NCBI GenBank assembly: GCA_014871385.1
Contig: CM026426.1
Span: forward strand, 25,633,437 to 25,697,436
Origin: Ceratodon purpureus
Lineage: Eukaryota > Streptophyta > Bryopsida > Pseudoditrichales > Ditrichaceae
DNA length: 64,000 nucleotides
Direction: 5' to 3'
This document shows positions 1-64,000 of this stretch, piece by piece (position 1 is the stretch's first letter; each line of letters starts with the position of its first letter). A model generated the notes under the pieces. It was given only the letters and a program-made list of their open reading frames with translations. It did no database searches and had not been told where the DNA came from. The position numbers and the translations under genes are program-made.

Positions 1-122
1 TTGCCTGCAGAATTTTCTGAACAAGTTCAATTCAAATATCGGGGAGGGTACTCAGAACCGTAACATCCACAAGCAGACCAATATGCCCATGGAAACACGT
101 GACCGTGTTAAGGCCTTCCGCA

Positions 123-268
123 CCCATAAGCCAGCGTGAGGTAGTTTAGGGCCCAAATTCCCGGATGAGCGTGCAAAATAAGGCTGAAAGATGGTATGTG
201 GCGTTGTCAAAATACTGTAGACCCCACCCAAGTACTTAGCAATAAGCCACCGTGAGGTAGTTCAAGGC
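123..268. repeat. Direct repeat, about 115 bp apart
   Basis: Two near-identical segments of about 30 bp share ATAAGCCANCGTGAGGTAGTT, at roughly 123-153 and 238-268. They could be two units of a degenerate tandem array or part of an old LTR. No coding content is visible in the first 890 bases apart from this repeat and the G run that follows it. Confidence 0.5.
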
Positions 269-334
269 TTGAGTGCCACGGTGGAGCTAAAAAAAGTGAG
301 GGGAGGAGGGCGTCGACTTTACTTATATAGTCTT

Positions 335-357
335 GGGGGGGGGGGGGGGGGGGGGGG
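335..357. repeat. Poly-G run (23 G)
   Basis: This is an uninterrupted run of G. Similar long C runs lie at 2364-2384, 4440-4459, 28163-28176, 28563-28578 and 51504-51537. Such runs are prone to length error in assemblies and can form quadruplexes. The glycine-rich readings through it are not genes. Confidence 0.9.
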
Positions 358-891
358 CGAGTGGGTCATGAAGCTTGAGAAGAAGGCTCAAGCGTGGTTC
401 CCACTTTTTGTTATTCCAATTTTGTACACATCAAGTTCGAAGATAAATGAATGGAGGATATTAGTAAAATGTTTAGGAAATGTTTAAAAAAAATAAGAAA
501 ATAAGAAAGAAAGGATCTTGAATAGCTATATGAACCTTTATATTGGAAGAGACATCAAAATTATAGAATCAGCAAGCATGTCTAATCAGTTGCATAGCGG
601 TGTCTTTGTTTTATTTTGAATTATAATCAAAACACCATTTGCTTCAAGAAAATAAAAAACATATAAAATCTATGGAGTAGCGTTGAAGAAGGTTGGAAGA
701 CAAAAATATAAACAAATAATAAAATCAGGAATGATGCTGAAAATAATTTGGGGATGAAACAATTATATTGGATAAAAACAATCATGACTATTATAAGAGA
801 TTGGGGATAAAAAGGGATGAATAACATCCGATGGAAAAAATTATTAAGGTAAATAAATCTCAGAATGATTAGAAACTGAATTATGCCTTAA

Positions 892-1404
892 CGTAATAAT
901 GACCGTGTTTATGACATCTCCCCGGGAAACGTCTTGCTTCACTTCCCAGAGGATAAAGTGAGCAAAGTTTACATTAGAGTATGCAATTGGGGCCTTGCAA
1001 GTCGGGTGTGTGAGACAACTCCTTCAAGGTACGGTTACCCAAGTGATGAGGCGCATACGGCTACCTTCAAGGAACGTGGTACTTTTGTCGCTCCGGAGTT
1101 GTGGTACACTTATGGTAATCCAAATTCGGAGACCTCATATGAAACTCTACGGAGGAGGCATCTATATACGCAGGCTGCCAATGCGTACTCGGTTGTAGTG
1201 GTAGCAAATATGATTTGGAAGGACGAGGACGACTTTGACCTTTTCAAGGATGCAGCGGGGAAGGCTAGATTTGCGGTGGCGTTGAAGGAGCTCACAAATC
1301 CGGATCCCGAGAACCGCTCCACGTTGCAGTTGGTCCACGCTACTCTAACAGCCCCTCCCTACAATTTCCAGATCCCAGAGTGTTATTATCGCAAACATAT
1401 TTAA
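892..1404 (+). pseudogene. C-terminal fragment of an atypical protein kinase
   Basis: This reading frame opens after a TAA at 889-891 and holds only the C-lobe of a kinase. The catalytic-loop equivalent reads YDISPGN, followed by LLHFP, then VCNWGLAS in place of the DFG segment, then APELW as the APE motif. The same order is found in the complete paralogue at 17020-18954 (HCDLHPNN, MLHFP, ICDWGMAS, AAPELF), so homology is secure. The N-lobe is missing upstream, where the DNA is AT-rich. The metal-binding Asp of DFG/DWG is Asn here, so even a complete copy would probably be a pseudokinase. No ATG lies near the start of the frame. It is either the last exon of a spliced gene or a transposed fragment. 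Confidence 0.7.
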
Positions 1405-1589
1405 AAGTAGGGAAGTAGTGACAACAATGTGATATTCTCAGTTCTCCATAAGAGGGGACATTTTTTGTAAGTGGTTTACTGCCACAATTTTGCAATACTT
1501 TTCAATAAACATTGCACTTCCCAATTGCCCTCTTCTGAAATACATGCCCTCTCTTGTCATTTTGCCCAATGTCGCTCTTTCCCTACTAA

Positions 1590-1905
1590 CCTGCAGCGCT
1601 CGCGCCCGACCGCCGGCGCCCGATGCAGCGCACTCGCCCGAACGCACGCGCCCGATCCAGGCTCGCGCCCACATAACCGCGCCCGATAAGTGTGCTCGCG
1701 ACCGTCAACTGGATCGCGCCCGCAGCAACGTTCGCGCCTGTTTGCACGCGCACGCGCGCGGCCGAAACTTCGCACGCGCCCTCGCTCACGCGCACTCCAG
1801 CGCGCGCCCGTGACATCGCGTTTGCGCCGATGCTCGCGCCCGTCGTCCTGCTCGCGCCCACCCGCTTGCGCCCGTCATCGCGCTCGCGCCCTCATTAATT
1901 CAGCG
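1590..1905. repeat. GC-rich degenerate array built on GCTCGCGCCC-like words
   Basis: The segment is an irregular repetition of CGCGCCCG, GCTCGCGCCC and GCACGCGC words in an otherwise AT-rich neighbourhood. Open frames exist on both strands because stop codons are rare in this composition. They encode only Arg/Ala/Pro-rich sequence and are not genes. Confidence 0.7.
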
Positions 1906-2029
1906 CTAGGTAAATTCGTTTTACCCTTACCGTGAGTCAACTGGTCAACGCCCTTATGTGACGGACACGGGGGTCTGTCTTGTCACCATGACGGACTAAC
2001 GGACTAACGGACGGTCTGTCCATTATGAC

Positions 2030-2389
2030 AACCATGATCCTACGGCCGCGGCCAATGGACGTCGTCGCGAACCTGACGACGGTCGTTGGAGGCTGTCGGG
2101 TCGGGGGCCATGGTGACGGCCGTCTGATGGCGGCCTTTGCCGAGGGGACGGCCGCGGAGACGGCCCTCCAAGGGGCGGCTGACGGCCGTCCGATCGTGGC
2201 GGTCTCCGCGGCCGTCGCCGTCCCAATGGGGTCCGATCAGGGCCGTCTCCAATGCGGCGGCCGTTCGATCACGGTCGTGGTCGAAGGGCCGTCCCCGCGG
2301 ACGGCCCCTCGCGGAGACGGCCCACGGCCGCGGGGACAAGGCAGTCGCGGCCGCGGGAAACTTCCCCCCCCCCCCCCCCCCCCCTCCCT
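2030..2389. repeat. GC-rich CGGCCGTC array ending in a poly-C run
   Basis: Interspersed copies of CGGCCGTC, GGACGGCC and CCGCGG fill this segment, which ends in 21 consecutive C at 2364-2384. The vocabulary is the same as in the array at 7895-7960 and 8361-8830. Open frames on both strands here are compositional artefacts. Confidence 0.7.
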
Positions 2390-2399
2390 TTTAATTTGA

Positions 2400-4170
2400 A
2401 TTATATTTTAATTTTAATTATATTTTACTAATTCTACCACTATTCCACCATTTTACTAATTCTACCCTACTGCTTTAGTTTTAAATTATATTTTACTAAA
2501 TGTACCCTACTGCTTTAGTTTTTATTGACTACTGTACCCCTCTTTCATATATATGTTTTGAACTCTCCATGTATCACTACATCATGGCCGACGTCTATTT
2601 ATTTTAATAATTATATTTTCATTACTTTCCGTCTCTACCTCTATTTTTTTGTTCTATTATATCGATGGTTCACTCATTTGTTTACTTATGAATATACTTC
2701 TACTTCACAGTCTTCCCCAAGTGTAGCGATACATTATTTCTTAATATTACACCCGTCGTCGTTATAGTTATAATATTCATATCCATCCTCAACCTTCTTA
2801 TTCTTTGTGTTGTTGATTAATTTAATTACTTACTATTTAGAAACAATACCACCCCACCAAACATCTTTCATCAGTATTTTTAGTATCCTAATAATATATT
2901 TATTTCTAAAATTATGTCCCATCAATATACGTTCTCGTGTAATAATTTTATTTCCGTACTTGTAGTTCCAAGTATTTCACGTCGTGCCTTTTTAATTTTT
3001 CCTTGGTACACTATAGTCTATATGTCTCTATAAATTATCGTGTTTGTTTAATTTTCTCATTGTGTCATTAGTAAGTGATTACTTTTGTACGTATATACTA
3101 TAGAAGTTGGAATCCAATTCCATATTTCTATTTACGCTAAAGTGTATCTATATAAACATATATTCCTATAGTATATAATGTAAATGTCTTACTTAATTTA
3201 TTTATTTTATTTCATATAAGTTACAACTCAATTCTGGGCGTGAGGAACTAGAGTTGTTTAAAAAAACAATGATTTCAATTTTATTCGTTCACAAATTTCC
3301 AGTATTCAATGACGATTGAATGTTTTGTTTTTTTTATTTTTATTTTTTACTATTATCCCTTTTTCATCTCAGAATGTGAGCTAGTATTTTTTTTTTTTTT
3401 TTAATATTAACAGAGTACTAGGGTATGGGAGTGTGTAAAATAAAAGATAGAAAAGTGCAAGGAGAGTTTTTATATTTCATATAACTCTAAACTGGGCGTG
3501 AGAAATTAGAATTGGACCCTTGGTTATGAAAACAATGATTTGAGTTTTGTTCCTCCCCTAATTTCCATTATTCCAAGAGAATTGAATGTTTTTTTTTTTT
3601 TTTTTTTTTAATTTCTTATTATCTCCAGTTTATCTCATAATCTAAACTACTATTTATGTTTTTATTTTTGATTTTATCAAAATACTAAAGCACGGGAGTA
3701 TGTAAAATTAAAGAAATAAAAGTGGGAGAAATCATTCCATAAAAAATTAGAGTCAAAGAATGTATATAAAATTTTTCATTGTGTACCACTATTCGAGAAG
3801 AAACTAGATCTATTTTTCTAAGAGATTTATGAAACGGTAAACCGGTAAAATATAAATGCAAATCTCTTAACCATGTAAACGTAAGTTGCACCGCATGAAA
3901 AACCAAGTGTGTACATGAATTTATGCGGTGAATTACTTTTAATGCATTTTCACCGCGATGTTCCTTTTATCATCTCGTTGTTGACATTTACTCTTTTGAT
4001 TCGTTTTTATAAAATGTTAATTCATTACCATATGCTAAAACATGAGTAACTTGGTTTCTTTAAATGAAAATTGGTAAAAACTGTTTTAGTATACCCACAA
4101 TGTTTACGATTCTTTCCATTCAATACAATATATATTCTTCTTCCTAAACGTGTTCACATTATTTGTAGAT
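2400..4170. other. AT-rich intergenic stretch
   Basis: This is AT-rich DNA with several T runs (about 3320-3345, 3389-3402 and 3590-3610). Two related segments near 3225-3345 and 3475-3600 share a GGGCGTGAG(A/G)AA(C/T)TAGA core. I see no gene. Confidence 0.6.
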
Positions 4171-4177
4171 CCTAGGG

Positions 4178-4496
4178 GGTTATCGACCCCCAAAGAACCA
4201 AAATGTCACATAGTTCATTGGATCCCAATTTAAACGTCGACCCCACCTCCCCAATCAGAGGACTTCAGGACATTCCCCACAATATCCGGGATATGTCTGA
4301 ATTTTCCATTTGGGGCAGATTCGATGTCCAAACAATCCCAAGTGGGATTGTTTGGGACGAGAAGGAGAGGAGAGAGTAGGGGAGGAGATGGGGGAGGAGA
4401 GGAGAGAAAACACAATGGGAGGGGAGTTCCATCGACCCTCCCCCCCCCCCCCCCCCCCCACGGCCGTCTCTGGGGGGGGGGAGGGTCGAAATAACC
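4178..4496. mobile_element. Possible MITE-like insertion with short inverted ends inside gag
   Basis: The left edge reads GGTTATCGACCC and the reverse complement of the right edge reads GGTTATTTCGACCC, so the 319-bp segment has imperfect inverted ends. Gag homology on the minus strand stops exactly at the right edge. Inside, a C run (4440-4459) and a G run (4472-4481) are bracketed by GACCCTC and GAGGGTC and could fold into a hairpin. I found no target-site duplication, so this is tentative. Confidence 0.35.
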
Positions 4497-6550
4497 TTCA
4501 AGTAATCAAGCAGACCTGCCCTAAAATATGTAAGCTTGAACCCTTCTCCCACTTCTGTCTGCAGGCACTTGATCAACTTCATAAAACGTTCGTAGTAGTC
4601 TTGTACCTTCTCTCCCTCACCCTGTCTGAAGGTTCTGAGAGTCATTTAGACCTGCTCATCTGAATCCTGCTCTCGATATCGCAGTTTGAAAGCTTCCTTA
4701 GCCTCTTCCCATGTACAGTAAAGATGGTGGTCCAGCCAATCATCAAACCATCTCTGGGCTTTATCCACAAGAGTCGTACCAAACAGTGTGATGATCACTT
4801 GTTCATCAGTTTCCCCATTGAACTAGGCACATTTATCAAAGTAGCGGAGATGGGCATCTAGATCACTGCCTTCCTTGTAGGCTCTGTACGGCAACTGCTT
4901 CCGTTGAGTACTGACAGGGGGTCGAGGAGGCGCAGAGGTGAAGTCGGTAGTGCGGGCTGTGGGTACAGTAGGAGGTCGCACTACTGATGTCACTGTGGGG
5001 TGCCTCGGAGGGTGTGGAATAGGTGCAGTACTGTGAGGGCCTTCGAGGACGGCAGCTGGGCTGTAGCCCACTGGGGCTGAGGATGAGGAGTGAACTGTAG
5101 GCCTCCCCCCATAAACCTCTTCAAGGATCGATTCCCCAAAGGTGGGCTCTGCTATTCTGACAGGAATTTCAGTGGGCTGAGTCGGCTGGGCAGAATGATA
5201 TGTGTCACCTGTAAGGTGATCCACATAAGCAAGCGGTCGATGGACTATCGAGGGAGCTACAGTTGGAAGGGGTCCAGGTACCTTTCTATCCCCTAGCACC
5301 TCCGGAGTTGGGTCGGTTAAGTAGGGAGTCCTAACTGGAATCTCCCCAGTCTGTTCCTGTTATCGCTCCCGTCTCTGTTCCTCCCATAGATCGTGCAGCT
5401 GCGCTAGCTCCTGCCTTTCCCTTTCCAATCTTTCTTGCTCTCTTTGCTGTGCCGCTAACTGCTGGGTGGCTAACCTCTGAGCCGTCTCCTGGACCCGTCG
5501 GTTAAACTCAAGCTCCCATGCAGTCTGAGACGGTTCTGGCGGCCACTGTGGCTCAATATGCCAGTGATGTAACGACGCCTCGCCCGAGGGTGCAGCCTGC
5601 TGTAAAGCTTCCAATTGCTGGAGGTATTTACCTGGGTCAGGCCTGCTGTGAGTGTGGGTCGTAGAATACTGTTTGGCCCTCTCTCTTCTAGCTTGTAAGT
5701 CTGCTTTGAATGCTTCTACAACCCACCTGTCCTCCTCTTCTTGCTCCCACTCAGCCCAAAGTTTGAATACGTCCAAAAAATGAACATTCCTGCTGGGTCC
5801 ACCTTCTGTGGGATTCGCAAGTCCCTGTTCCTGGACTGATCGACTCTTGGTCTCTTCCAGCTTCTTCTTCAAACTCTGAAAAGCAGCAGGTAAGGTTTCT
5901 AGGATTTGTGGCAGGTGTACAGGAGAGACTAATCGGCTGCGCCCCCGAGTTGGCTCTGCGCCCGCGCCGGCTCTGCCAGTGACTGTACTGGGCCACTGGG
6001 TTGGTTCTGCGAAGACTTCCTGCGTCTGCCGGCATTCTTCTCTGAAGGTGTTGTAATCATCTGCAGCAGTGGAAAAATCCCTCCTGAATGATGATGTCCT
6101 CTTCATGTCTTGATACTTCCAGGGGGCACTAGTTGGGCCAGGCTGACGGCTCAGCCTATCCCCTTTTTCGAACTGGGTTTCCCCTCCAAATCTGCTCTCT
6201 CTGGTTCTCCCATCTGATGATGACAGGTCGTTTTCCACCTCCATGTCAATGAGCTCTCCTACCTGCTTAGCCGCACTTCCCTGCGAGCTAAGTCGGCCCT
6301 GTCCTTCCGCTGGAGTTGGCTCTATTGCCCGTTCATCCCGTTGCATGTAGCGTCTGAATCGTTTCCTGGCCTGTCTTTCTGCTCGCAGGTCATTTTGGTC
6401 CCCCTCCTCCATGGATGTTGATTGTTGACTGCTGGGTCTTCCTGCTGCTTGTATGGTGCTACTTGCCTCTGCTGTTGGCTGATCGTTTCTCCCTTCACAG
6501 TCACTCGACGGTTCAACTGTCCTGAGTCTTCCTGTCAATACAACACTCAC
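4497..6550 (-). pseudogene. gag: Ty3-type LTR retrotransposon gag with three in-frame stops
   Basis: A single minus-strand frame of about 680 codons runs from 6550 to 4497, broken only by stops at 5360-5362 (TAA), 4823-4825 (TAG) and 4646-4648 (TAA). The first 390 residues are charged and Gln/Glu-rich (likely coiled coil near the end), followed by a Pro/Ser/Thr-rich linker. The C-terminal part looks like a retrotransposon gag capsid domain: a YFDKC segment, then RWFDDWL, then RTFRQGEGE and YYERFMKL. All three stops become Gln with a T-to-C change at the first position. No protease or RT follows, because the frame ends at the insertion at 4178-4496. The first Met-like codon is GTG, and the frame stays open about 30 bases further upstream. 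The matching LTR lies at 7441-7893. Confidence 0.65.
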
Positions 6551-7440
6551 AGACCGCAGCTCCCTAGGTGTGTGGCCTGGTTAGTAGTACAATCTATTCC
6601 TTTAATGAAAATTTTGACTGAACATGTCTGGTATATACTTCTCAGCTGTTTGCTATCCCCTTTTTCGCAGTGCATTAACTCCTACAGATTTTTAATTTTG
6701 TGGTTAACTGTCCCTTACAGTTTTACCCAAAAACCAATTCAATTGCAGACTCAAGTACTCCACACTATCCTACAGTCTGCCCAGGTCCCAATTTTGAGAT
6801 CCGCAAGGTTGACTGAGGTACCAATCGATATATCCAGATTCAAAATTCAAATTCCTTAACCTCAATTTTTCTGGATCTGTAACTTTGAATTTGAAATGCT
6901 AGGATTACAAGTGACTTACCTTCACCTCTTCTCCCGTGATGAGGTTGCAGATCAGCCTATATCCCCTTTTTCGATCTGTGAATTGCCCTCAGTTCACTGT
7001 GGTCGGTGATGAAAAACCTGCCTCAAAAAAAACGTCGCAGCACCTACGCCCTCTAGTCTGCAACAGATCCGCTCTGTTGTCACTAATTCTCTGGACGTGT
7101 GCTGGTCTGCTCCTGTAACAGCACCAGTGCCTCCGCCTTGGAAACACCTGAAAATCGTTGTCTTCTGTCTGCTGCCCCAGTGATGGCGAGTGTAACACCA
7201 AAGAGTCTGCCAGTGCCTAGGATGCAGCTTGCCCCCAATGCAGACACGTGCAGTGACGCCCAACACCCAATCAAAACTGTGCAGCCTATGAACTAAGATT
7301 TGACAACAATGAGCACCACTAGGAGGTCGTAACAGCTCCTGCTGCACCTCTGCAGCCCTAATGAGTGTACTTTCTGACCCTTCTAGTGTGTGGACAGCCC
7401 CAAAACAGCAGGAGATTCACATGGAACGAACTAGAGCATG
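6551..7440 (-). other. Probable retrotransposon leader between LTR and gag
   Basis: This 0.9-kb segment lies between the LTR and the gag start of the minus-strand element. It holds no convincing gene on either strand. I could not recognise a tRNA primer-binding site. It is assigned to the element by position only. Confidence 0.4.
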
Positions 7441-7893
7441 GTTGCCAATGGTAAAGGGAGGATTTCCTATAAAACCCTAGCCTTCAAACCCATCAAAACC
7501 CTACAAAAACCCAACTAACTTAGGAGCTGAAACACTCATACAATGCTGGAAACACTCAAAAGAAGTGGAAAAGTGAGTCAAAACTGTATAAAGAGGGTCA
7601 AAATGCCCCAAAATCATGCTACTTTAGCTCATAAAGTCTCCTCAGTCTCTCCTAAATCTTAGTGCACTAGTGAGGAATGATCCCAAAAACCCTAAAATCT
7701 GCCTTAAGAGTCTAGCAGAATTCATCCAGTCGGCTCCGACAGAGTTCATCCAGTCGGCTCCAACAGGGTTCATCCAGTCGGCTCCGACAGAGTTCATCCA
7801 GGCGACTGGATGACTGTCGAGGACAGGGATGGAAAACTGTAAAAGTACTACTAAGAACTAGGAAAGAGGAGATGGATAAATCTCCGGTTAACA
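7441..7893 (-). repeat. LTR of the gag element (copy A)
   Basis: Read on the minus strand, this segment begins TGTTAAC at 7893 and is homologous along its length to 42115-42515 on the plus strand, which also begins TGTTAAC. Shared blocks include CAGTTTTCCATCC-like sequence, the tandem GATGAACTCTG units, a TTAGGGTTT block and AAATCCTCCC near the end. The inner boundary is uncertain. Confidence 0.6.
7718..7802 (-). repeat. 24-bp tandem repeat in LTR (about 3.5 copies)
   Basis: The unit is approximately TTCATCCAGTCGGCTCCGACAGAG on the plus strand, with only a few substitutions between copies. A degenerate version occurs in the other LTR near 42190-42260, so the repeat pre-dates the two insertions. 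Confidence 0.8.
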
Positions 7894-7960
7894 ACGGCCG
7901 CGTCTCCCCGCGGTCGCCCACGCGGACGGCCACGGCATCGAACGGCCCTCCGCGGCCGAC

Positions 7961-8360
7961 CATTAGGAGAAAAATGAGCTCAAAATAAGGCCGTGTAAGC
8001 CTGCCCTTTCTAGGTGAACTCCCTACTTTGGGCACCTCTGCCGCTGGCAGCGGATGCCAGAGTTGTTGCCCGCACAGAACTGCGTGGCGCACTCACAACA
8101 AAGGTCCTCGGAATATTAGGTGAGACATGAATGCCTCAGCTCGGGCTTTGGTCCCAAGTGGGCAGGTTGTGTCAGCCCGACACTGTAGATGTGCCCTCCA
8201 CACGCCTCCCTCGGAGGTCATTGGTTCGAGCCCCCGTGGCGGTTGCTGGCAGCAAGGTGGCACAGCCAGTGCCATGTCAAAAAGTACGCGGGCAGCGCCC
8301 GTTTTTTTCTCTCACGTGCCGCTTACACGGCCTTTTTGTGACCTGATTTTTCTCCTAATG
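7961..8360. mobile_element. 400-bp MITE with 40-bp terminal inverted repeats
   Basis: The first 40 bases (7961-8000) and the reverse complement of the last 40 (8321-8360) match at 36 of 40 positions, starting CATTAGGAGAAAAAT and ending GGCCGTGTAAGC. The interior has no coding capacity. Both flanks are the same CGGCCG-type GC-rich array, so the element split that array. If the ends are taken as GGAG...CTCC, a TA dinucleotide flanks both sides, as in Tc1/mariner-like MITEs, but the palindromic edge makes the exact boundary ambiguous. Confidence 0.8.
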
Positions 8361-8830
8361 CATGCCGGCCGCGGGCCGTCCGATCCCGTGGCCGTCCCCG
8401 CGGCCCACCGCGAAGACGGCCGCCCGATCGGATGGCCCTCCCAGGCCGACCATGGCGGCCGCGGGCCGTCCGATCCCGCGGCCGTCGCCGTGGCCGACCG
8501 CGGGGACGGCCACGGGGACGGCCGGGGGATCCGACTGCCCGCGGTCGGCCGCGGCGATCGGGCGGTCCCCGATGGCCCGCGCCGGGATTGATCTGGGCCG
8601 TCGGATCCCGCGGTTGGCCACGGCGACGGCCGCGGGATCCGACGGCCCGCGATGTGCCAGGACGGCCGCATCTTGGCCGTCGGATCGAAGTGCGGCCGTC
8701 CCGAGCGACCCCGCGGCCGTCCCCGCGGCCGTCTCTGCGGCCGTCCCCGCGGCCGTCTCTGCGATCGGACGGCCGAGATGGGGCGTGGTGGCGGGATCGG
8801 GCGATCGGACGGTTGGGGGATGTTTTTACC
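8361..8830. repeat. GC-rich CGGCCGTC array (right part, split by the MITE)
   Basis: Dense, irregular copies of GGCCGTCC, CCGCGGCC and GGACGGCC occur here, matching 7895-7960 and 2030-2350. Long open frames in several registers on both strands encode only Arg/Pro/Ala/Gly-rich sequence and are not supported as genes. Confidence 0.7.
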
Positions 8831-8953
8831 CCCCCGGGGTCGCAAAATTATTACCGCGACGTAATTCTCGAGCGCCGGGGACGCCATGTCCGGGACGGGG
8901 GACGTCCGGAGCCTGGTCGGATGTTTATTTGAATAACCCTGGGTCAGGTATTA

Positions 8954-9735
8954 GTGCTGCGCAAAATTTTGCACCCTGCACAAGCGGACACAGTAATGAG
9001 GGAGATGCATGATGGCTGTGCAAAGGGTCATATTTTGCAGTACATTACCTCCCGGATGATTTTAGATGCTGGCTACTGGATGCCGACGCTGCACAAGGAC
9101 GTTGCAGAGTACTGCAGAGCGTGCGACAAGTGCCAACGAGTAGGCGGGCTAGCAAACACAGGGCTTGCCCAACCGGTTACTAATTTATCTACCAAGTCGT
9201 TTATGAATTGGGGCCTTGACTTTGTTGGCCCTATCACACTAGTAGCAGCCCGCACTGGTTATAAGTACATCTTAGTCGCCACGGACTATACCACTGAGTG
9301 TCTAACTGTGCACTAGTGCGGGGGCTGTTATTGCCAAATTTCTCTACGAGCAGATTCCTTCGCGTTATGGCTGTCCCCTCACCTTCGTCAATGACCAAGG
9401 ATCCCATTTCATCAGTGAGGCCATTGAGTATGTGGTGTAAGACTTTATGCTGCAACATCGTACATTGACGACGTATTACCTCCATGGTAAAGGTCACGCA
9501 GAGTCAACCAACAAGGTTTTAGGTCGGTTGTTGACCAAATTTGTAAGCGACAACAGAGCCGTCTAAGCCAACCATGTGCCCACAGCTCTATTGTCCTACA
9601 GGACAACTTTCAAGGTCAATACAAGTCATACTCCTTTCCAACTCGTCTACGGATTACACCCCTTGATGCCTAGAGAATATAGTATTTCCATCGGCAAGAT
9701 TGATGGCATCATCGATTATACACTACTAGATTACT
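8954..9735 (+). pseudogene. Retrotransposon integrase remnant
   Basis: The first 120 residues contain an H2C2-type zinc-binding segment (MREMHDG, GHI, CRACDKCQR) and the start of the integrase core, WGLDFVGP, with the first catalytic Asp. After a stop near 9316 the core continues in another frame: NDQGSHF with the second Asp, then KGHAESTNK with the catalytic Glu, then LSYRTTFK and FQLVYG. Further stops lie at 9438-9440, 9564-9566 and about 9747. The order is that of Ty3/gypsy integrases. No RT, chromodomain or LTR is visible alongside, so this is an isolated, decayed fragment. Confidence 0.75.
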
Positions 9736-9739
9736 CCAA

Positions 9740-10500
9740 GCACGCATAGCCAACCTAGAGCACTTAGATAGTCACAGACTTGCGGCACAAGAGCAAGCTT
9801 GGAATTGAAAGTGGAGGCAGTCATTATGGACTCAGCAACATTATAGACAAAAAGGATTTTCAGGTATGAGATCATGTCCTCCGGTATCCAAAGGGCGAGA
9901 AGGAGCACACTTTCCCCTAACTTGAGAGCCAAGGTTCTCACTGCCCATAGCAACTATGGCTCTACACCAACCTCTGCAATGGCAACCTCACCTCTTCCCT
10001 TGAACGATGCGCCTAGCACTGTGTTGCACACACCGGCTGCAATCATCACTAGTTCCGCTGCTACTACCTCAGAAATTAATCTGGGTGTACTCTTAGTGCA
10101 CTGCTGCTTTGTTGACCCTTGCTACGTGAAGCATCCGACACTCTGAACACAAGGGCGCATAAGGTTGACAGTGACAACTAAAATTATGAGCAGTTTCTTT
10201 ACAAATGTCCGCTGGCAGCAATTACGAATTTGAGCACGTAGCAGATGCAAGGGCGTTCTTGTAACTCCTACTGGAGTGGTCTGAAAATATACTATTAGTG
10301 ACGTTTTCTCTATGATAAGTTCTTGTTGTTTTCCACAGTTCTAGGGTAGATGATGCTTTTAATTTCATTTTGCAATTTCCTTGAGTGGCTATGGTATAGG
10401 GTTTGGTTGTTGACAACTGTGGAGACGGAGGTGCATTGCTGTTAGCAAGAAAGAGAGTGCCTACAGGAAGAGAGTGAGCGCCTACAGCAGAGGGCAAACT
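9740..10500. other. Intergenic, no supported gene
   Basis: Short open frames on both strands have no recognisable motif. This may be decayed integrase 3' sequence or the 5' part of the following transposase-like relic. Confidence 0.4.
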
Positions 10501-13085
10501 TTTAGAAAGACATGCCTATGGGGTTGCAACGTAGGGCTTGCTGGCTTAAAGGGATAAATGAGTTGAATTCTTGTACGCGGGGAGCAAAACGCAGACTGAA
10601 GCTCATTAGAAGAGTGTTGCAACCTCATCTTGTGGATGCTGTCAACGAGAACAAGCAAGTCGAGCATCAAACCCAACGACTTCTTAAGTATAAAGCCTCC
10701 CAAACAAGAACTGCAATATAGTTAGCAAAGATACTATCTAGACATGAAGGTCTAACCCTCGCAACTCAACCATCTATAGAGCACGTTAAGACAAAGATTG
10801 CCAACAACGTCCTCAAATCAATTGGAAAAAGTATAGGACCGGGAAAAATTCTTGCAGCCTACGCATAAGCAAGGGTGTACCATCGAGGCTATGGCGCTAT
10901 TTAACAAGCCGTGAAAAATCCAGTTCTTGCTTTGACCAAAGATATTAAAGCCAGCATACTACCAAGCTCCTACCGCATGAGAATACTTTGGCAGGAGCTA
11001 AATGCAAACTTGCCACAGTTTATTGGCCAGTACTACCACGCTGAAAGAAGAATGGAGCTGCCAACAATGTCAAAGAAAACCAAGAAATCCGATGATGTGC
11101 AAAAAGAGATAGTCTTGGATGAAAAGAATTCATTATTCATTGTCCTTGAGGTGGTTCAACAATGCATGGTCCTCCTTAATGGCATCACAAAATCAGGTAT
11201 GGATCCTCCTTCGATCATGTTAGTGCTTCACTGATAGTCCGTTTGGTGTCAGCAGCCGTGTTGAGTGTGGACAACAAATAAAGCTAATTTTTATTGCATT
11301 AAACAATCATTCTCACCTTCGATAATTTTGCAGAGTTGGAAGGGGCTCCGCTGATCTTTGTCTTCAAACTGAACGAGGCGGGGATTGTGAATGGAAAAAA
11401 ATTTGAACGTGCTAGCATCATGTTGATGAATAGGGCATTGGATGCTGACATTCAGATGGACCACGATAGGTACTTCTTAGTACAATCCGAGTAAGAAATC
11501 TGGCAGGTTGCCACGTTCCAGGTCGAGAACGAGTCCTACGATGTTCTATCGTAGATACTTAAAAGATCGAACTTCCCCGCTATGATTGCAACACAATCAA
11601 ATGGCCAGAGACTACAAGTCCCCCGAGTTGGTGAATTCTATGTGGAGTGGCACCTTGCAGCAGACATGAAGACAATTAAGTGCATGTATGGGCTTCAGTC
11701 TTGAGCCTACATGTGTATTGAACTGCATATACAACGACCAAAAGAGGATTAAACCCACAGTGGGGACAGCAAGTCAGGCTAATGCTGCCATCAAAAGTTG
11801 TGGTAAAGCAAACTGGGTGAGAGGACTATTTTCAAGCAGCGTACCAGAAGAACCTTGTGACATGACAGCATCTACTGGGTGGAGGCCTATCCCGCCAATT
11901 CCTTTGTCTAGAGTGCACATTTCTACACTGCATGCGGAGGTTCGATTGACAGAGAAGATTGTACACATGCATATCATGTATGTTTAAAACATACTGGATC
12001 GAAGACTGAGAGGTACTGCAATTGAGCAGATGGAGAAGTCGTTATCAGTAATAAGGGCTCATGGTGGAAACGTGGAAATTAAGAGGGACCCAAAGCTAAG
12101 TGGCAACACTAGAAACGTGCCACAAAAACCATCTTTCAGTGGTGTTGTTGCCACCACACTTTTTAGGCCAAGCGTTTGGTCTGGCAATGATAAGGCGTGG
12201 AAAGATATTTGTCAAGCCGAGAATAATAATGCCGGCAATGGAGCTGACCGCATTGCAAGGGCTCAGATGTGGCAAGCCTATGAAGAGGGTCTGCCATATT
12301 TGACCGGATTGGTGTTGACATTTGAGCAACGGCTGCAGTTCAAACAAAAGATTCAAAAGTGGGGAAAGGCATACTTAAAGGCCTTGGGAGAGGAGCATGT
12401 TACCCACTACATGGTATGTTCTCAGATCTGTCTGTTGATGCTTCCGGTCTTTCTTCAGGGGCCGCCTACTTCACCTCCGCGAGTGGCCTCTAACTTCCTT
12501 CTTCTTGGTGACAGCATGTACTTGCAAGGCACTCTTCTTGGTTTGTGGATCACTATGGGAGCCTAGGAGTCTGAAGTTGCCAAGGTATGGAGAAATCACA
12601 CCATCAAGCAAAGGCAGCACATTAAGCACATACAGCCCATGGGGGTGGGAAAGCCCGTACTAGTGTGATTCTGCAACAATTCCAGCATTGGTACCAAAAC
12701 GTGCAACATTGATATAACAAGAAATTGGAGATTGAGGGAGCTGTACCTGACCCAGCTGATAGACCAAGGGCCGTAGCGGCATCCAGAAGACGCGAGCGGT
12801 GGCATCAATCAAGTGCTGTTAACGCCTGCGAGGAGTGGAGGTCAAGGAGGCGGCGTGTTGGCAGAGCGTGGGTTATTGATTAAGTCGTGGAAGGTGGAGG
12901 AGATGGCTTCGTGGAAGAAGAGCCAGAATGGCATGCCAGTGGGGACATGGTTTGAAGAGGGGGCGACGAAGATGAATAGAGGGATGCTGTTGTGAACGAT
13001 GTAGACGTCGAGGATGTTGACAACAGTGCTGGCGTGGAGGATATTGCCCGCGATGTCGACATTGAACTTGCTGATCTTTGACTGA
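10500..13085 (+). pseudogene. Decayed transposase-like gene of unassigned superfamily
   Basis: Pieces of one protein lie in order on the plus strand in shifting frames. A helical charged N-terminal part lies near 10512-10721 and 10911-11234. Then come PLIFVFKLNEAG, ERASIMLMNRA and EWHLAADMKTIKCMYGL (about 11330-11690), SRVHISTLHAEVRLTEK (about 11910-11960), FEQRLQFKQKIQKWG and EEHVTHYM (about 12320-12415), and a KSHHQAKAAH, HGGGKAR block (about 12590-12660). The two-stage layout (central segment with an AADMK motif, HTLHA-R helix, C-terminal HGGG) resembles an integrated, repeated gene family of transposase type rather than a host gene. I do not recognise the superfamily. Frameshifts and stops are frequent, so it is inactive. 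Confidence 0.5.
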
Positions 13086-13199
13086 GGGGCTCAGAGCCTG
13101 AGTGTTACTTGATCTGTTTTCTCTTCACATACAGAGTTTTGTAGAAAGGTAATGTAATGGTTAAGTATTATTTTTTCATTTCAACGGTATCCTATAGAG

Positions 13200-13207
13200 A
13201 GTACAGT
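13200..13207. repeat. Left target-site duplication AGTACAGT
   Basis: These eight bases abut the CAGGG terminus at 13208 and recur exactly at 37302-37309, next to the other terminus. An 8-bp duplication is the hAT hallmark. Confidence 0.92.
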
Positions 13208-13227
13208 CAGGGTTTTCTATGCCGTCG
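13208..13227. repeat. Left terminal inverted repeat
   Basis: The 20-bp end begins CAGGG and is inverted at 37282-37301 with a single mismatch. GTCGTGAC words follow internally (near 13229 and 13254) and recur near the right end (about 37226 and 37243), so they are candidate subterminal binding sites. Confidence 0.9.
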
Positions 13228-13560
13228 GGTCGTGACTTTTCCGTCGCGACGTCCGAATGGGTCGTGACGGGGGTCCTCCGACGTCACAATAGGGGTCAGC
13301 GTAGGGTCCTCTAGGTCCTGCGAGTAGCGTGGGTAAAAGAGTTACTCGGCCCCGTTACGTGGCGTCCTACTTGGAATTGCGGTGGCCCCGGACGGTGACG
13401 TGGATGTCCGGAGGAGTTCCAACGGCGGAGTCGGGCGGACAAAGACGGGCAACCGATTTAGGGTTCAGGGGCGGACGTGTTTAGGCCTGGCGGACGATTG
13501 AGGAGGAACACGACCGTTGAATGCCGGGGAAGTCCGCGAGTGGGCCGGACTGGTAGGCGG

Positions 13561-13861
13561 ACATGGCTCGGACGGGCGTGTAGGCGGGCATAATGCGTAT
13601 CCGGGTGGGCGGACTTGATGCCGATTGTATTGCGGACGGAGGTTGTCGGACCGGGCGGACGCGATGTGGACGAACACATACAGGGTGGTCCGCGATGGAG
13701 TGGGGTGTTGGGAACATGGCTCGGACGGGCCTGTAGGCGGGATAATGCGTATCCGGGTGGGCGGACTTCATGCCGATCGTATTGCGGACGGAGGCTTTCG
13801 GACCGGGCGGACGCGATGTGGACGAACACATACAGGGTGGTCCGCGATGCTGTGATTGGGA
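13561..13861. repeat. Two tandem 150-bp subterminal units
   Basis: Units at 13561-13713 and 13714-13861 are almost identical, both starting ACATGGCTCGGACGGG and rich in GGGCGGAC. They lie 350-650 bp inside the left terminus. Open frames on both strands here are repeat artefacts. Confidence 0.85.
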
Positions 13862-14311
13862 ACATATTGTCTTCAATTTTCATACAGCTCAACTGCTTCA
13901 CGAGCAAATATGAAATTCGAACCATCCGACACTACTGAAGTGACACACTGACCAACTACTTCTCAAACCGATATTGAATTTCATCAGATTATATATTGTA
14001 ATCGAGATGAATCCATTAAAACATGGCTGTCTTGGTAGAAGTTTAGTCAGTGAAAGAGTATAGCTCTGAAGGTTCCTTATAAAAAACAGGACTTCCGTGA
14101 TAGTAGCTTAGTTATCAAACGAGTATAGGTCCGAAAATTCCTTACAAACAGTCTTTGATCAAAGTTTTCCTGGTTTGGATGCACAGTTGGGAGTTTAAAA
14201 AAGGTAAAGTGTCTAAGCTACTGTAAGAAAATTCACTGCGTAGTCACAATGCAATCCATTCCGTCGCTGAGATACAGTCGCAGTCTTCCAAGAAATCGGA
14301 GGTGGAAAACA
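13862..14311. other. Non-coding spacer before the RING gene
   Basis: The segment is moderately AT-rich with no motif-bearing frame. It would hold the 3' untranslated region of the minus-strand gene ending at 14312. Confidence 0.4.
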
Positions 14312-15846
14312 CTATTTTGATTTCCGGCGGCATGTAGAGGTCGACTTGTCCTTGCGCGCATAATTCCACCCTCCAATGTCCGAGTTCAAATGCTTGCGCC
14401 TCTTTTCTCCCTCTCCGGTATCCGGCGCACTGCTAATCCCCACTCGCGCTGTTGTAGCAAAACTCAGATATCAGTTCCGGACCAGCGCCCTGGACACTCT
14501 AATGCACAGTATCATGTCAAAAACGAATTTCAAAAAAAAATTGCTTATCAGATGCAAGATACAGACTCATAAGTCGGAAGTTTTTCATATTCGGTTCCGC
14601 AACGGATTCAGCAATACTGGAAATCAATGCACATGCGCGACATTGACGTACCTTCGCACTTGAAAAAGCCGAAGCTGTTCAACCAGTTCTCTGCGAAATG
14701 CTCCCCGCATCTTGCGCAGTTCTGACTAAGCGACGTCCGCACTGCAGCGCACCACGGGTGGTATGGGCAAGCGCACGACGCAGTCACGAGGTCCATCGCC
14801 GGAAACCCTTGGTTACAAAGGGAGCAACCTTGCACTGTAAGGGTAATTGAGTCGATGTTCTGAGTGGGCGCTGCGATTCGAGGACTGGGGGCCCGGAACA
14901 TTGATGTAAACGACCATATCTAAAGCTGGCGGAGATTTTCTTTCAAGCCCATCACCTTGTCCCTTGCATCCTGCTTTGCAGAAGACAGGCGTTTCTCAAC
15001 CTCGATGGCCACCGCGAGATCCTTCGCCGACGTTTCAGTTAAATCCTCCTTCATACGTTGCACTTCCTCCCCAGCCTCCAAGATTCTCTGTTCTTCGCCG
15101 TAAATTTCGTCTTTGAAGAACCTCAGGAATGTTTTATCAGCAGAGCCTTCGACGACGGACTTCATCGCCCCCCACTTCTGCAGTTTCGCCTCGGAGGAGT
15201 CCATAGTCTCCTCAATGCACATCAGCTTGATCTGAAGCTTGTACCTGTCCATATCCGTGAGCGGTGGCTTGGCCGTCTGCCTCAGAAGCGCAGCCCGTTC
15301 GTGTGCAACACTATGGATTGCCACGGCCGTCTCGAAGTCCTTCTCAGCGTCCGCAATCTCGGCTTCCAGGCCCTTGTAGAGGGTTTCGACGTAGGTGGCA
15401 TTCCGGTCAGGGGTGCGATACAGGACTGTGAGTTCGTCTCCGCTCTCGATTTTCTTACCCCTCCAGCGATCCTCCGCATACTTTGCCCAGTACATTAGGT
15501 AGCGATGGAAAACCTCCGAAACGACCGCTCTCGCGAAGCTCTCCGGGAGGAACAAACCCGCAGGAAGCTCGGGAATTTGAGAGATTGCTGGGTACAGCTC
15601 CAACACTCTCGCCTTGACCTCTCCTGAATTCGCTCCGTCAACGAGATATCCCTTCCCAAGAACCCTCTCTCCGAATACGGACCTTAGCTCCTCATTGCTG
15701 ACATGGTTGCAGTCGAAGGCGGGGTCCAAACCTGCATTTGGCAACCCAACCTTCACGTGAAAGTAATTCTCCTTCCCAACTTCTCCCATTCTGACCCCTC
15801 TCACTCGCAACAGGTATATCCCTCCTCTTTGATCGGACCGGGGCAA
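14312..15846 (-). CDS. Coiled-coil RING-type zinc-finger protein, interrupted by an in-frame TAG
   Basis: Reading from 15846, about 300 residues give a compact N-terminal part (GGIYLLRVRG ... FHVKVGLP, weakly like a GIY-YIG/T5orf172 fold) and a long Glu/Lys/Ala-rich coiled coil. A TAG at 14920-14922 follows, and the same frame resumes into a RING-like finger, C-x2-C-x13-C-x-C-x2-H-x2-C-x10-C-x2-C. That exon ends at 14652 in AAG|GTACGT. The likely acceptor is CTACAACAG at 14449, and the phase-1 joint gives a basic C-terminus ending in a TAG at 14312-14314. The role may be E3 ubiquitin ligase (inference). It shares architecture with 19719-21730. The TAG could be a nonsense mutation (CAG to TAG) or part of an unrecognised intron (CTTTAG is acceptor-like). 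The first codon in the frame is TTG. An upstream frame at 15692-16102 contains a hydrophobic helix (about LVGVAIAFWF) that could be an earlier exon. Confidence 0.6.
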
Positions 15847-16102
15847 CCTCAGACCAGCGAACTACAAGTTGGAACCAGAATGCAATGGCGACTCCAACCA
15901 AAACTCTCAGCGATGGCGTGGATTGAATGGAACTGCCCTGGCCATGGCTACCCCTACAGGCAGCCGCCATATTTAACGCCAAGGTGGTCATCTCATTATG
16001 GTGATTTGAGGGGTTGAGTTCGGATTGGCGACTGTGACTTGACAACATACCTTTCAGGACTTCCTGTCTTCGTACTCCTCCTTCAACACTCAGTGTATCC
16101 AA

Positions 16103-17019
16103 ATAGGCTCCATCATTGCAACATGAATATGGTGTTTCAAATGTCCTGTAGGCTGTGTGGTAATAGATGGTTTAATAGATGGATCAACACGAAATTCATT
16201 GCATTCAAAAAAATCTATGCACCTTGTAATTCTACTGAAGTGTCACACCGATCAACTCTTGTGTTCGTAAGTTCTATTGGGAATTTTCGTTCATGAGTTG
16301 GTCACAGTTTGAATTTCACGTTGTTGAAGAGGATTTGTGACATTGCCTCGGCCTAAGCACGGGACACTAGCCGTATTTCTCGGCCAGTCGTCCGGTCTTT
16401 CCGACATTCCTCGTCGCCAGGTTTGAAGACCGAAGTGGTTTAATGTAGCGGACGATTGAGGCCGGACAGGCGGATGCGGATCGGGGTTTAGAGTCGGAAG
16501 GCAATGATATGCGGACGCGGCTGGGGCGGACTGGTAAGCGGGCATGATTCGGACGCCAGTAAGACGGATCGGAGAGCGGGCACAACGAGTACGCGGAGTG
16601 GGCGGACTAGATGTCGGACAGTGGTCACTGCAGGAGGGTGTCGGATCGCACGGATTCGAGGTGAACGGGCACCATCCGCGGGTGCAGTGGGCAAGGGGGT
16701 GGTCCGCGTCGTCGGACCATTTTCAGAGGGTCCGGCGTGGAATAAACGTTGGGTGTTTAGGGCTCTGGTCCCAATATTGTGGAATTACAATCACTCTATC
16801 ATGGCTTCGGGGTCAGGAATTTGACAAACAAGCTCTATTTACAAATTGATCTGTTCAGAGACGGTACATGACCTTCTATGCGCCTAACCTGGGCGAATGC
16901 AAACTCGGACCCTGGTGTTCAGAATGATATAGTTATATTCAAATTGTCAGACCACTAAGAAGCGGTACTTGCGCGTTGGACAAAACGTTTCTAAGGAGTT
17001 TTGCATACTCACATGTGAT
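16103..17019. other. CGGA-rich non-coding interval
   Basis: About fifteen CGGA words occur in roughly 225 bp near 16450-16675, against about one expected. No frame has recognisable content. It lies between the 5' end of the RING gene and the 3' end of the kinase gene. Confidence 0.5.
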
Positions 17020-18954
17020 TTATGAATGGGTGTCCCGGAAACACATATTCGGTGTTTGCAGATTGTAAGGTGGTAACTTCAACGTCCTCACGACGTGTGT
17101 GACGGTTTGCCTAGCAGCCGGGTTGATCTGGGTCATTTCGTCTAAACCCTGCTCAAAGCGCATCTTAACCCCGTTAGGATCGCGGTTCTGCTGAAATAGA
17201 ACCGATGTCGAGTCGGAGTTGTAAATTTGCCTTGCGAGTACTCCAACGCTATAGGACTCTGATTTGTACGTGTGAGGGTGCTGCTTTGCCATGCGACGTG
17301 GGGATGAGCCTCTAGAGCCATGCACATGGAACAACTCCGGAGCGGCACAACTGTACATTTTCATGTGCTTCTTTATCGCGTCTTCGCTCTGTACTCCGTA
17401 GTACGAAGGGGCCGATTTGGGCATGAAAGAAGCCATTCCCCAGTCACATATACCTATGAAAATAGCTCCGTCGCGGTCTGTTGGAAAGTGGAGCATGACG
17501 TTGTTAGGGTGCAGGTCGCAGTGTAGCACTTCCTCGCCGTGTACCACATCCACGATGCACATGAGAGCCCAGGCCAAGTGAGCTCGATTTTTTCGGTAAA
17601 CGACCAGCTTCTTCCGGGCCTCGAAGTCCAGACCTGCGTCTTTGAGGAGTTCCATTTCATGGGTTTCCCCAAATTTCAAATCGAACGCACGCATGTTCTT
17701 CAACGAGCCTCCGTTCCACCATAGCGAGTACGACTCGAGCGTCTTCCGGTTTAGGTATTGCAGCTTAATCACACCAGGGTGATCAACTGGACATGACATT
17801 GCCTCGATAGAGCGTTGATCGCGACTTGTCTTGAAGTCAGTCACCTTCATGGTCTTCCCTGCAAAATGAAGCCACTCCGGGATGAATCATGCCTCTGCAA
17901 TTTGCACCCTTTGCACGATTCCAAACGAAACCTGAAAACTATTTTCGTCTACGGGGATGGCGTAAGAACCCTTCGGTAGCCACTTCAGACCGTTTCTGTC
18001 CCGAGAAGCGATGTTGTCGGCCAGAGCTCTCCCGACAAACTTCGGCAGTGTACTCCTTCCCTTCCCCTTCGCGAGGATAGCACCTCTTTTCCAATTCTCC
18101 AGCTTCTGTAGGAGCTCGGAGTTTCCCCCACTACATCCCGAACCAGGTCCACACAACATGTTAAATGGCACTGTTGAATTGAACGATGCCTCCTTCACCT
18201 GTTCCTCGATCCACTGTCCCCAATTGCTCTTCCCTCTATCCTCCTGGAACTCATCCCCCGCCATGCCCTCCTGCAGTAGTAACCTCAGAGCATTCGAAGC
18301 TTTCTCGAGTCCCGCCGGACCATCATTCAAGAATGTACTCTCCAAGTATGGCATGTTCTGGCTAGCAAACCATTCCAGGATTAGCTTTCTACAGCAAAGC
18401 CTAGCCTTCGTGGAATGCTGGTCGTCCTTGGCTACCTTCTTCCGATGCTTGTGCTTCCTAGCCTCAGAATCGGACGCGGTAGATCCAGACTCCGTTCCTT
18501 GCGACCCCCCTGCCCGCTTAGTTCCCCTACGCTCTTCAGTAGACGGCGGACACGGGTCGGACGGTGCCGATGTCCACAATACCCTAGGTAGTGGTTTAGG
18601 TGGCGGGACGATTTCCATGGCGGGTGCTTGTACTCCGCTAGAACTTCCCGAGCTCGCTGGACCAGACCTAGTGCCTTGGCTGCCGATGTTTATCGCGGCG
18701 TGGCTCTCTATCGCGCCGTGTTGCCCCCCAGATCCATGGGTTGCACGAGAGCCGTGACTCCGGGAACCATGGCCACCCCACGTTCCCCGCGCTCTCTGCA
18801 AGTGGCCTCCTCCGAGGTTTTCCATCGGGGTGAATTCCTGATTAAACCTGGTTCTCTCTCCGCCACGCCCCCCGCCCACCCTGAGTGCTCCGGTGGGGCT
18901 CCCGTCGGATCGCCATTCCTGATGTATGCGTCCACTCTCGTTTGCCATGGTACT
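17020..18954 (-). CDS. Atypical protein kinase with low-complexity N-terminus, interrupted by an in-frame TGA
   Basis: The ATG at 18946-18948 lies just after a strong acceptor (TTTTCTTCTTTTCCAG), so a 5'-UTR intron is likely. The first 353 codons encode a Gly/Arg/Ser-rich region, a basic stretch RKHKHRKK (possible nuclear signal), a conserved-looking helical segment and the glycine-loop-like SFGIVQRV. A TGA at 17887-17889 follows. The same frame then continues through FAGKTMKV (beta-3 lysine), WWNGGSL, HCDLHPNN (HRD-type loop with Asp and Asn), ICDWGMAS (DFG-type) and AAPELF (APE). All core catalytic residues are present, so an intact copy could be active. The TGA sits where an Arg CGA would fit. 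The TGA may be decay, a sequencing error or recoding. A fragment paralogue lies outside the element at 892-1404. Confidence 0.7.
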
Positions 18955-19178
18955 CTGGAAAAGAAGAAAACAAAACAATCAGCAATTGGTTTTTGGGTAG
19001 GCGAGTCAGTTCAGAACCCTGATATAAATTAGCAAGGGTTTGTCTCTGAAATCGGTCCCGTGCTCTACTGACCCTCCGGACCCGCGCACTGCCGCTGTCC
19101 CGACGGACGCAACAGAGTCTCGGATCCCAACAAGAGGCCTAGAGAGGATGGGAAAGTGAGCGGAAAATAAAGGGACAC

Positions 19179-19190
19179 CTTTATATAGGA
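19179..19190 (-). promoter_or_regulatory. TATA box for the kinase gene
   Basis: The minus strand reads TCCTATATAAAGG about 230 bp upstream of the kinase ATG, with a probable 5'-UTR intron between (GTCAGT donor candidate near 19070, acceptor at 18955). Position and sequence fit a core promoter. Confidence 0.5.
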
Positions 19191-19448
19191 GACAAGGAAG
19201 ATCATTGATCTGGGACGATAACTGATTGCTTGGCGATCACCCTTGGAAGGGATCGGTCGGGTGGCAGACGTAGGATCTAGGCCTGTGAGCGAATTAGGGT
19301 TAGCGGGTTGGTCGGATCGCACAGTCGGACTTGGCGGACTGTGAATGCGGACGAGGCGGGTCGTCGGACGGGGGGGTTGCTATGTCCGCATGGGCTCGCG
19401 ATCTTATGATGCGAACGGATGGGTCGATCGGTGATTGCACCACGCGTA

Positions 19449-19545
19449 CTCGGACGCATGGGCGGACTCGGACCCGGACGCACGGGCGGATTCGGACTCG
19501 GACGCATGGGCGGACTCGGACTCGGTCGCATGCGCGGACTGAAGG
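19449..19545. repeat. 24-bp CGGA-type tandem array (about 4 copies)
   Basis: The unit is roughly CGGACGCATGGGCGGACTCGGACT with small changes. It is a locally ordered version of the CGGA vocabulary that fills much of the element, lying in the spacer between two cargo genes. Confidence 0.75.
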
Positions 19546-19718
19546 GATGATACTCTTTATATGGCATATATCCAGACTTAGGCGTTGGTGACTCTAGGTG
19601 AGTCTTCGGGAAAGGAAAAAGCCAAATGAAGTTATGTTTATGCAATGGTTACTATAGTTATGAAAGAAAATAAAACATTGTTAATGGTTACCACTCTATA
19701 CAGTTCTAGGAGTTCATC

Positions 19719-21730
19719 TCACTCCGAATCGTCTAATTGCAATGTATCACCTGATCCGGACGCTGCACTATTGTGGCCAGGTTGCGTTGGGCCCTCGGAC
19801 GGCGGAATCGGCGGTGTCGGGACTCTGGAGGGAGGTGCCGACTGGCTTGGGTTCAAACGGGTTCGTGACGCGTTCCTCGTGGAATTCCCCGGCGGTGTCG
19901 CGCTCCTTGGTGTGGCCCCTGAAGTTCCTGAAGTCGAAGCACCACTCGATAACAAGCGTTGACGACATGATGGCTCCTTCGGCTTGGGCCTCGGTCCTTT
20001 CTTATCCAGCCACCTCTTGGTAGCGGGGAGAATTTTGCATAACAATTCTTCTAAAGCGAGAATCTCTAGCCGCATCATGTGGTAACCCTGTTCGTAAGCC
20101 ATCTCGTTCCTACTGTTAGCATCCGTATATCCTCCTGGAAATCCTGCCAATACGTCGGCAGATGTCGCAGGCAATCCTTGTGAATTCACTGGATTTGGAT
20201 TCTCCCCTGGAACCAGCTGGCCCTTCCTACTGTCCCAGTAGTGTTTGCACATCTGGTAAAAGTATTGCCTGAGTCCACTATCGACAGGCATCCCTGGGTA
20301 CAACAAATCGGCCGCTTGCATAATGGTCTTCGGTCTCTTTAGCAAGTCCGTAGGCTGAAATTGGTGCCACATCTCGAGCTGCGACGTGTGTAGTTGCCAG
20401 ACCCACTCCATTGGTTTTCCCTCGAAAGTCCTGAGCGGATAGTTAGCTGGGAACTCCCTTAGATCGTACGCCCAGCCCAGCCCCTGGGCATGAAATCCCT
20501 CAATCCGAATGTCAAATACAGGCGAGGATGGAGAGGGGCTGAGCAGATTGGACACGCACGTCTTCTTATCATCATCGGGATTAAACAATATGGGTGAAAT
20601 CCATGTTTGCACGTCCCCAGTTGGTAGCATCCCTCCGGGCCAAAAGGATTAAAGCACACAATGCAATTGGTTCCGTCCTTTGTCATTTCGTGCGGGACGG
20701 GCCAAGTCAGCGCCTCCCGCAGCTCTTCGGTCTTGCCCATCCCCCATTTCTGATCCCGCTTCCAGTGATGATCAATCTCAGCAACATTCTCCCACTGAAT
20801 GCTGCCCGTGCCGGACCGCATCCCCGGACTGTCCTCCCATTCCGGAGGGTACATCGTCTGTAAAGGCGGCCAGGAGGTGAGGAGCAAGTGTCGCAATCGT
20901 CCATTCTCCGTCCACTCTTTCTGAATTGCCTCGAATTCCTTCTCGTACTGAAGTCGCCCCGCTAATGCAAGTATAGCGATCATGTACATATCCTCCGTTT
21001 TTTGGAGCGCACCCACGAGTAATGCCTTCTGCTCCTGAGTTAATGACTTGGACCAGCCTTGGATTGGATCATCGTTGGCATTACCTTCATTCACAGCGCC
21101 AGTGGCCTTCCCAAGCCGTGTTACCTCCTCTAGTAGTCGCAGGTTCTCTGTCTCCAATTCCACCACCTTGGCATTGTTTGCTTCTTTCTCCGCCTCTGCC
21201 TCCACATTTATCAAGTTGTCGCTCGTCGTAGCGACTTCCCGGAGCTCGTTTAGTTCTTCCTGTGTTTTCTTTGCCAAAGCTATTGCTTCCGAAGCCTTAT
21301 TCTTATTATCTTCCATTTTGGACTCCAGTCGCAGGATTATCTCTCCTTGCTTCGATGTGTTCTTCTTCTCCTCCTCCAGTTGGCGAGACAGTCTCCAACA
21401 TTCGTCTTCCATTGCCTTCGCACGTATCTCGGATTCCTCTAGTCGGACAGCCCGCTCCGTGGATGTGGCTTCCGCCGCTATTGCTCGCTTTTCCGCATCT
21501 TCGAGTCGGATGCTCATCTCCCTCGTTTCCGTTTCCAACGCAATTATGCGTTCCTCAGCGTCCGTGAGTTGGCCATTTAACTGCGTGGTCAGGTCCTCGG
21601 CCGTTTTCGCTGCGTACATGGAGGCTTTCATATCCTTTTCCCATGCATTAGCCCGTGCCTCCGCTCTCTCAGCGGATCTCAGCGCCTCGTCCCTTTCTCG
21701 CATCAACTCTGTGTCCGATGTTCCTGCCAT
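19719..21730 (-). CDS. Coiled-coil RING-H2 protein with C-terminal conserved region, broken by one frameshift
   Basis: I take the ATG at 21728-21730, because the frame upstream lacks an ATG. Residues about 5-215 are a strongly charged heptad-like coiled coil. A helical region and a RING-H2 finger follow: C-x2-C-x14-C-x-H-x2-H-x2-C-x10-C-x2-C (NCIVC ... CKHGFHPYC ... CPIC). After CPIC the frame reads RLYLTFGLRDFMPRGW and stops at 20459. The coding sense continues in the next frame from GLGWAYDLREF to the end at 19719, with a Pro/Ser/Thr-rich acidic tail. The switch lies in the GGGCT repeats at about 20470-20487, so a slippage indel is the simplest explanation. A role as a RING E3 ubiquitin ligase is inferred from the finger only. 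Spacing of the finger matches the RING protein at 14312-15846. Confidence 0.68.
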
Positions 21731-21799
21731 CTGGTCCCGGCTGTCGGACACGCGAAGAGCCTCTATCTTCAGTTCCAAACCACAGGGGGAAGCACAATA

Positions 21800-22494
21800 A
21801 AGTGAACCACAAAAGTGCTTATCTTTTTTCCAATTTCAGCCCCTTCTGTAAAGACTAGAGAAAGTGGGATTTACGTTATGTTGATGCAAAATTAAGTTTG
21901 GGATACGGAAAGTAGACTTGATCTTCTTCAACTTCCCAAAGTTGCGAGAAAAGATATTGAGTTTACAATGGAAAACGGAGACGTCAAAGTCAGGCAAAGT
22001 GAATGGTCGTCATTTGGAAGAGTGAACATAACGGTTTAGGGTTTTGTCCAAAATCACTTTTAATTTCGTGGTGCACTCTATATGTTTAAGAAGTATTCTA
22101 AAATAGTCAATTAATATACTCATTGATTGGTTTAGGGTTCCAAAAGTACCGCAAAGTACCGAGGGTCACTTCCACGGTACTTTTTGTGCGTTTTTTTTCA
22201 CCGAACATTGTTTTTTAAATTGAAAAAAACATCCTCTAAAGACAATAGATGGCTCCAAATGAAGAAATTAAGACTTTGGAAAAGTTCATTTTCATGAATT
22301 AGAACTAGTGGTCAAATTAAGTTTCAATTGAAGATATTCTTTTTATGAAGATGTATATAAGATACCTTATGACACCCTAGGAAGTGACTAAAATGCTCAT
22401 AAACTACACCAAAATGCTCAAAAACTACACCAAAATGCTCAAAATCAGCTTTGAGCCTTAAAAAACAGCACACTTCATATTCACTTGTTGGTGG
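21800..22494. other. AT-rich spacer with a short tandem repeat
   Basis: No gene is visible. A repeat of about 20 bp based on ACCAAAATGCTCAAAAACT occurs three times at 22388-22445. Confidence 0.6.
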
Positions 22495-23802
22495 TCACAT
22501 TTTGCACTTTGTGGTCCACTTTATTGTGCTCTCCCCCCCACCTATTGTTGCTTTTAACTCCCGAACGTCCGCGTCATGTTTGGCAAAAACTTCCTCTAGC
22601 AGACGCCGCATTACCGGGTCTGCTCCCAATACAACGTTTGCTGCACCTCTCGGCTGAGGAGGATCGTGATGGGCAGTGCTAGTTGTCGCACCTCGTCCGA
22701 ATAACCCGTGTTCCGAGCCGGGCATCCGCCAATCCCGTGAGGTCGTGGGAGCGATTCTCCCATCAAATCTGTGGTCCGACCAACCTAAACCCACGTCCGA
22801 CGCACCCAGACCCTCGTCCGACGCACCCAAACCCTCGTCCGACCTACCTAAACCCGCATTCGCGCTCTCGGTCCCACCGTGCGCCATGTCAAGGTCTATG
22901 TCAGCTCCAGAAAAGGAGGCTACTGTCGTGTTGACGATTTCTTCCAATCCGACCATAGCCACATCTGGCCCGGAACTCTCCTCACCTGCCTCGGATGGTC
23001 CCCATGCCGATCCCGTCCGATCGTTCCCCCCGTCCCTCGCATGGGATGCAGTCGCCGCGCCCGACCCTTCTCCCGCACTCCCGCCAATGATGGGGTCCGA
23101 CCCACTTCCCTGCCAATCGGATCCGAGCATGCCAGCCATCTGATCCTCGTACGTGGCATTCTGTATTGTGCGTTGCCGTGGTCTCCCGGCCCTCGTCGGT
23201 TCCCTGTCTGTCGGTATCGGACCCCCTGGATCTTCAACGAGGGAGGGATTACGCTTGAACCATTCGGGCACATCTATATAAGGTATGTGCACCGGCTTCT
23301 TCGCTGTCAATTTCTCTCTTAGACCTCCGAAAGTGGAGCCTGGAGTCTTTAAGGTAGACCAGTCGACCTTCTTCTTCAACACATGCTCGGCATACAGCAG
23401 GGAAAGAATAGCCTTCGGGATCTCGTTCTTGGGCCACTTCGATTCATTGGAAATTGCCCGAAGAATGCAGAGGAATCTCCACTTCACGTCCACGTCTGTC
23501 AAGGATGCATATTTCGCGTTCTTCGACTTACAGTGTTGCGCGTGCGAACTATCTGGCCAAAGCCGATCGAAATGAGGAAAGTCGACAAAATGCATAGCCG
23601 TCGCAGCGTCCCAAGGCTCTGGCACTTCCTCCCAGCCATTAGCTGCCAGTATCGCTCTATTGTGGAAAACGTCCAGCTGCAAATCCAGTTCTTTGCGGGC
23701 TCTCTTCCCGGAACCACTGGCGGACTGCGATCCGCCGGCGGACTCATCTCCGCCCGGTCTGCTCGGCCTCCTCCTAGAGGGAGTGCCCGATCCGGTGGAC
23801 AT
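22495..23802 (-). CDS. Unrecognised 435-residue protein with internal GLGxSD repeats
   Basis: The ATG at 23800-23802 is chosen; the frame extends ten codons upstream only to a GTG. The N-terminus is Ser/Arg/Gly-rich and basic (GSGKRARKE). Residues about 35-190 look globular (for example KWRFLCILRAIS and HIPYIDVPEWFKRN) and could be a DNA- or protein-binding domain. The second half is low complexity and includes four copies of a GLG(A/R/W)SD(E/V) unit encoded by 24-bp DNA repeats (about 22776-22856). The C-terminus near 22550 has a short helix and then GGGE. A GT donor-like site at ATAG|GTGGGG suggests that the real exon may end before 22540. I do not recognise the family and assign no function. 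Confidence 0.5.
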   Translation of the reverse strand: MSTGSGTPSRRRPSRPGGDESAGGSQSASGSGKRARKELDLQLDVFHNRAILAANGWEEVPEPWDAATAMHFVDFPHFDRLWPDSSHAQHCKSKNAKYASLTDVDVKWRFLCILRAISNESKWPKNEIPKAILSLLYAEHVLKKKVDWSTLKTPGSTFGGLREKLTAKKPVHIPYIDVPEWFKRNPSLVEDPGGPIPTDREPTRAGRPRQRTIQNATYEDQMAGMLGSDWQGSGSDPIIGGSAGEGSGAATASHARDGGNDRTGSAWGPSEAGEESSGPDVAMVGLEEIVNTTVASFSGADIDLDMAHGGTESANAGLGRSDEGLGASDEGLGASDVGLGWSDHRFDGRIAPTTSRDWRMPGSEHGLFGRGATTSTAHHDPPQPRGAANVVLGADPVMRRLLEEVFAKHDADVRELKATIGGGESTIKWTTKCKM

Positions 23803-23918
23803 CCTCGTGCTGCGAACTTCGGACCTGCTCACAGTATCTTGGTTAGATCCTGATACGATTACTCTTAAACCCTAAACGGACACTTCGCATATGCTGGGTT
23901 CAGGGGAAAAAATTAACA

Positions 23919-23931
23919 TTAAGTATATAAT
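23919..23931 (-). promoter_or_regulatory. Possible TATA box for the 435-residue protein gene
   Basis: The minus strand reads CATTATATACTT about 120 bp upstream of the chosen ATG. It is a weak match supported mainly by position. Confidence 0.3.
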
Positions 23932-23934
23932 GTG

Positions 23935-25549
23935 ACAGAGCACACGAATAGGGTCAATTTAGTACTTACAGAATATTCAGGTCGTACAAGGACCCCACGC
24001 TCACCCCGCACCCCGCGCGCCCGCACACTCAGAGAGAGGCAAGCGGTCTGGGCGCAAAAGTTGAGAAGTGTGGAGAACGAATGTGCGTCCGAACTTGCAT
24101 TTATACGAGTCCGCCTCTCCGTTCCGCACCCGCCCGACCCACTGCCCATCCTGCTCTTGCCCCTTTGCATTCCTCGCTCCCTTCCACATCCCCCGCTCCC
24201 TGTCAAGTGCACAACGTTCCCAGGAATCCGACGTCCAGTCCGACTACTGATCCGCATTCCGATTCGTAATTGTCAGTCCGGCTTGCAGTCCGCAGTCCGC
24301 GCTACAATCCGGATTGTAGTCCGCTGCATCGCGGACACGCGCGAACGTTCCAGAGTGACCTCGTCCGACCTCGTCCGTCGTATCGCTCTTCCAAGCTTTG
24401 GTGCTCCCCAATTATCACGCCATCTGGGACAGGGTTCCGCTGCGTCCATCCGGCTTGGTTTTTTATCGATTAAAGTTTTCCTTATTATTTTTTCATTATC
24501 TTTCTCGGATGTTTTTTGTGCCAAAGAGCAAACTTCATCTCAAAGAGGGGGTTGAGGTCCTCGTCGGACGACTTTTCACATAAAAGATAGGATACTGCAG
24601 CATTATACATGTACAAAACTATCACTAGTTCGGAAGTATTCCTGAAGTTTATAGTTACGGATCACAATGAGGATGAGTTCGAATTGCAAGGACGTGTCCG
24701 ACCGGATGTTGGATTAATCGTTTAACAAGTTCTCTGTGATGATCGGCTATACAGCAAGTTCTTACTGAACAGTTGCACATTCAGAATCGTGTTCGAGAAA
24801 AAAAGGAAGGAACCATACAGATAGAGGTTGCATGCAAGATTTTATTTTTTTTTTGACGCAAAGGAATTCCATTGCAAAAGATAGATTACAAGCCCGCATT
24901 CAAGAGTCTATCACGCATTGCCCTGGCTAGAACACCAGTATCGTACATGAAGAGGATACACAACATACGCAAAAACTAATTAGGGGTAAGGCAGGCACAT
25001 GACAGCCGTCAGAGCCAGATTTCCATAACGCAACGCGGACTCCATATCACGACAATGAATGATCCGAGATTTAATGCACGCCGCCAATTCCATTGGACGA
25101 GAATCTTACGAAATTGGGACTTTATTGGACGTTGCCAGAGCACTGTTCTATACATAGTAAAAAGGCACATAAACTGATAGTAACAAGATGTCTTGCAAAG
25201 GTTCGTGCAGGATTAGAAAAGCCGAGTAATCCAACCCAGGATCACTTTCCGTAAATTTAAAATAGGAACTGCAAAAAAGGGATCTGTGAGACGTAAGTTA
25301 CAGTGAAGAAAAGTTCTCAAAATGGAGCTTAAAAACTGCAAAGCTCATTATGCACCGCAGCTCCAGCTTGCCCTCAAAAGAGGCGGGTTCAAAGGAAGTT
25401 GCATTGCATCGCTGGCGGATTCATACTCCAACAAAATTGTTCGTTCGAATGCAGGACCACCCTTCCATTGCGCAAATACCCGCTCCATTCTAATAAGCCC
25501 GTAAACTGTTCCACTTCATATGGCTCCGTAGTGTCCACTTACAAATGGA
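23935..25549. other. Non-coding interval, partly CGGA-rich
   Basis: TCCG words are dense to about 24,560. A T run near 24,841-24,854, followed by GACGCAAAGGAATTCCATTGC-like sequence, resembles the poly(A) end of a retroposed sequence on the minus strand. No supported gene is present. Confidence 0.4.
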
Positions 25550-26164
25550 TTAATAGTTACACGTACATTCCGGCTCCGACAGAAGATCCACGAAATCGGT
25601 CTGCGTTCCCTGGTCGCGAGTGACGCGCCGGGGCGTCGTGGATCCGCGAAAAGCAGGGGGTTGAGGATGCATACCTTCGTAATCGCGACTAAGCCGGCGT
25701 TCCCGACTTCTGCGATGCCGTGCGACTCGGCCACCCCCGGCGAGAGTCCGAGAAGATATGTCCGGTCGGATTGGAGCGGAGATGTCCGTCTCGCGATGCG
25801 CGCTTCTGGGTGATCCGGTCTGCGAGTTTGTGGGAGTTCCGCTCTGCGCGTGAGCCGAGCCGTGTGCAGTTTGATCTCCCGAGTTCGCAGCTCCGGCGGC
25901 GAGTAGACTCCGTCGCACCCAAGTGTAGTTCAACACATTGTTGACGTTGGTGAACTGCTCCTGCATAATGGGCGTCCACTGGAAATCTCGAGAAGTATTC
26001 AACAAAGACCTCACAATATCCTGGTGATCTGGTAAATACCGGAAATCTCTAATCTCGTGCATCACGCGGGTTACAAGCAGCCACTGCAAAACATCCGTGG
26101 CGGTCTCAGGGTGCGGGGAGGACTCTGTCGGACTAGGCATTCTAAACGAGGAGCTCCCGGCCAT
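25550..26164 (-). CDS. Unrecognised 204-residue protein
   Basis: The ATG at 26162-26164 gives MAGSSSF and a Ser/Pro-rich start. A helical stretch (VLQWLLVTRVMHEIRDF, then DIVRSLLNTSRDFQW) follows to about residue 85, then a Ser/Thr/Arg-rich disordered region with RRSRERRLSR. The final residues are acidic with TCNY. I see no known domain. Strand, composition and CGGA content match the neighbouring cargo genes. It could also be one exon of a longer gene. Confidence 0.4.
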   Translation of the reverse strand: MAGSSSFRMPSPTESSPHPETATDVLQWLLVTRVMHEIRDFRYLPDHQDIVRSLLNTSRDFQWTPIMQEQFTNVNNVLNYTWVRRSLLAAGAANSGDQTAHGSAHAQSGTPTNSQTGSPRSAHRETDISAPIRPDISSRTLAGGGRVARHRRSRERRLSRDYEGMHPQPPAFRGSTTPRRVTRDQGTQTDFVDLLSEPECTCNY

Positions 26165-27129
26165 GCTACGAGACGATGCGGAAATCAAGAGAGTCAAGTG
26201 GGAGTCTCAAATGACAGTCTCAAAAATACGCACCCTGTTCATTCTAAAACGAGAGTCTCAAGAATAACCAAAATTACTATACGCATATCGTGGAAGAGCA
26301 TAGGTAATCTACCGTGTAGACAGTAAACTGCCGTTGTAGAAGAATGAGTGAATAATGACTGAACAATGCATTTGACATGATATCCGAGAGCAGAGAAAGA
26401 GTGACAATGATTAGATCAAGCATGTTAATCATAACTACTGATGTTTTGGTGGGAGTGGAGACATGTTAGTGCATGACTTAAAGAAGAACGTCCACTCAAA
26501 TCCAACATTGCAATCCGTCGTCCGACCTTCGTATCCGCGCTCTCCGCATCCCGTCCGCATGAACCCGGGTGCATTTGGATCCGACGAGAGCACGCTCCCG
26601 ACCTGTCCGACCCACTGACCGCGTAATTCCCAGTGTTGAACGCAGGTTCCGATGGCTCGATCGCTCCGATTCTCCGATCACAGCGACTGTTACGGACCAC
26701 GCAGCCAAGAATAAACAAAAATACGAGATTCGTGGAGAAAAGAAAACGCTATGAATGAAGAAGGATGAATAAGCGTTTAATAAGAAATAAAAATAAGGGA
26801 AAGTTATAGAGAAGTTATGAAATAATGTTTAAATAAGTATGATATAGAAACAAAATCGTGAATGATAAAGGAATGAGGTGGGAGTACATAATAGAATACT
26901 GAGCGGCTAAAGAATATATTAAGTCCTAAAGTTCTGAGGGTATTTTTCATCAAAACTGCCTGAAAACAGCTCCTCTTCGAAGCAAGGTTGATTCTGAAAA
27001 CTTGGGGGTTTTTTTTTTAACATCTAACCAAAAGATCTTGTAGCTAACTTCAATAATTTGCATACATACGTACATGCCCAAATTCAAAAAAAGCCCAAAC
27101 GTGGCAGATTGTCCTTTAGGGGTTAAAAA

Positions 27130-27470
27130 CGATAAATACAGAGTGATTACTAACAAGAGTATTGCAACGATATTAAAATTAGAATTAATTGGTGGCAATG
27201 ATCAATTAGATGGCATAAGAGCGAAAGTAGACTAAAAAATAATATAGAAGTCCAACTACAATTCCGATGAGGACAATTAAATTTCCTAAAAAAATATAAC
27301 GACCGTATAAATTATACTACGATTTAACTAGGTATGACAAAGTTGGTTGGCGTGTAGGCAAAAGGTTTAACATATGTAGGCAAAAAGTTTTGGATATGAA
27401 AGGCGTTTCAATTAAATCTTAACCGCAACCTAACGCAACGTACCGCAACTTACCGCAACTTACCGCAACT
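27130..27470. repeat. Direct duplication, copy 1
   Basis: From CGATAAATACAGAGTG onward the sequence matches 28193-28529 with only a few differences. It ends in an AACTTACCGC tandem run (27,420-27,490). Copies this similar suggest a young duplication or two ends of one inserted element in direct orientation. Confidence 0.85.
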
Positions 27471-28192
27471 TACCGCAACTTACCGCAACGTAACGTAACG
27501 TAACTTGCTTTAAACAGTAAGTTGCCACATTCCTTGACGAGTATAGTGGTACAACAACGTGCAATCCAGTGGTAGTAAAATAGCCCAACCTCTCTATACT
27601 ATAATTATTTGCTAAAGTTACAAGTTTTTAGCGTCATTATTGTTCTTGGATGACGATTAAATATTCTGTGTATTCAAAGAATGATTCACAAACAATTTAC
27701 GACTTTTAACAAATTGAGTTCTTCAGCAATGTTAAATTTGATGTGTTTATTATACGTTTCTCTTTACCTTTTTAATTCATATTTGACCAAATACATGTAT
27801 CTTTTGTTAAACTTTATGTTAAACTTTGCTGTGTTTAACGTCTGGACCAGCAGGGCTTGCAATTGGCTATATCATACTAAAGCTAATATACTAAAGCCAG
27901 CAAATCTGCAGGCCGACCCTAAGTCACCTGAAGATCCTCTAAGCGCTTGAGTTCAGCAAATGATTCGTCAATATCCATTGTTTCAAACGTAGCAGAAGCC
28001 ATGGCCATCATTGGAGAAGACGTTCGTTGTAAATGGAACGGCAATGAGAAATTCCCTTCGCCGAATTTCGCAATTAAGCGGAGCTATGTGCACACGGATA
28101 ACATAAAGAAATGAAGTAGAGAGACGACTGCACGTGCATTGTGAGGTAGCACTAGCCCATCACCCCCCCCCCCCCCACCTTCCCCAATCTAT

Positions 28193-28529
28193 CGATAAAT
28201 ACAGAGTGATTACTAACGGGAGTATTGCAACGATATTAAAATTAGAATTAATTGGTGGCAATGATCAATTAGATGGCATAAGAGTGAAAGTAGACTAAAA
28301 AATAATATAGAAGTCCAACTACAATTCCGATGAAGACAATTAAATTTCCTTAAAAAATATAACGACCGTATAAATTATACTACGATTTAACTAGGTATGA
28401 CAAAGTTGGTTGGCGTGTAGGCAAACGGTTTAACATATGTAGGCAAAAAGTTTTGGATATGAAAGGCGTTTCAATTAAATCTTAACGGCAACTTACCGCA
28501 ACGCACCGCAACTTACCGCAACTTACCGC
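28193..28529. repeat. Direct duplication, copy 2
   Basis: This is nearly identical to 27130-27470. Both edges of this copy are marked by ATTGTGAGGTAGCACTA followed by a poly-C run (28,138-28,176 and 28,529-28,578), so a flanking segment is duplicated too. Confidence 0.85.
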
Positions 28530-28621
28530 ATTGTGAGGTAGCACTACCCCACCGCTGCCCCACCCCCCCCCCCCCCCCTTTCGTAACAATGAGGATAATG
28601 GGATTTGGGTTTAGAGAGCAC

Positions 28622-28703
28622 GTATGCACATGTTTCTAATATGCACATGTTTCTTATATGCACATGTTTGTTATATGCACATGTTTGTTATATGCACATG
28701 TAC
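28622..28703. repeat. Short tandem array TATGCACATGTTTNTTA, about five copies
   Basis: Five copies of an approximately 17-bp unit are visible (ATGCACATGTTT followed by CTAAT, CTTAT or GTTAT). It lies in non-coding AT-rich DNA. Confidence 0.85.
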
Positions 28704-29559
28704 GCAAAATCAACGTAATTACTATACTCATGTGTTGGTTGCATAAACAAACATTTAAAAAAATATATAAAAATATATCTCCAAAGATTAGAGATTTTAC
28801 AGGAATCTTGGAATGTAAATGCCGTAATTAGTAAATGATTGTCACACGCTTTAATAACTTGTTATTTGGGCTTTTATAAAACGGATGCCAAAAAATTCCA
28901 ATGTTTTCCTTATTCCATTTGTTTTTTATAATACAGATTCTCACTCTGTTTGTAAATCACGTACAATTACATCCACATGTGGAATACTATACCAAATGGG
29001 ACTTCCCACGATGCATGCTCTACGAAATAATGATATTTTTATTATTCGGAACATGATAAAATAGACAAAATTGAGGGACCGCGGAGGGTGCACTCTAATA
29101 CGCACGGAAGGGAAGTGAACTGTACGCAAACAGGGACGAGGATTACAATGCAACCCGTCCGACCTGCAGCGGACATCCGGCAACGGGATCGGACGAGTAG
29201 CCTCCGAGATCATCCAATCAGTATAGGCGCCGGACAGTGAGTCGGACAGTGCCATATCCGGGGTAGCGAAGAGTGCATGTCTGACACAGAAGTGAGGATG
29301 GCGCGAGGAGGGGAGTGCGAGGAGGGGAGTGCGAGGAGGGGGAGTCGGAGGGGCAAGACACAGAACACTAAAGGATCCACGGCGGACGAGGTCGGAGAGC
29401 CACCAAAAGGGGATATTAATTGTGGGCGGACAGAGGTCGCACATCTGTCGCGGAGCAGACCGATTCATGCGCGGACGGGTGACGAGGTTGTCGGACACGG
29501 CTCGGATAAGTACGGAATGGAGGTCTCCTCATATCGTAGTATGAAGACTAGGCGAGCGT

Positions 29560-32500
29560 TCACTCTCGGATCCGAACAGTTGGGTCGTTGGCTTCGTCGC
29601 AACGTCGGTCCTCCTCGGATTCATCTGTGCTCATGTCGTCATCAGACCGCGGACTTCTAGTGCTTAGCCGCAACTCATCGTCTCTGGTGATAACTAGCTT
29701 CTTCGTTGGACGGGATCCTTGAGGGTCGCGTATTCCATTTTCATCGAGTTCAGGTCTACCTTCGGAGTTGTCAGGTTCGTACGGGGCGAAACGCGACGCA
29801 GTCCCCTGGAACCTTTTCTTTCGCTTTACACCTCTTGTTGTTCGTTGGATAACACTTCCCCTTGCAGGACCACTGGACACTCTTGCCCCAGTCGTGCAAC
29901 TAGATGCACGTGCCGCAGGGTCCCGGATCGACGTAGATGGAACCCCTCTACGCACGGGCCGGCTGCGCGAAGAAGACGCGGTCAGAACAACGGACTGGCT
30001 ACCGTTGGTTACAGCAGATCCTACTGCTCGGCGTCTGCGACCCCGGCCGGAGGTCTGCTGCGGAAGGATGTGACCCCTACCAACGGGGGTGGAGAGCAGG
30101 GCAGAAGCTGGCTGTTGCTGGTTTACAGCCATACTTCCGGACGTACTAGCAAGGCTTCGAGTTATGGGACGGCGTATTTCCTCAGACGGGGTCTGAACTT
30201 CCTGGTCGGCCATCCTCCTTCTCGAATCTTCCTCCGTCATTTCATCTCTCCGGCGATTGATAGGTGGTAAATCCTCCTGAAAAACTGTTCGAATCTCTCC
30301 CTCCATGTTCGCCAGGTTCTCGTCGAAATCCCTCTGGCCAAATGACAAAGAATCACTCCAAGGCTGCGAGAAGTCCGTGTCGACGATAGGTATCCTCCGG
30401 GCCGGACTACCATCTCCTCTGTCCGACTGTATTTCTGCTTCGTTGATCGGACTCTGAGCTCGACGCTCACCTCCTGCATACGCCTGCCGTCCGACGCGAC
30501 TATCCTGGCGGAGGATATCTTCAACCGCATCTCGGCGATGTCCTGCGTCGAACATATTGTGGAAGAGCTCGGCAATCCGGACATTGCCACCGTCGTCACC
30601 GTCAGATCCTGCGTCGTCCGATCCGGATTCCTCAAAGTCGCTCTCGGGCGGATCGTCGTCCGCAAGTCTGACACCCCCCATGCCCAATCCGCCCTGTCCG
30701 ACACCATCCATGCGGGCATCGTCCGCCACATCGTCCGCTACATGGTCTCCTCCCCGTCCGACGTCTTCCTCCTCGTCGTCCTCGTCCGGATCCTCGCCAT
30801 CGAGGTCATCGTCGGAATGAACCTCCTCTAAGCCATACCACTGTGCCGGACGCGGGGCCCGGCGGTGACGAACGAGTCTACTGTTCGTGTAGATATACAG
30901 GAGGTCCTCCGCTCGTACATGTTTCAATCTATTGCGCACCTTGCTGTGCACGTAAGAGTACATGCTCCAGTTGCGCTCACACGCAGACACGGAGCAAACC
31001 TGTCCAAGTATACGTCTAGCTATTGTTTGGAGAGCCCAGGCTCCACCTCCCATTGCGTCCCACCATTCGTGGATAGCAGTGCCGTGCGCCTGGGGATCGG
31101 TTGAATCAGCAAATGCCTCCCGATTCTCGAGGAAATCCTGATACAGGACAAGGATCTGGACGTAATTCTCCTCGTTAGAGGATAACTTGCGAAAAACCCG
31201 GTTTAAAATGATCCTCGACTCCTCGTGGTTATGAAGTGGCGCCCATCCACGTAGGGTCGGGTTGAGCATCGCACCTGCCCAATGAAGATCTGTCAACATC
31301 ATAGCCCATCTGTGGTCGAATGCGACCATGGCGTCTGCTGCCAGGTCCGCGTTCAATCTAAACGGATGGGAGGAAAAACTGCGGACGTGGTTCTTCAAAT
31401 CGTACATCGCCCTCCAAGCTAGGCCCATTGCAGGTGCCTTCCCATCAAAAAGGCGTAATGCCTTCACCACTAGGATGACCATGTATAAGAAGTTATGGCA
31501 CGTGTTCCAGAAACCGTCCGCACGCACGTACTTCCGAAATAGGCGGACCCTCTTCCCTGCTGAGCTGTTCACATCAGGATAGGTTGCTAAAATACCTGCA
31601 AACGCCGGATCGATGACCATTCTCTCAAATGCATTCCGAAGTTCCACAAGACGCTCGATCATAATGAAATTCGTCGCGAACGCGTCTCAACGGGCAAACG
31701 GATGGTCAGATTGGGACACATCCTGCGAAACAAAGCCATTGATGAATGATGATTTCTAACCCATAGACAAATAAGTCTCGCCTTTCGGACTATGTGCTTC
31801 ACCCAATCCTGCTTCCCCCAATCTTCGAGCAACAGATCCAAGCAATGTGCGGCACACCCTTGAACATAAATGTGAGGATATCGTGTCTCGAGCATCCGAC
31901 TGGATCCAAGCATGTTCGGAGCATTGTCAGTGCAAACTTGGACCACATGTTGCGGTCCGACCCGTTCCACAAACGGACGGATCTGAGAAGCGATGTAATC
32001 GCTATCTTTGTAGTGTCCCGTCGTGTCTATGGTTCCAAGGAAAACGTCGCCCCTGGTCCCACTCTGGATAACATTCAGAAGAGGACGACTCTGGACGTTG
32101 TCCCAACCGTCTGCACATATCGTAACACCGTATTTCTCTGTGGAATTGCCCGTGAGTTCCCTTACTTGTCTCACCATTTCCGCCTTTCTCGCGCTCAACA
32201 GTTTTGTGCGAATAGCATTCATCGATGGCGGCAGGTATGCCGGGAAGCGGGCTCGCACTGTTTCCCGAACGGCGTTAATGAAGGCAGGATGCTTAATAAC
32301 GTTGAATGGGATATTGGCTTCGTAGAATGCCGTCGCCCACACTTTATCTAATCGAAGTTTCGTGGAAGCATTGAATCCTTGCACAAGATTCACTTGACGC
32401 ATTTCCCTGGGTGGAGAACCCTGGGGTGCCATATCAAGCTCCTGCATAGCTGGCCCATCATTCGCGCGCGCCCCCTCGTTATCGGGAGCTTGAGGTATTA

Positions 32501-32804
32501 CCGGATCTGGGACCCCGTCACCTCCCAAGCCAATGTCATGAACATCATCGGGCTCTCTTCTAGGAACTTCACCTCCGCAGTCTACGAACAACCTCCTCAC
32601 CCGCGCACTCAGTAATCAGCAAATTTGTATACCGTAGTTACCTGGACCACCTAAAGGTCTTTATCCAGAGTGGGCGAACATTCTATCCCGACCGTACACA
32701 ATAGTCACATTACAAATTCTACACCTAACCTGTCTCTGAGGCCTCGCACCCACCACGCCCAAGTCTTGCCACCACTGATCCCAGGCCTCTACTCTTCGCG
32801 GCAT
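29560..32804 (-). CDS. hAT-superfamily transposase (BED finger, DUF659, dimerisation domain), frameshifted
   Basis: The protein begins with a BED-type finger exon (ATG 32802-32804; VRCRICNV ... MFAHSG), a TAA and a likely GTAACT donor at about 32647. The main exon opens near 32614. DUF659 motifs follow in order: CADGWDN (first Asp), CTDNAPNM (second Asp) and CAAHCLDLLLED. The frame stops at 31659 after VETR. The next frame carries on with FATNFIMIERL and the hAT C-terminal region ACERNWSMYSYVHSK (catalytic Glu, dimerisation). One missing T near 31680 explains the break. About 430 further residues form an acidic then Ser/Arg-rich tail with basic patches (RGRRRRAV, RGVKRKKR), much longer than usual for this family. 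The product should bind the element's termini and catalyse cut-and-paste. As sequenced it is interrupted by a stop and a frameshift. Confidence 0.85.
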
Positions 32805-32849
32805 GCCTGCGACAGAATGCAAGAATCTGGAGGGTGAACGCACTATTTA

Positions 32850-33829
32850 AGGCAAGATGGACCTATTACAGAAATTGCGCCCGACAACGCACTTCTAGCG
32901 TCGTTGAACGAGGGTGGAGGGATGGCCTTGCCCTGATTATGTTCCAGATCTCCGATGGAGTTCGGACGGTCCGTTCCAGTGGGCTATGCTTGACCCCTTG
33001 AGCACACTTGGGTCTCATGCAGAGGAACCTCAGTCGAGACCCCAGAGTCCTGAGACACGCAGTGCAAAGAAGGGAGAACAGATCGTGGTGAGTCGCATCT
33101 TTTATGGCACTCCCCGAGCGTGTCCGGGACCAGGAAGCGGAACATCGCGGAGTTGTTCCGGGTGTTGCGGACGAGGTCGGACGAGAGCGGGATCGATGGC
33201 GGTCCAGTAACCAGATTCGTTTTGGTCCGCGTTGTAGGAAAAAGATGGTCAGGATCTGCATATTATGGCAGTCGTGTGCTGACATCGGGGAGGTGGTTCG
33301 CACTCCGTGAGATTGGCCCGTGTACGGAGATGGATGAACCACGGACGGGCGGACTACCTGAAATCCGATCAATTTGCGGAATGTGGTCACTTCATAATCG
33401 GACATGGACGAGGTACCCCGACGGATTAGAGGCTCAGACGTGGTCCGCCGATCGAAACGTGCGCGTTCCGGAATCGGTCGGACGCGACCTCGGGGCAGTA
33501 CTGCGGCGAAGGCGGACATAGTTGATTACAGGAACGATTAAACAATATCGCGTCGTTCTTCTAGAGCATAGGTCAGGGGTCGGAACTTTGCGAAGCGGAA
33601 TCCGACTTCGGAAAGTCGGATTGTGTCTGGACAGTGAAAACGGCGCCGGATAATACGAACCCCGCACATCCGCCCTTTGGCAGGAGATTGTGCCGGTCCG
33701 GTCTAGCGCGGATGGTGATCCGGCACGGTCGGATAGGGGCAGCAGGCAACGGACGTTCGGATTCAATCCGAGGCAGCGTCGTCCGGCAAAGGGCGAATGG
33801 CGGACTATAGTGCGCGAGGTATGCCATGA
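32850..33829. other. CGGA-rich non-coding interval
   Basis: This is the spacer between the divergent transposase and plus-strand genes, with frequent TCGGAC and GGACGAGG. Open frames in both directions are compositional. Confidence 0.5.
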
Positions 33830-33837
33830 TATATAAA
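33830..33837 (+). promoter_or_regulatory. TATA box TATATAAA
   Basis: This perfect TATA match lies 80 bp upstream of the ATG at 33917 and is correctly placed for a short 5' untranslated region. Confidence 0.6.
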
Positions 33838-33916
33838 CGGGAAGTGCGATAACACAGGTCCCTTTTGATGCAGTTAGCCCGCAAGTTATTGTGGACGAGT
33901 CCTCTCCAGTTACAAG

Positions 33917-34375
33917 ATGGATCCTTGTGACATAACTTGTCTAGAGGATGAGGTATTAGAGTTCTTGCTCTCTTGGAATCTCGAGAGGAACGAAGTCGTT
34001 GGGGACAGTGATAAGGAAACTGCTCCAGGAGCGGGCAGTGGAGACAAGGACATCGGCGTAGACAAGGTACAAGTATTGGGGGGAGGTCTATGCATTCCAA
34101 CTAACGAGGGATGCAAGTGGAAGGACAACAACGAGTACGGGAAGCCCGGAGGAAGTAGTAATGGGAGGTCATCCCCAGCACTGGGAAGGAAGCATTCCAC
34201 CGCTGCTACGACCGCGATAGGTCCGATACGAAGAAACTCGCGGGGGAGACCAGTCGCATCCGTAGAGACCGAAACTTCAAAGCCTAAGACTTACGTCGAG
34301 GAACTGGAGGCGATTTGGCCATCCAAGTACCTGAAACTTAAGAATGACATCGAACAAGCTAGGAAATCTAGGTAG
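33917..34375 (+). CDS. Unrecognised 152-residue protein, the only plus-strand cargo gene
   Basis: The ATG follows a TATATAAA box at 33830-33837. The N-terminus is acidic (MDPCDITCLEDEVLEFLLSW), the middle is Gly/Ser-rich with a basic patch (PIRRNSRGRP), and the C-terminus is helical (YVEELEAIWPSKYLKLKND). I see no known domain. It is transcribed away from the transposase across a 1-kb spacer and may be a small regulatory or accessory protein of the element, which is inference only. Confidence 0.5.
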   Translation: MDPCDITCLEDEVLEFLLSWNLERNEVVGDSDKETAPGAGSGDKDIGVDKVQVLGGGLCIPTNEGCKWKDNNEYGKPGGSSNGRSSPALGRKHSTAATTAIGPIRRNSRGRPVASVETETSKPKTYVEELEAIWPSKYLKLKNDIEQARKSR

Positions 34376-34751
34376 TTACGAAGTAAATAGTGTCCGGTTA
34401 AATACGGAGAATCTCCGTTATCGACGCAATGCATTAGCAATTAGATAAGAGGTTGGAAGATGCATGTCTGCTTAGAAACTGCACTGGATGGATATTTCCG
34501 AAACAGAAAGGAGATATCAAACTACGGGGGACGTTCGGAATAGCTCCATCATTATAAAACATAAATATACTCTGATCATCGGAAGATCAGCATAATAATA
34601 AACGGGGAATAAATATTATAGTAAGGCCGAAAATTTACGAAAATTCTCGTCCCATATACAAAATAGTCAGAGAAAGAGAAGGCCAGAGTTAAGCATTCCA
34701 AGATTGGTAGTGAGCAGAATCATTAACAGCTGCAACACTCGTCTATTAAAA
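34376..34751. other. Spacer, nothing recognised
   Basis: This AT-rich interval lies between convergent genes and would hold their 3' ends. Confidence 0.4.
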
Positions 34752-35591
34752 TCAAGCGTTTTCCCAAAAACTCTGCTGAAAACCCTCCTGTTTGTTCACA
34801 ATATCCGACATCTCACCGAGATAAGGCATCGTTCTCCAGCAATACCGTTGGAACTCGTAGTCCGTCATTTCGCGAGTCTCGTCACTTTCATGCTCCGAGT
34901 GGTCTTCCTCCTCGTCCACCTTACGCTTCTTAGCATCACCGTAGGATCCGCGTGTCGCATTAGGGGATTCTGCATTCGCCCTTATGGATCTACGAGATCC
35001 CAGCGCAGCGTCTTCAGCTTCCATCTCCAATGAAACCTGGCCAAGTCCCCTGATTCTATCCCGGCGGAGTGGCGTCGTCCTCGTCTGACTTCCAGCCCTC
35101 CACCATCGGGCATGCGCGCATGCACACCCCTCACGCACTCGATCGCTCGATGGACCCCCAGTCCGTGTCCGCACGATCTTCCGACCCTCCTCGTCCCTCC
35201 GGACCCCACTTTGCACCACCCGTTCCGCTGGAATGCGCACGCGCATCGGATGCATGATGCCTGTGCAATTCGCCACGGATTGGAACTGCAACACTGCGAC
35301 TGGGTCCGAGTTGGACGCCCACAGACGGTTCTCCATAAGGGGCACGGCGGAGAAGTCGGGACACAAGAGGCCATACTCTTCCTGAAACGCGTCGACGGAT
35401 TCGAGCCAAGTCCGTAGACATTCCTTGGATCTCGGCACATCTTTCGCAAGTTGAAACTCCCCTCCCCTTCTCCTCGCTGCATCAACCCACACTGGCAAAT
35501 CCGCGGATTCGTAGTCCGATCGGAGAAACTCGCTTAGGCACCGGCTACTCCCTTCCATACAAGATGGAGGGCACTCGCGCGAGCAAGCCAT
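34752..35591 (-). CDS. Unrecognised 279-residue protein with a nuclear-localisation-like motif
   Basis: The ATG at 35589-35591 gives MACSRECPPSC. The first half contains Cys and Trp residues (LPVWVDAARRR, CLRTWLESVDAF) and may be globular. The middle is Arg-rich. The C-terminal third carries KKRKVDEEED, a classic monopartite nuclear signal followed by an acidic run, and then YEFQRYCWRTMPYLGEM. A nuclear role is inferred from the signal only. Strand and composition match the other cargo genes. Confidence 0.5.
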   Translation of the reverse strand: MACSRECPPSCMEGSSRCLSEFLRSDYESADLPVWVDAARRRGGEFQLAKDVPRSKECLRTWLESVDAFQEEYGLLCPDFSAVPLMENRLWASNSDPVAVLQFQSVANCTGIMHPMRVRIPAERVVQSGVRRDEEGRKIVRTRTGGPSSDRVREGCACAHARWWRAGSQTRTTPLRRDRIRGLGQVSLEMEAEDAALGSRRSIRANAESPNATRGSYGDAKKRKVDEEEDHSEHESDETREMTDYEFQRYCWRTMPYLGEMSDIVNKQEGFQQSFWENA

Positions 35592-36282
35592 CGGGCACGG
35601 CTCGAAATGAGTTGAGGTTGGTGCAGGTCAGCGTGCGGAGAATAGACAATGCTACACCACGGAGGAAGAACGTTTTCCGCAATGGTGCTGCATTACCAAC
35701 GGCGCTCAACACATAGAAGAAGGGAGGCGATGATCATCATAGTTCCAAATGGGCATTTAATTTTCCCTCTCAGTTGCAATAAAACTAGTAATCCACCTAG
35801 ATTTTGGATTATGAAATCAATCCCAAGTTGCGAACAGACGTACACACAGTTATAACAGGGCCGACGGTATAATCATAAAACGTAACACGCTCGATACGTC
35901 TAGGGATTATGATATCATTCATAATACACCCTATCACACGAGTATCACTTGAGAACAGAATTGATAGTCGCCCCCGGACATGTATTGGCATCATGAACTT
36001 ATTAGTGACCACGCATGTACAAGTATGATTACAGTATCATCAATGATTTAACAATTAAAGTTTCATGATTCCAATACTTACGGATTCAATATCATGATAA
36101 ACTAGCCTTATTCGGCTGCGATGCAGTGTCCGACCCGTTGTCCGATAGGCGCCGGAGAATGGTCGACACCAATCCGACCATCGCAGACCTGCAACTACGC
36201 TAAACCCTAAGCATTGCAGGTCTTGATGTACTAAACTGCGATGTTCGGTACCCTACACCTTAGTGTTTCAACGAACAATATC
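35592..36282. other. Spacer, nothing recognised
   Basis: This is mostly AT-rich DNA, with a small TCCG-rich patch near 36,120-36,180. Confidence 0.4.
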
Positions 36283-36630
36283 CTAGGATTCGTCTTCAGA
36301 ATCCATAAAAGGCCGCAGGTTGAATGCAAATCGGCTCTGGTACCAACGTGGCTGAATATCCACAAAGTTCCTCCACCCCCTGCAAACACAACGGAGGAGT
36401 GTGCATGTTCTGTAGTTCTCGATGTCGTCGTCCTCGACCATCAACATCTTCCAGATGATGCCCTCCGAGACGTCTCCCGGGATGGCAGGTAAGAAACTCG
36501 GCCTGACTCTCGTCCCCATCTCCACGATCGCCAAATACTCTTCATCGTCGCTAAAGTCAGAGTCGTTCCTAAACTGGGCTGGCCCGAACAAGGCGATAGG
36601 ACTCCCTAGAATCCCAGCACTGTGAGCCAT
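36283..36630 (-). CDS. Small F-box-like protein (115 residues)
   Basis: The ATG is at 36628-36630. After an acidic N-terminus (DFSDDEEYLAIVE), residues about 50-90 follow the F-box pattern: Pro, an amphipathic helix (EGIIWKMLMVE), then LLRCVCRGWRNFVD, the classic Cys-Arg-x-Trp segment. An F-box would link the protein to an SCF ubiquitin ligase, which is notable beside two RING proteins. No substrate-binding repeats follow, and the protein ends soon after. It may be truncated or one exon. Recognition is by pattern only. Confidence 0.45.
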   Translation of the reverse strand: MAHSAGILGSPIALFGPAQFRNDSDFSDDEEYLAIVEMGTRVRPSFLPAIPGDVSEGIIWKMLMVEDDDIENYRTCTLLRCVCRGWRNFVDIQPRWYQSRFAFNLRPFMDSEDES

Positions 36631-36658
36631 CGCTGAAATGCAGTCAAAGTGTCACGTT

Positions 36659-36877
36659 TCAACGAGCCGTTACCGAAGTGGAAAATAATGCACCGATTCC
36701 TAGAACGACCATGAAGATAAAGCAGGCGTAGCATAGAACGCCAGTCCATTTGATGGGAGTCCACCGGGATATGTTGCCGGACATCCGAATTCGATATGCG
36801 TCGGACCCGAACTCAGGTCGGAACATGGCCGTCGAAGGTACAATGTCGAAATAGTGGCCGAACCAGGGTCCGACCAC
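36659..36877 (-). CDS. Small open frame with one hydrophobic helix
   Basis: The last 30 residues hold a plausible membrane helix (VLCYACFIFMVVLGIGALF). It sits just upstream of the F-box-like frame on the same strand and could be an upstream exon or a chance frame. No homology is recognised. Confidence 0.2.
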   Translation of the reverse strand: MVGPWFGHYFDIVPSTAMFRPEFGSDAYRIRMSGNISRWTPIKWTGVLCYACFIFMVVLGIGALFSTSVTAR

Positions 36878-36879
36878 GA

Positions 36880-37281
36880 GGAGTGCAGTAGAATGTGGCG
36901 GACTTCGTCGGAGCCGACAGCAATCGGATGGCGGATAAGCGCCTTGAGGGATGCCGGAATGCGGACGAGATCACGAAGACCCGTCGGACGACGGGGCATC
37001 GATCCGGCGGAAAGCGGATGTCGGATCGGACATCGGACTGGGTATCGGATCGTACAGGGTGGCGCGGACGAAGCGGACTGGTACTGGGGCCCACCAGTAT
37101 CAGACCACCTTTATCGCAGACGTGGACATCGGCTGTCCGAGGTGTCGCCGGGGCGGAAATGTAAAAGTGAAAATGTTGCCGTAAATATTTGGGCCGTCGC
37201 GATAAAGACCGAATGGGACGTCCGGTCGTGACTGTACACCGTCGTGACGTCCCGACATTATAACCCGAGAGGGGCACGTCG
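36880..37281. other. Right subterminal CGGA-rich region of the giant element
   Basis: Dense CGGA words (for example GTCGGATCGGACATCGGACTGG) and GTCGTGAC words lie just inside the right terminus. They probably include transposase-binding sites. No gene is supported. Confidence 0.5.
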
Positions 37282-37301
37282 CGACGGAATAGAAAACCCT
37301 G
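37282..37301. repeat. Right terminal inverted repeat
   Basis: It reads CGACGGAATAGAAAACCCTG, the inverted counterpart of 13208-13227 with one mismatch. Confidence 0.9.
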
Positions 37302-37309
37302 AGTACAGT
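37302..37309. repeat. Right target-site duplication AGTACAGT
   Basis: This is identical to 13200-13207 and directly follows CCCTG. Confidence 0.92.
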
Positions 37310-39200
37310 GAAGCGAACAGTTTCATAGACGCTGAAACTGTCTTGAAATGTACATTTAAAAAATATATATATTCTTCAATACTACCTTATAATAACAATA
37401 CTACTAAGCTACTTCAACCATCATAGCATCCTATTGTAAGTAGTGTGACGCTCTTGGTGTAACATTGTCATTGTATCGAGAAAATAGAAAGTAGTATAAG
37501 AAATAGATGAAACAATTAAAAAATAATAATAAAAATAAAAATAATAACATTTAGGCAATTCACTTTCAAAATTTAAGAGAGGTGCGAATACATAGTTAAG
37601 AAAAGATGATCCATATAAGACTGGAATTCTTTTCTGTAAGAACTAACATTTGGAATATCATATTTAATTAAAAAAATATGAATGTTCTTTATAGAAATAG
37701 TTATTACAGAAAGCCAAATTCTAAACTTAATCATGTTCTCTTAAAAAGTAATCTTGCTTTGAGATCAACTTATCTTAATTTTGGATCATATATCATTTTT
37801 ATTAAGTTTTTTCTTTTAAAATTTCTCAATGTATTCTACGAGATCTTAGGGGCAAGTTTCATCATTTCATAATTGAATTTTCTTATTTTTTATTTTCATA
37901 TTCATTTTTAAATTTTTGAATTTTATGTTTCATAATTTATTCTATAAGAAAATTTATAGGAAAATAGAATAGATGAATTTTTTCTAATTTATTTTTGTTT
38001 TTTCAATTTATATTAATGAATATAGTCTACGAGACCAGGACGAGGAGACAAGCTCATTAGTTATTATTTCTTTTTTAATTTATTTTAGAGGTCTTTAATG
38101 GTTTCTATTTTTTAATTTTATTTCAATCTCCTTCATCTAATATAAAAATCTGAAGATCATTTATTTTTATTTCATAGTCGCACCGTACATCAATGAGAAA
38201 GTGTTGTTTTTTCCAGTTCTTTATAATTATTACAAATAAGGTTTTCTAAGTTCCTTTGTGATTTTCGATTATAGATATTGTAGAATAAGTTGTACTTGTG
38301 AAGCTACATAATTAATGATTTATAATTAAGGGCTTTGTTAAGATAATCAATAGTTAATAATTTCTACAATTTTGAATTATGTTTTCTTCCTAAAAAATAT
38401 CTTCTTAATTTTAATTTCCCAATTTCAAATGCTTTTTCCTTCAAAGATCTTTTGGTAAAATGTTAATCTAGCATACTTGGTGGGAAAAGTAAAATACAAA
38501 GAAAATGTTAAAAATCTAAGAACCAAAATAAAATACACTTTTCCGTTAAGATATTTTAGAATAAGTTATAAGAGTTTTATAAACTTATGCTATTCATTTT
38601 CCTCAATTTATCAAATATGAATACTAATTTGTACAATTTCTTTTTTTTCAAATTTCCTTCCATTTCTCATTTCTTTAAGGTGCTGTTTTTTAAGTTCCTT
38701 TGTAATCTTCATAAATAGATAGTGTTGAATGGATTGTACTTGTTTAGATAATTGAAAATTTCTAATTATTGGTTTTTGAAGATAATCATCAATTAAGAAT
38801 TTTTAAGATTAAATTATCTCCCTTATCCCAGTTTTAGTTACTTCTCCTAGCAATCGTTATTTTAGATTTTTGCTATTTTTGGGTTTACATCTTGTTTTAG
38901 ATTTATATTTTATCTTCTTTGTTTCTTTCCCCCCATTTCTGTTATTTTTTATTTTTTTTTCAGTTCCTATTTTTATTTAATTTTTCTACCAATCATTATT
39001 TTAGTTTTTTTTTTTTTTTTTTTTTTTTTTTGGTTCTGGTTTTTATCTTTGTTTTATTTTATTTTTTCCCTTTTTTTTCCCTTTTTTTCCCATATTTTTT
39101 CCCCTTAATTTTTGGTATTTTTTTTCTCAGTTTCTAATTTTCTTTTAAGTCTTGATAATGTGTTGCGACATTGTTGGAGGGGCTCTATTATGATGGGCGC
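37310..39200. other. AT-rich intergenic DNA
   Basis: This is strongly AT-rich with long T and pyrimidine tracts (for example T runs at 39,006-39,030). No gene is seen. Confidence 0.6.
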
Positions 39201-39339
39201 AAGTCATTCCTCTATCACCGCTGCGTCCAGTCGCGCGCGGTTTAGAGATGAGGAGGAGTGCTCCCCTCCCCCCCTCTTAGCGTTGTTACTACCAGCAAAC
39301 TTCTCCGCAACGCCATTGAAGGCATCGACCTTCGAGGGG

Positions 39340-39510
39340 AGCTGCTGCAGCGAAGGGTGCTGCGGAGGTGCTGCGGGGTGCAGGAGTGAGGACGGACGGG
39401 GTGCTGGAGGGAAGAGGGACGGGGTGCTGGAGGGGGAGGTGACGGAGGTGCTGCAAGGAATTGGAAGGAAGAGGGACGGGGTGCTGCAAGGTGCAGGAGG
39501 GAGGCCATTG
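39340..39510. repeat. Degenerate tandem repeat GAGGGACGGGGTGCTG
   Basis: Three close copies of an approximately 20-bp GAAGAGGGACGGGGTGCTG unit occur, with flanking GGTGCTGCGG words. Frames through it are repetitive and not convincing. Confidence 0.6.
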
Positions 39511-40237
39511 ACAGCGCGAGGGAGGAATGAGGGGAGCTGAAGGAGGAGGAAGGTGAAGGAGGGGGAAGCTGAAGGAGAAAGGAAAGAGCTAAAGGCAACA
39601 TCCTCTCAAAGGCTTCTCGACCACCACAAGCCTCCATGAGGCTCCATCCACATCCGACATGCAATTGAGGCGGCGTGCTGCTGCATTGGAGATCACCATT
39701 GCAACAGCGCACCGTCCTCTACACCAACGTAGAAGCTTGTCGACTGCACACTCCGCCAATCAGCACTCTTGAGCGCTGCCAATAGCAAAGCTCCGTGCCA
39801 CCACCTCTCCGCAATGTTGTCTTCCTTGTCTATCGTCAAGTTCCACCTCCTTTGTCCTCTTCCTTTGTTAGTTTGTCAATTCCGCCATAGTCTCCACTGC
39901 TAATCCTCGCTTGTCCAACTTCTTCTCTCAATCTTTCCCGAGCGTCTATTTCTGCACTGGAAGTTGAGTCCGCCCCGCCCTTCGTTCCTTTATTTTTAGC
40001 ACCCAACTCTTCAATCAGTCTTGTCAAGGTTGGGTCGTTGTCTTTATCACCGCAGCCGACACCCCAACCTTTCCATCCCTCTTTGTCACCTGCCGCTCAG
40101 GTGTTAGGTCTACAATCAGTCTTGAGGAGGGCAAAAATTTCAAGAGACGTGTCGTCTTTGACCCCCATTTTTTGGCGTCAGTAGATTGATCGTGGTCCCC
40201 AACGAGCGACAATACATCCAGTAGATTTGATTTTTCC

Positions 40238-41900
40238 TTGTTTTGCCCCCACAACCTCTTGTCATCTCCAGGTTACGCGACGGCGCTAGTGGCAACTGCC
40301 GACTGGCTACGGTCAGTACCTCAACTCGACCTGACAATGCAAAGCCGGTTCCATGGTCTCATAAAGGTTCCTCAAACGTTGGCTGACCCCGCCGTCGACT
40401 TCTACACCATAATCGCACAGTTCGACAACCTACATTTGAGACCGCCAAATCTACCACCCAGTCACACAGGAGGGACTATCCACAGCTTCCTTCAAAAGAG
40501 TCACTGGGCTGCACGTACCCTCTTTGATCTCGCCCATGCCTTACCACCTACGGCACCATCTCCTTTAACTCTAAGCAACCTCTGGTCAACAAACCCATCC
40601 TAGGCGTCGTTGACTATCCGTTGCAGGTTGGCTCTTCTTTGAGTACTGACGCCTCCCGACTTGCACCATCAGCCTACCCTATTGTTGCGACCGATACACA
40701 CGTTCCTGTCGAAACCAGTCCAGGTGATCCTTCCAAACCTCTACTTGTGATTGCAACTGACGGTGCACCTCGCCCACAGCTGGACATCTTCCCTGAAATT
40801 GACTATGATTTGGTCATAGCATACATCATTGTTCATGACCTCCTGCAACTGGGTGATGTCGATCAATTTGATGATGCGCTAGTTCTGTCTGACGTTAACT
40901 GACCTACACCACCAACCAATTTGCGATCTTCATTGCCATCTGCTGTGCAGCTCCGCCAACAACTATGCCGACAACGGTGATCCCGACCTTAGATCCTCAT
41001 CCGAACCGCGCTCACAGCAACCGAGAGACTACACCAACTCAGTCTTGTCAACATACCCCTCCATGTGCTCCGCCTTCAAAAGGACTGCCAACTCGTCCTC
41101 CCCGTGGCTCAGCGGTTGGCTCATATCCGGCTACGACCGACTTCAGCTTCCTACTAACGGACTTGGAGGTTATTGCCATTGTTTTTCTCAGAACACGCCA
41201 AGCCGTTACAACCATTGAGTCACGTTACCACCAGGCCACCACATCTAGGGCAGCCCTCTTTGATTGCGTCTCAAATCTCACTACTAAGCTGGCAACCATG
41301 GCAGACGTGCTGCAGGCTGCCAACCAAGCCAAGGAGCAACTGCTCAGTGACAACGTCACTCTTAGGTCCACTGTGAGCGAGATATAGTCGACCTTAGCCG
41401 CACGGCTAGTGACATCACCTCCACTACCGTCATCCATTAGCCAGGTAGAGTTGGAGTAGCGCCTCAGCCATCGTCTTCGGCAAGATGATGACCTTGTCAT
41501 AGAGAACTAGTGTCTCTCCTTGGGATTAACCTCCCGCACATTGCCAACACGCGACATTAGTTGTGCTATTTGGAATTATGCATCCCTCAAGCAACAGGAT
41601 CTCAATCTTGCATTGCTGACATACCAAGCCGACTTTGCGCGCCAACCATGGTGGTTGACGTAGTTTGAGGAGCGCTATCCCGACTTCGCTTCATGGTTGG
41701 CCAACGACGAGCTGGACGCCCGATCACAAGCCACAATAGCTCTTTACCATCCACGCGATCAGTCGATCACGCCCGACCCAGGGAGCCATTCTAGACCAGG
41801 TCGCCTTGCATGTCCTCGCTGAGGTAGCTCAAACCCCTCCACCTATGTCATCATTTGCTAAGTCTCCAACATCTGCACAACTGACTCCGACAGAGCCAAC
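40238..41900 (+). pseudogene. Probable internal region of LTR element B (unrecognised, decayed)
   Basis: Three consecutive plus-strand pieces (40238-40603, 40621-40902, 40965-41387) and further broken frames to about 41,900 lie immediately upstream of the LTR at 42115. One piece ends in an Ala/Thr/Leu-rich coiled-coil segment (DVLQAANQAKEQLL). No protease, RT or integrase motif is recognisable. The assignment rests on position next to the LTR and on the degenerate, collinear frames. Confidence 0.35.
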
Positions 41901-42114
41901 TGGCTGACTTCACTGACTCCGAGTCCTTCTACATCGACCATCTTCATCGGCTTTGCAATAGTTTTCTTTCATTATCCCTTTAGCCATTTTCTAGTCTCTT
42001 CAGCTAAATCACTTTGAATTTTGACATTTCTCTCTTTCGGTTTCTATTCGGCCTTATCCTTATATTCCACTATCCCTTGCATTCTAAGGACAAAACCACC
42101 GAAATAGGTGATAA

Positions 42115-42515
42115 TGTTAACTAAAGATCTAGTTGGTCTCTCTACCCTATAATTTTCTCTCTCAGTTTCCATCCTGACCGTCTCCGACATTCATCCATGG
42201 CTGACTTGGATGAATGCAGTCATCCATCATTGTCTAAATGAACTCTGCCATAGTCGACTAGATGATTGGTGCCAGTTTTCAGGGAGTTTAAGAGGCAGGC
42301 TTAGGGTTTCCCATATTCATTTTACACTAGAGCAGGTAGAGTCATATTTTTGGGCTGCTTTATTCCATCCTATGCAATTTTGGCCTCTTTTTTACTTGTA
42401 TTTGTATTTTTCTAGCACTCTTTGAGGGTTTTGAGTGCCTAGTTTAGTTGGGTTTGTTGAATTTGATGGGGTTGTGAAGGGTTTAGTTGTTAAATCCTCC
42501 CTTACCATGGTCACG
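42115..42515 (+). repeat. LTR of the gag element family (copy B)
   Basis: It begins TGTTAAC after a purine-leaning GAAATAGGTGATAA stretch (possible polypurine tract). It aligns along its length with the reverse complement of 7441-7893, including degenerate GATGAACTCTG-type units and the TTAGGGTTT and AAATCCTCCC blocks. With its putative internal region upstream, it would be a 3' LTR. Confidence 0.6.
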
Positions 42516-45500
42516 TCTACTCTACATTGACTTTTGTTAAAGTATGCTCAGTTAAACTAGCCCTAAGAGTCCACTCTATCAACATAAATATCTTCAATTT
42601 AGTTTATGTCGTGGATTACACTGTAGTCCCTCCAGAAGCTAAAAAAATTTAAAATTTGTAATAGTAATTGAAAGCTAGAGCATGTTCATATGTTAACTTA
42701 GATTCTTATTTTAGAGCTGTAGAGTTACGAGTGATCTTATGTTTAAAGACAACTTCTTAGATTCGGCCATCAATGCGCATAGGTTGACTTGTCTACAAAA
42801 GATTACCTATTGTATTATAAATGTGCATATATATTATATAAAGTCTCCAAATAATTTGAAACACTACAACAAAGCCCGGCTGAGGGGCGCACGAATAGAG
42901 GCTGGACTGGAAGCTGCGACGCCAAATCCCAGGCCCCGCCCCTACCGTCACCACCTGTGGTCACGAATGTCCCAGGGGAGAAGTTTACCTCTTTCATGTT
43001 CAGGAATGGTTTGTACCCACTCAAGCCCAACTCATCCTAACTGCTTGCGGCATGGCTTTTGAAGGTTGCGAACCACAATTATTGGAATACTTTAGTGTGA
43101 ATGAAGTCAATCCATGTGGCCTTCATTTATATGTTTCTAAATGAACTCTATCCAAGGATTTGAGTCCATATTGTGCCACATGGGACCGCCGTAGGGCTCC
43201 CTACGTTTTAAAGAGAATTCTAGATTGTCTAGGGTAGTGACATGTGTTGTTGTCTTTGGTTTCTCAGCTCGTTATGTTTTTTAATTTTCTTAATTTTTTT
43301 ACATTTTCTGAATTTGTTCGCAAACAATTTTTTTTTAATTGGTTCATTTTGGGTTCTGTTGATCCATATAAAAATAAGATTGACTGGTATTTAAACTGGT
43401 CGAGGAGCATAGTATTACCATTTGCGACATTTGTTTGGAAGAAGCTGGTATTTATTTATAAATAGGAAGAGAGTACACAAGGAGCCATTCGGCCGTTGGA
43501 TCCTAGATCACTATATCACCTAGTAACGTCGGTATAATTCAAGATTATCTACTGTAAACTAAACTCGCATCTACTTCCAACATATTCACAATCATTCCCC
43601 TCAAGCACTAATAGAAATTGCGTCCCTAGAGGGCCGAGGCATACAGATTAATGACATTATGTCCATTTGATGTCCTTTGTGACATTTGAAATGGCAAAGG
43701 GAAATATCAGAATTTCTATGAGAGTATTCCAATGGCGTATTGAACTCACGTCAATCCAATGAGGACATTGGTAAAAACTTCATACTTAGAGTTGCCCCGT
43801 CAACTTTTACCCTAATTTCGAATGTACTTGATGGATATATCGCATAGGTATGTATGATTTTTTTAGGATCATGAGAGATCCGCGCATAGTAGATTTTTGG
43901 TGTCATCTTCGATTGAGAAACAAGGTTACAACATTCAAGGTGGCTTCCAAAAAAGGCATTTAAGATGTACTCATTGTGTAGTTTCAATTACTTTGAACCA
44001 TTATGTCCATATCGGGATGTTTCTCAGATCAGACTATCATTCACAAATTCCAGTGGATACCATCATCTAATCTACCATTTCTAAAACTCTTATTCTACAA
44101 ACCCCTTCTATTCTAATGAGGATTTTAGAACAACCACTTCACAGCATTCACAGTGAGGAAGTCATGTTGTTTGATGCCAGTGTTCACATTAATTAGAAGA
44201 TATACATTTCCATGTTTTTAGAAATAATGCAAAACTATCATTCAAAATTACTGGATTGGATTAGTAACGGTAAATGCATGTTACCACATAGTTAGTCTAA
44301 TTTCCACACACAATACTCTATTGAAACTCATGACTATGCAATAAATCATGTCAACACTCCATGTTTTTCCCATTTTCCTATCAAAGTCACTCCAATGTAA
44401 TCTATACTCAGATTCCACAAATAATCTTACTATACTGTGTTGTCACCTTTTTAAGATACTCATGATCATGTGGAGATCTTCACTGAAGGTCTGATCTGAT
44501 TCCCTTTGTATCTCCACTTCAACATTGACTCCCTCACTGCACACAAAAGATGTCGGTTTTTGTTTAGAGGTTAAGCTGACGAGAAGTTACTGCAAATTTG
44601 CCCAAAGAACCATTACTGCTGCTTCCGCATCTGAGCGTATTTGTTTCTCATTTTCTTATTCCACTCCACTTCATTCTGGTACTTGTATTTCCTTTAATGA
44701 TGGATAAAGGAGCCATTCTTGGTTGGCCAGCGGAGATTCACCGCCGCAAGGCTAATCTTCACCTCACTTAACCAGATGTTCTCAATTTTTACCAGAGTGA
44801 TGCTTGTTACCAGAAGACGGTCGCTCTTGGGAACTCGTTACTTATCAAGACTCCATTTTTCAGACTACTTCAATGGCTTGCACACTCCTTTATAGAGGCC
44901 TTAGTGTCGTGCCAAACATGCGGCAATGGTGAGGAGGGACATCACCAAACTCTGCGGCATCCAAGCCCGGGCCTCTATAGCGGAAACTCCAGTCCAAGAT
45001 TCTACTTGCAAAAAAAAGAGTAGTCAAGCCTCTTGACCTAGATATGATAGTTTTGCATATGCATAATCTTGAGCCGGCTTTGTTCACCCACAACGTCGTT
45101 TAAGAACGTGCCGCATCCAACACTGACAGTTGTAATTTAACTTGGCCACATTACGTTCGATACTGTACATTGTTATTTTCAAAAGTATGCTTTTATAACC
45201 GCTATGTTCTAAGATTTTTTTTTTGGAAAATCAAAGATACAATCAGAACTTCACATTGTAGTACTGTTTGATTACTCATAGTAATCATATACGTTTTTTG
45301 TATTATCTAGGAATAGTATTAAAAATAAATTACGAACGCGCCTGATGTCGGTAATTTGCCACTACTTTCTCTCCGTGATTTGGTGGTATTCAACATACAT
45401 TCGCAAATATTGCACTCGCATTAGAACATAATTTTTTCACCTCGCCTCATTTTCAGCGCCGGTTTGAAGTCTTCGTACCGCTCCGACTATTTTATTGTCT

Positions 45501-46447
45501 TTTGTTTTAAGTCATAGAACGTTTTGGATAGTAGGTTGACTCTAGCTTTAGGTGGGTTTGACTGTGATGGAGTATTTTATCCCAAAACAAATGTGAATTC
45601 CAGTTCTATCCAATGCTAGAAGGAAACCAATGCCAGAAGTAATCTAATTAGGTTGTGCTCCTATTTCATACTTACATGTACTCCGATGTAAGGTACAAAC
45701 ACCCATACCGTTTAGCACCCCCATGACCGGTAAGTAGGCTTTTTCACTGCCGCGCATGGCTGAACCAAAAAGAGATAATTTTATCCGTCAAGAGTGCCGT
45801 CCATGATCTCATAGTGGAGGGGAGGTAGCCGAAACTGGTGCACCCAAATACAGAAATTGGTAATTTACATGGCTGCTGCTAACAACTTTTATTATCCGTG
45901 ATGGCCACCGTTTCTAATTGGATCTGATTTAGCATGACAGTGGTTAATGTGGTCCAAGTTAACCGGCTTTAGCATGAAGATTAGCGGTTACTGGTTCTGT
46001 TATGACCGAAATTTCGGCTCTCCTAACTGGAATTGGAGAATAAGAGTGCTTGTTTTGGTGTCTTCCTGACTTGCACACATTGCAATGAGCGTACCCAGCG
46101 AAGGAGTTAGCGTGCTGATCTCGTGGTTCTTTGAAGTGCATTCTCGTGAGTGTTCATTGACATGCACACATTGACATTATAGAATTGCAGATTCGGTTTA
46201 GGACTGAGAGATTTCAGATCGTCTGTGACTCATGGCGTTCAGCCCACAGCTTAGCAGCGAGGATCTCTTATTAGGTAGTGACAAAAATCCGCTATACAAC
46301 AATGCCACCCCTCATGACGAAAGAATGTGCTACGGTTCTAATGAGGAGCAATCGAGCAGAGATGAACTTGTAGAGGGCAATCAAGAGCTGAATTACAGCT
46401 AGCTTGAACGGGTAATTGCCGGGCTGGAGAGAAGGAGTGCAAGCAGA
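42516..46447. other. Long intergenic region, no supported gene
   Basis: This is AT-rich to balanced DNA with scattered short open frames and no motif. It may contain the 5' end of the pogo element that follows, but I could not define its terminal repeats. Confidence 0.5.
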
Positions 46448-49030
46448 GTGCCGACACCCAGGACCGGAGCGAATCAAGGAGCTACAGTTGGCAGCCGTCG
46501 TGGAAGGATCCGCAGTGTGAACGGTGTGCGACTCTTCACCGCACCACCGGAGTGCACAATACCAGCCCAGGGCATTGAACTAGCAGAGCAGCGACGAAGG
46601 CGGGGAGCGGTGCTGAATGTGCCTACAGGTCCAACAGTACCTAAGCCCGCCGAAGATATAACTGCAGTTGGTTTGCAGGCACCAGCATCAGCATTCCACA
46701 GACCCATGCAGCCCGAATCTACGCACAGCCCGCCCCTTGTAGCAGACTCCCACCCGCAGACCCGCAGACCTTGCATCGCACAGAGAACCGGGATATGGAC
46801 AAACGCTCAGTTGCGAGATGCACAGGCTGCTGTAGACGGAGGTATGAGCATGAAGAAAGCTTCATAAATGTATCGCATACCTTACACATCTTTTTGTGAA
46901 TGGTGTTATGGCATGAAATGTAGTAGAAAGAGGGGGCCACCTGTAGTTTTGAGTGAAACTGAAGAAAAACTACTTGTGGACTACTGTGTACGCATGTGTA
47001 AGATGGGGCAAGGACTAACACCTACTGCTCTCAAACTGAAAGTATATGACATAACAAAGGATAGAGTCACCCCATTCCGCGATGGCATTCTAGGTGGTGG
47101 TTGGATGCGGTGGTGGCGGCATCGCCACCCAGAGCTTTCACTTTGTGTGTCTCAAGCTCTCAAGACCGCACACGCACGGGGCCTATGTGCAGAGAATGTG
47201 GAAAGCTTTTACAGAAACTTGCAGACTTTACTCACCTTGCATGACTACAGTGCAGACAGGATTTGGAACTGCGACGAGTCCGTTGCGCAAGCTGGGAGGA
47301 GTGGTAGAGGAGTTGTGATTGCAAGGAAAGGCGCTCGTGCACTCCCTCGTGCCTGACCATGTGCACTCCCCATGTGCACTCCCTCGCCATGTGCACTCCC
47401 TCGTGCCTGACCAAAGAGAGTGGCTCAGTGTCTTGATCTGCATAAATGCAAGTGGAGTGAGTATCCCATCTTTCTATGTTTTTAAAGGCACACGATTCAG
47501 AGAAAATTACATTGAGAGATGTGAGCCAGGGGCAACGATGGCAATGCAACCCCGGGCTCGGATGACGACATACCTCTTTAGTGCGTGGTTGTCACACTTT
47601 ATTGAAAGTGTACGTAGTATGGGTGGAATTTCAGTTGAGAGGAGACACCTCATGATACTTGATGGACACAATTCACATTGCACACTAGTTGTCGTCCTCG
47701 AGGCGCGTGCTGCAGGCTTGGACATGATCACGCTTCCCCCGCATACGTCTCACGCCCTACAACCACTAGATGTTAGTGTGTTTAAATCTTTCAAGAAGCA
47801 CTTTAGAAGTTACAGAGACTTCTGGACATCTAGAAATTTAATGCAACCGGCAACAAAATCAACATTGGCTCACTGGGTGCATGTGGCTCTGCGAAAAGCT
47901 TTGACACCGGAGAACATACGCAGTGGATTCAGAGCGACAGGCATATACCCTCTCAACACTGCGGCAGTGAATTCGTACCTTGCCGAAATCTTCCAAGCTG
48001 CCGAGGCTGCACCTCCCGCTCATGACCTGTAGGTGGACGACGAGCTCCTAGAACCTGCAGGCAATCACGAACCAAACGTAAGGAAACTCATTAGAGTTTT
48101 GCACAGTCAGTGTTATTTTTTTTTTGGTTCTCTATGTATGCGAGGAATGCAGTAAGGCATGATCTCACCATAACTTTTTTTTTTTTAATTTACAAATTGA
48201 CGTCTATTCTAATGAACAGCACATGAGGTTTCTTTTTTGGACTTGATGAATTGCTGATGGTTTGCTTGGAGTGGACCACATCATGCTCCTTGGTAATGAG
48301 CATGCTCTGCAACACATTGCACACCTGAATCTAACGCGCTGTCTCTGTGACGTGCAGATTGCTCCATGCGACCTCGTATCTGTTCACACACCAAACGGTC
48401 AGAACGAAGAAGACGAACAGCAGAATACAGAGGAGGACGAGAGTGATGAGGGCTTGGGGACAAGCATACTGGGCGAGGAGGCGCGGCTCGAGATGGAAGG
48501 CGAATTCGAGGAGTTGCCCAATTCGAGCGCATCCCATTACTTTGTAGCTCCCGACCCTGCAGACATGGGAGAGGGAGCCCTCGAAATCGGCATGGTTGAT
48601 AACGACGACGGCGAACCTCACTCCATTACCAGGTTTCACACACTCCCCACCATTGCAGCCCGAGCGAGTTCAAAAAGGAGAGATCCCCTCCTGGACTTCA
48701 CGACGTCGAAGATTCTCACGTCCGACGAGTATACCACGGCGGTACAGTGACTTAATGACGCGAAGGAGTTAGCGTTGCGAGAGAAGGAGAGGGTACGTAC
48801 CGAGAAGGAGTCCACACGACAAAGGAAGACTGCTGAAAAGGAGGCCCGGGCTGCTGCGCTAGCCGAAGCGCGAGGTCGTTGACGTGAAGAGCGAGAGGAG
48901 GCAGCGCGTGAAGGCCTTGCGCGCAGCTAAGGCTGCAGCGGCGCGTGCGCAAAGAGCTGCCGAGAAGGCTAGAAGCACAGTGACACGCCTCGGGGGCAGG
49001 GCAACCGAGATATCTTAGAGTCGCCCAGAT
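46448..49030 (+). pseudogene. Pogo/Tigger-type DDE transposase, broken
   Basis: A helix-turn-helix (psq-like) start reads RDAQAAVDGGMSMKKAS, then a TAA at 46865-46867, then MYRIPYTSF in the same frame. The DDE domain follows with IWNCDES (first Asp), MILDGHNSH (second Asp) and PPHTSHALQPLDVSVF (third acidic residue). Between the first and second Asp the frame shifts at a small tandem duplication (47337-47425). The ORF ends at 48032. The family's acidic C-terminal tail reappears at 48262-48750 (DPLLDFTTSKILTSDEY), followed by a TGA and a Lys/Glu-rich stretch to about 48,880. The order is that of Tc1/mariner-pogo transposases. At least two stops and one frameshift make it inactive. Terminal repeats were not found. 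Confidence 0.8.
47337..47425. repeat. Microduplication within the transposase
   Basis: The phrases TGTGCACTCCCTCGTGCCTGACCA and CATGTGCACTCCC are repeated three to four times with varying lengths. Before the array the protein reads ARKGAR, and after it VHSLVPDQREW in another frame, so the duplication itself accounts for the frameshift. Confidence 0.75.
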
Positions 49031-49059
49031 GATGGACAGGGAGGAGAGACAACAATCGC

Positions 49060-50850
49060 CGGGCAAGAGGCGCCAGGTCCTTCAGATTTTTCTTTCAATC
49101 CTGCAGCAATTCAGAACCCTTACTTCTCGTACGCTTCAGCACCTCCGGGGAAAGCAAGCTCACCCATACTTCCTCCCTTTCGATCAATTCGGCAACCCTG
49201 TGATATCTATGACGCCAAACCCCCAACCTCAAACTATTCGACAACCATTATCTGTAAACCTACAACAGACATCTCACATTTTCTTTCCGCAGGGAATGAG
49301 AAGCGACGAAGAGCGGGAAGAGCCCTTGGGAAGGAGCCGTTGACACCGTCGACGAACAGGTGGAAGACAAAGTTGCAGCCCCGAAATCAGCCCCAAAACA
49401 AGAGCACGCTGTGCCCGCTCTCGGGACTTCCGCTGCCTGCATAGGGAGCGCGGGGTGCGGATGGAGGGAACCCCAGTGACGTGTGCAGGCTCCGATTATG
49501 GCTAGGATTGGAGGCTTCGGAGTTTGGTTTGTGGTTCAGAGTTGTTCGTTTTACGTTCCTTCCATGCTCCATTTGCATGATGTCTGTCATGGTTTCTCAG
49601 AAATGGATTTTCCTTCACTGCTTTTACTCCTATCCGAAATGGGTGAAGCTATATGGTGGTTGTGTGTCTGGGCTACTTTTTGATTCAAAAATTTGTAGTA
49701 ATTTCAGATTTACTTCAAAAAAATTTAAAAATTTCCATTCTTCATGAACCTTATTTCCCTACAAAGGAAAAATAACTGCTCCTTCGTAATCATAGCCACT
49801 CCATGCTCAAATGCTTAAGTTCTCCGTTATAGGTGCATGTACCTTATTGAAGTACCTGTTTGTTTTGCAGTACACTGCAAACTGGATAGGATTCAAACCA
49901 ATCATTATATTAATACATGGGAAGTAATTAAACTTTCGTGCATAAATGCTCCTCTAGTTTCTACCTCCTAAGAGATACTCTACTCTTCACTAGTGGGAAG
50001 GCTGGTTTATTTGACCAAAACGTATAACCAAAGAAATTTGTGGTCATGAAATTTGTGGTCATGAAATTTGTGGTCAGAGATGTTATTATTGGAAAAGCCG
50101 GTTGCTTGGTGTTAGTGGGGCCCGGATCTGTGTGTTAACCTTAATATAACGCCCTCGTCATCCAGGTGGTTGCCCAACTTTAGCAGGCTTGAGTTATCAA
50201 CTATTCTGACTGTTTCCATGACGTAAAAAGGGGATTACAATTCACTGTGTTTGATTTCCAGCGGTGAACTTGATACCCTGGTGTTTTGGTTCAGGTACGG
50301 TTGGAAGTTCTTTATTTCAAGGGAGTCGATGGATGTCTCTAGTTACATTGCATCATCCACATGAATTCGTTAGTTGCGTTCACGGTTCTAAGTCAGGGTT
50401 TAGAATTTCATACGACGGTCTCAGGGCATTACGGTTACTGGTTCAACTATCAACCAGAATAAAGCATATTGGAGCCACATCATGTGATTCATGCACACAT
50501 ACGATCATCAAATTCAGTGCATCTTAGTTACAAAGAAGTCCGAATGTATTTCATCGTCAAGTGTTCAAATGCACGCAGACGAACTTCAGCTGCTTCACAA
50601 ACGTGGACATGTCCATTTAAATGGAGTTCGGAAAAATTCTAAGACCCCCTGCTTCAAACGCTCCATTACTGACCCGAAGTTGAAGTGCGCTGTCTACTCT
50701 AGGATCAACACTGTAAACTAGAAATTAAATGCCGAAAGAAAAAATGCTACAACCTAGGCCTCACTCTCACAGATGGAGATGTATGTGCGTCGGCGTTGTA
50801 GACAGATTGCCAAGTGTATTTCGAACGCTTGATGGCGCTGCATGGAACCC
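49060..50850. other. Intergenic, with a small tandem repeat
   Basis: ATGAAATTTGTGGTC is repeated three times at 50,031-50,077. Otherwise nothing is recognised. Confidence 0.5.
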
Positions 50851-51105
50851 TTAGGTTTGTTCCGGACTGCGAAGAAATTGAAGTAAAGCGTCGACCTCGG
50901 CTATGTCCGTCTTCACCCATCGTGTAGTTTCGTTGGCCTTCTCTTTGGCATCCTTGCATTTAGCGTCCTGATCGGAGACAAGTTTCATCTGCGTCGCAAC
51001 AGATCCCTTGAGTTTCTCCACCCGCTCCTGGACAGAATCGTTGTTTCCCTTTACCAAAGCCATTACATCTTCACACAGAAGTTCCTGTTCTTTCATGCAT
51101 GCCAT
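50851..51105 (-). CDS. Short coiled-coil coding segment (84 residues)
   Basis: The ATG at 51103-51105 starts a charged, heptad-like sequence (EQELLCEDVMALVKGN, VEKLKGSVATQMKLV) ending near the CTTCGCAGTCCGG region. It lies downstream of the five-exon gene on the same strand and could be a separate small gene or a terminal exon. No family is recognised. Confidence 0.35.
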   Translation of the reverse strand: MACMKEQELLCEDVMALVKGNNDSVQERVEKLKGSVATQMKLVSDQDAKCKDAKEKANETTRWVKTDIAEVDALLQFLRSPEQT

Positions 51106-51502
51106 ATCTGGACCCCCGGGATGCAGGTTGACGTTTTCTGATTTAATCGGGGTTGGGCCATGTCGGAGAGAGGCAGCGCGGCTTTGGAAAGTGTTGGATT
51201 CAACAAGCTTCCACTACTACAGATTTGGGTTTCCTCCAGGGTCAGGGGACGTTACTTTCTATCCATCTTCTACTGTAAGTGTGGAAATATGGTCGAACTG
51301 AAGATGGCCCGAAATTACGACAAGTCTTGTTAGTTCCCGCCACCATGTTCCACACAATTCTGTCTCTTGCACTTCCGTTTTCGCTGTGGACATGGAGCTT
51401 TTACCATGCACACCCCGTTTTTAACCTATCTCATAAGCAGGAATCCACTTTTACGATGACAGTGTCTTCTTGGGCGATGATTGCAGGGTGGAATCTACCG
51501 AA

Positions 51503-51539
<37 letters not shown>

Positions 51540-52332
51540 TCTCTTCTGTGAACCGGCAATTGTAACCCGTCCACCCCCTCTTCTGCGTAAAACCCAGGAT
51601 ACTACCAAGGAAACATATATATGCAGCTTTTTTTTTACCCTATCCAGCTGACCTGACCACTTCTCTCCTTCCTCACACGCAGAATTGTGGCCATTCATTC
51701 CATTCGTACCAGCAAGCATTGTAATGTGACACGTAAAAACATGAGAGATTCGAAACACATGAGATGGTATTCAAAAGCTTCAGTAGGAGTTATTCACCTT
51801 CACATTTCATATTACGACGGATACTCACCCAATCAGTTTTACAATGTACGCAAAGCATACAGTTCTGTACGGGTTAGGTCAAAGGATTTCTAAGAAGGTT
51901 ACCGTCATTTCTCCACACCTCTACTTTGTACTTTTACATCCACTGACCTCTTCATCCGCTATATACGTAACTTCCCCCGAAACTCTATAACAGTAAACAC
52001 ACCAAAGCAACAGTATAGAGTTCGAAAGCATTGTTATCGTGCCGACCAAAAAACTGATACAAAAAACGATCACTTAAGGGTATAATTATACACTAAGTAG
52101 GGTCTGTTGACAGCCGTAGCATGCAACGGATTTAAAAACTGCACCAACTCCTCTACAAATGACTATGACTGTCATCTACGTAGAAGGGAAACTCGCAAAT
52201 CGGGTCTTTGCAAGGGCACTCCAGACCTGCATTTCGGAATGCGACCTCTTCGTCGATGTCACTGCATTGTAGCTCATGGTATAGCCTGGAAGAGTATGAC
52301 TCCATGTCCTCTTCCCACTCGGCCGGTATCCT
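51106..52332. other. Non-coding, includes a 34-C run
   Basis: The run of 34 C at 51504-51537 is the longest homopolymer in the window. No gene is seen. Confidence 0.6.
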
Positions 52333-54417
52333 CTATAGTATGACTATGTCGCGGATGAGCCGACGTGCTTCGGTTCGGGCCTTCATCTTGCACGTCCAAG
52401 TTCGGTGGCAGTCGGCCTCGCAGACCTCCTTTCGTTTCAGCGCCTCACCCTCGCAAGTGTAGACAACGTCTCTTGCATAGGACGCACTGCCTGAAGCCAG
52501 CAGATGATTGGTCACCGCCACTTCCAGCTCATACTGGCGCTTCTCCTTCTCCAGCCACATGTCCAGGACTCCCAGGGCTGCTATTAAGTGGATCGTCTTG
52601 GTGCGAAGATTGTCCACCATCGCGTTTTTTTCCGTTAGCAATTCCTTCGCTAACGCAACCTTCAATGCCCCGTGCTCCCGACATGCCTCCAGCGCTAATC
52701 CGATACTTGTATTGTTGCTTTGGCCTGCATATTCCATCATCGAAGGTATTAGCTAAAATTTGAATACGCATTAATCACTCCACCCGGGCCCATGCGCTTA
52801 CGTATCATTGTGAATGCGATTTACAAAATTGCGTAACTGTAGAATGGAATCTGAATGAAAATATGAGTGTATAGTTCGTAGTGAATATCAATGCCTTACC
52901 TCTCTTCGAGGGCTTTGGGATCCGTGTCACTCTGTAGTCCGCCGAGGAGCCGATACCTGATCCACGACCATGGAAACATTGCGTCAAGCTATCATCATTC
53001 AGAATGTGTAGCTTCCGCCGGAAATCAAAATAACAGATTATAATCCTCAATTCCTACCCATGTCTACCACAGAGTCTATATACCTTCTTTTTTCCTAAGG
53101 TGATGCTCAATTTCATAGAAGGTACTTGTAAACGTCTTCTTCCATTACCAGATTCCCTGTTTTTGGATGTCTTTACTTACCAGCGGAGAAGGCTTCGACG
53201 TCTCCAGCATGTCCGTCGTTGAGCTTCTCCTTTCCCTTCCTCCGTGCCTCAATAGGTTGGCGCATTGCAGCTGCTAACTCGGATTCTGTTGGTTTAGCGT
53301 CCCATCCGTGAAACTCCGTCTTCACGATACGCCCTACTCAAATTTAAAACACCACTTATTAAAATATGAAATGACGCGGACGTGGACAAACACATGAAGT
53401 ATCGGTTTAGGATACAGGGTCACAGAAGTTCCACCTGTTTCGATCGGGATGTTCCTGCCCACGTCCTCTGCTGCAACGGTAAACCTCCGTTTTGGCACCC
53501 TCTCCAGACCACATCCCTCGCATGTGGGGAGGTCCTCTCGCAAGGTGTTGTGTGCGTTGGCGCTTGTGGTTTTAGTTGCCACATCCGTGGTACTCTCTGC
53601 AATTTTTGTGGCCTTGCTAGAAGTATACTTCAGCAACGCGGGAGCCCTAAGTCCTGCATATTTAGATCATGCTGGTGGCATTCACAAATGGATTAGAACA
53701 CTACCATTGTATGCCATTCTCTGACCATGCCCTACAAAAACTCCATCATAAAATGACACATAAAAATTAGACGTGGCGTGAGCTCTCACCTTGAACGTGC
53801 TCAGTCCGGCAGGAAACAAACGGACAAAGTGCTGGTGTCGACATAACGTACTTCGGTGTGGGCGCAAAGTCACGGATGCCGTCGGGCTTCATGTCGAACT
53901 TCACATTTACATCCCAATCGCCGTCTCTCCCTTCTTCCCCATCGCTCTCGTCGGCAGCCTCGTTCTTCGGCCACTCCGCATGTGGGGTTCTGTGCCTTAG
54001 CGCTTCCATGCTCTCAAAGTAGAACAGGACACGGCGCCTGCATAATTCTCGCCCTCCTGTTGGTGTCCAACCTAGGTGCTTTGTATCCCCGGTTCCCCGA
54101 TCTGTCATTTTCCGCGCATAGGTCGCCCAGTTGATTGGGTAGCCATTGCGTTTAGCTAGCAATCCTCTGCCAAAGTGGTACGGTAGAACATCAACACAAC
54201 CGATAGGCTTTTGAAAGCAACGCTGATATAGGCTTCTGATCCGACGCACCATCCTCGGTGAGACGTTTCTCTTGTATCTCCCGCCGTGGTTTCTGTTTTT
54301 GGGGCCCCAGAACGCAGATAGATAGAAACACCAGCCGTTAAGGGCCGGCGTGAATAAAGTGTCCGTTTGTAATGTCAAATTACCTGGTGCCCAGAGGACA
54401 AGGGGACATTGAGACAA
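52333..54417 (-). CDS. Five-exon gene of unknown function
   Basis: Exons on the minus strand are about 54417-53790, 53596-53435, 53333-53181, 52956-52900 and 52724-52333 (stop TAG). Donors are CAAG|GTGAGA, ACAG|GTGGAA, CTG|GTAAGT and GAG|GTAAGG. Acceptors are TTGCAG, GAGTAG, GATCAG and ATGCAG. All four introns are phase 1 and lengths sum to 464 codons, which strongly supports the model. Exon 1 contains PIGCVDVLPYHFGRGLL, INWATYARKMTDRGTGD and an acidic linker. The last exon is coiled-coil (LEACREHGALKVALAKEL) with conserved Cys residues. I recognise no domain. There is no ATG near 54417, so an upstream exon or a start hidden by the neighbouring LINE is likely. Confidence 0.6.
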
Positions 54418-54419
54418 AA

Positions 54420-54817
54420 CTACTCTCCCCTTTCGAGAATGGACACTACAGTAACCTAAAGAACAAGTAACTAATAGTTGTGGAGGGAGAAATGTGGATA
54501 ACCTATGTATAAACGTATGTTTATTAAGATTGTTATCACCAAATCATGAGATCCGTGGTTGGTTGGAGAGAGGTGTTGTATCTCATAAAATTGGTCCGGG
54601 TTCGAACCTTGTTGGGCTCGTTTGAGCGGTGGTGTGATACACGTGACTTGGTGCTGCTAGTGAGTGATCATGGCAAGAAAGTTTGTCTCAACCAACCGGT
54701 CCTTATCCCTTTGTGAAAAGTTGAGCTAGTAAAGATATATATAAAAAGAGTGGCTAGCAGTGGTTGTTACCACTACTCTCACTTTCGTGGGGTCTGGTTT
54801 AGTTGTTTTGGATAGTT
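54420..54817. other. 3' region of the LINE and spacer
   Basis: This contains a GGTTCGAACC box-B-like word at about 54,599 but no cloverleaf. It probably includes the 3' untranslated region of the minus-strand LINE. No poly(A) tract is clear. Confidence 0.4.
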
Positions 54818-55539
54818 TTATTCTGTTGGGATTGGTTGGTTATTTTCCAGTCGACGTTTATGTAGGAGGATTGAGCCTGCATGTTGTATCGCAATGGTAT
54901 TGAATGCTTTGAATGTTCGTTTTATAGAGGTTTTGCAAAGCTTAAATGTTTTTTCAAGTTGCTGCATTGGGGGAATGTGTGTGGTACCGCGAGCACCGGC
55001 CGTGATGATTAGGATGGGATCAACCTTCCAGCCGTGGGTGGTGATGTCGTGAATTAGTGGTAGATATTTTATAATTTTTCGGCCGATTGCTTCTGGTGAA
55101 AATCTGTCGTTTGTGTAAGTGAATTCAATAAATTGTATGGTTAAGTTTTTATCGGGGCGGAGGGGAGGTGGACTTTGGTAGGGGAGGCCTTTGATGCATA
55201 GAAATATCTGGTTTGGCTTTGGCATTACATGTGTATCTATGTTGAATACATGTGCATGGTAGTAACCAAGAGGGCACTGTATTTTCTTGTGGATTGTTGT
55301 TAAATGTTCCTGCATATCATAAGGGTGTAGCATCTTGATTTTTGGGAAGAGAGTAGTAGTTTTCTTATTTCCCATACAACTTTGTTATGTCGTTTAGTTC
55401 GTAATGCATGTATGTGGTGGTGTTTACATAATAGTAATACTTGGAGCCAGGTATCTGCATCTGGTGCGTTACAAATGGAGCAGGTTTTTGTAGGGAATCG
55501 TTGTATTCCAAAAATTAGTTGTTTACGGGCGTATCCCAT
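54818..55539 (-). pseudogene. LINE C-terminus: zinc knuckle and restriction-like endonuclease
   Basis: CSICNAPDADTW ... CKHHHIHAL ... RHNKVVW is the knuckle plus the RHN motif that precedes this endonuclease in R2-type LINEs. The frame then stops near 55300. AKAKPDI appears in a second frame, and IQFIEFTYTNDRF followed by GRKIIKYLPL in a third (54818-55375). The KPD ... E-x-T ... K-x2-KY order fits the PD-(D/E)xK nuclease that nicks target DNA. Two frameshifts separate the pieces. Confidence 0.65.
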
Positions 55540-55557
55540 GTATTGACCGGTTTTAAA

Positions 55558-57102
55558 TTATAGTATACTTGTCTTTTGGGAGTCGGAGATTTCTGGGTTT
55601 GGCCAGAAATCATTAGATAATATATTATCAATAGTGGGAATTGTTGTCCATTTGTTGATGTTGGGAAAGTTTAGTGCTAATTCTGTTAGGTTATTTTCGC
55701 GATCATATTTCTTTATATATTCTTCTAAGTTGCGGACTGGTCCTTTGTCTGGTCTTTTGTGTGGTCCGGGCCAGTTGTCTTTGTGAAAGTAGTATGGTGT
55801 GGTGTGTGCAAATTCGTGTGGTTTTGCAGCTTTTTGATAGTTTCTCTTCATAGTGCCGGCTTTTGCTAGTTTATCTGCTTGTTCATTGCCGTTAATGTTT
55901 GAGTGTGCTTTGACTTTGTATATTGTGGTGGGTTGTGTTCGTTTTTTAAGCATCACGACCATTTCTTGGAGTATGATTTTGTCTGCGTGGTTATTTTGTT
56001 AGGTAGGGTGTTTGAGTTGTGTGTTAAGTACGTGGATGCAGTTGAGACAGTCGGTGAAGATATGTGCAGGTTCGTGTAGATATGTAGTTGTAAGTAATGA
56101 GAGGGTTTCATGTATGGCCATGAGTTCTGCACGAAAGCATGTTTGGAGTCCAGGTAATCTTTTTGATATTTGTATGTCAGATTTGGATGGGTTGTATATT
56201 CCATATCCTGCTTTTTCTTTTTTCCAGTGGCCGTCTTCTGCTTGTTGTGGGGGTAGAAAGGAGCCGTTTGTGTAGTAACTGTGTTGTAGTAAGAATTTTA
56301 GTGTAGTAGGGGTGTCATATTTTGGTATGGGTGGTGTGTGTAGATTATATAAGGCTTGGTGTGGGGGATAGATTAGTGTGGACCAGTTTTTATTTTTGTT
56401 GACTTGTGTGTTCGGTGGTGTTGGTGGTATAATTTGTGTGTGGTATTGTGGGATGTGTAGGGTATTTAAGGTTGTATTTATTGTATTGGTTTGGTTGAGG
56501 TTAAGAAGAGTGTTATTTAAATGGTGAATGCACCATATATGTAGTGCTAATGGTTCTTTTGTTGGTTTGTCGAGAGGTAATGTTGGTTGGTCATATGTGA
56601 TGGTGTCAGCGGCAAAGTGGATTAAGACATGGGTATCAAGGAATGGGCCTATGTATGGTAATAAGTTTTGGTACCAACTAGAATCTGGGAGTGCTATGAT
56701 TGTGATGGAAGTAAGATCATGTTTTGCTGCTAATCTAGCCCAATGGAGTGTTTGTTGTGCGGTAATTGCGTTGTTAGGGTGAGCATAGCCAATGCCTTTC
56801 CATTTGTAGTCAAAGGCATTGCCTAAGGAGCCGAAGATCCTGTCACGTGGAAATTGCGAGTAGAATTGGGTGACTTTTATGGAGCATGTGATCGGGGAGG
56901 AGAAGTATGAGTGGATTATGTTAAATGTTGTGATAAGTGTGTCAAAAATTGTATTAGGGAGGGAGTGATGTGGTGTTGGTTTGGGTTTGGTTTTGCTAGT
57001 TTTGTGTGTGTATCTTTGGTATAACCAAGCTACTTCTGTTTCAAAGTTTTGTATGGTAGGTATTACTCTGTGGTTTTTGTTTTTGTTGGCGTTATATTGT
57101 TG
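55558..57102 (-). pseudogene. LINE RNase H domain and upstream unassigned module
   Basis: One frame is open from 57102 to 56002 (367 codons, no Met) and continues past a TAA (55999-56001) to another TAA at 55558-55560, after which it runs on into the zinc-knuckle frame. RNase H motifs are YTNGSF (normally YTDGSF, so the first catalytic Asp is Asn), RAELMAIHETL (Glu), IFTDCLNC (Asp) and YKVKAHSNINGNEQADKLA (His and Asp). About 250 residues before it form an unassigned module with FGSLGNAFDYKW, LHWARLAAKHD and ALPDSSWY. Confidence 0.7.
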
Positions 57103-57658
57103 TCAGAGCCAGGGAATCCTTGTGGTGGGAACTGCAGTGATATATTTAACTGTATCAGTGTAGATGAGGGTTTTGTTGTTTTGTGTGTGAAGGATACTTT
57201 TGTTGGTGTCAATGTCCTTTTCAGGATTACATTCAATTGTAGAAGTTTTGATGTTAGGAATGAACCTTGGAGGGGGAATGAATCTTGTGTCGCGGGGTTG
57301 TGCTGGTGTAAATAATGTGTTTATGATGTGTTTATAATGTTGATTCCGGTGGTGTGTGTAGTAGGTGGTGAGGAGGTGTGTGTTGTGTTGAATTACTGTT
57401 GGATGGTTGAGTGGGAATAGGTGACGTTGGGCGAGCCATTTTGTGTATGTGATTTGGTTTGTATCAATCCATTGGCATAGATAAGAGTTATATGTTTTAG
57501 GAGTTTTGTATTTATCTTTGTTGTGGTTGTTTTATGTTTAGTATTGAGTGGATGGGGTATTGAATGGGATTTTTTAGCATTTTTGGGGATGGCTTTGGTG
57601 TAGGTGCTTGTGGGATTTGGGGATTTTGTGGAGGTTGTTTAGGTTGTAATGGTATTAT

Positions 57659-58750
57659 CTAATGGTTTTCTATTTTGTATTTGTCTTTTAGTGTGTAAGG
57701 GGGGTAGTGTGTATGGCAAGTATTTGGGCAAAGTGCAGTGCATTTAGGTTTGCAAAAAAGTTGTTTCGCTAGATGTAGGGCACTTTTTTCGAGTCGGGTT
57801 TGTTTTTGGTAGTATATTGAAAAGCTTTCTGGGGACATTAATTGTCTGCCGTTGGAGAGGGTAAGATGTTTTATCGTATGTATGTTTTGTGTTAGAAGTT
57901 TATGTAGTAATTTAAGGGATAGTTGAGGGTCTAAATGTGGAAGTTCAGTGGTAGTGGTGGATATCCATTCTAATTCCAATTGTGTTTGATGGAGTGGAAA
58001 GGTTTCGTCTCTGCTATTTAGGTGGATTCCTCCTGCCGTTTTTGTAAGGTAGAGTGTGCGTGTTGTTGGGGATCTTATGCAGTCTAGGGATTTGAGTCGA
58101 GGGATGTCTTTAGAAGCGCCTGCTTTGGCGAGTATGTGTTGAGTTAAGCCTTTATATATTATTCTGAGGCGTCCTTTGTCATTTAGTGCATTGGGTAATT
58201 GTTCACTAATGCATCAAAGGTAAGCATTTTTTAGAAAGAAGGCCTCGAGGCCAAAGAAGTTGTGGGGGAGTTGTGTGATCATGTTGGCAGTGCTTTTGGG
58301 GAGACCGTATATTGTTTTTTGGACTGCAATAATTTTTTTGTCAAGTTTTTTAATGGTTGGAAGTGAGTATGGAACTGCACAGAAGTTGTAGGCAATGCGT
58401 GCTCTAATGACTGTGTCAACCACGCTCATCTTTTGTTTGATTCTGGCCGGGCATTTAGTTAGTTGTTTACATTGGTCTATAATTTTGGTAGTGGTGACAT
58501 GTGTCTGTATTTTCCATATAAGAGAGGGGACTGATTGTATGCCTAAGTAGGTGTAGGGTTTGTTTTGATGAAGTATTGGGAGTATTTGGTTCCTATAGGT
58601 AATTTGGTGGTCGTTGATGTAGTTTTGAATTTGATGGGTTGCATTTTGGTTTTGTTTGGGCAACCAGTGACAACACATTTGTTTACTCTGAGGTCCATGC
58701 CAGCCCATTTACAGAATTTGTCAATTTTGTTTAGCTGTATTTGAAGGGAT
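57659..58750 (-). pseudogene. LINE reverse transcriptase C-terminal part
   Basis: 58214-58708 encodes the RT thumb (YTYLGIQ, MSVVDTVIRARIAYN). Immediately upstream is the KIDKFCKWAGM segment that follows the YxDD box. 57659-57979 continues with a Cys-rich CKPKCTALCPNTC stretch. The catalytic Asp pair of RT is absent because of 5' truncation. Confidence 0.65.
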
Positions 58751-59208
58751 TTTAGGGTATTGGTTAGTACTTAAGAGACAACTTGAGCTTGGATAGACAA
58801 CGGTTCTACCATTCATGTTGACATACATGGAAAAAGCAACTATCTTTTATCCACCATGTATAGCGCACACAACAATAGCCATTAAAATTCCGCAATATCT
58901 TGTTTGCTCTCAAGTCACACCCAGCTTAGGACGTGCAATAGGGATTGGATTTATTAGTGAGAGACAAGCATTCATCTTGATTATTCGCACTAAATGTGGA
59001 CACTCTACCTCCAAATTTCTCTTCTCTGTTTGGCACTCAGATTCTAAAGCTTAAAAAATGGTTAACAACTCCTCCAACATGTATTTCTACAGCCTCTGAG
59101 GTAAAGATTAAGGTATTTGACAAACCAGTGATTGAAAGAGGAGGGACCAAGCCCACATGTGGTTTTCTTGTACTATGAGCTATCTAATGCTCTCTCAAGC
59201 TAATGCCA

Positions 59209-59600
59209 CGGCTTCCAAAGCCGCTGCCTTCAACTTTCCTTGCTCCTTCAAATATTCCAGGAACCTTTGCAAATTTTGCAGCTCTCGTTGTCTTCTAGTT
59301 GTATCTGTATCTGCTACATAAGGGTTCTATGGACTTGTCGATAAATGTAAATACTCCTCATTATTTTCTACAATCTTATTGTTTTGCAAAGTAAGAGGAA
59401 ATTTTACACAATATGTCACCGTATTAAGCACTTGCAAGCATTAGATTTGCAAATGTTGAAACTAGCACTCCAATTCCTTGAAAGCTGTGAAAGACGTGTG
59501 GTATAGGGAGAAAAAGTTGTTTCATCGGCTAGGCCCTCCTCCAATGTATCCATGGTCCCACCACCTGCATTGTATTGTTGCAAAGCTTGCCGCATTGCTT
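59209..59600 (-). pseudogene. C-terminal coding remnant, unrecognised
   Basis: On the minus strand a frame ends RRQRELQNLQRFLEYLKEQG and then KLKAAALEAVALA before a TGA at about 59209. An in-frame TAG near 59319 interrupts an otherwise sensible reading. The upstream part (TMDTLEEGLADETTF) is in another register. It looks like the helical tail of a decayed gene, possibly a transposase. The family is not identified. Confidence 0.3.
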
Positions 59601-59783
59601 AATTTGCAACTACCATGAATTCCTTTAAGGATCAAAATGGGAGCTTGTCTACAATTACTAGCGGGGTTTCTTTGACGGTGTAGTACAAGTCTAGTACTTT
59701 TTAAACCATGGAGGCAACTCCAATCCCTTGAACATCTCTTATAGTAAGCCTTTCAACTTCAATTTTTGCTACAGCTAAGGCCG

Positions 59784-61190
59784 CACTAGAGCAGAACAGC
59801 ATTCTGTCCTGCGTTAAACTGCGTCATCCGAAACGTAAACCTGGAATTATGGAAATTAGTGTGGAATTGTGATCCAAATAAACAAACTGCACCCTAAACG
59901 TTTTAACGTGCAGGCGTCACTTTTGACGTTGCTTTAACGGCTTTTGTCAAAGAGTGTCAACTTGAATTTCGAAGTGACGGTTCAGTGTTAAAGATAACAA
60001 CGCGAGATAGGGACGCGTCAAGTTAAATAGAGCTCTGCTTTATGGAAAGTAACTTTTCGTGGGAGTTTTTTACCTCACGGTAGTTTAGTAATAGATGAAT
60101 TTAGTCACATCCCACGGCAGCACGTTTCTTTTAACGTAGAAGGTGTTTAGGGTGACATGTGAAACGTTCAACTGCGTTCTAAAAAACGTAGGTCTAGAGT
60201 TTGGGTTCCGCTGACGTGGCGGCTAGGTTGTCTGTAGGCTACATCATAGGGGGTGTCAACAGTGACGCCCACGTTTTGGATGACATAAAAACGCGTCACA
60301 TTGCGTTTCAAGAAACATATGGACGTAGATGACGTGTCTCCCATGGATGTAAGCTACGGATGACGTGGAGGGTAGGTTTTGACGGGGTCTATGTCCTAGG
60401 GCGTGTCATTAGTGACGCGCCCGTTTTGGGTGACACAAAAACGTGTCTAATTGATGCGCGCGTCAACTTAAACGTGAAGTAGATTCTTGAATGTTTTGAT
60501 GTGAACGTGTCACTACTGACGTAGTTTGACGTAGGACTTGACAAATTGGACGCAGGTTTAAGGTGATAGCGTCATGATTAACAAAGTGATTACTATTACA
60601 GGTTTTTAAACGTTCACGCGTCATGGTTAACGTTGCTTAATCATGCATTGTGCTGTGGACGTTACTGAAAACGACAAGTGATGTTCAATAGACGTTGAAC
60701 TGCGTTACTTGAAACATCATTTAAAGTCATTTGACATCAAATCTGTGAAGGGTCAATGCTCAATATCTGATGAATTGCCGCAGAGGTGGTCAGCTTCCTC
60801 ATCCTCAGTGTCCGCTGTTAGGGAATCAACCATGTGCCGCTCTACAAAGGACCCGTTTACTATGAAGTCCTCGGAGTCTCAAGCTTCGGGCCTGCTGGTC
60901 TCACTGTTATTGGCACGTGATGAAACAAGGCCGGTGATCTGCGCATCTGTGTCGTCATCTTCCTCTGCAAATGCGCGACCTCCACAGCCGCCTCGAACAT
61001 CAACCTTGCAGACCACCTTCCACAGCCCGTCGTCGGTCGCAAAAAACACTTGTTGTACATGAATGGGAAAAGCAAATGGCTGGGGACCCAGAGGTGCTCT
61101 GTGCTGATCTGCGAAGTTAACAAAAAGGAACCCGTGTTCATCCCGCTTCATTGTGGGAGCAGCACCCCCTGTTCTTCCTTTAACCCATGA
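59784..61190 (-). mobile_element. CACTA (En/Spm-type) transposon remnant
   Basis: The plus strand reads CACTAGAGCAG at 59784, so the minus-strand element ends in CTAGTG, the CACTA-type terminus. The adjoining 900 bp is full of ACGT, GCGTCA and TGACG words in both orientations, typical of subterminal binding repeats. Farther in, a minus-strand frame (60879-61151) reads FLFVNFADQH, then HVQQVFFATDDGLWKVVCK, resembling the QVFYV-D-W-VV block near the end of CACTA transposase-associated proteins (DUF4216-like). The opposite terminus was not found, and the element seems truncated before 61.2 kb. Confidence 0.5.
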
Positions 61191-61559
61191 ACATTGTGGG
61201 ATCCGAGAAACTCAGAATAAACCGGAAAAGCCTCATCCGGAGCTGATACTCCAATAATTTTTCATTTTTTTGGTTAATTAGGTAAAAACTAGCTAGACAC
61301 TAGTTGTATTAGGAGTTAACACAAACCGGATACTCCAGAAACCTTAAAACAGTTAACGCAAGAAGTATTCTCGGAACCTAGGATCCAAAAACTCGGAAGA
61401 GAAAACACGGAACGGGTGGACAATCCGAGTACTGACCGTTACTGTAACCGCGTCAAGGATCCGAAACGACGCGGAAGTCATCATGACCCGGATAGGCGTC
61501 TAGCCCGGTACGGTGGCGGCTGCAATTACAGGCCGCCGCAGCGTTTATGATGCCTGGGG
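61191..61559. other. Upstream region of the gag-like gene
   Basis: CCGGA/TCCGG words and a short TAGTTG/CTAGTT palindromic area occur here. It could be an LTR. No second copy lies in this window to prove it. Confidence 0.3.
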
Positions 61560-61567
61560 TATATAAG
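61560..61567 (+). promoter_or_regulatory. TATA box TATATAAG
   Basis: This is a good TATA match 159 bp upstream of the ATG at 61719, preceded by a GC-rich segment. Confidence 0.55.
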
Positions 61568-61718
61568 CGAGGGTGTTAGGGTTTGGAGTTCCTTTTTGCC
61601 GACTGGGAGTAGAGAGTGAAAGAGCGGTGAGGTGTTTTTGTCTTTTCCGATTCACCGGCAGTTGGATTGCCGGGTTTCTTGCTGTCGGATCGTAGAGGGA
61701 GAGAAGTAAGGCGTAGCA

Positions 61719-63926
61719 ATGTCGCACGTGCAGTGTAGAGTCCTTAGTCCCGGTACTCCGGTGAGGGAATCGGAGATGGAAGAGCTGATCGCTGACCTCA
61801 CCCGGATGAGGTGCGAGAGGTTGTTGTCACGGCCGTGGTTACTGAAGAGTGAGGTGATGGTGAGGGAGGTCCTGGATGGGCCGGACAATAGGTGGGATAA
61901 TACGATCCGAGGCAAGCCCACGCTGTGGAATGCGGAACAGTGGACGGCAGCTTACGATTTCGAGCAGAACGGGCTCCTTTGGGCGAACCGGACGGATAGA
62001 TACGTGCAGGATAGGTTTCACGGGAAGATCCATAGGAATAATGGATACGAGATAGATGCCTGCAAGGATAGGAGGCAGAGGCAGGTCTTAGCCTTCCTCG
62101 TTCCGATCCTGTATCCGCTGAAACCGGAACAGGTCACCATTACGGTCGGGAACACCATCCTCGGAGCGTACACGGGGGAACGTCCGGTGAATTGGGCCGC
62201 ACTCATGGCGGAAGTTGTGCAGAAGATGGTGCCAACGATCGGAAAGAAGCCGACCCCGATCTCCCCTTTCCTCTTCCACCTTTACAAGGCGTATGAGTTG
62301 CTGAACGATAAGGAGGAAGAGACTTATACGATGGCGAAGAACTTCCTCAGCTTTTCAGAGATTCCGCCCGGAATGGAAGCTGATCCACGGGGCGAAACCT
62401 CGGATACAGCGTCCAGGGAACAGGAGGACGATACGACGATCGTTCCGAACCCCGGCACTACTAGGGCTCAGTCCAGGTCACGATCGGAGCGCGCTGCGTC
62501 GCAGCACGCGGAGCCTTCCACGGCCCGGGGAGATACGGAACGGAGGGAGGTCAGTTCCGAGAGGGGATTTCCGGTTGAGCTATTCCGGGGGATTCGGGAG
62601 GAGACTCATCGGGCGCAGGCCTCTTACGATCGGATCGAGACACTGTTCCGGAGAGTCTGCACATCTCTGGGAGGTTGTTTACCGGAGGAGGTGATCCGAG
62701 AGGTGGAGTTGTTGAAGGGCGCCCCAAAACTTCGGAGTGAGAAGAAGCAGCTGGAGCTTCAGTTGCAGGAGCTGACGAAGGAACTGGCGGCGAAGAGCGA
62801 GGAGATACGGAAGTTCCATGCCGAGCAGGAGGAGACCTTGGGGGAGCTTCGGACGTTGGTAGGGAGTTCGGGTGCGGTAATCAACAAGGCCCGGCTGTTC
62901 GATGAGAACGTATTGCAGCCTGCAGATTTCGAGAACAAGCAGAGGATCATCATGATCCTCTCCAAATGCGAGCACTCGATGAACCAGATTCTGAAGAAGG
63001 TTCGGCAGCTGCTCAATCCGAGTGTCGGAAGTCCTAGTATCGGAACCGCTGGTCGGAACCTTCCGCTCCCCGGATCTCCCTCTCGGACCGTTGTAGGAGA
63101 ATCTCGAGGGGTAGGGTTCCGAACCCCAATAGAGCGTAACCTCCAGCTTGAGGAGCGGATGGCAGTCGACGCGGACATCTTCAAGACAAACCGGACGATC
63201 GCGGAGGTAATCCGGGAGCACCAAGCACAGGTGGCGTCACCCGGAGCCAGTACGGTCCAGCAGAGCTGCGCGATCCCCACCGGTCAGGCGGAAGTTACCG
63301 GAACTACAGTCACCGAGAGGCGGATCGAGGAGCGGACGGTAACGGAGTAGGTGACCCGGTCCGTGCAGCCGGATATTCTTCCACGACTCGGAACGGGGGT
63401 GATCATCGCGGATTACCAAGGGGAGATAGCGGGAACGGAATGGGGACGAGCCATTTCACCAACCGGACGGACCCGAGTGACTCAGGAGGGGGGACTTACC
63501 CCTTCACCCACAGCCAAGACCGGAACGGTGACGCCTACCCCCACCGGAACGCCAGTAGCGGATTCTCCTGCTGACAGTGCCGGTGCTCGGAGAATTTTGA
63601 GGAAGAGGAAGGAGCTGGCGGAGAAGGGCACCATTACGATTTCAGAGTCTGACTCGGAGACTTATGCGAGCTCTCCGGTTGGGACAGCCGGAACTGGGAC
63701 TCGGACTCCTACGACCGGAACCCCTCCCGCACATATGATACCGAAGTCTCCCAAGTCTCCCAAGAACCGGATCGTTACCCGGCTGTCCTTGGAAACCAAG
63801 GCGGAACGGAGTGCTAGGCGTAAGGCGGAGCGGGCAGCAGAGGTAGGAGGATCCGAGCCGCGGGTGACCCGGTCGAAGGAGAAGGATTGCGAGCAGGAGA
63901 GCCACAAGAAGACAAAGATGGGGTAG
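61719..63926 (+). CDS. Gag-like or unknown coiled-coil protein with an in-frame TAG
   Basis: From the ATG, 543 residues read to a TAG at 63348-63350, and the same frame continues for 191 more codons to 63926. Residues about 1-215 are globular and rich in conserved-looking Trp and Arg (VREVLDGPDNRWDNTI, RYVQDRFHGK). Residues about 216-275 form an acidic Ser/Arg linker, and about 325-375 a strong coiled coil (KKQLELQLQELTKELAAKSEE). The region after the TAG is Pro/Thr/Ser-rich and basic (RRILRKRK), nucleic-acid-binding in style. The TATA box, single long frame and basic tail fit a retrotransposon gag, but no pol is seen before the window ends, so a host gene is possible. The TAG would be Gln if derived from CAG. 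Confidence 0.5.
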
Positions 63927-64000
63927 ATTCCTCTCGCTGCCACTGGCCGTCACTTTCCGGATTTATAGGAGTAGATTCCGGATCGGGAGATCCGGTTTAG

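Follow-up and report, generated by a model that had tools for sequence, protein, structure and literature searches.

The window, i.e. the whole stretch of 64,000 nucleotides of Ceratodon purpureus DNA that was analysed, contains between positions 13208 and 37301 an element of 24,094 bp (nested insert included) with its genes on the minus strand; seven full copies of it were compared. It is bounded by a left terminal inverted repeat CAGGGTTTTCTATGCCGTCG (13208..13227, plus strand) and a right one (37282..37301, minus strand), which are flanked by the target-site duplication AGTACAGT at 13200..13207 and, as a perfect match, at 37302..37309. An earlier note on this DNA had described 20-bp inverted termini starting with CAGGG and an identical 8-bp duplication on both sides, and both were borne out: CAGGGTTTTCTATGCCGTCG at 13208 and the reverse complement CAGGGTTTTCTATTCCGTCG ending at 37301 agree in 19/20 positions, and over a longer stretch of 28 nt the ends match at 89%. 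Using a scan of the window for 8-bp duplications next to inverted termini with at least 15/20 matches and a spacing of 1–45 kb we obtained this pair (19/20) and a second pair at 16/20, and five first-order Markov shuffles of the window gave 0, 0, 0, 0 and 1 matches, the single one at 15/20.

Genes and decay of the window copy

All genes of the element are read from the minus strand. Closest to the left end lies P417 (14608..15861), the C-terminus of which is rich in cysteines and by eye resembles a RING; P417 is truncated in the window copy, its 417-codon frame being open in 6/7 copies. No Pfam family matched P417 in the window or C8 copies. It is followed by a protein kinase gene (17020..18978), interrupted by a stop in the window copy and open in 5/7 copies, and by a gene for a RING-like coiled-coil protein (19719..23871), the whole frame of which is open in 0/7 copies and which is split here by the nested insert. 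This insert (~21784..22537, or from ~21780, boundaries ± a few bases) is ~754–758 bp long, carries 29-bp inverted repeats and is private to the window copy. P218 (25550..26197) and P291 (34752..35591) have a full frame in 6/7 copies each, and a small frame at 36283..36651 gave a weak F-box match in Pfam (16.9 bits, cut-off 20.5).

The hAT transposase gene (29560..32846) is broken in the window copy into two frames, 29560–31662 and 31659–32600, and therefore its two domains fall into separate minus-strand frames, DUF659 with E 4.7e-39 and the hAT dimerisation region with E 2.3e-7. Thus, a DUF659/hAT transposase does lie inside the element as the earlier note had claimed, with both domains present, but the window copy has no open full-length frame. 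An intron between the two frames was considered and rejected, as 5/6 of the other full copies have one open transposase frame of 1095 codons. In intact copies the transposase is ~1081 aa long and combines DUF659 and the hAT dimerisation region with a long tail at the C-terminus; in the C8 copy both DUF659 (3.2e-37) and Dimer_Tnp_hAT (9.6e-8) pass the Pfam cut-offs. Among 43 scored transposase matches 22 are stop-free. A phmmer search of the PDB found no transposase.

The window copy, with its broken transposase and its private ~754-bp insert, is dead. Since the insert is absent from the six other full copies, what moved was in all likelihood a unit of ~23.3 kb; movement of the element as one unit was thus correctly recognised in the earlier note, but not its length of 24,094 bp.

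Paired ends, full copies and unoccupied sites

In the genome the 31-bp left end has 57 exact copies and the 40-bp right end 54 copies with up to 3 mismatches, with 0 for each reversed control. As the earlier note had proposed, we searched the genome with both ends, and for 36 of the 57 left ends a right end is correctly placed within 100 kb, in 22 of these 36 cases at a spacing of 22.2–24.6 kb; the wrong-geometry controls gave 1 and 3. Further pairs with duplications of their own were found as well: of 18 end pairs that were read 14 have a perfect 8-bp duplication, each of a different sequence, whereas four are without a readable perfect one (7/8 in one pair, mismatches in two and N in the fourth). 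The perfect duplication CCGCTCGC sits in tandem-repeat flanks and is weak. A target consensus was sought in the 14 duplications and yielded only T at position 3 (7/14) and A at position 6 (8/14), which we do not claim as a preference.

The seven full copies lie in different places of the genome, are 97.5–99.2% identical and are collinear except for the insert of the window copy and small indels, and no turnover of host genes was seen between them. Their comparison gives a family length of ~23.4 kb, in agreement with the earlier suggestion that the element is far larger than ordinary autonomous hATs. A copy with 93–95% identity retains six of the seven genes, with the P417 end unaligned, and an internally deleted copy of 2.37 kb has kept the ends and is flanked by a duplication of its own. 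Chromosome C6 holds 28/57 left ends compared to 30.5% of the genome (P 0.0025) and 16/36 of the paired ones, and giant hATs may have contributed to its growth.

When the flanks of the window copy were joined, 37/39 matches crossed the joint and the other two were its own flanks. The earlier note had suggested to look for an allele or strain with the empty site; unoccupied target sites do exist for the window copy, with a single AGTACAGT in 3/3 of those read, and over three copies of the element 6/6 unoccupied sites read have a single copy of the duplication. The target into which the window copy inserted is a dispersed repeat.

The element is a unit with paired ends, target-site duplications, unoccupied sites, near-identical copies and open transposase frames. 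The alternative that two small hATs contribute one end each and that the 24-kb unit arose by chance or by an assembly join, which could appeal to the 21/57 left ends without a partner within 100 kb and to the same ends on the 2.37-kb element, has practically no probability left and is ruled out by the paired copies at 22.2–24.6 kb compared to their controls, by the duplications and unoccupied sites, by the seven collinear copies in different places and by a window sequence with an N count of 0. Lone short elements, ends that never pair elsewhere and an assembly join had been named beforehand as outcomes that would speak against the unit, and none of them occurred, though the left ends without a partner are to be kept in mind.

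A second giant hAT family

Positions 1..2036 of the window (plus strand), outside the element described above, contain the 3' part of a giant hAT of a second family with a kinase remnant at 913–1392. The transposase of this family is 40% identical to that of the window family, and the family also encodes proteins homologous to the kinase and to the RING protein. Within 60 kb 38/45 left ends were paired, 29 of them at 13.9–16.5 kb and 9 at 26.5–48.6 kb; this pairing took in 45/83 left and 47/136 right ends, leaving out the left ends on C7–C13, the last C6 left end, the C1 right end and those C6 right ends for which no nearby left end was seen by eye. Flanks were read for two copies, and one copy shows an 8-bp duplication together with an empty site while one is without a matching duplication.

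Catalytic acidic residues and a CxxH motif are characteristic of hAT transposases, and the candidate motifs CADGWDN, CTDNAPN, CAAH and SACERNWS are found at matching places in the transposases of both families. The kinase motifs HxDxxxxN, DWG and APEL are likewise present in both, and the RING matches fall under the Pfam cut-off in both. An alignment of 84 aa between P417 and the RING region in the second family gave 25% identity (E 7e-5). Kinase (33%) and RING (32%) have diverged between the families to about the same degree as the transposase (40%). The arrangement differs, with the kinase close behind the transposase in the second family and far from it in the window family, and with the RING gene on different sides of the transposase.

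Among the frames tested for selection only the transposase was significant (0.63, P 0.002), with kinase (0.65) and RING (0.80) being borderline (P 0.05) and the two usable control frames at 0.77 and 0.58 (P 0.41 and 0.08). The values for P417 of the diverged copy and for control 351–818 (0.99 and 1.12) were omitted, as the diverged copy is unaligned there. Among the young copies selection was in no case significant.

The hAT superfamily, with Ac, hobo, Tam3 and Hermes as members, is known for compact elements of a few kb, mostly with one main gene, and the size and multi-gene content of the window element are unusual for it. This could point to another recombinase that mobilises the unit with the hAT transposase as a passenger, which we consider very improbable: in its 8-bp duplications and short ends the element agrees with published hAT criteria, terminal inverted repeats of 5–27 bp being described for hATs (PMC12506042), no other recombinase is among the Pfam matches of the frames searched (10 from the window, 9 from the C8 copy), and in the second family a homologous transposase goes together with an 8-bp duplication. 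Multiplication of hATs of ~23 kb and ~14–16 kb, marked by 8-bp duplications and clean empty sites, shows that natural hAT-type movement is not limited to small DNA.

Proposed partner genes and comparison with known systems

Taken together, the window element is very probably a giant hAT DNA transposon with several genes, present here as a decayed copy and with kinase and RING as old partners. Because the seven copies are collinear and transposase, RING and kinase recur in a family with a 40%-identical transposase, we interpret kinase and RING as inherited partners within a lineage of giant hATs, which fits better than captured cargo. It is rather unlikely that the kinase, RING and other genes of this giant hAT are passive cargo, which the two families would have acquired separately. 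Consistent with such cargo are an accessory gene that moves passively between DNA transposon lineages in rust fungi (PMC12730594), the RING frame interrupted in 7/7 copies, the borderline selection on kinase and RING, and their different positions relative to the transposase; it is opposed by two separate genes accompanying two distantly related transposases and by their similar divergence.

The chemistry, any current activity and all functions of kinase and RING are inferred. By analogy to studied hATs the transposase would recognise the short inverted CAGGG ends, cut out all ~23.4 kb and integrate this unit at a target cut with an 8-bp stagger, from which the 8-bp duplications would arise. 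The kinase and the RING-like coiled-coil protein, as old partners of the transposase lineage, are probably of benefit to the element within its host. We guess that, through phosphorylation and ubiquitin-type tagging, they target host proteins of silencing, repair or the cell cycle. On this reading decay of the window copy followed its insertion into a dispersed repeat. Only tentatively do we propose that the giant hAT lineage has an inherited transposase-kinase-RING system that may act on the host by phosphorylation and ubiquitin-type signalling, either against silencing or by steering repair or timing, and that thereby could have grown past the usual hAT size limit. Kinase and RING beside two transposases of only 40% identity offer a testable case in which a transposon would bring along signalling proteins of its own.

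Among the titles listed from the open-licence literature no report of the window element or of a large hAT was found, and the term hAT is absent from the main text of a review on giant eukaryotic transposons (PMC6431247). The window family shares with the hAT superfamily the 8-bp duplications, short inverted ends starting with CA, and DUF659 plus the hAT dimerisation region, but it differs from the usual compact members in its ~23.4 kb and about seven genes. In rust fungi TET-bearing hAT7 and other DNA transposons carry accessory genes, thought to counter silencing (Kojima 2025, PMC12730594), and in IS3EU elements an alpha-kinase gene is present; in contrast to the window family, hAT7 has 7-bp duplications and a TET/JBP dioxygenase in place of the RING and Pkinase genes, and its accessory gene is said to pass passively between lineages (PMC12730594). 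ToxhAT/ToxTA from wheat-pathogenic fungi is also large, was once called a hAT and has host-relevant cargo, but is 14 kb long, non-autonomous, makes TA duplications and has been reclassified as Tc1/Mariner-like (PMC12506042).

Starships are, like the window element, giant eukaryotic DNA transposons with many genes, but they are led by a DUF3435 tyrosine recombinase captain at the 5' edge (PMC12506042), and DUF3435 is absent from the Pfam matches of 10 frames of the window element and 9 of the C8 copy. Their cargo is variable, whereas no variable gene cargo was found between the seven copies of the window family, with one insert and small indels as the only differences, and thus the cargo element comparable to Starships, which the earlier note had envisaged, could not be upheld, all the more as transposase, RING and kinase recur in the second family. 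Maumus, McDaniel and Carey reportedly work on Ceratodon. The Lanisha group of cut-and-paste DNA transposons, which they reported, has an EnSpm-like transposase, is said to make duplications of 2–5 bp and is not the window element (PMC12730594). VANDAL MULEs of plants have a Mutator-type transposase and different proteins, but they carry a gene regulating their own silencing (PMC12730594), which might be a parallel in role to the kinase and RING genes.

Ends, copies and empty sites of the element

The element at positions 13208-37301 of the window is very probably a giant hAT transposon, judging by its structure, target-site duplications, empty sites and protein domains. Re-reading of the window bore out both element ends proposed in an earlier note (13208 and 37301), together with the flanking copies of AGTACAGT, the termini showing a 19/20 inverted match and the 8-bp duplication AGTACAGT on both sides. 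In a scan of the window for 8-bp duplications with inverted termini this was the best pair, the sole other one reaching 16/20, and five shuffles of the window gave one match in total (15/20). Inside the element a direct repeat of 300 nt (27130-27429 and 28193-28492, 98%, 1063 apart) was observed, and its cross-matches recur in other copies of this family (family 1). Among seven full copies, that of the window alone has a nested insert of about 754-758 bp (about 21780-22537). This insert contains inverted repeats of 29 bp that match at 90%, and a short repeat of 3-4 bp (CAC or CCAC) marks its edges. Outside the element, a 237-aa DDE_1 frame (47319-48032, 1.1e-24) is a remnant of another DNA transposon.

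The genome comprises 362.5 Mb in 151 contigs, and the window (C6:25633437-25697436) lies on C6 (110,524,308 bp), which is probably the V sex chromosome of the moss Ceratodon purpureus. The RuBisCO small-subunit family gave 41 matches in this host genome, and among 14 control genomes Synechococcus alone matched, which makes a photosynthetic host probable. The 31-bp left end occurs exactly 57 times and the 40-bp right end, allowing up to three mismatches, 54 times, the reversed pattern of each being found 0 times. For 36 of the 57 left ends a correctly placed and oriented right end (35 distinct ones) lies within 100 kb, leaving 21 unpaired within that distance; wrong-geometry controls gave one pair with the right end on the wrong side and three with the wrong orientation. 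The spacing is 22.2-24.6 kb for 22 of the 36, the window copy among them. Some pairs whose outer duplications match are longer, at 28,772, 32,242, 33,585, 39,229 and 43,163 bp, the additional DNA of the last including an element of a second giant hAT family (family 2). An internally deleted copy of 2,366 bp retains the ends of family 1 and is flanked by a perfect duplication of its own. Seven full copies, including that of the window, are 97.5-99.2% identical, the window copy being most distant from the majority (1.33%; others 0.15-0.64%).

Perfect 8-bp duplications, all different, were read in 14 of 18 end pairs, the remaining four being one 7/8, two mismatched and one in N. The duplication CCGCTCGC of the 43-kb copy is weak evidence, as its flanks are a tandem repeat. 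The copies at C8:7117291 and C6:51368801 have identical left-flank bases at the element edge (AAGACATA GCCTCACC) and unlike right flanks, possibly through exchange between elements. Joined flanks of seven of the 14 perfectly duplicated copies were combined in one query, and the best 40 of 1005 candidates, the joint being spanned in every one, cover two of the seven copies, C4_17.0 (38 places) and C6_16.2 (2). Queried alone, the joined flanks of the window copy gave 39 matches, of which 37 span the joint and two are its own flanks, the top match showing 96% over all 112 bases. All six unoccupied sites read carry a single copy of the duplication, including three of three for AGTACAGT. The empty site that the earlier note had proposed to look for in an allele or strain was found in another form, with a single AGTACAGT at paralogous sites in a dispersed repeat rather than in an allele or strain.

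Genes and mutation pattern of family 1

In the copy on C8 the transposase is a single frame of 1081 aa (DUF659 3.2e-37, hAT dimerisation 9.6e-8), accompanied by a kinase (644 aa, Pkinase 9.1e-10), a RING-like coiled-coil protein (944 aa from the first ATG; zf-RING_2 24.3 bits, below the cut-off of 27.3), a weak F-box match and the frames P417, P218 and P291, for which no Pfam family was found. Among the seven copies the transposase and kinase frames are open in five each and P417, P218 and P291 in six each; the whole RING frame is open in none, its longest piece being 1036 codons (C8). The window copy has transposase, kinase, RING and P417 all interrupted. Genome-wide, 22 of 43 scored transposase matches (from 1457 first-look candidates) are without stop.

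Selection was assessed by comparing observed changes with context-matched random placement. When young copies were set against a single diverged copy, the three longest blocks of which are 93-95% identical, the values were 0.63 for the transposase (P 0.002), 0.65 for the kinase and 0.80 for RING (both P 0.05), and 1.13, 1.15 and 0.92 for P218, P291 and F-box (P 0.56-0.75), two usable control frames giving 0.77 and 0.58 (P 0.41 and 0.08). Since the diverged copy carries stops, part of its divergence is neutral. Among young copies themselves the same test gave no significant value for any frame. Overall, selection is well supported by this test for the transposase only. C-to-T changes at CG (0.043) and CHG (0.037) are about twice as frequent as at CHH (0.019), as would be expected of methylated copies.

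A second family and its shared genes

The window opens, at positions 1-2036, with the 3' part of a giant hAT of family 2, ending in ...ACAACCATG. The kinase remnant in it (913-1392, plus strand) matches the family 1 kinase at 36.6% (E 1e-26) and is a member of a family that is abundant in the genome, with 150 matches scored out of 1069 candidates. On C9, a RING protein (850 aa), a transposase (1148 aa) and a kinase (522 aa) lie between CATGGTTGTCATAATGGAC ends 15,718 bp apart. Adjoining a family-2 end, a 911-aa frame starts (C9:7957949-7960684) that by eye is like a retroelement integrase with an unassigned C-terminal part. The genome contains 83 left and 136 right exact family-2 ends; for the 45 left ends used, a right end follows at 13.9-16.5 kb in 29 and at 26.5-48.6 kb in nine. 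A 16,469-bp copy nested in a family 1 element has GCCTGATT on both sides, and its target site is intact in the C8 copy of family 1 with one GCCTGATT; as the 8-mers flanking the copy at C9:7942243 do not match, a perfect duplication was seen in one of the two family-2 copies read. Of 40 scored family-2 transposases, 35 are without stop. The stretch adjoining the diverged family 1 copy carries a transposase piece (45% identical) and a kinase piece (27%) and, given 94% DNA identity to family 2 over 560 bp, probably belongs to that family.

Compared with family 1, the family-2 transposase is 40% identical over 714 columns (E 2e-164) and the kinase 33% over 459; for the RING protein (E 2e-34) identity is 32% over 266 and, close to the N-terminus, 28% over 82. 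As kinase and RING genes are common to two families with such distant transposases, we read them, from sequence comparison, as probable inherited partners of giant hATs. Their separate capture by the two families, between which gene order differs, is in our view possible but less likely than inheritance as partners. The motifs HxDxxxxN, DWG and APEL are kept in the kinases of both families, suggesting that both may be active.

Among the papers listed in literature searches, Repbase not included, none was found on the family 1 element, which may nevertheless have been published already. In the main text of a review of giant transposons (PMC6431247), hAT, Zisupton and Plavaka have 0 occurrences. 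Related work concerns DNA transposons with accessory genes in rust fungi (Kojima 2025, PMC12730594) and the cargo element ToxhAT/ToxTA of wheat pathogens (PMC12506042).
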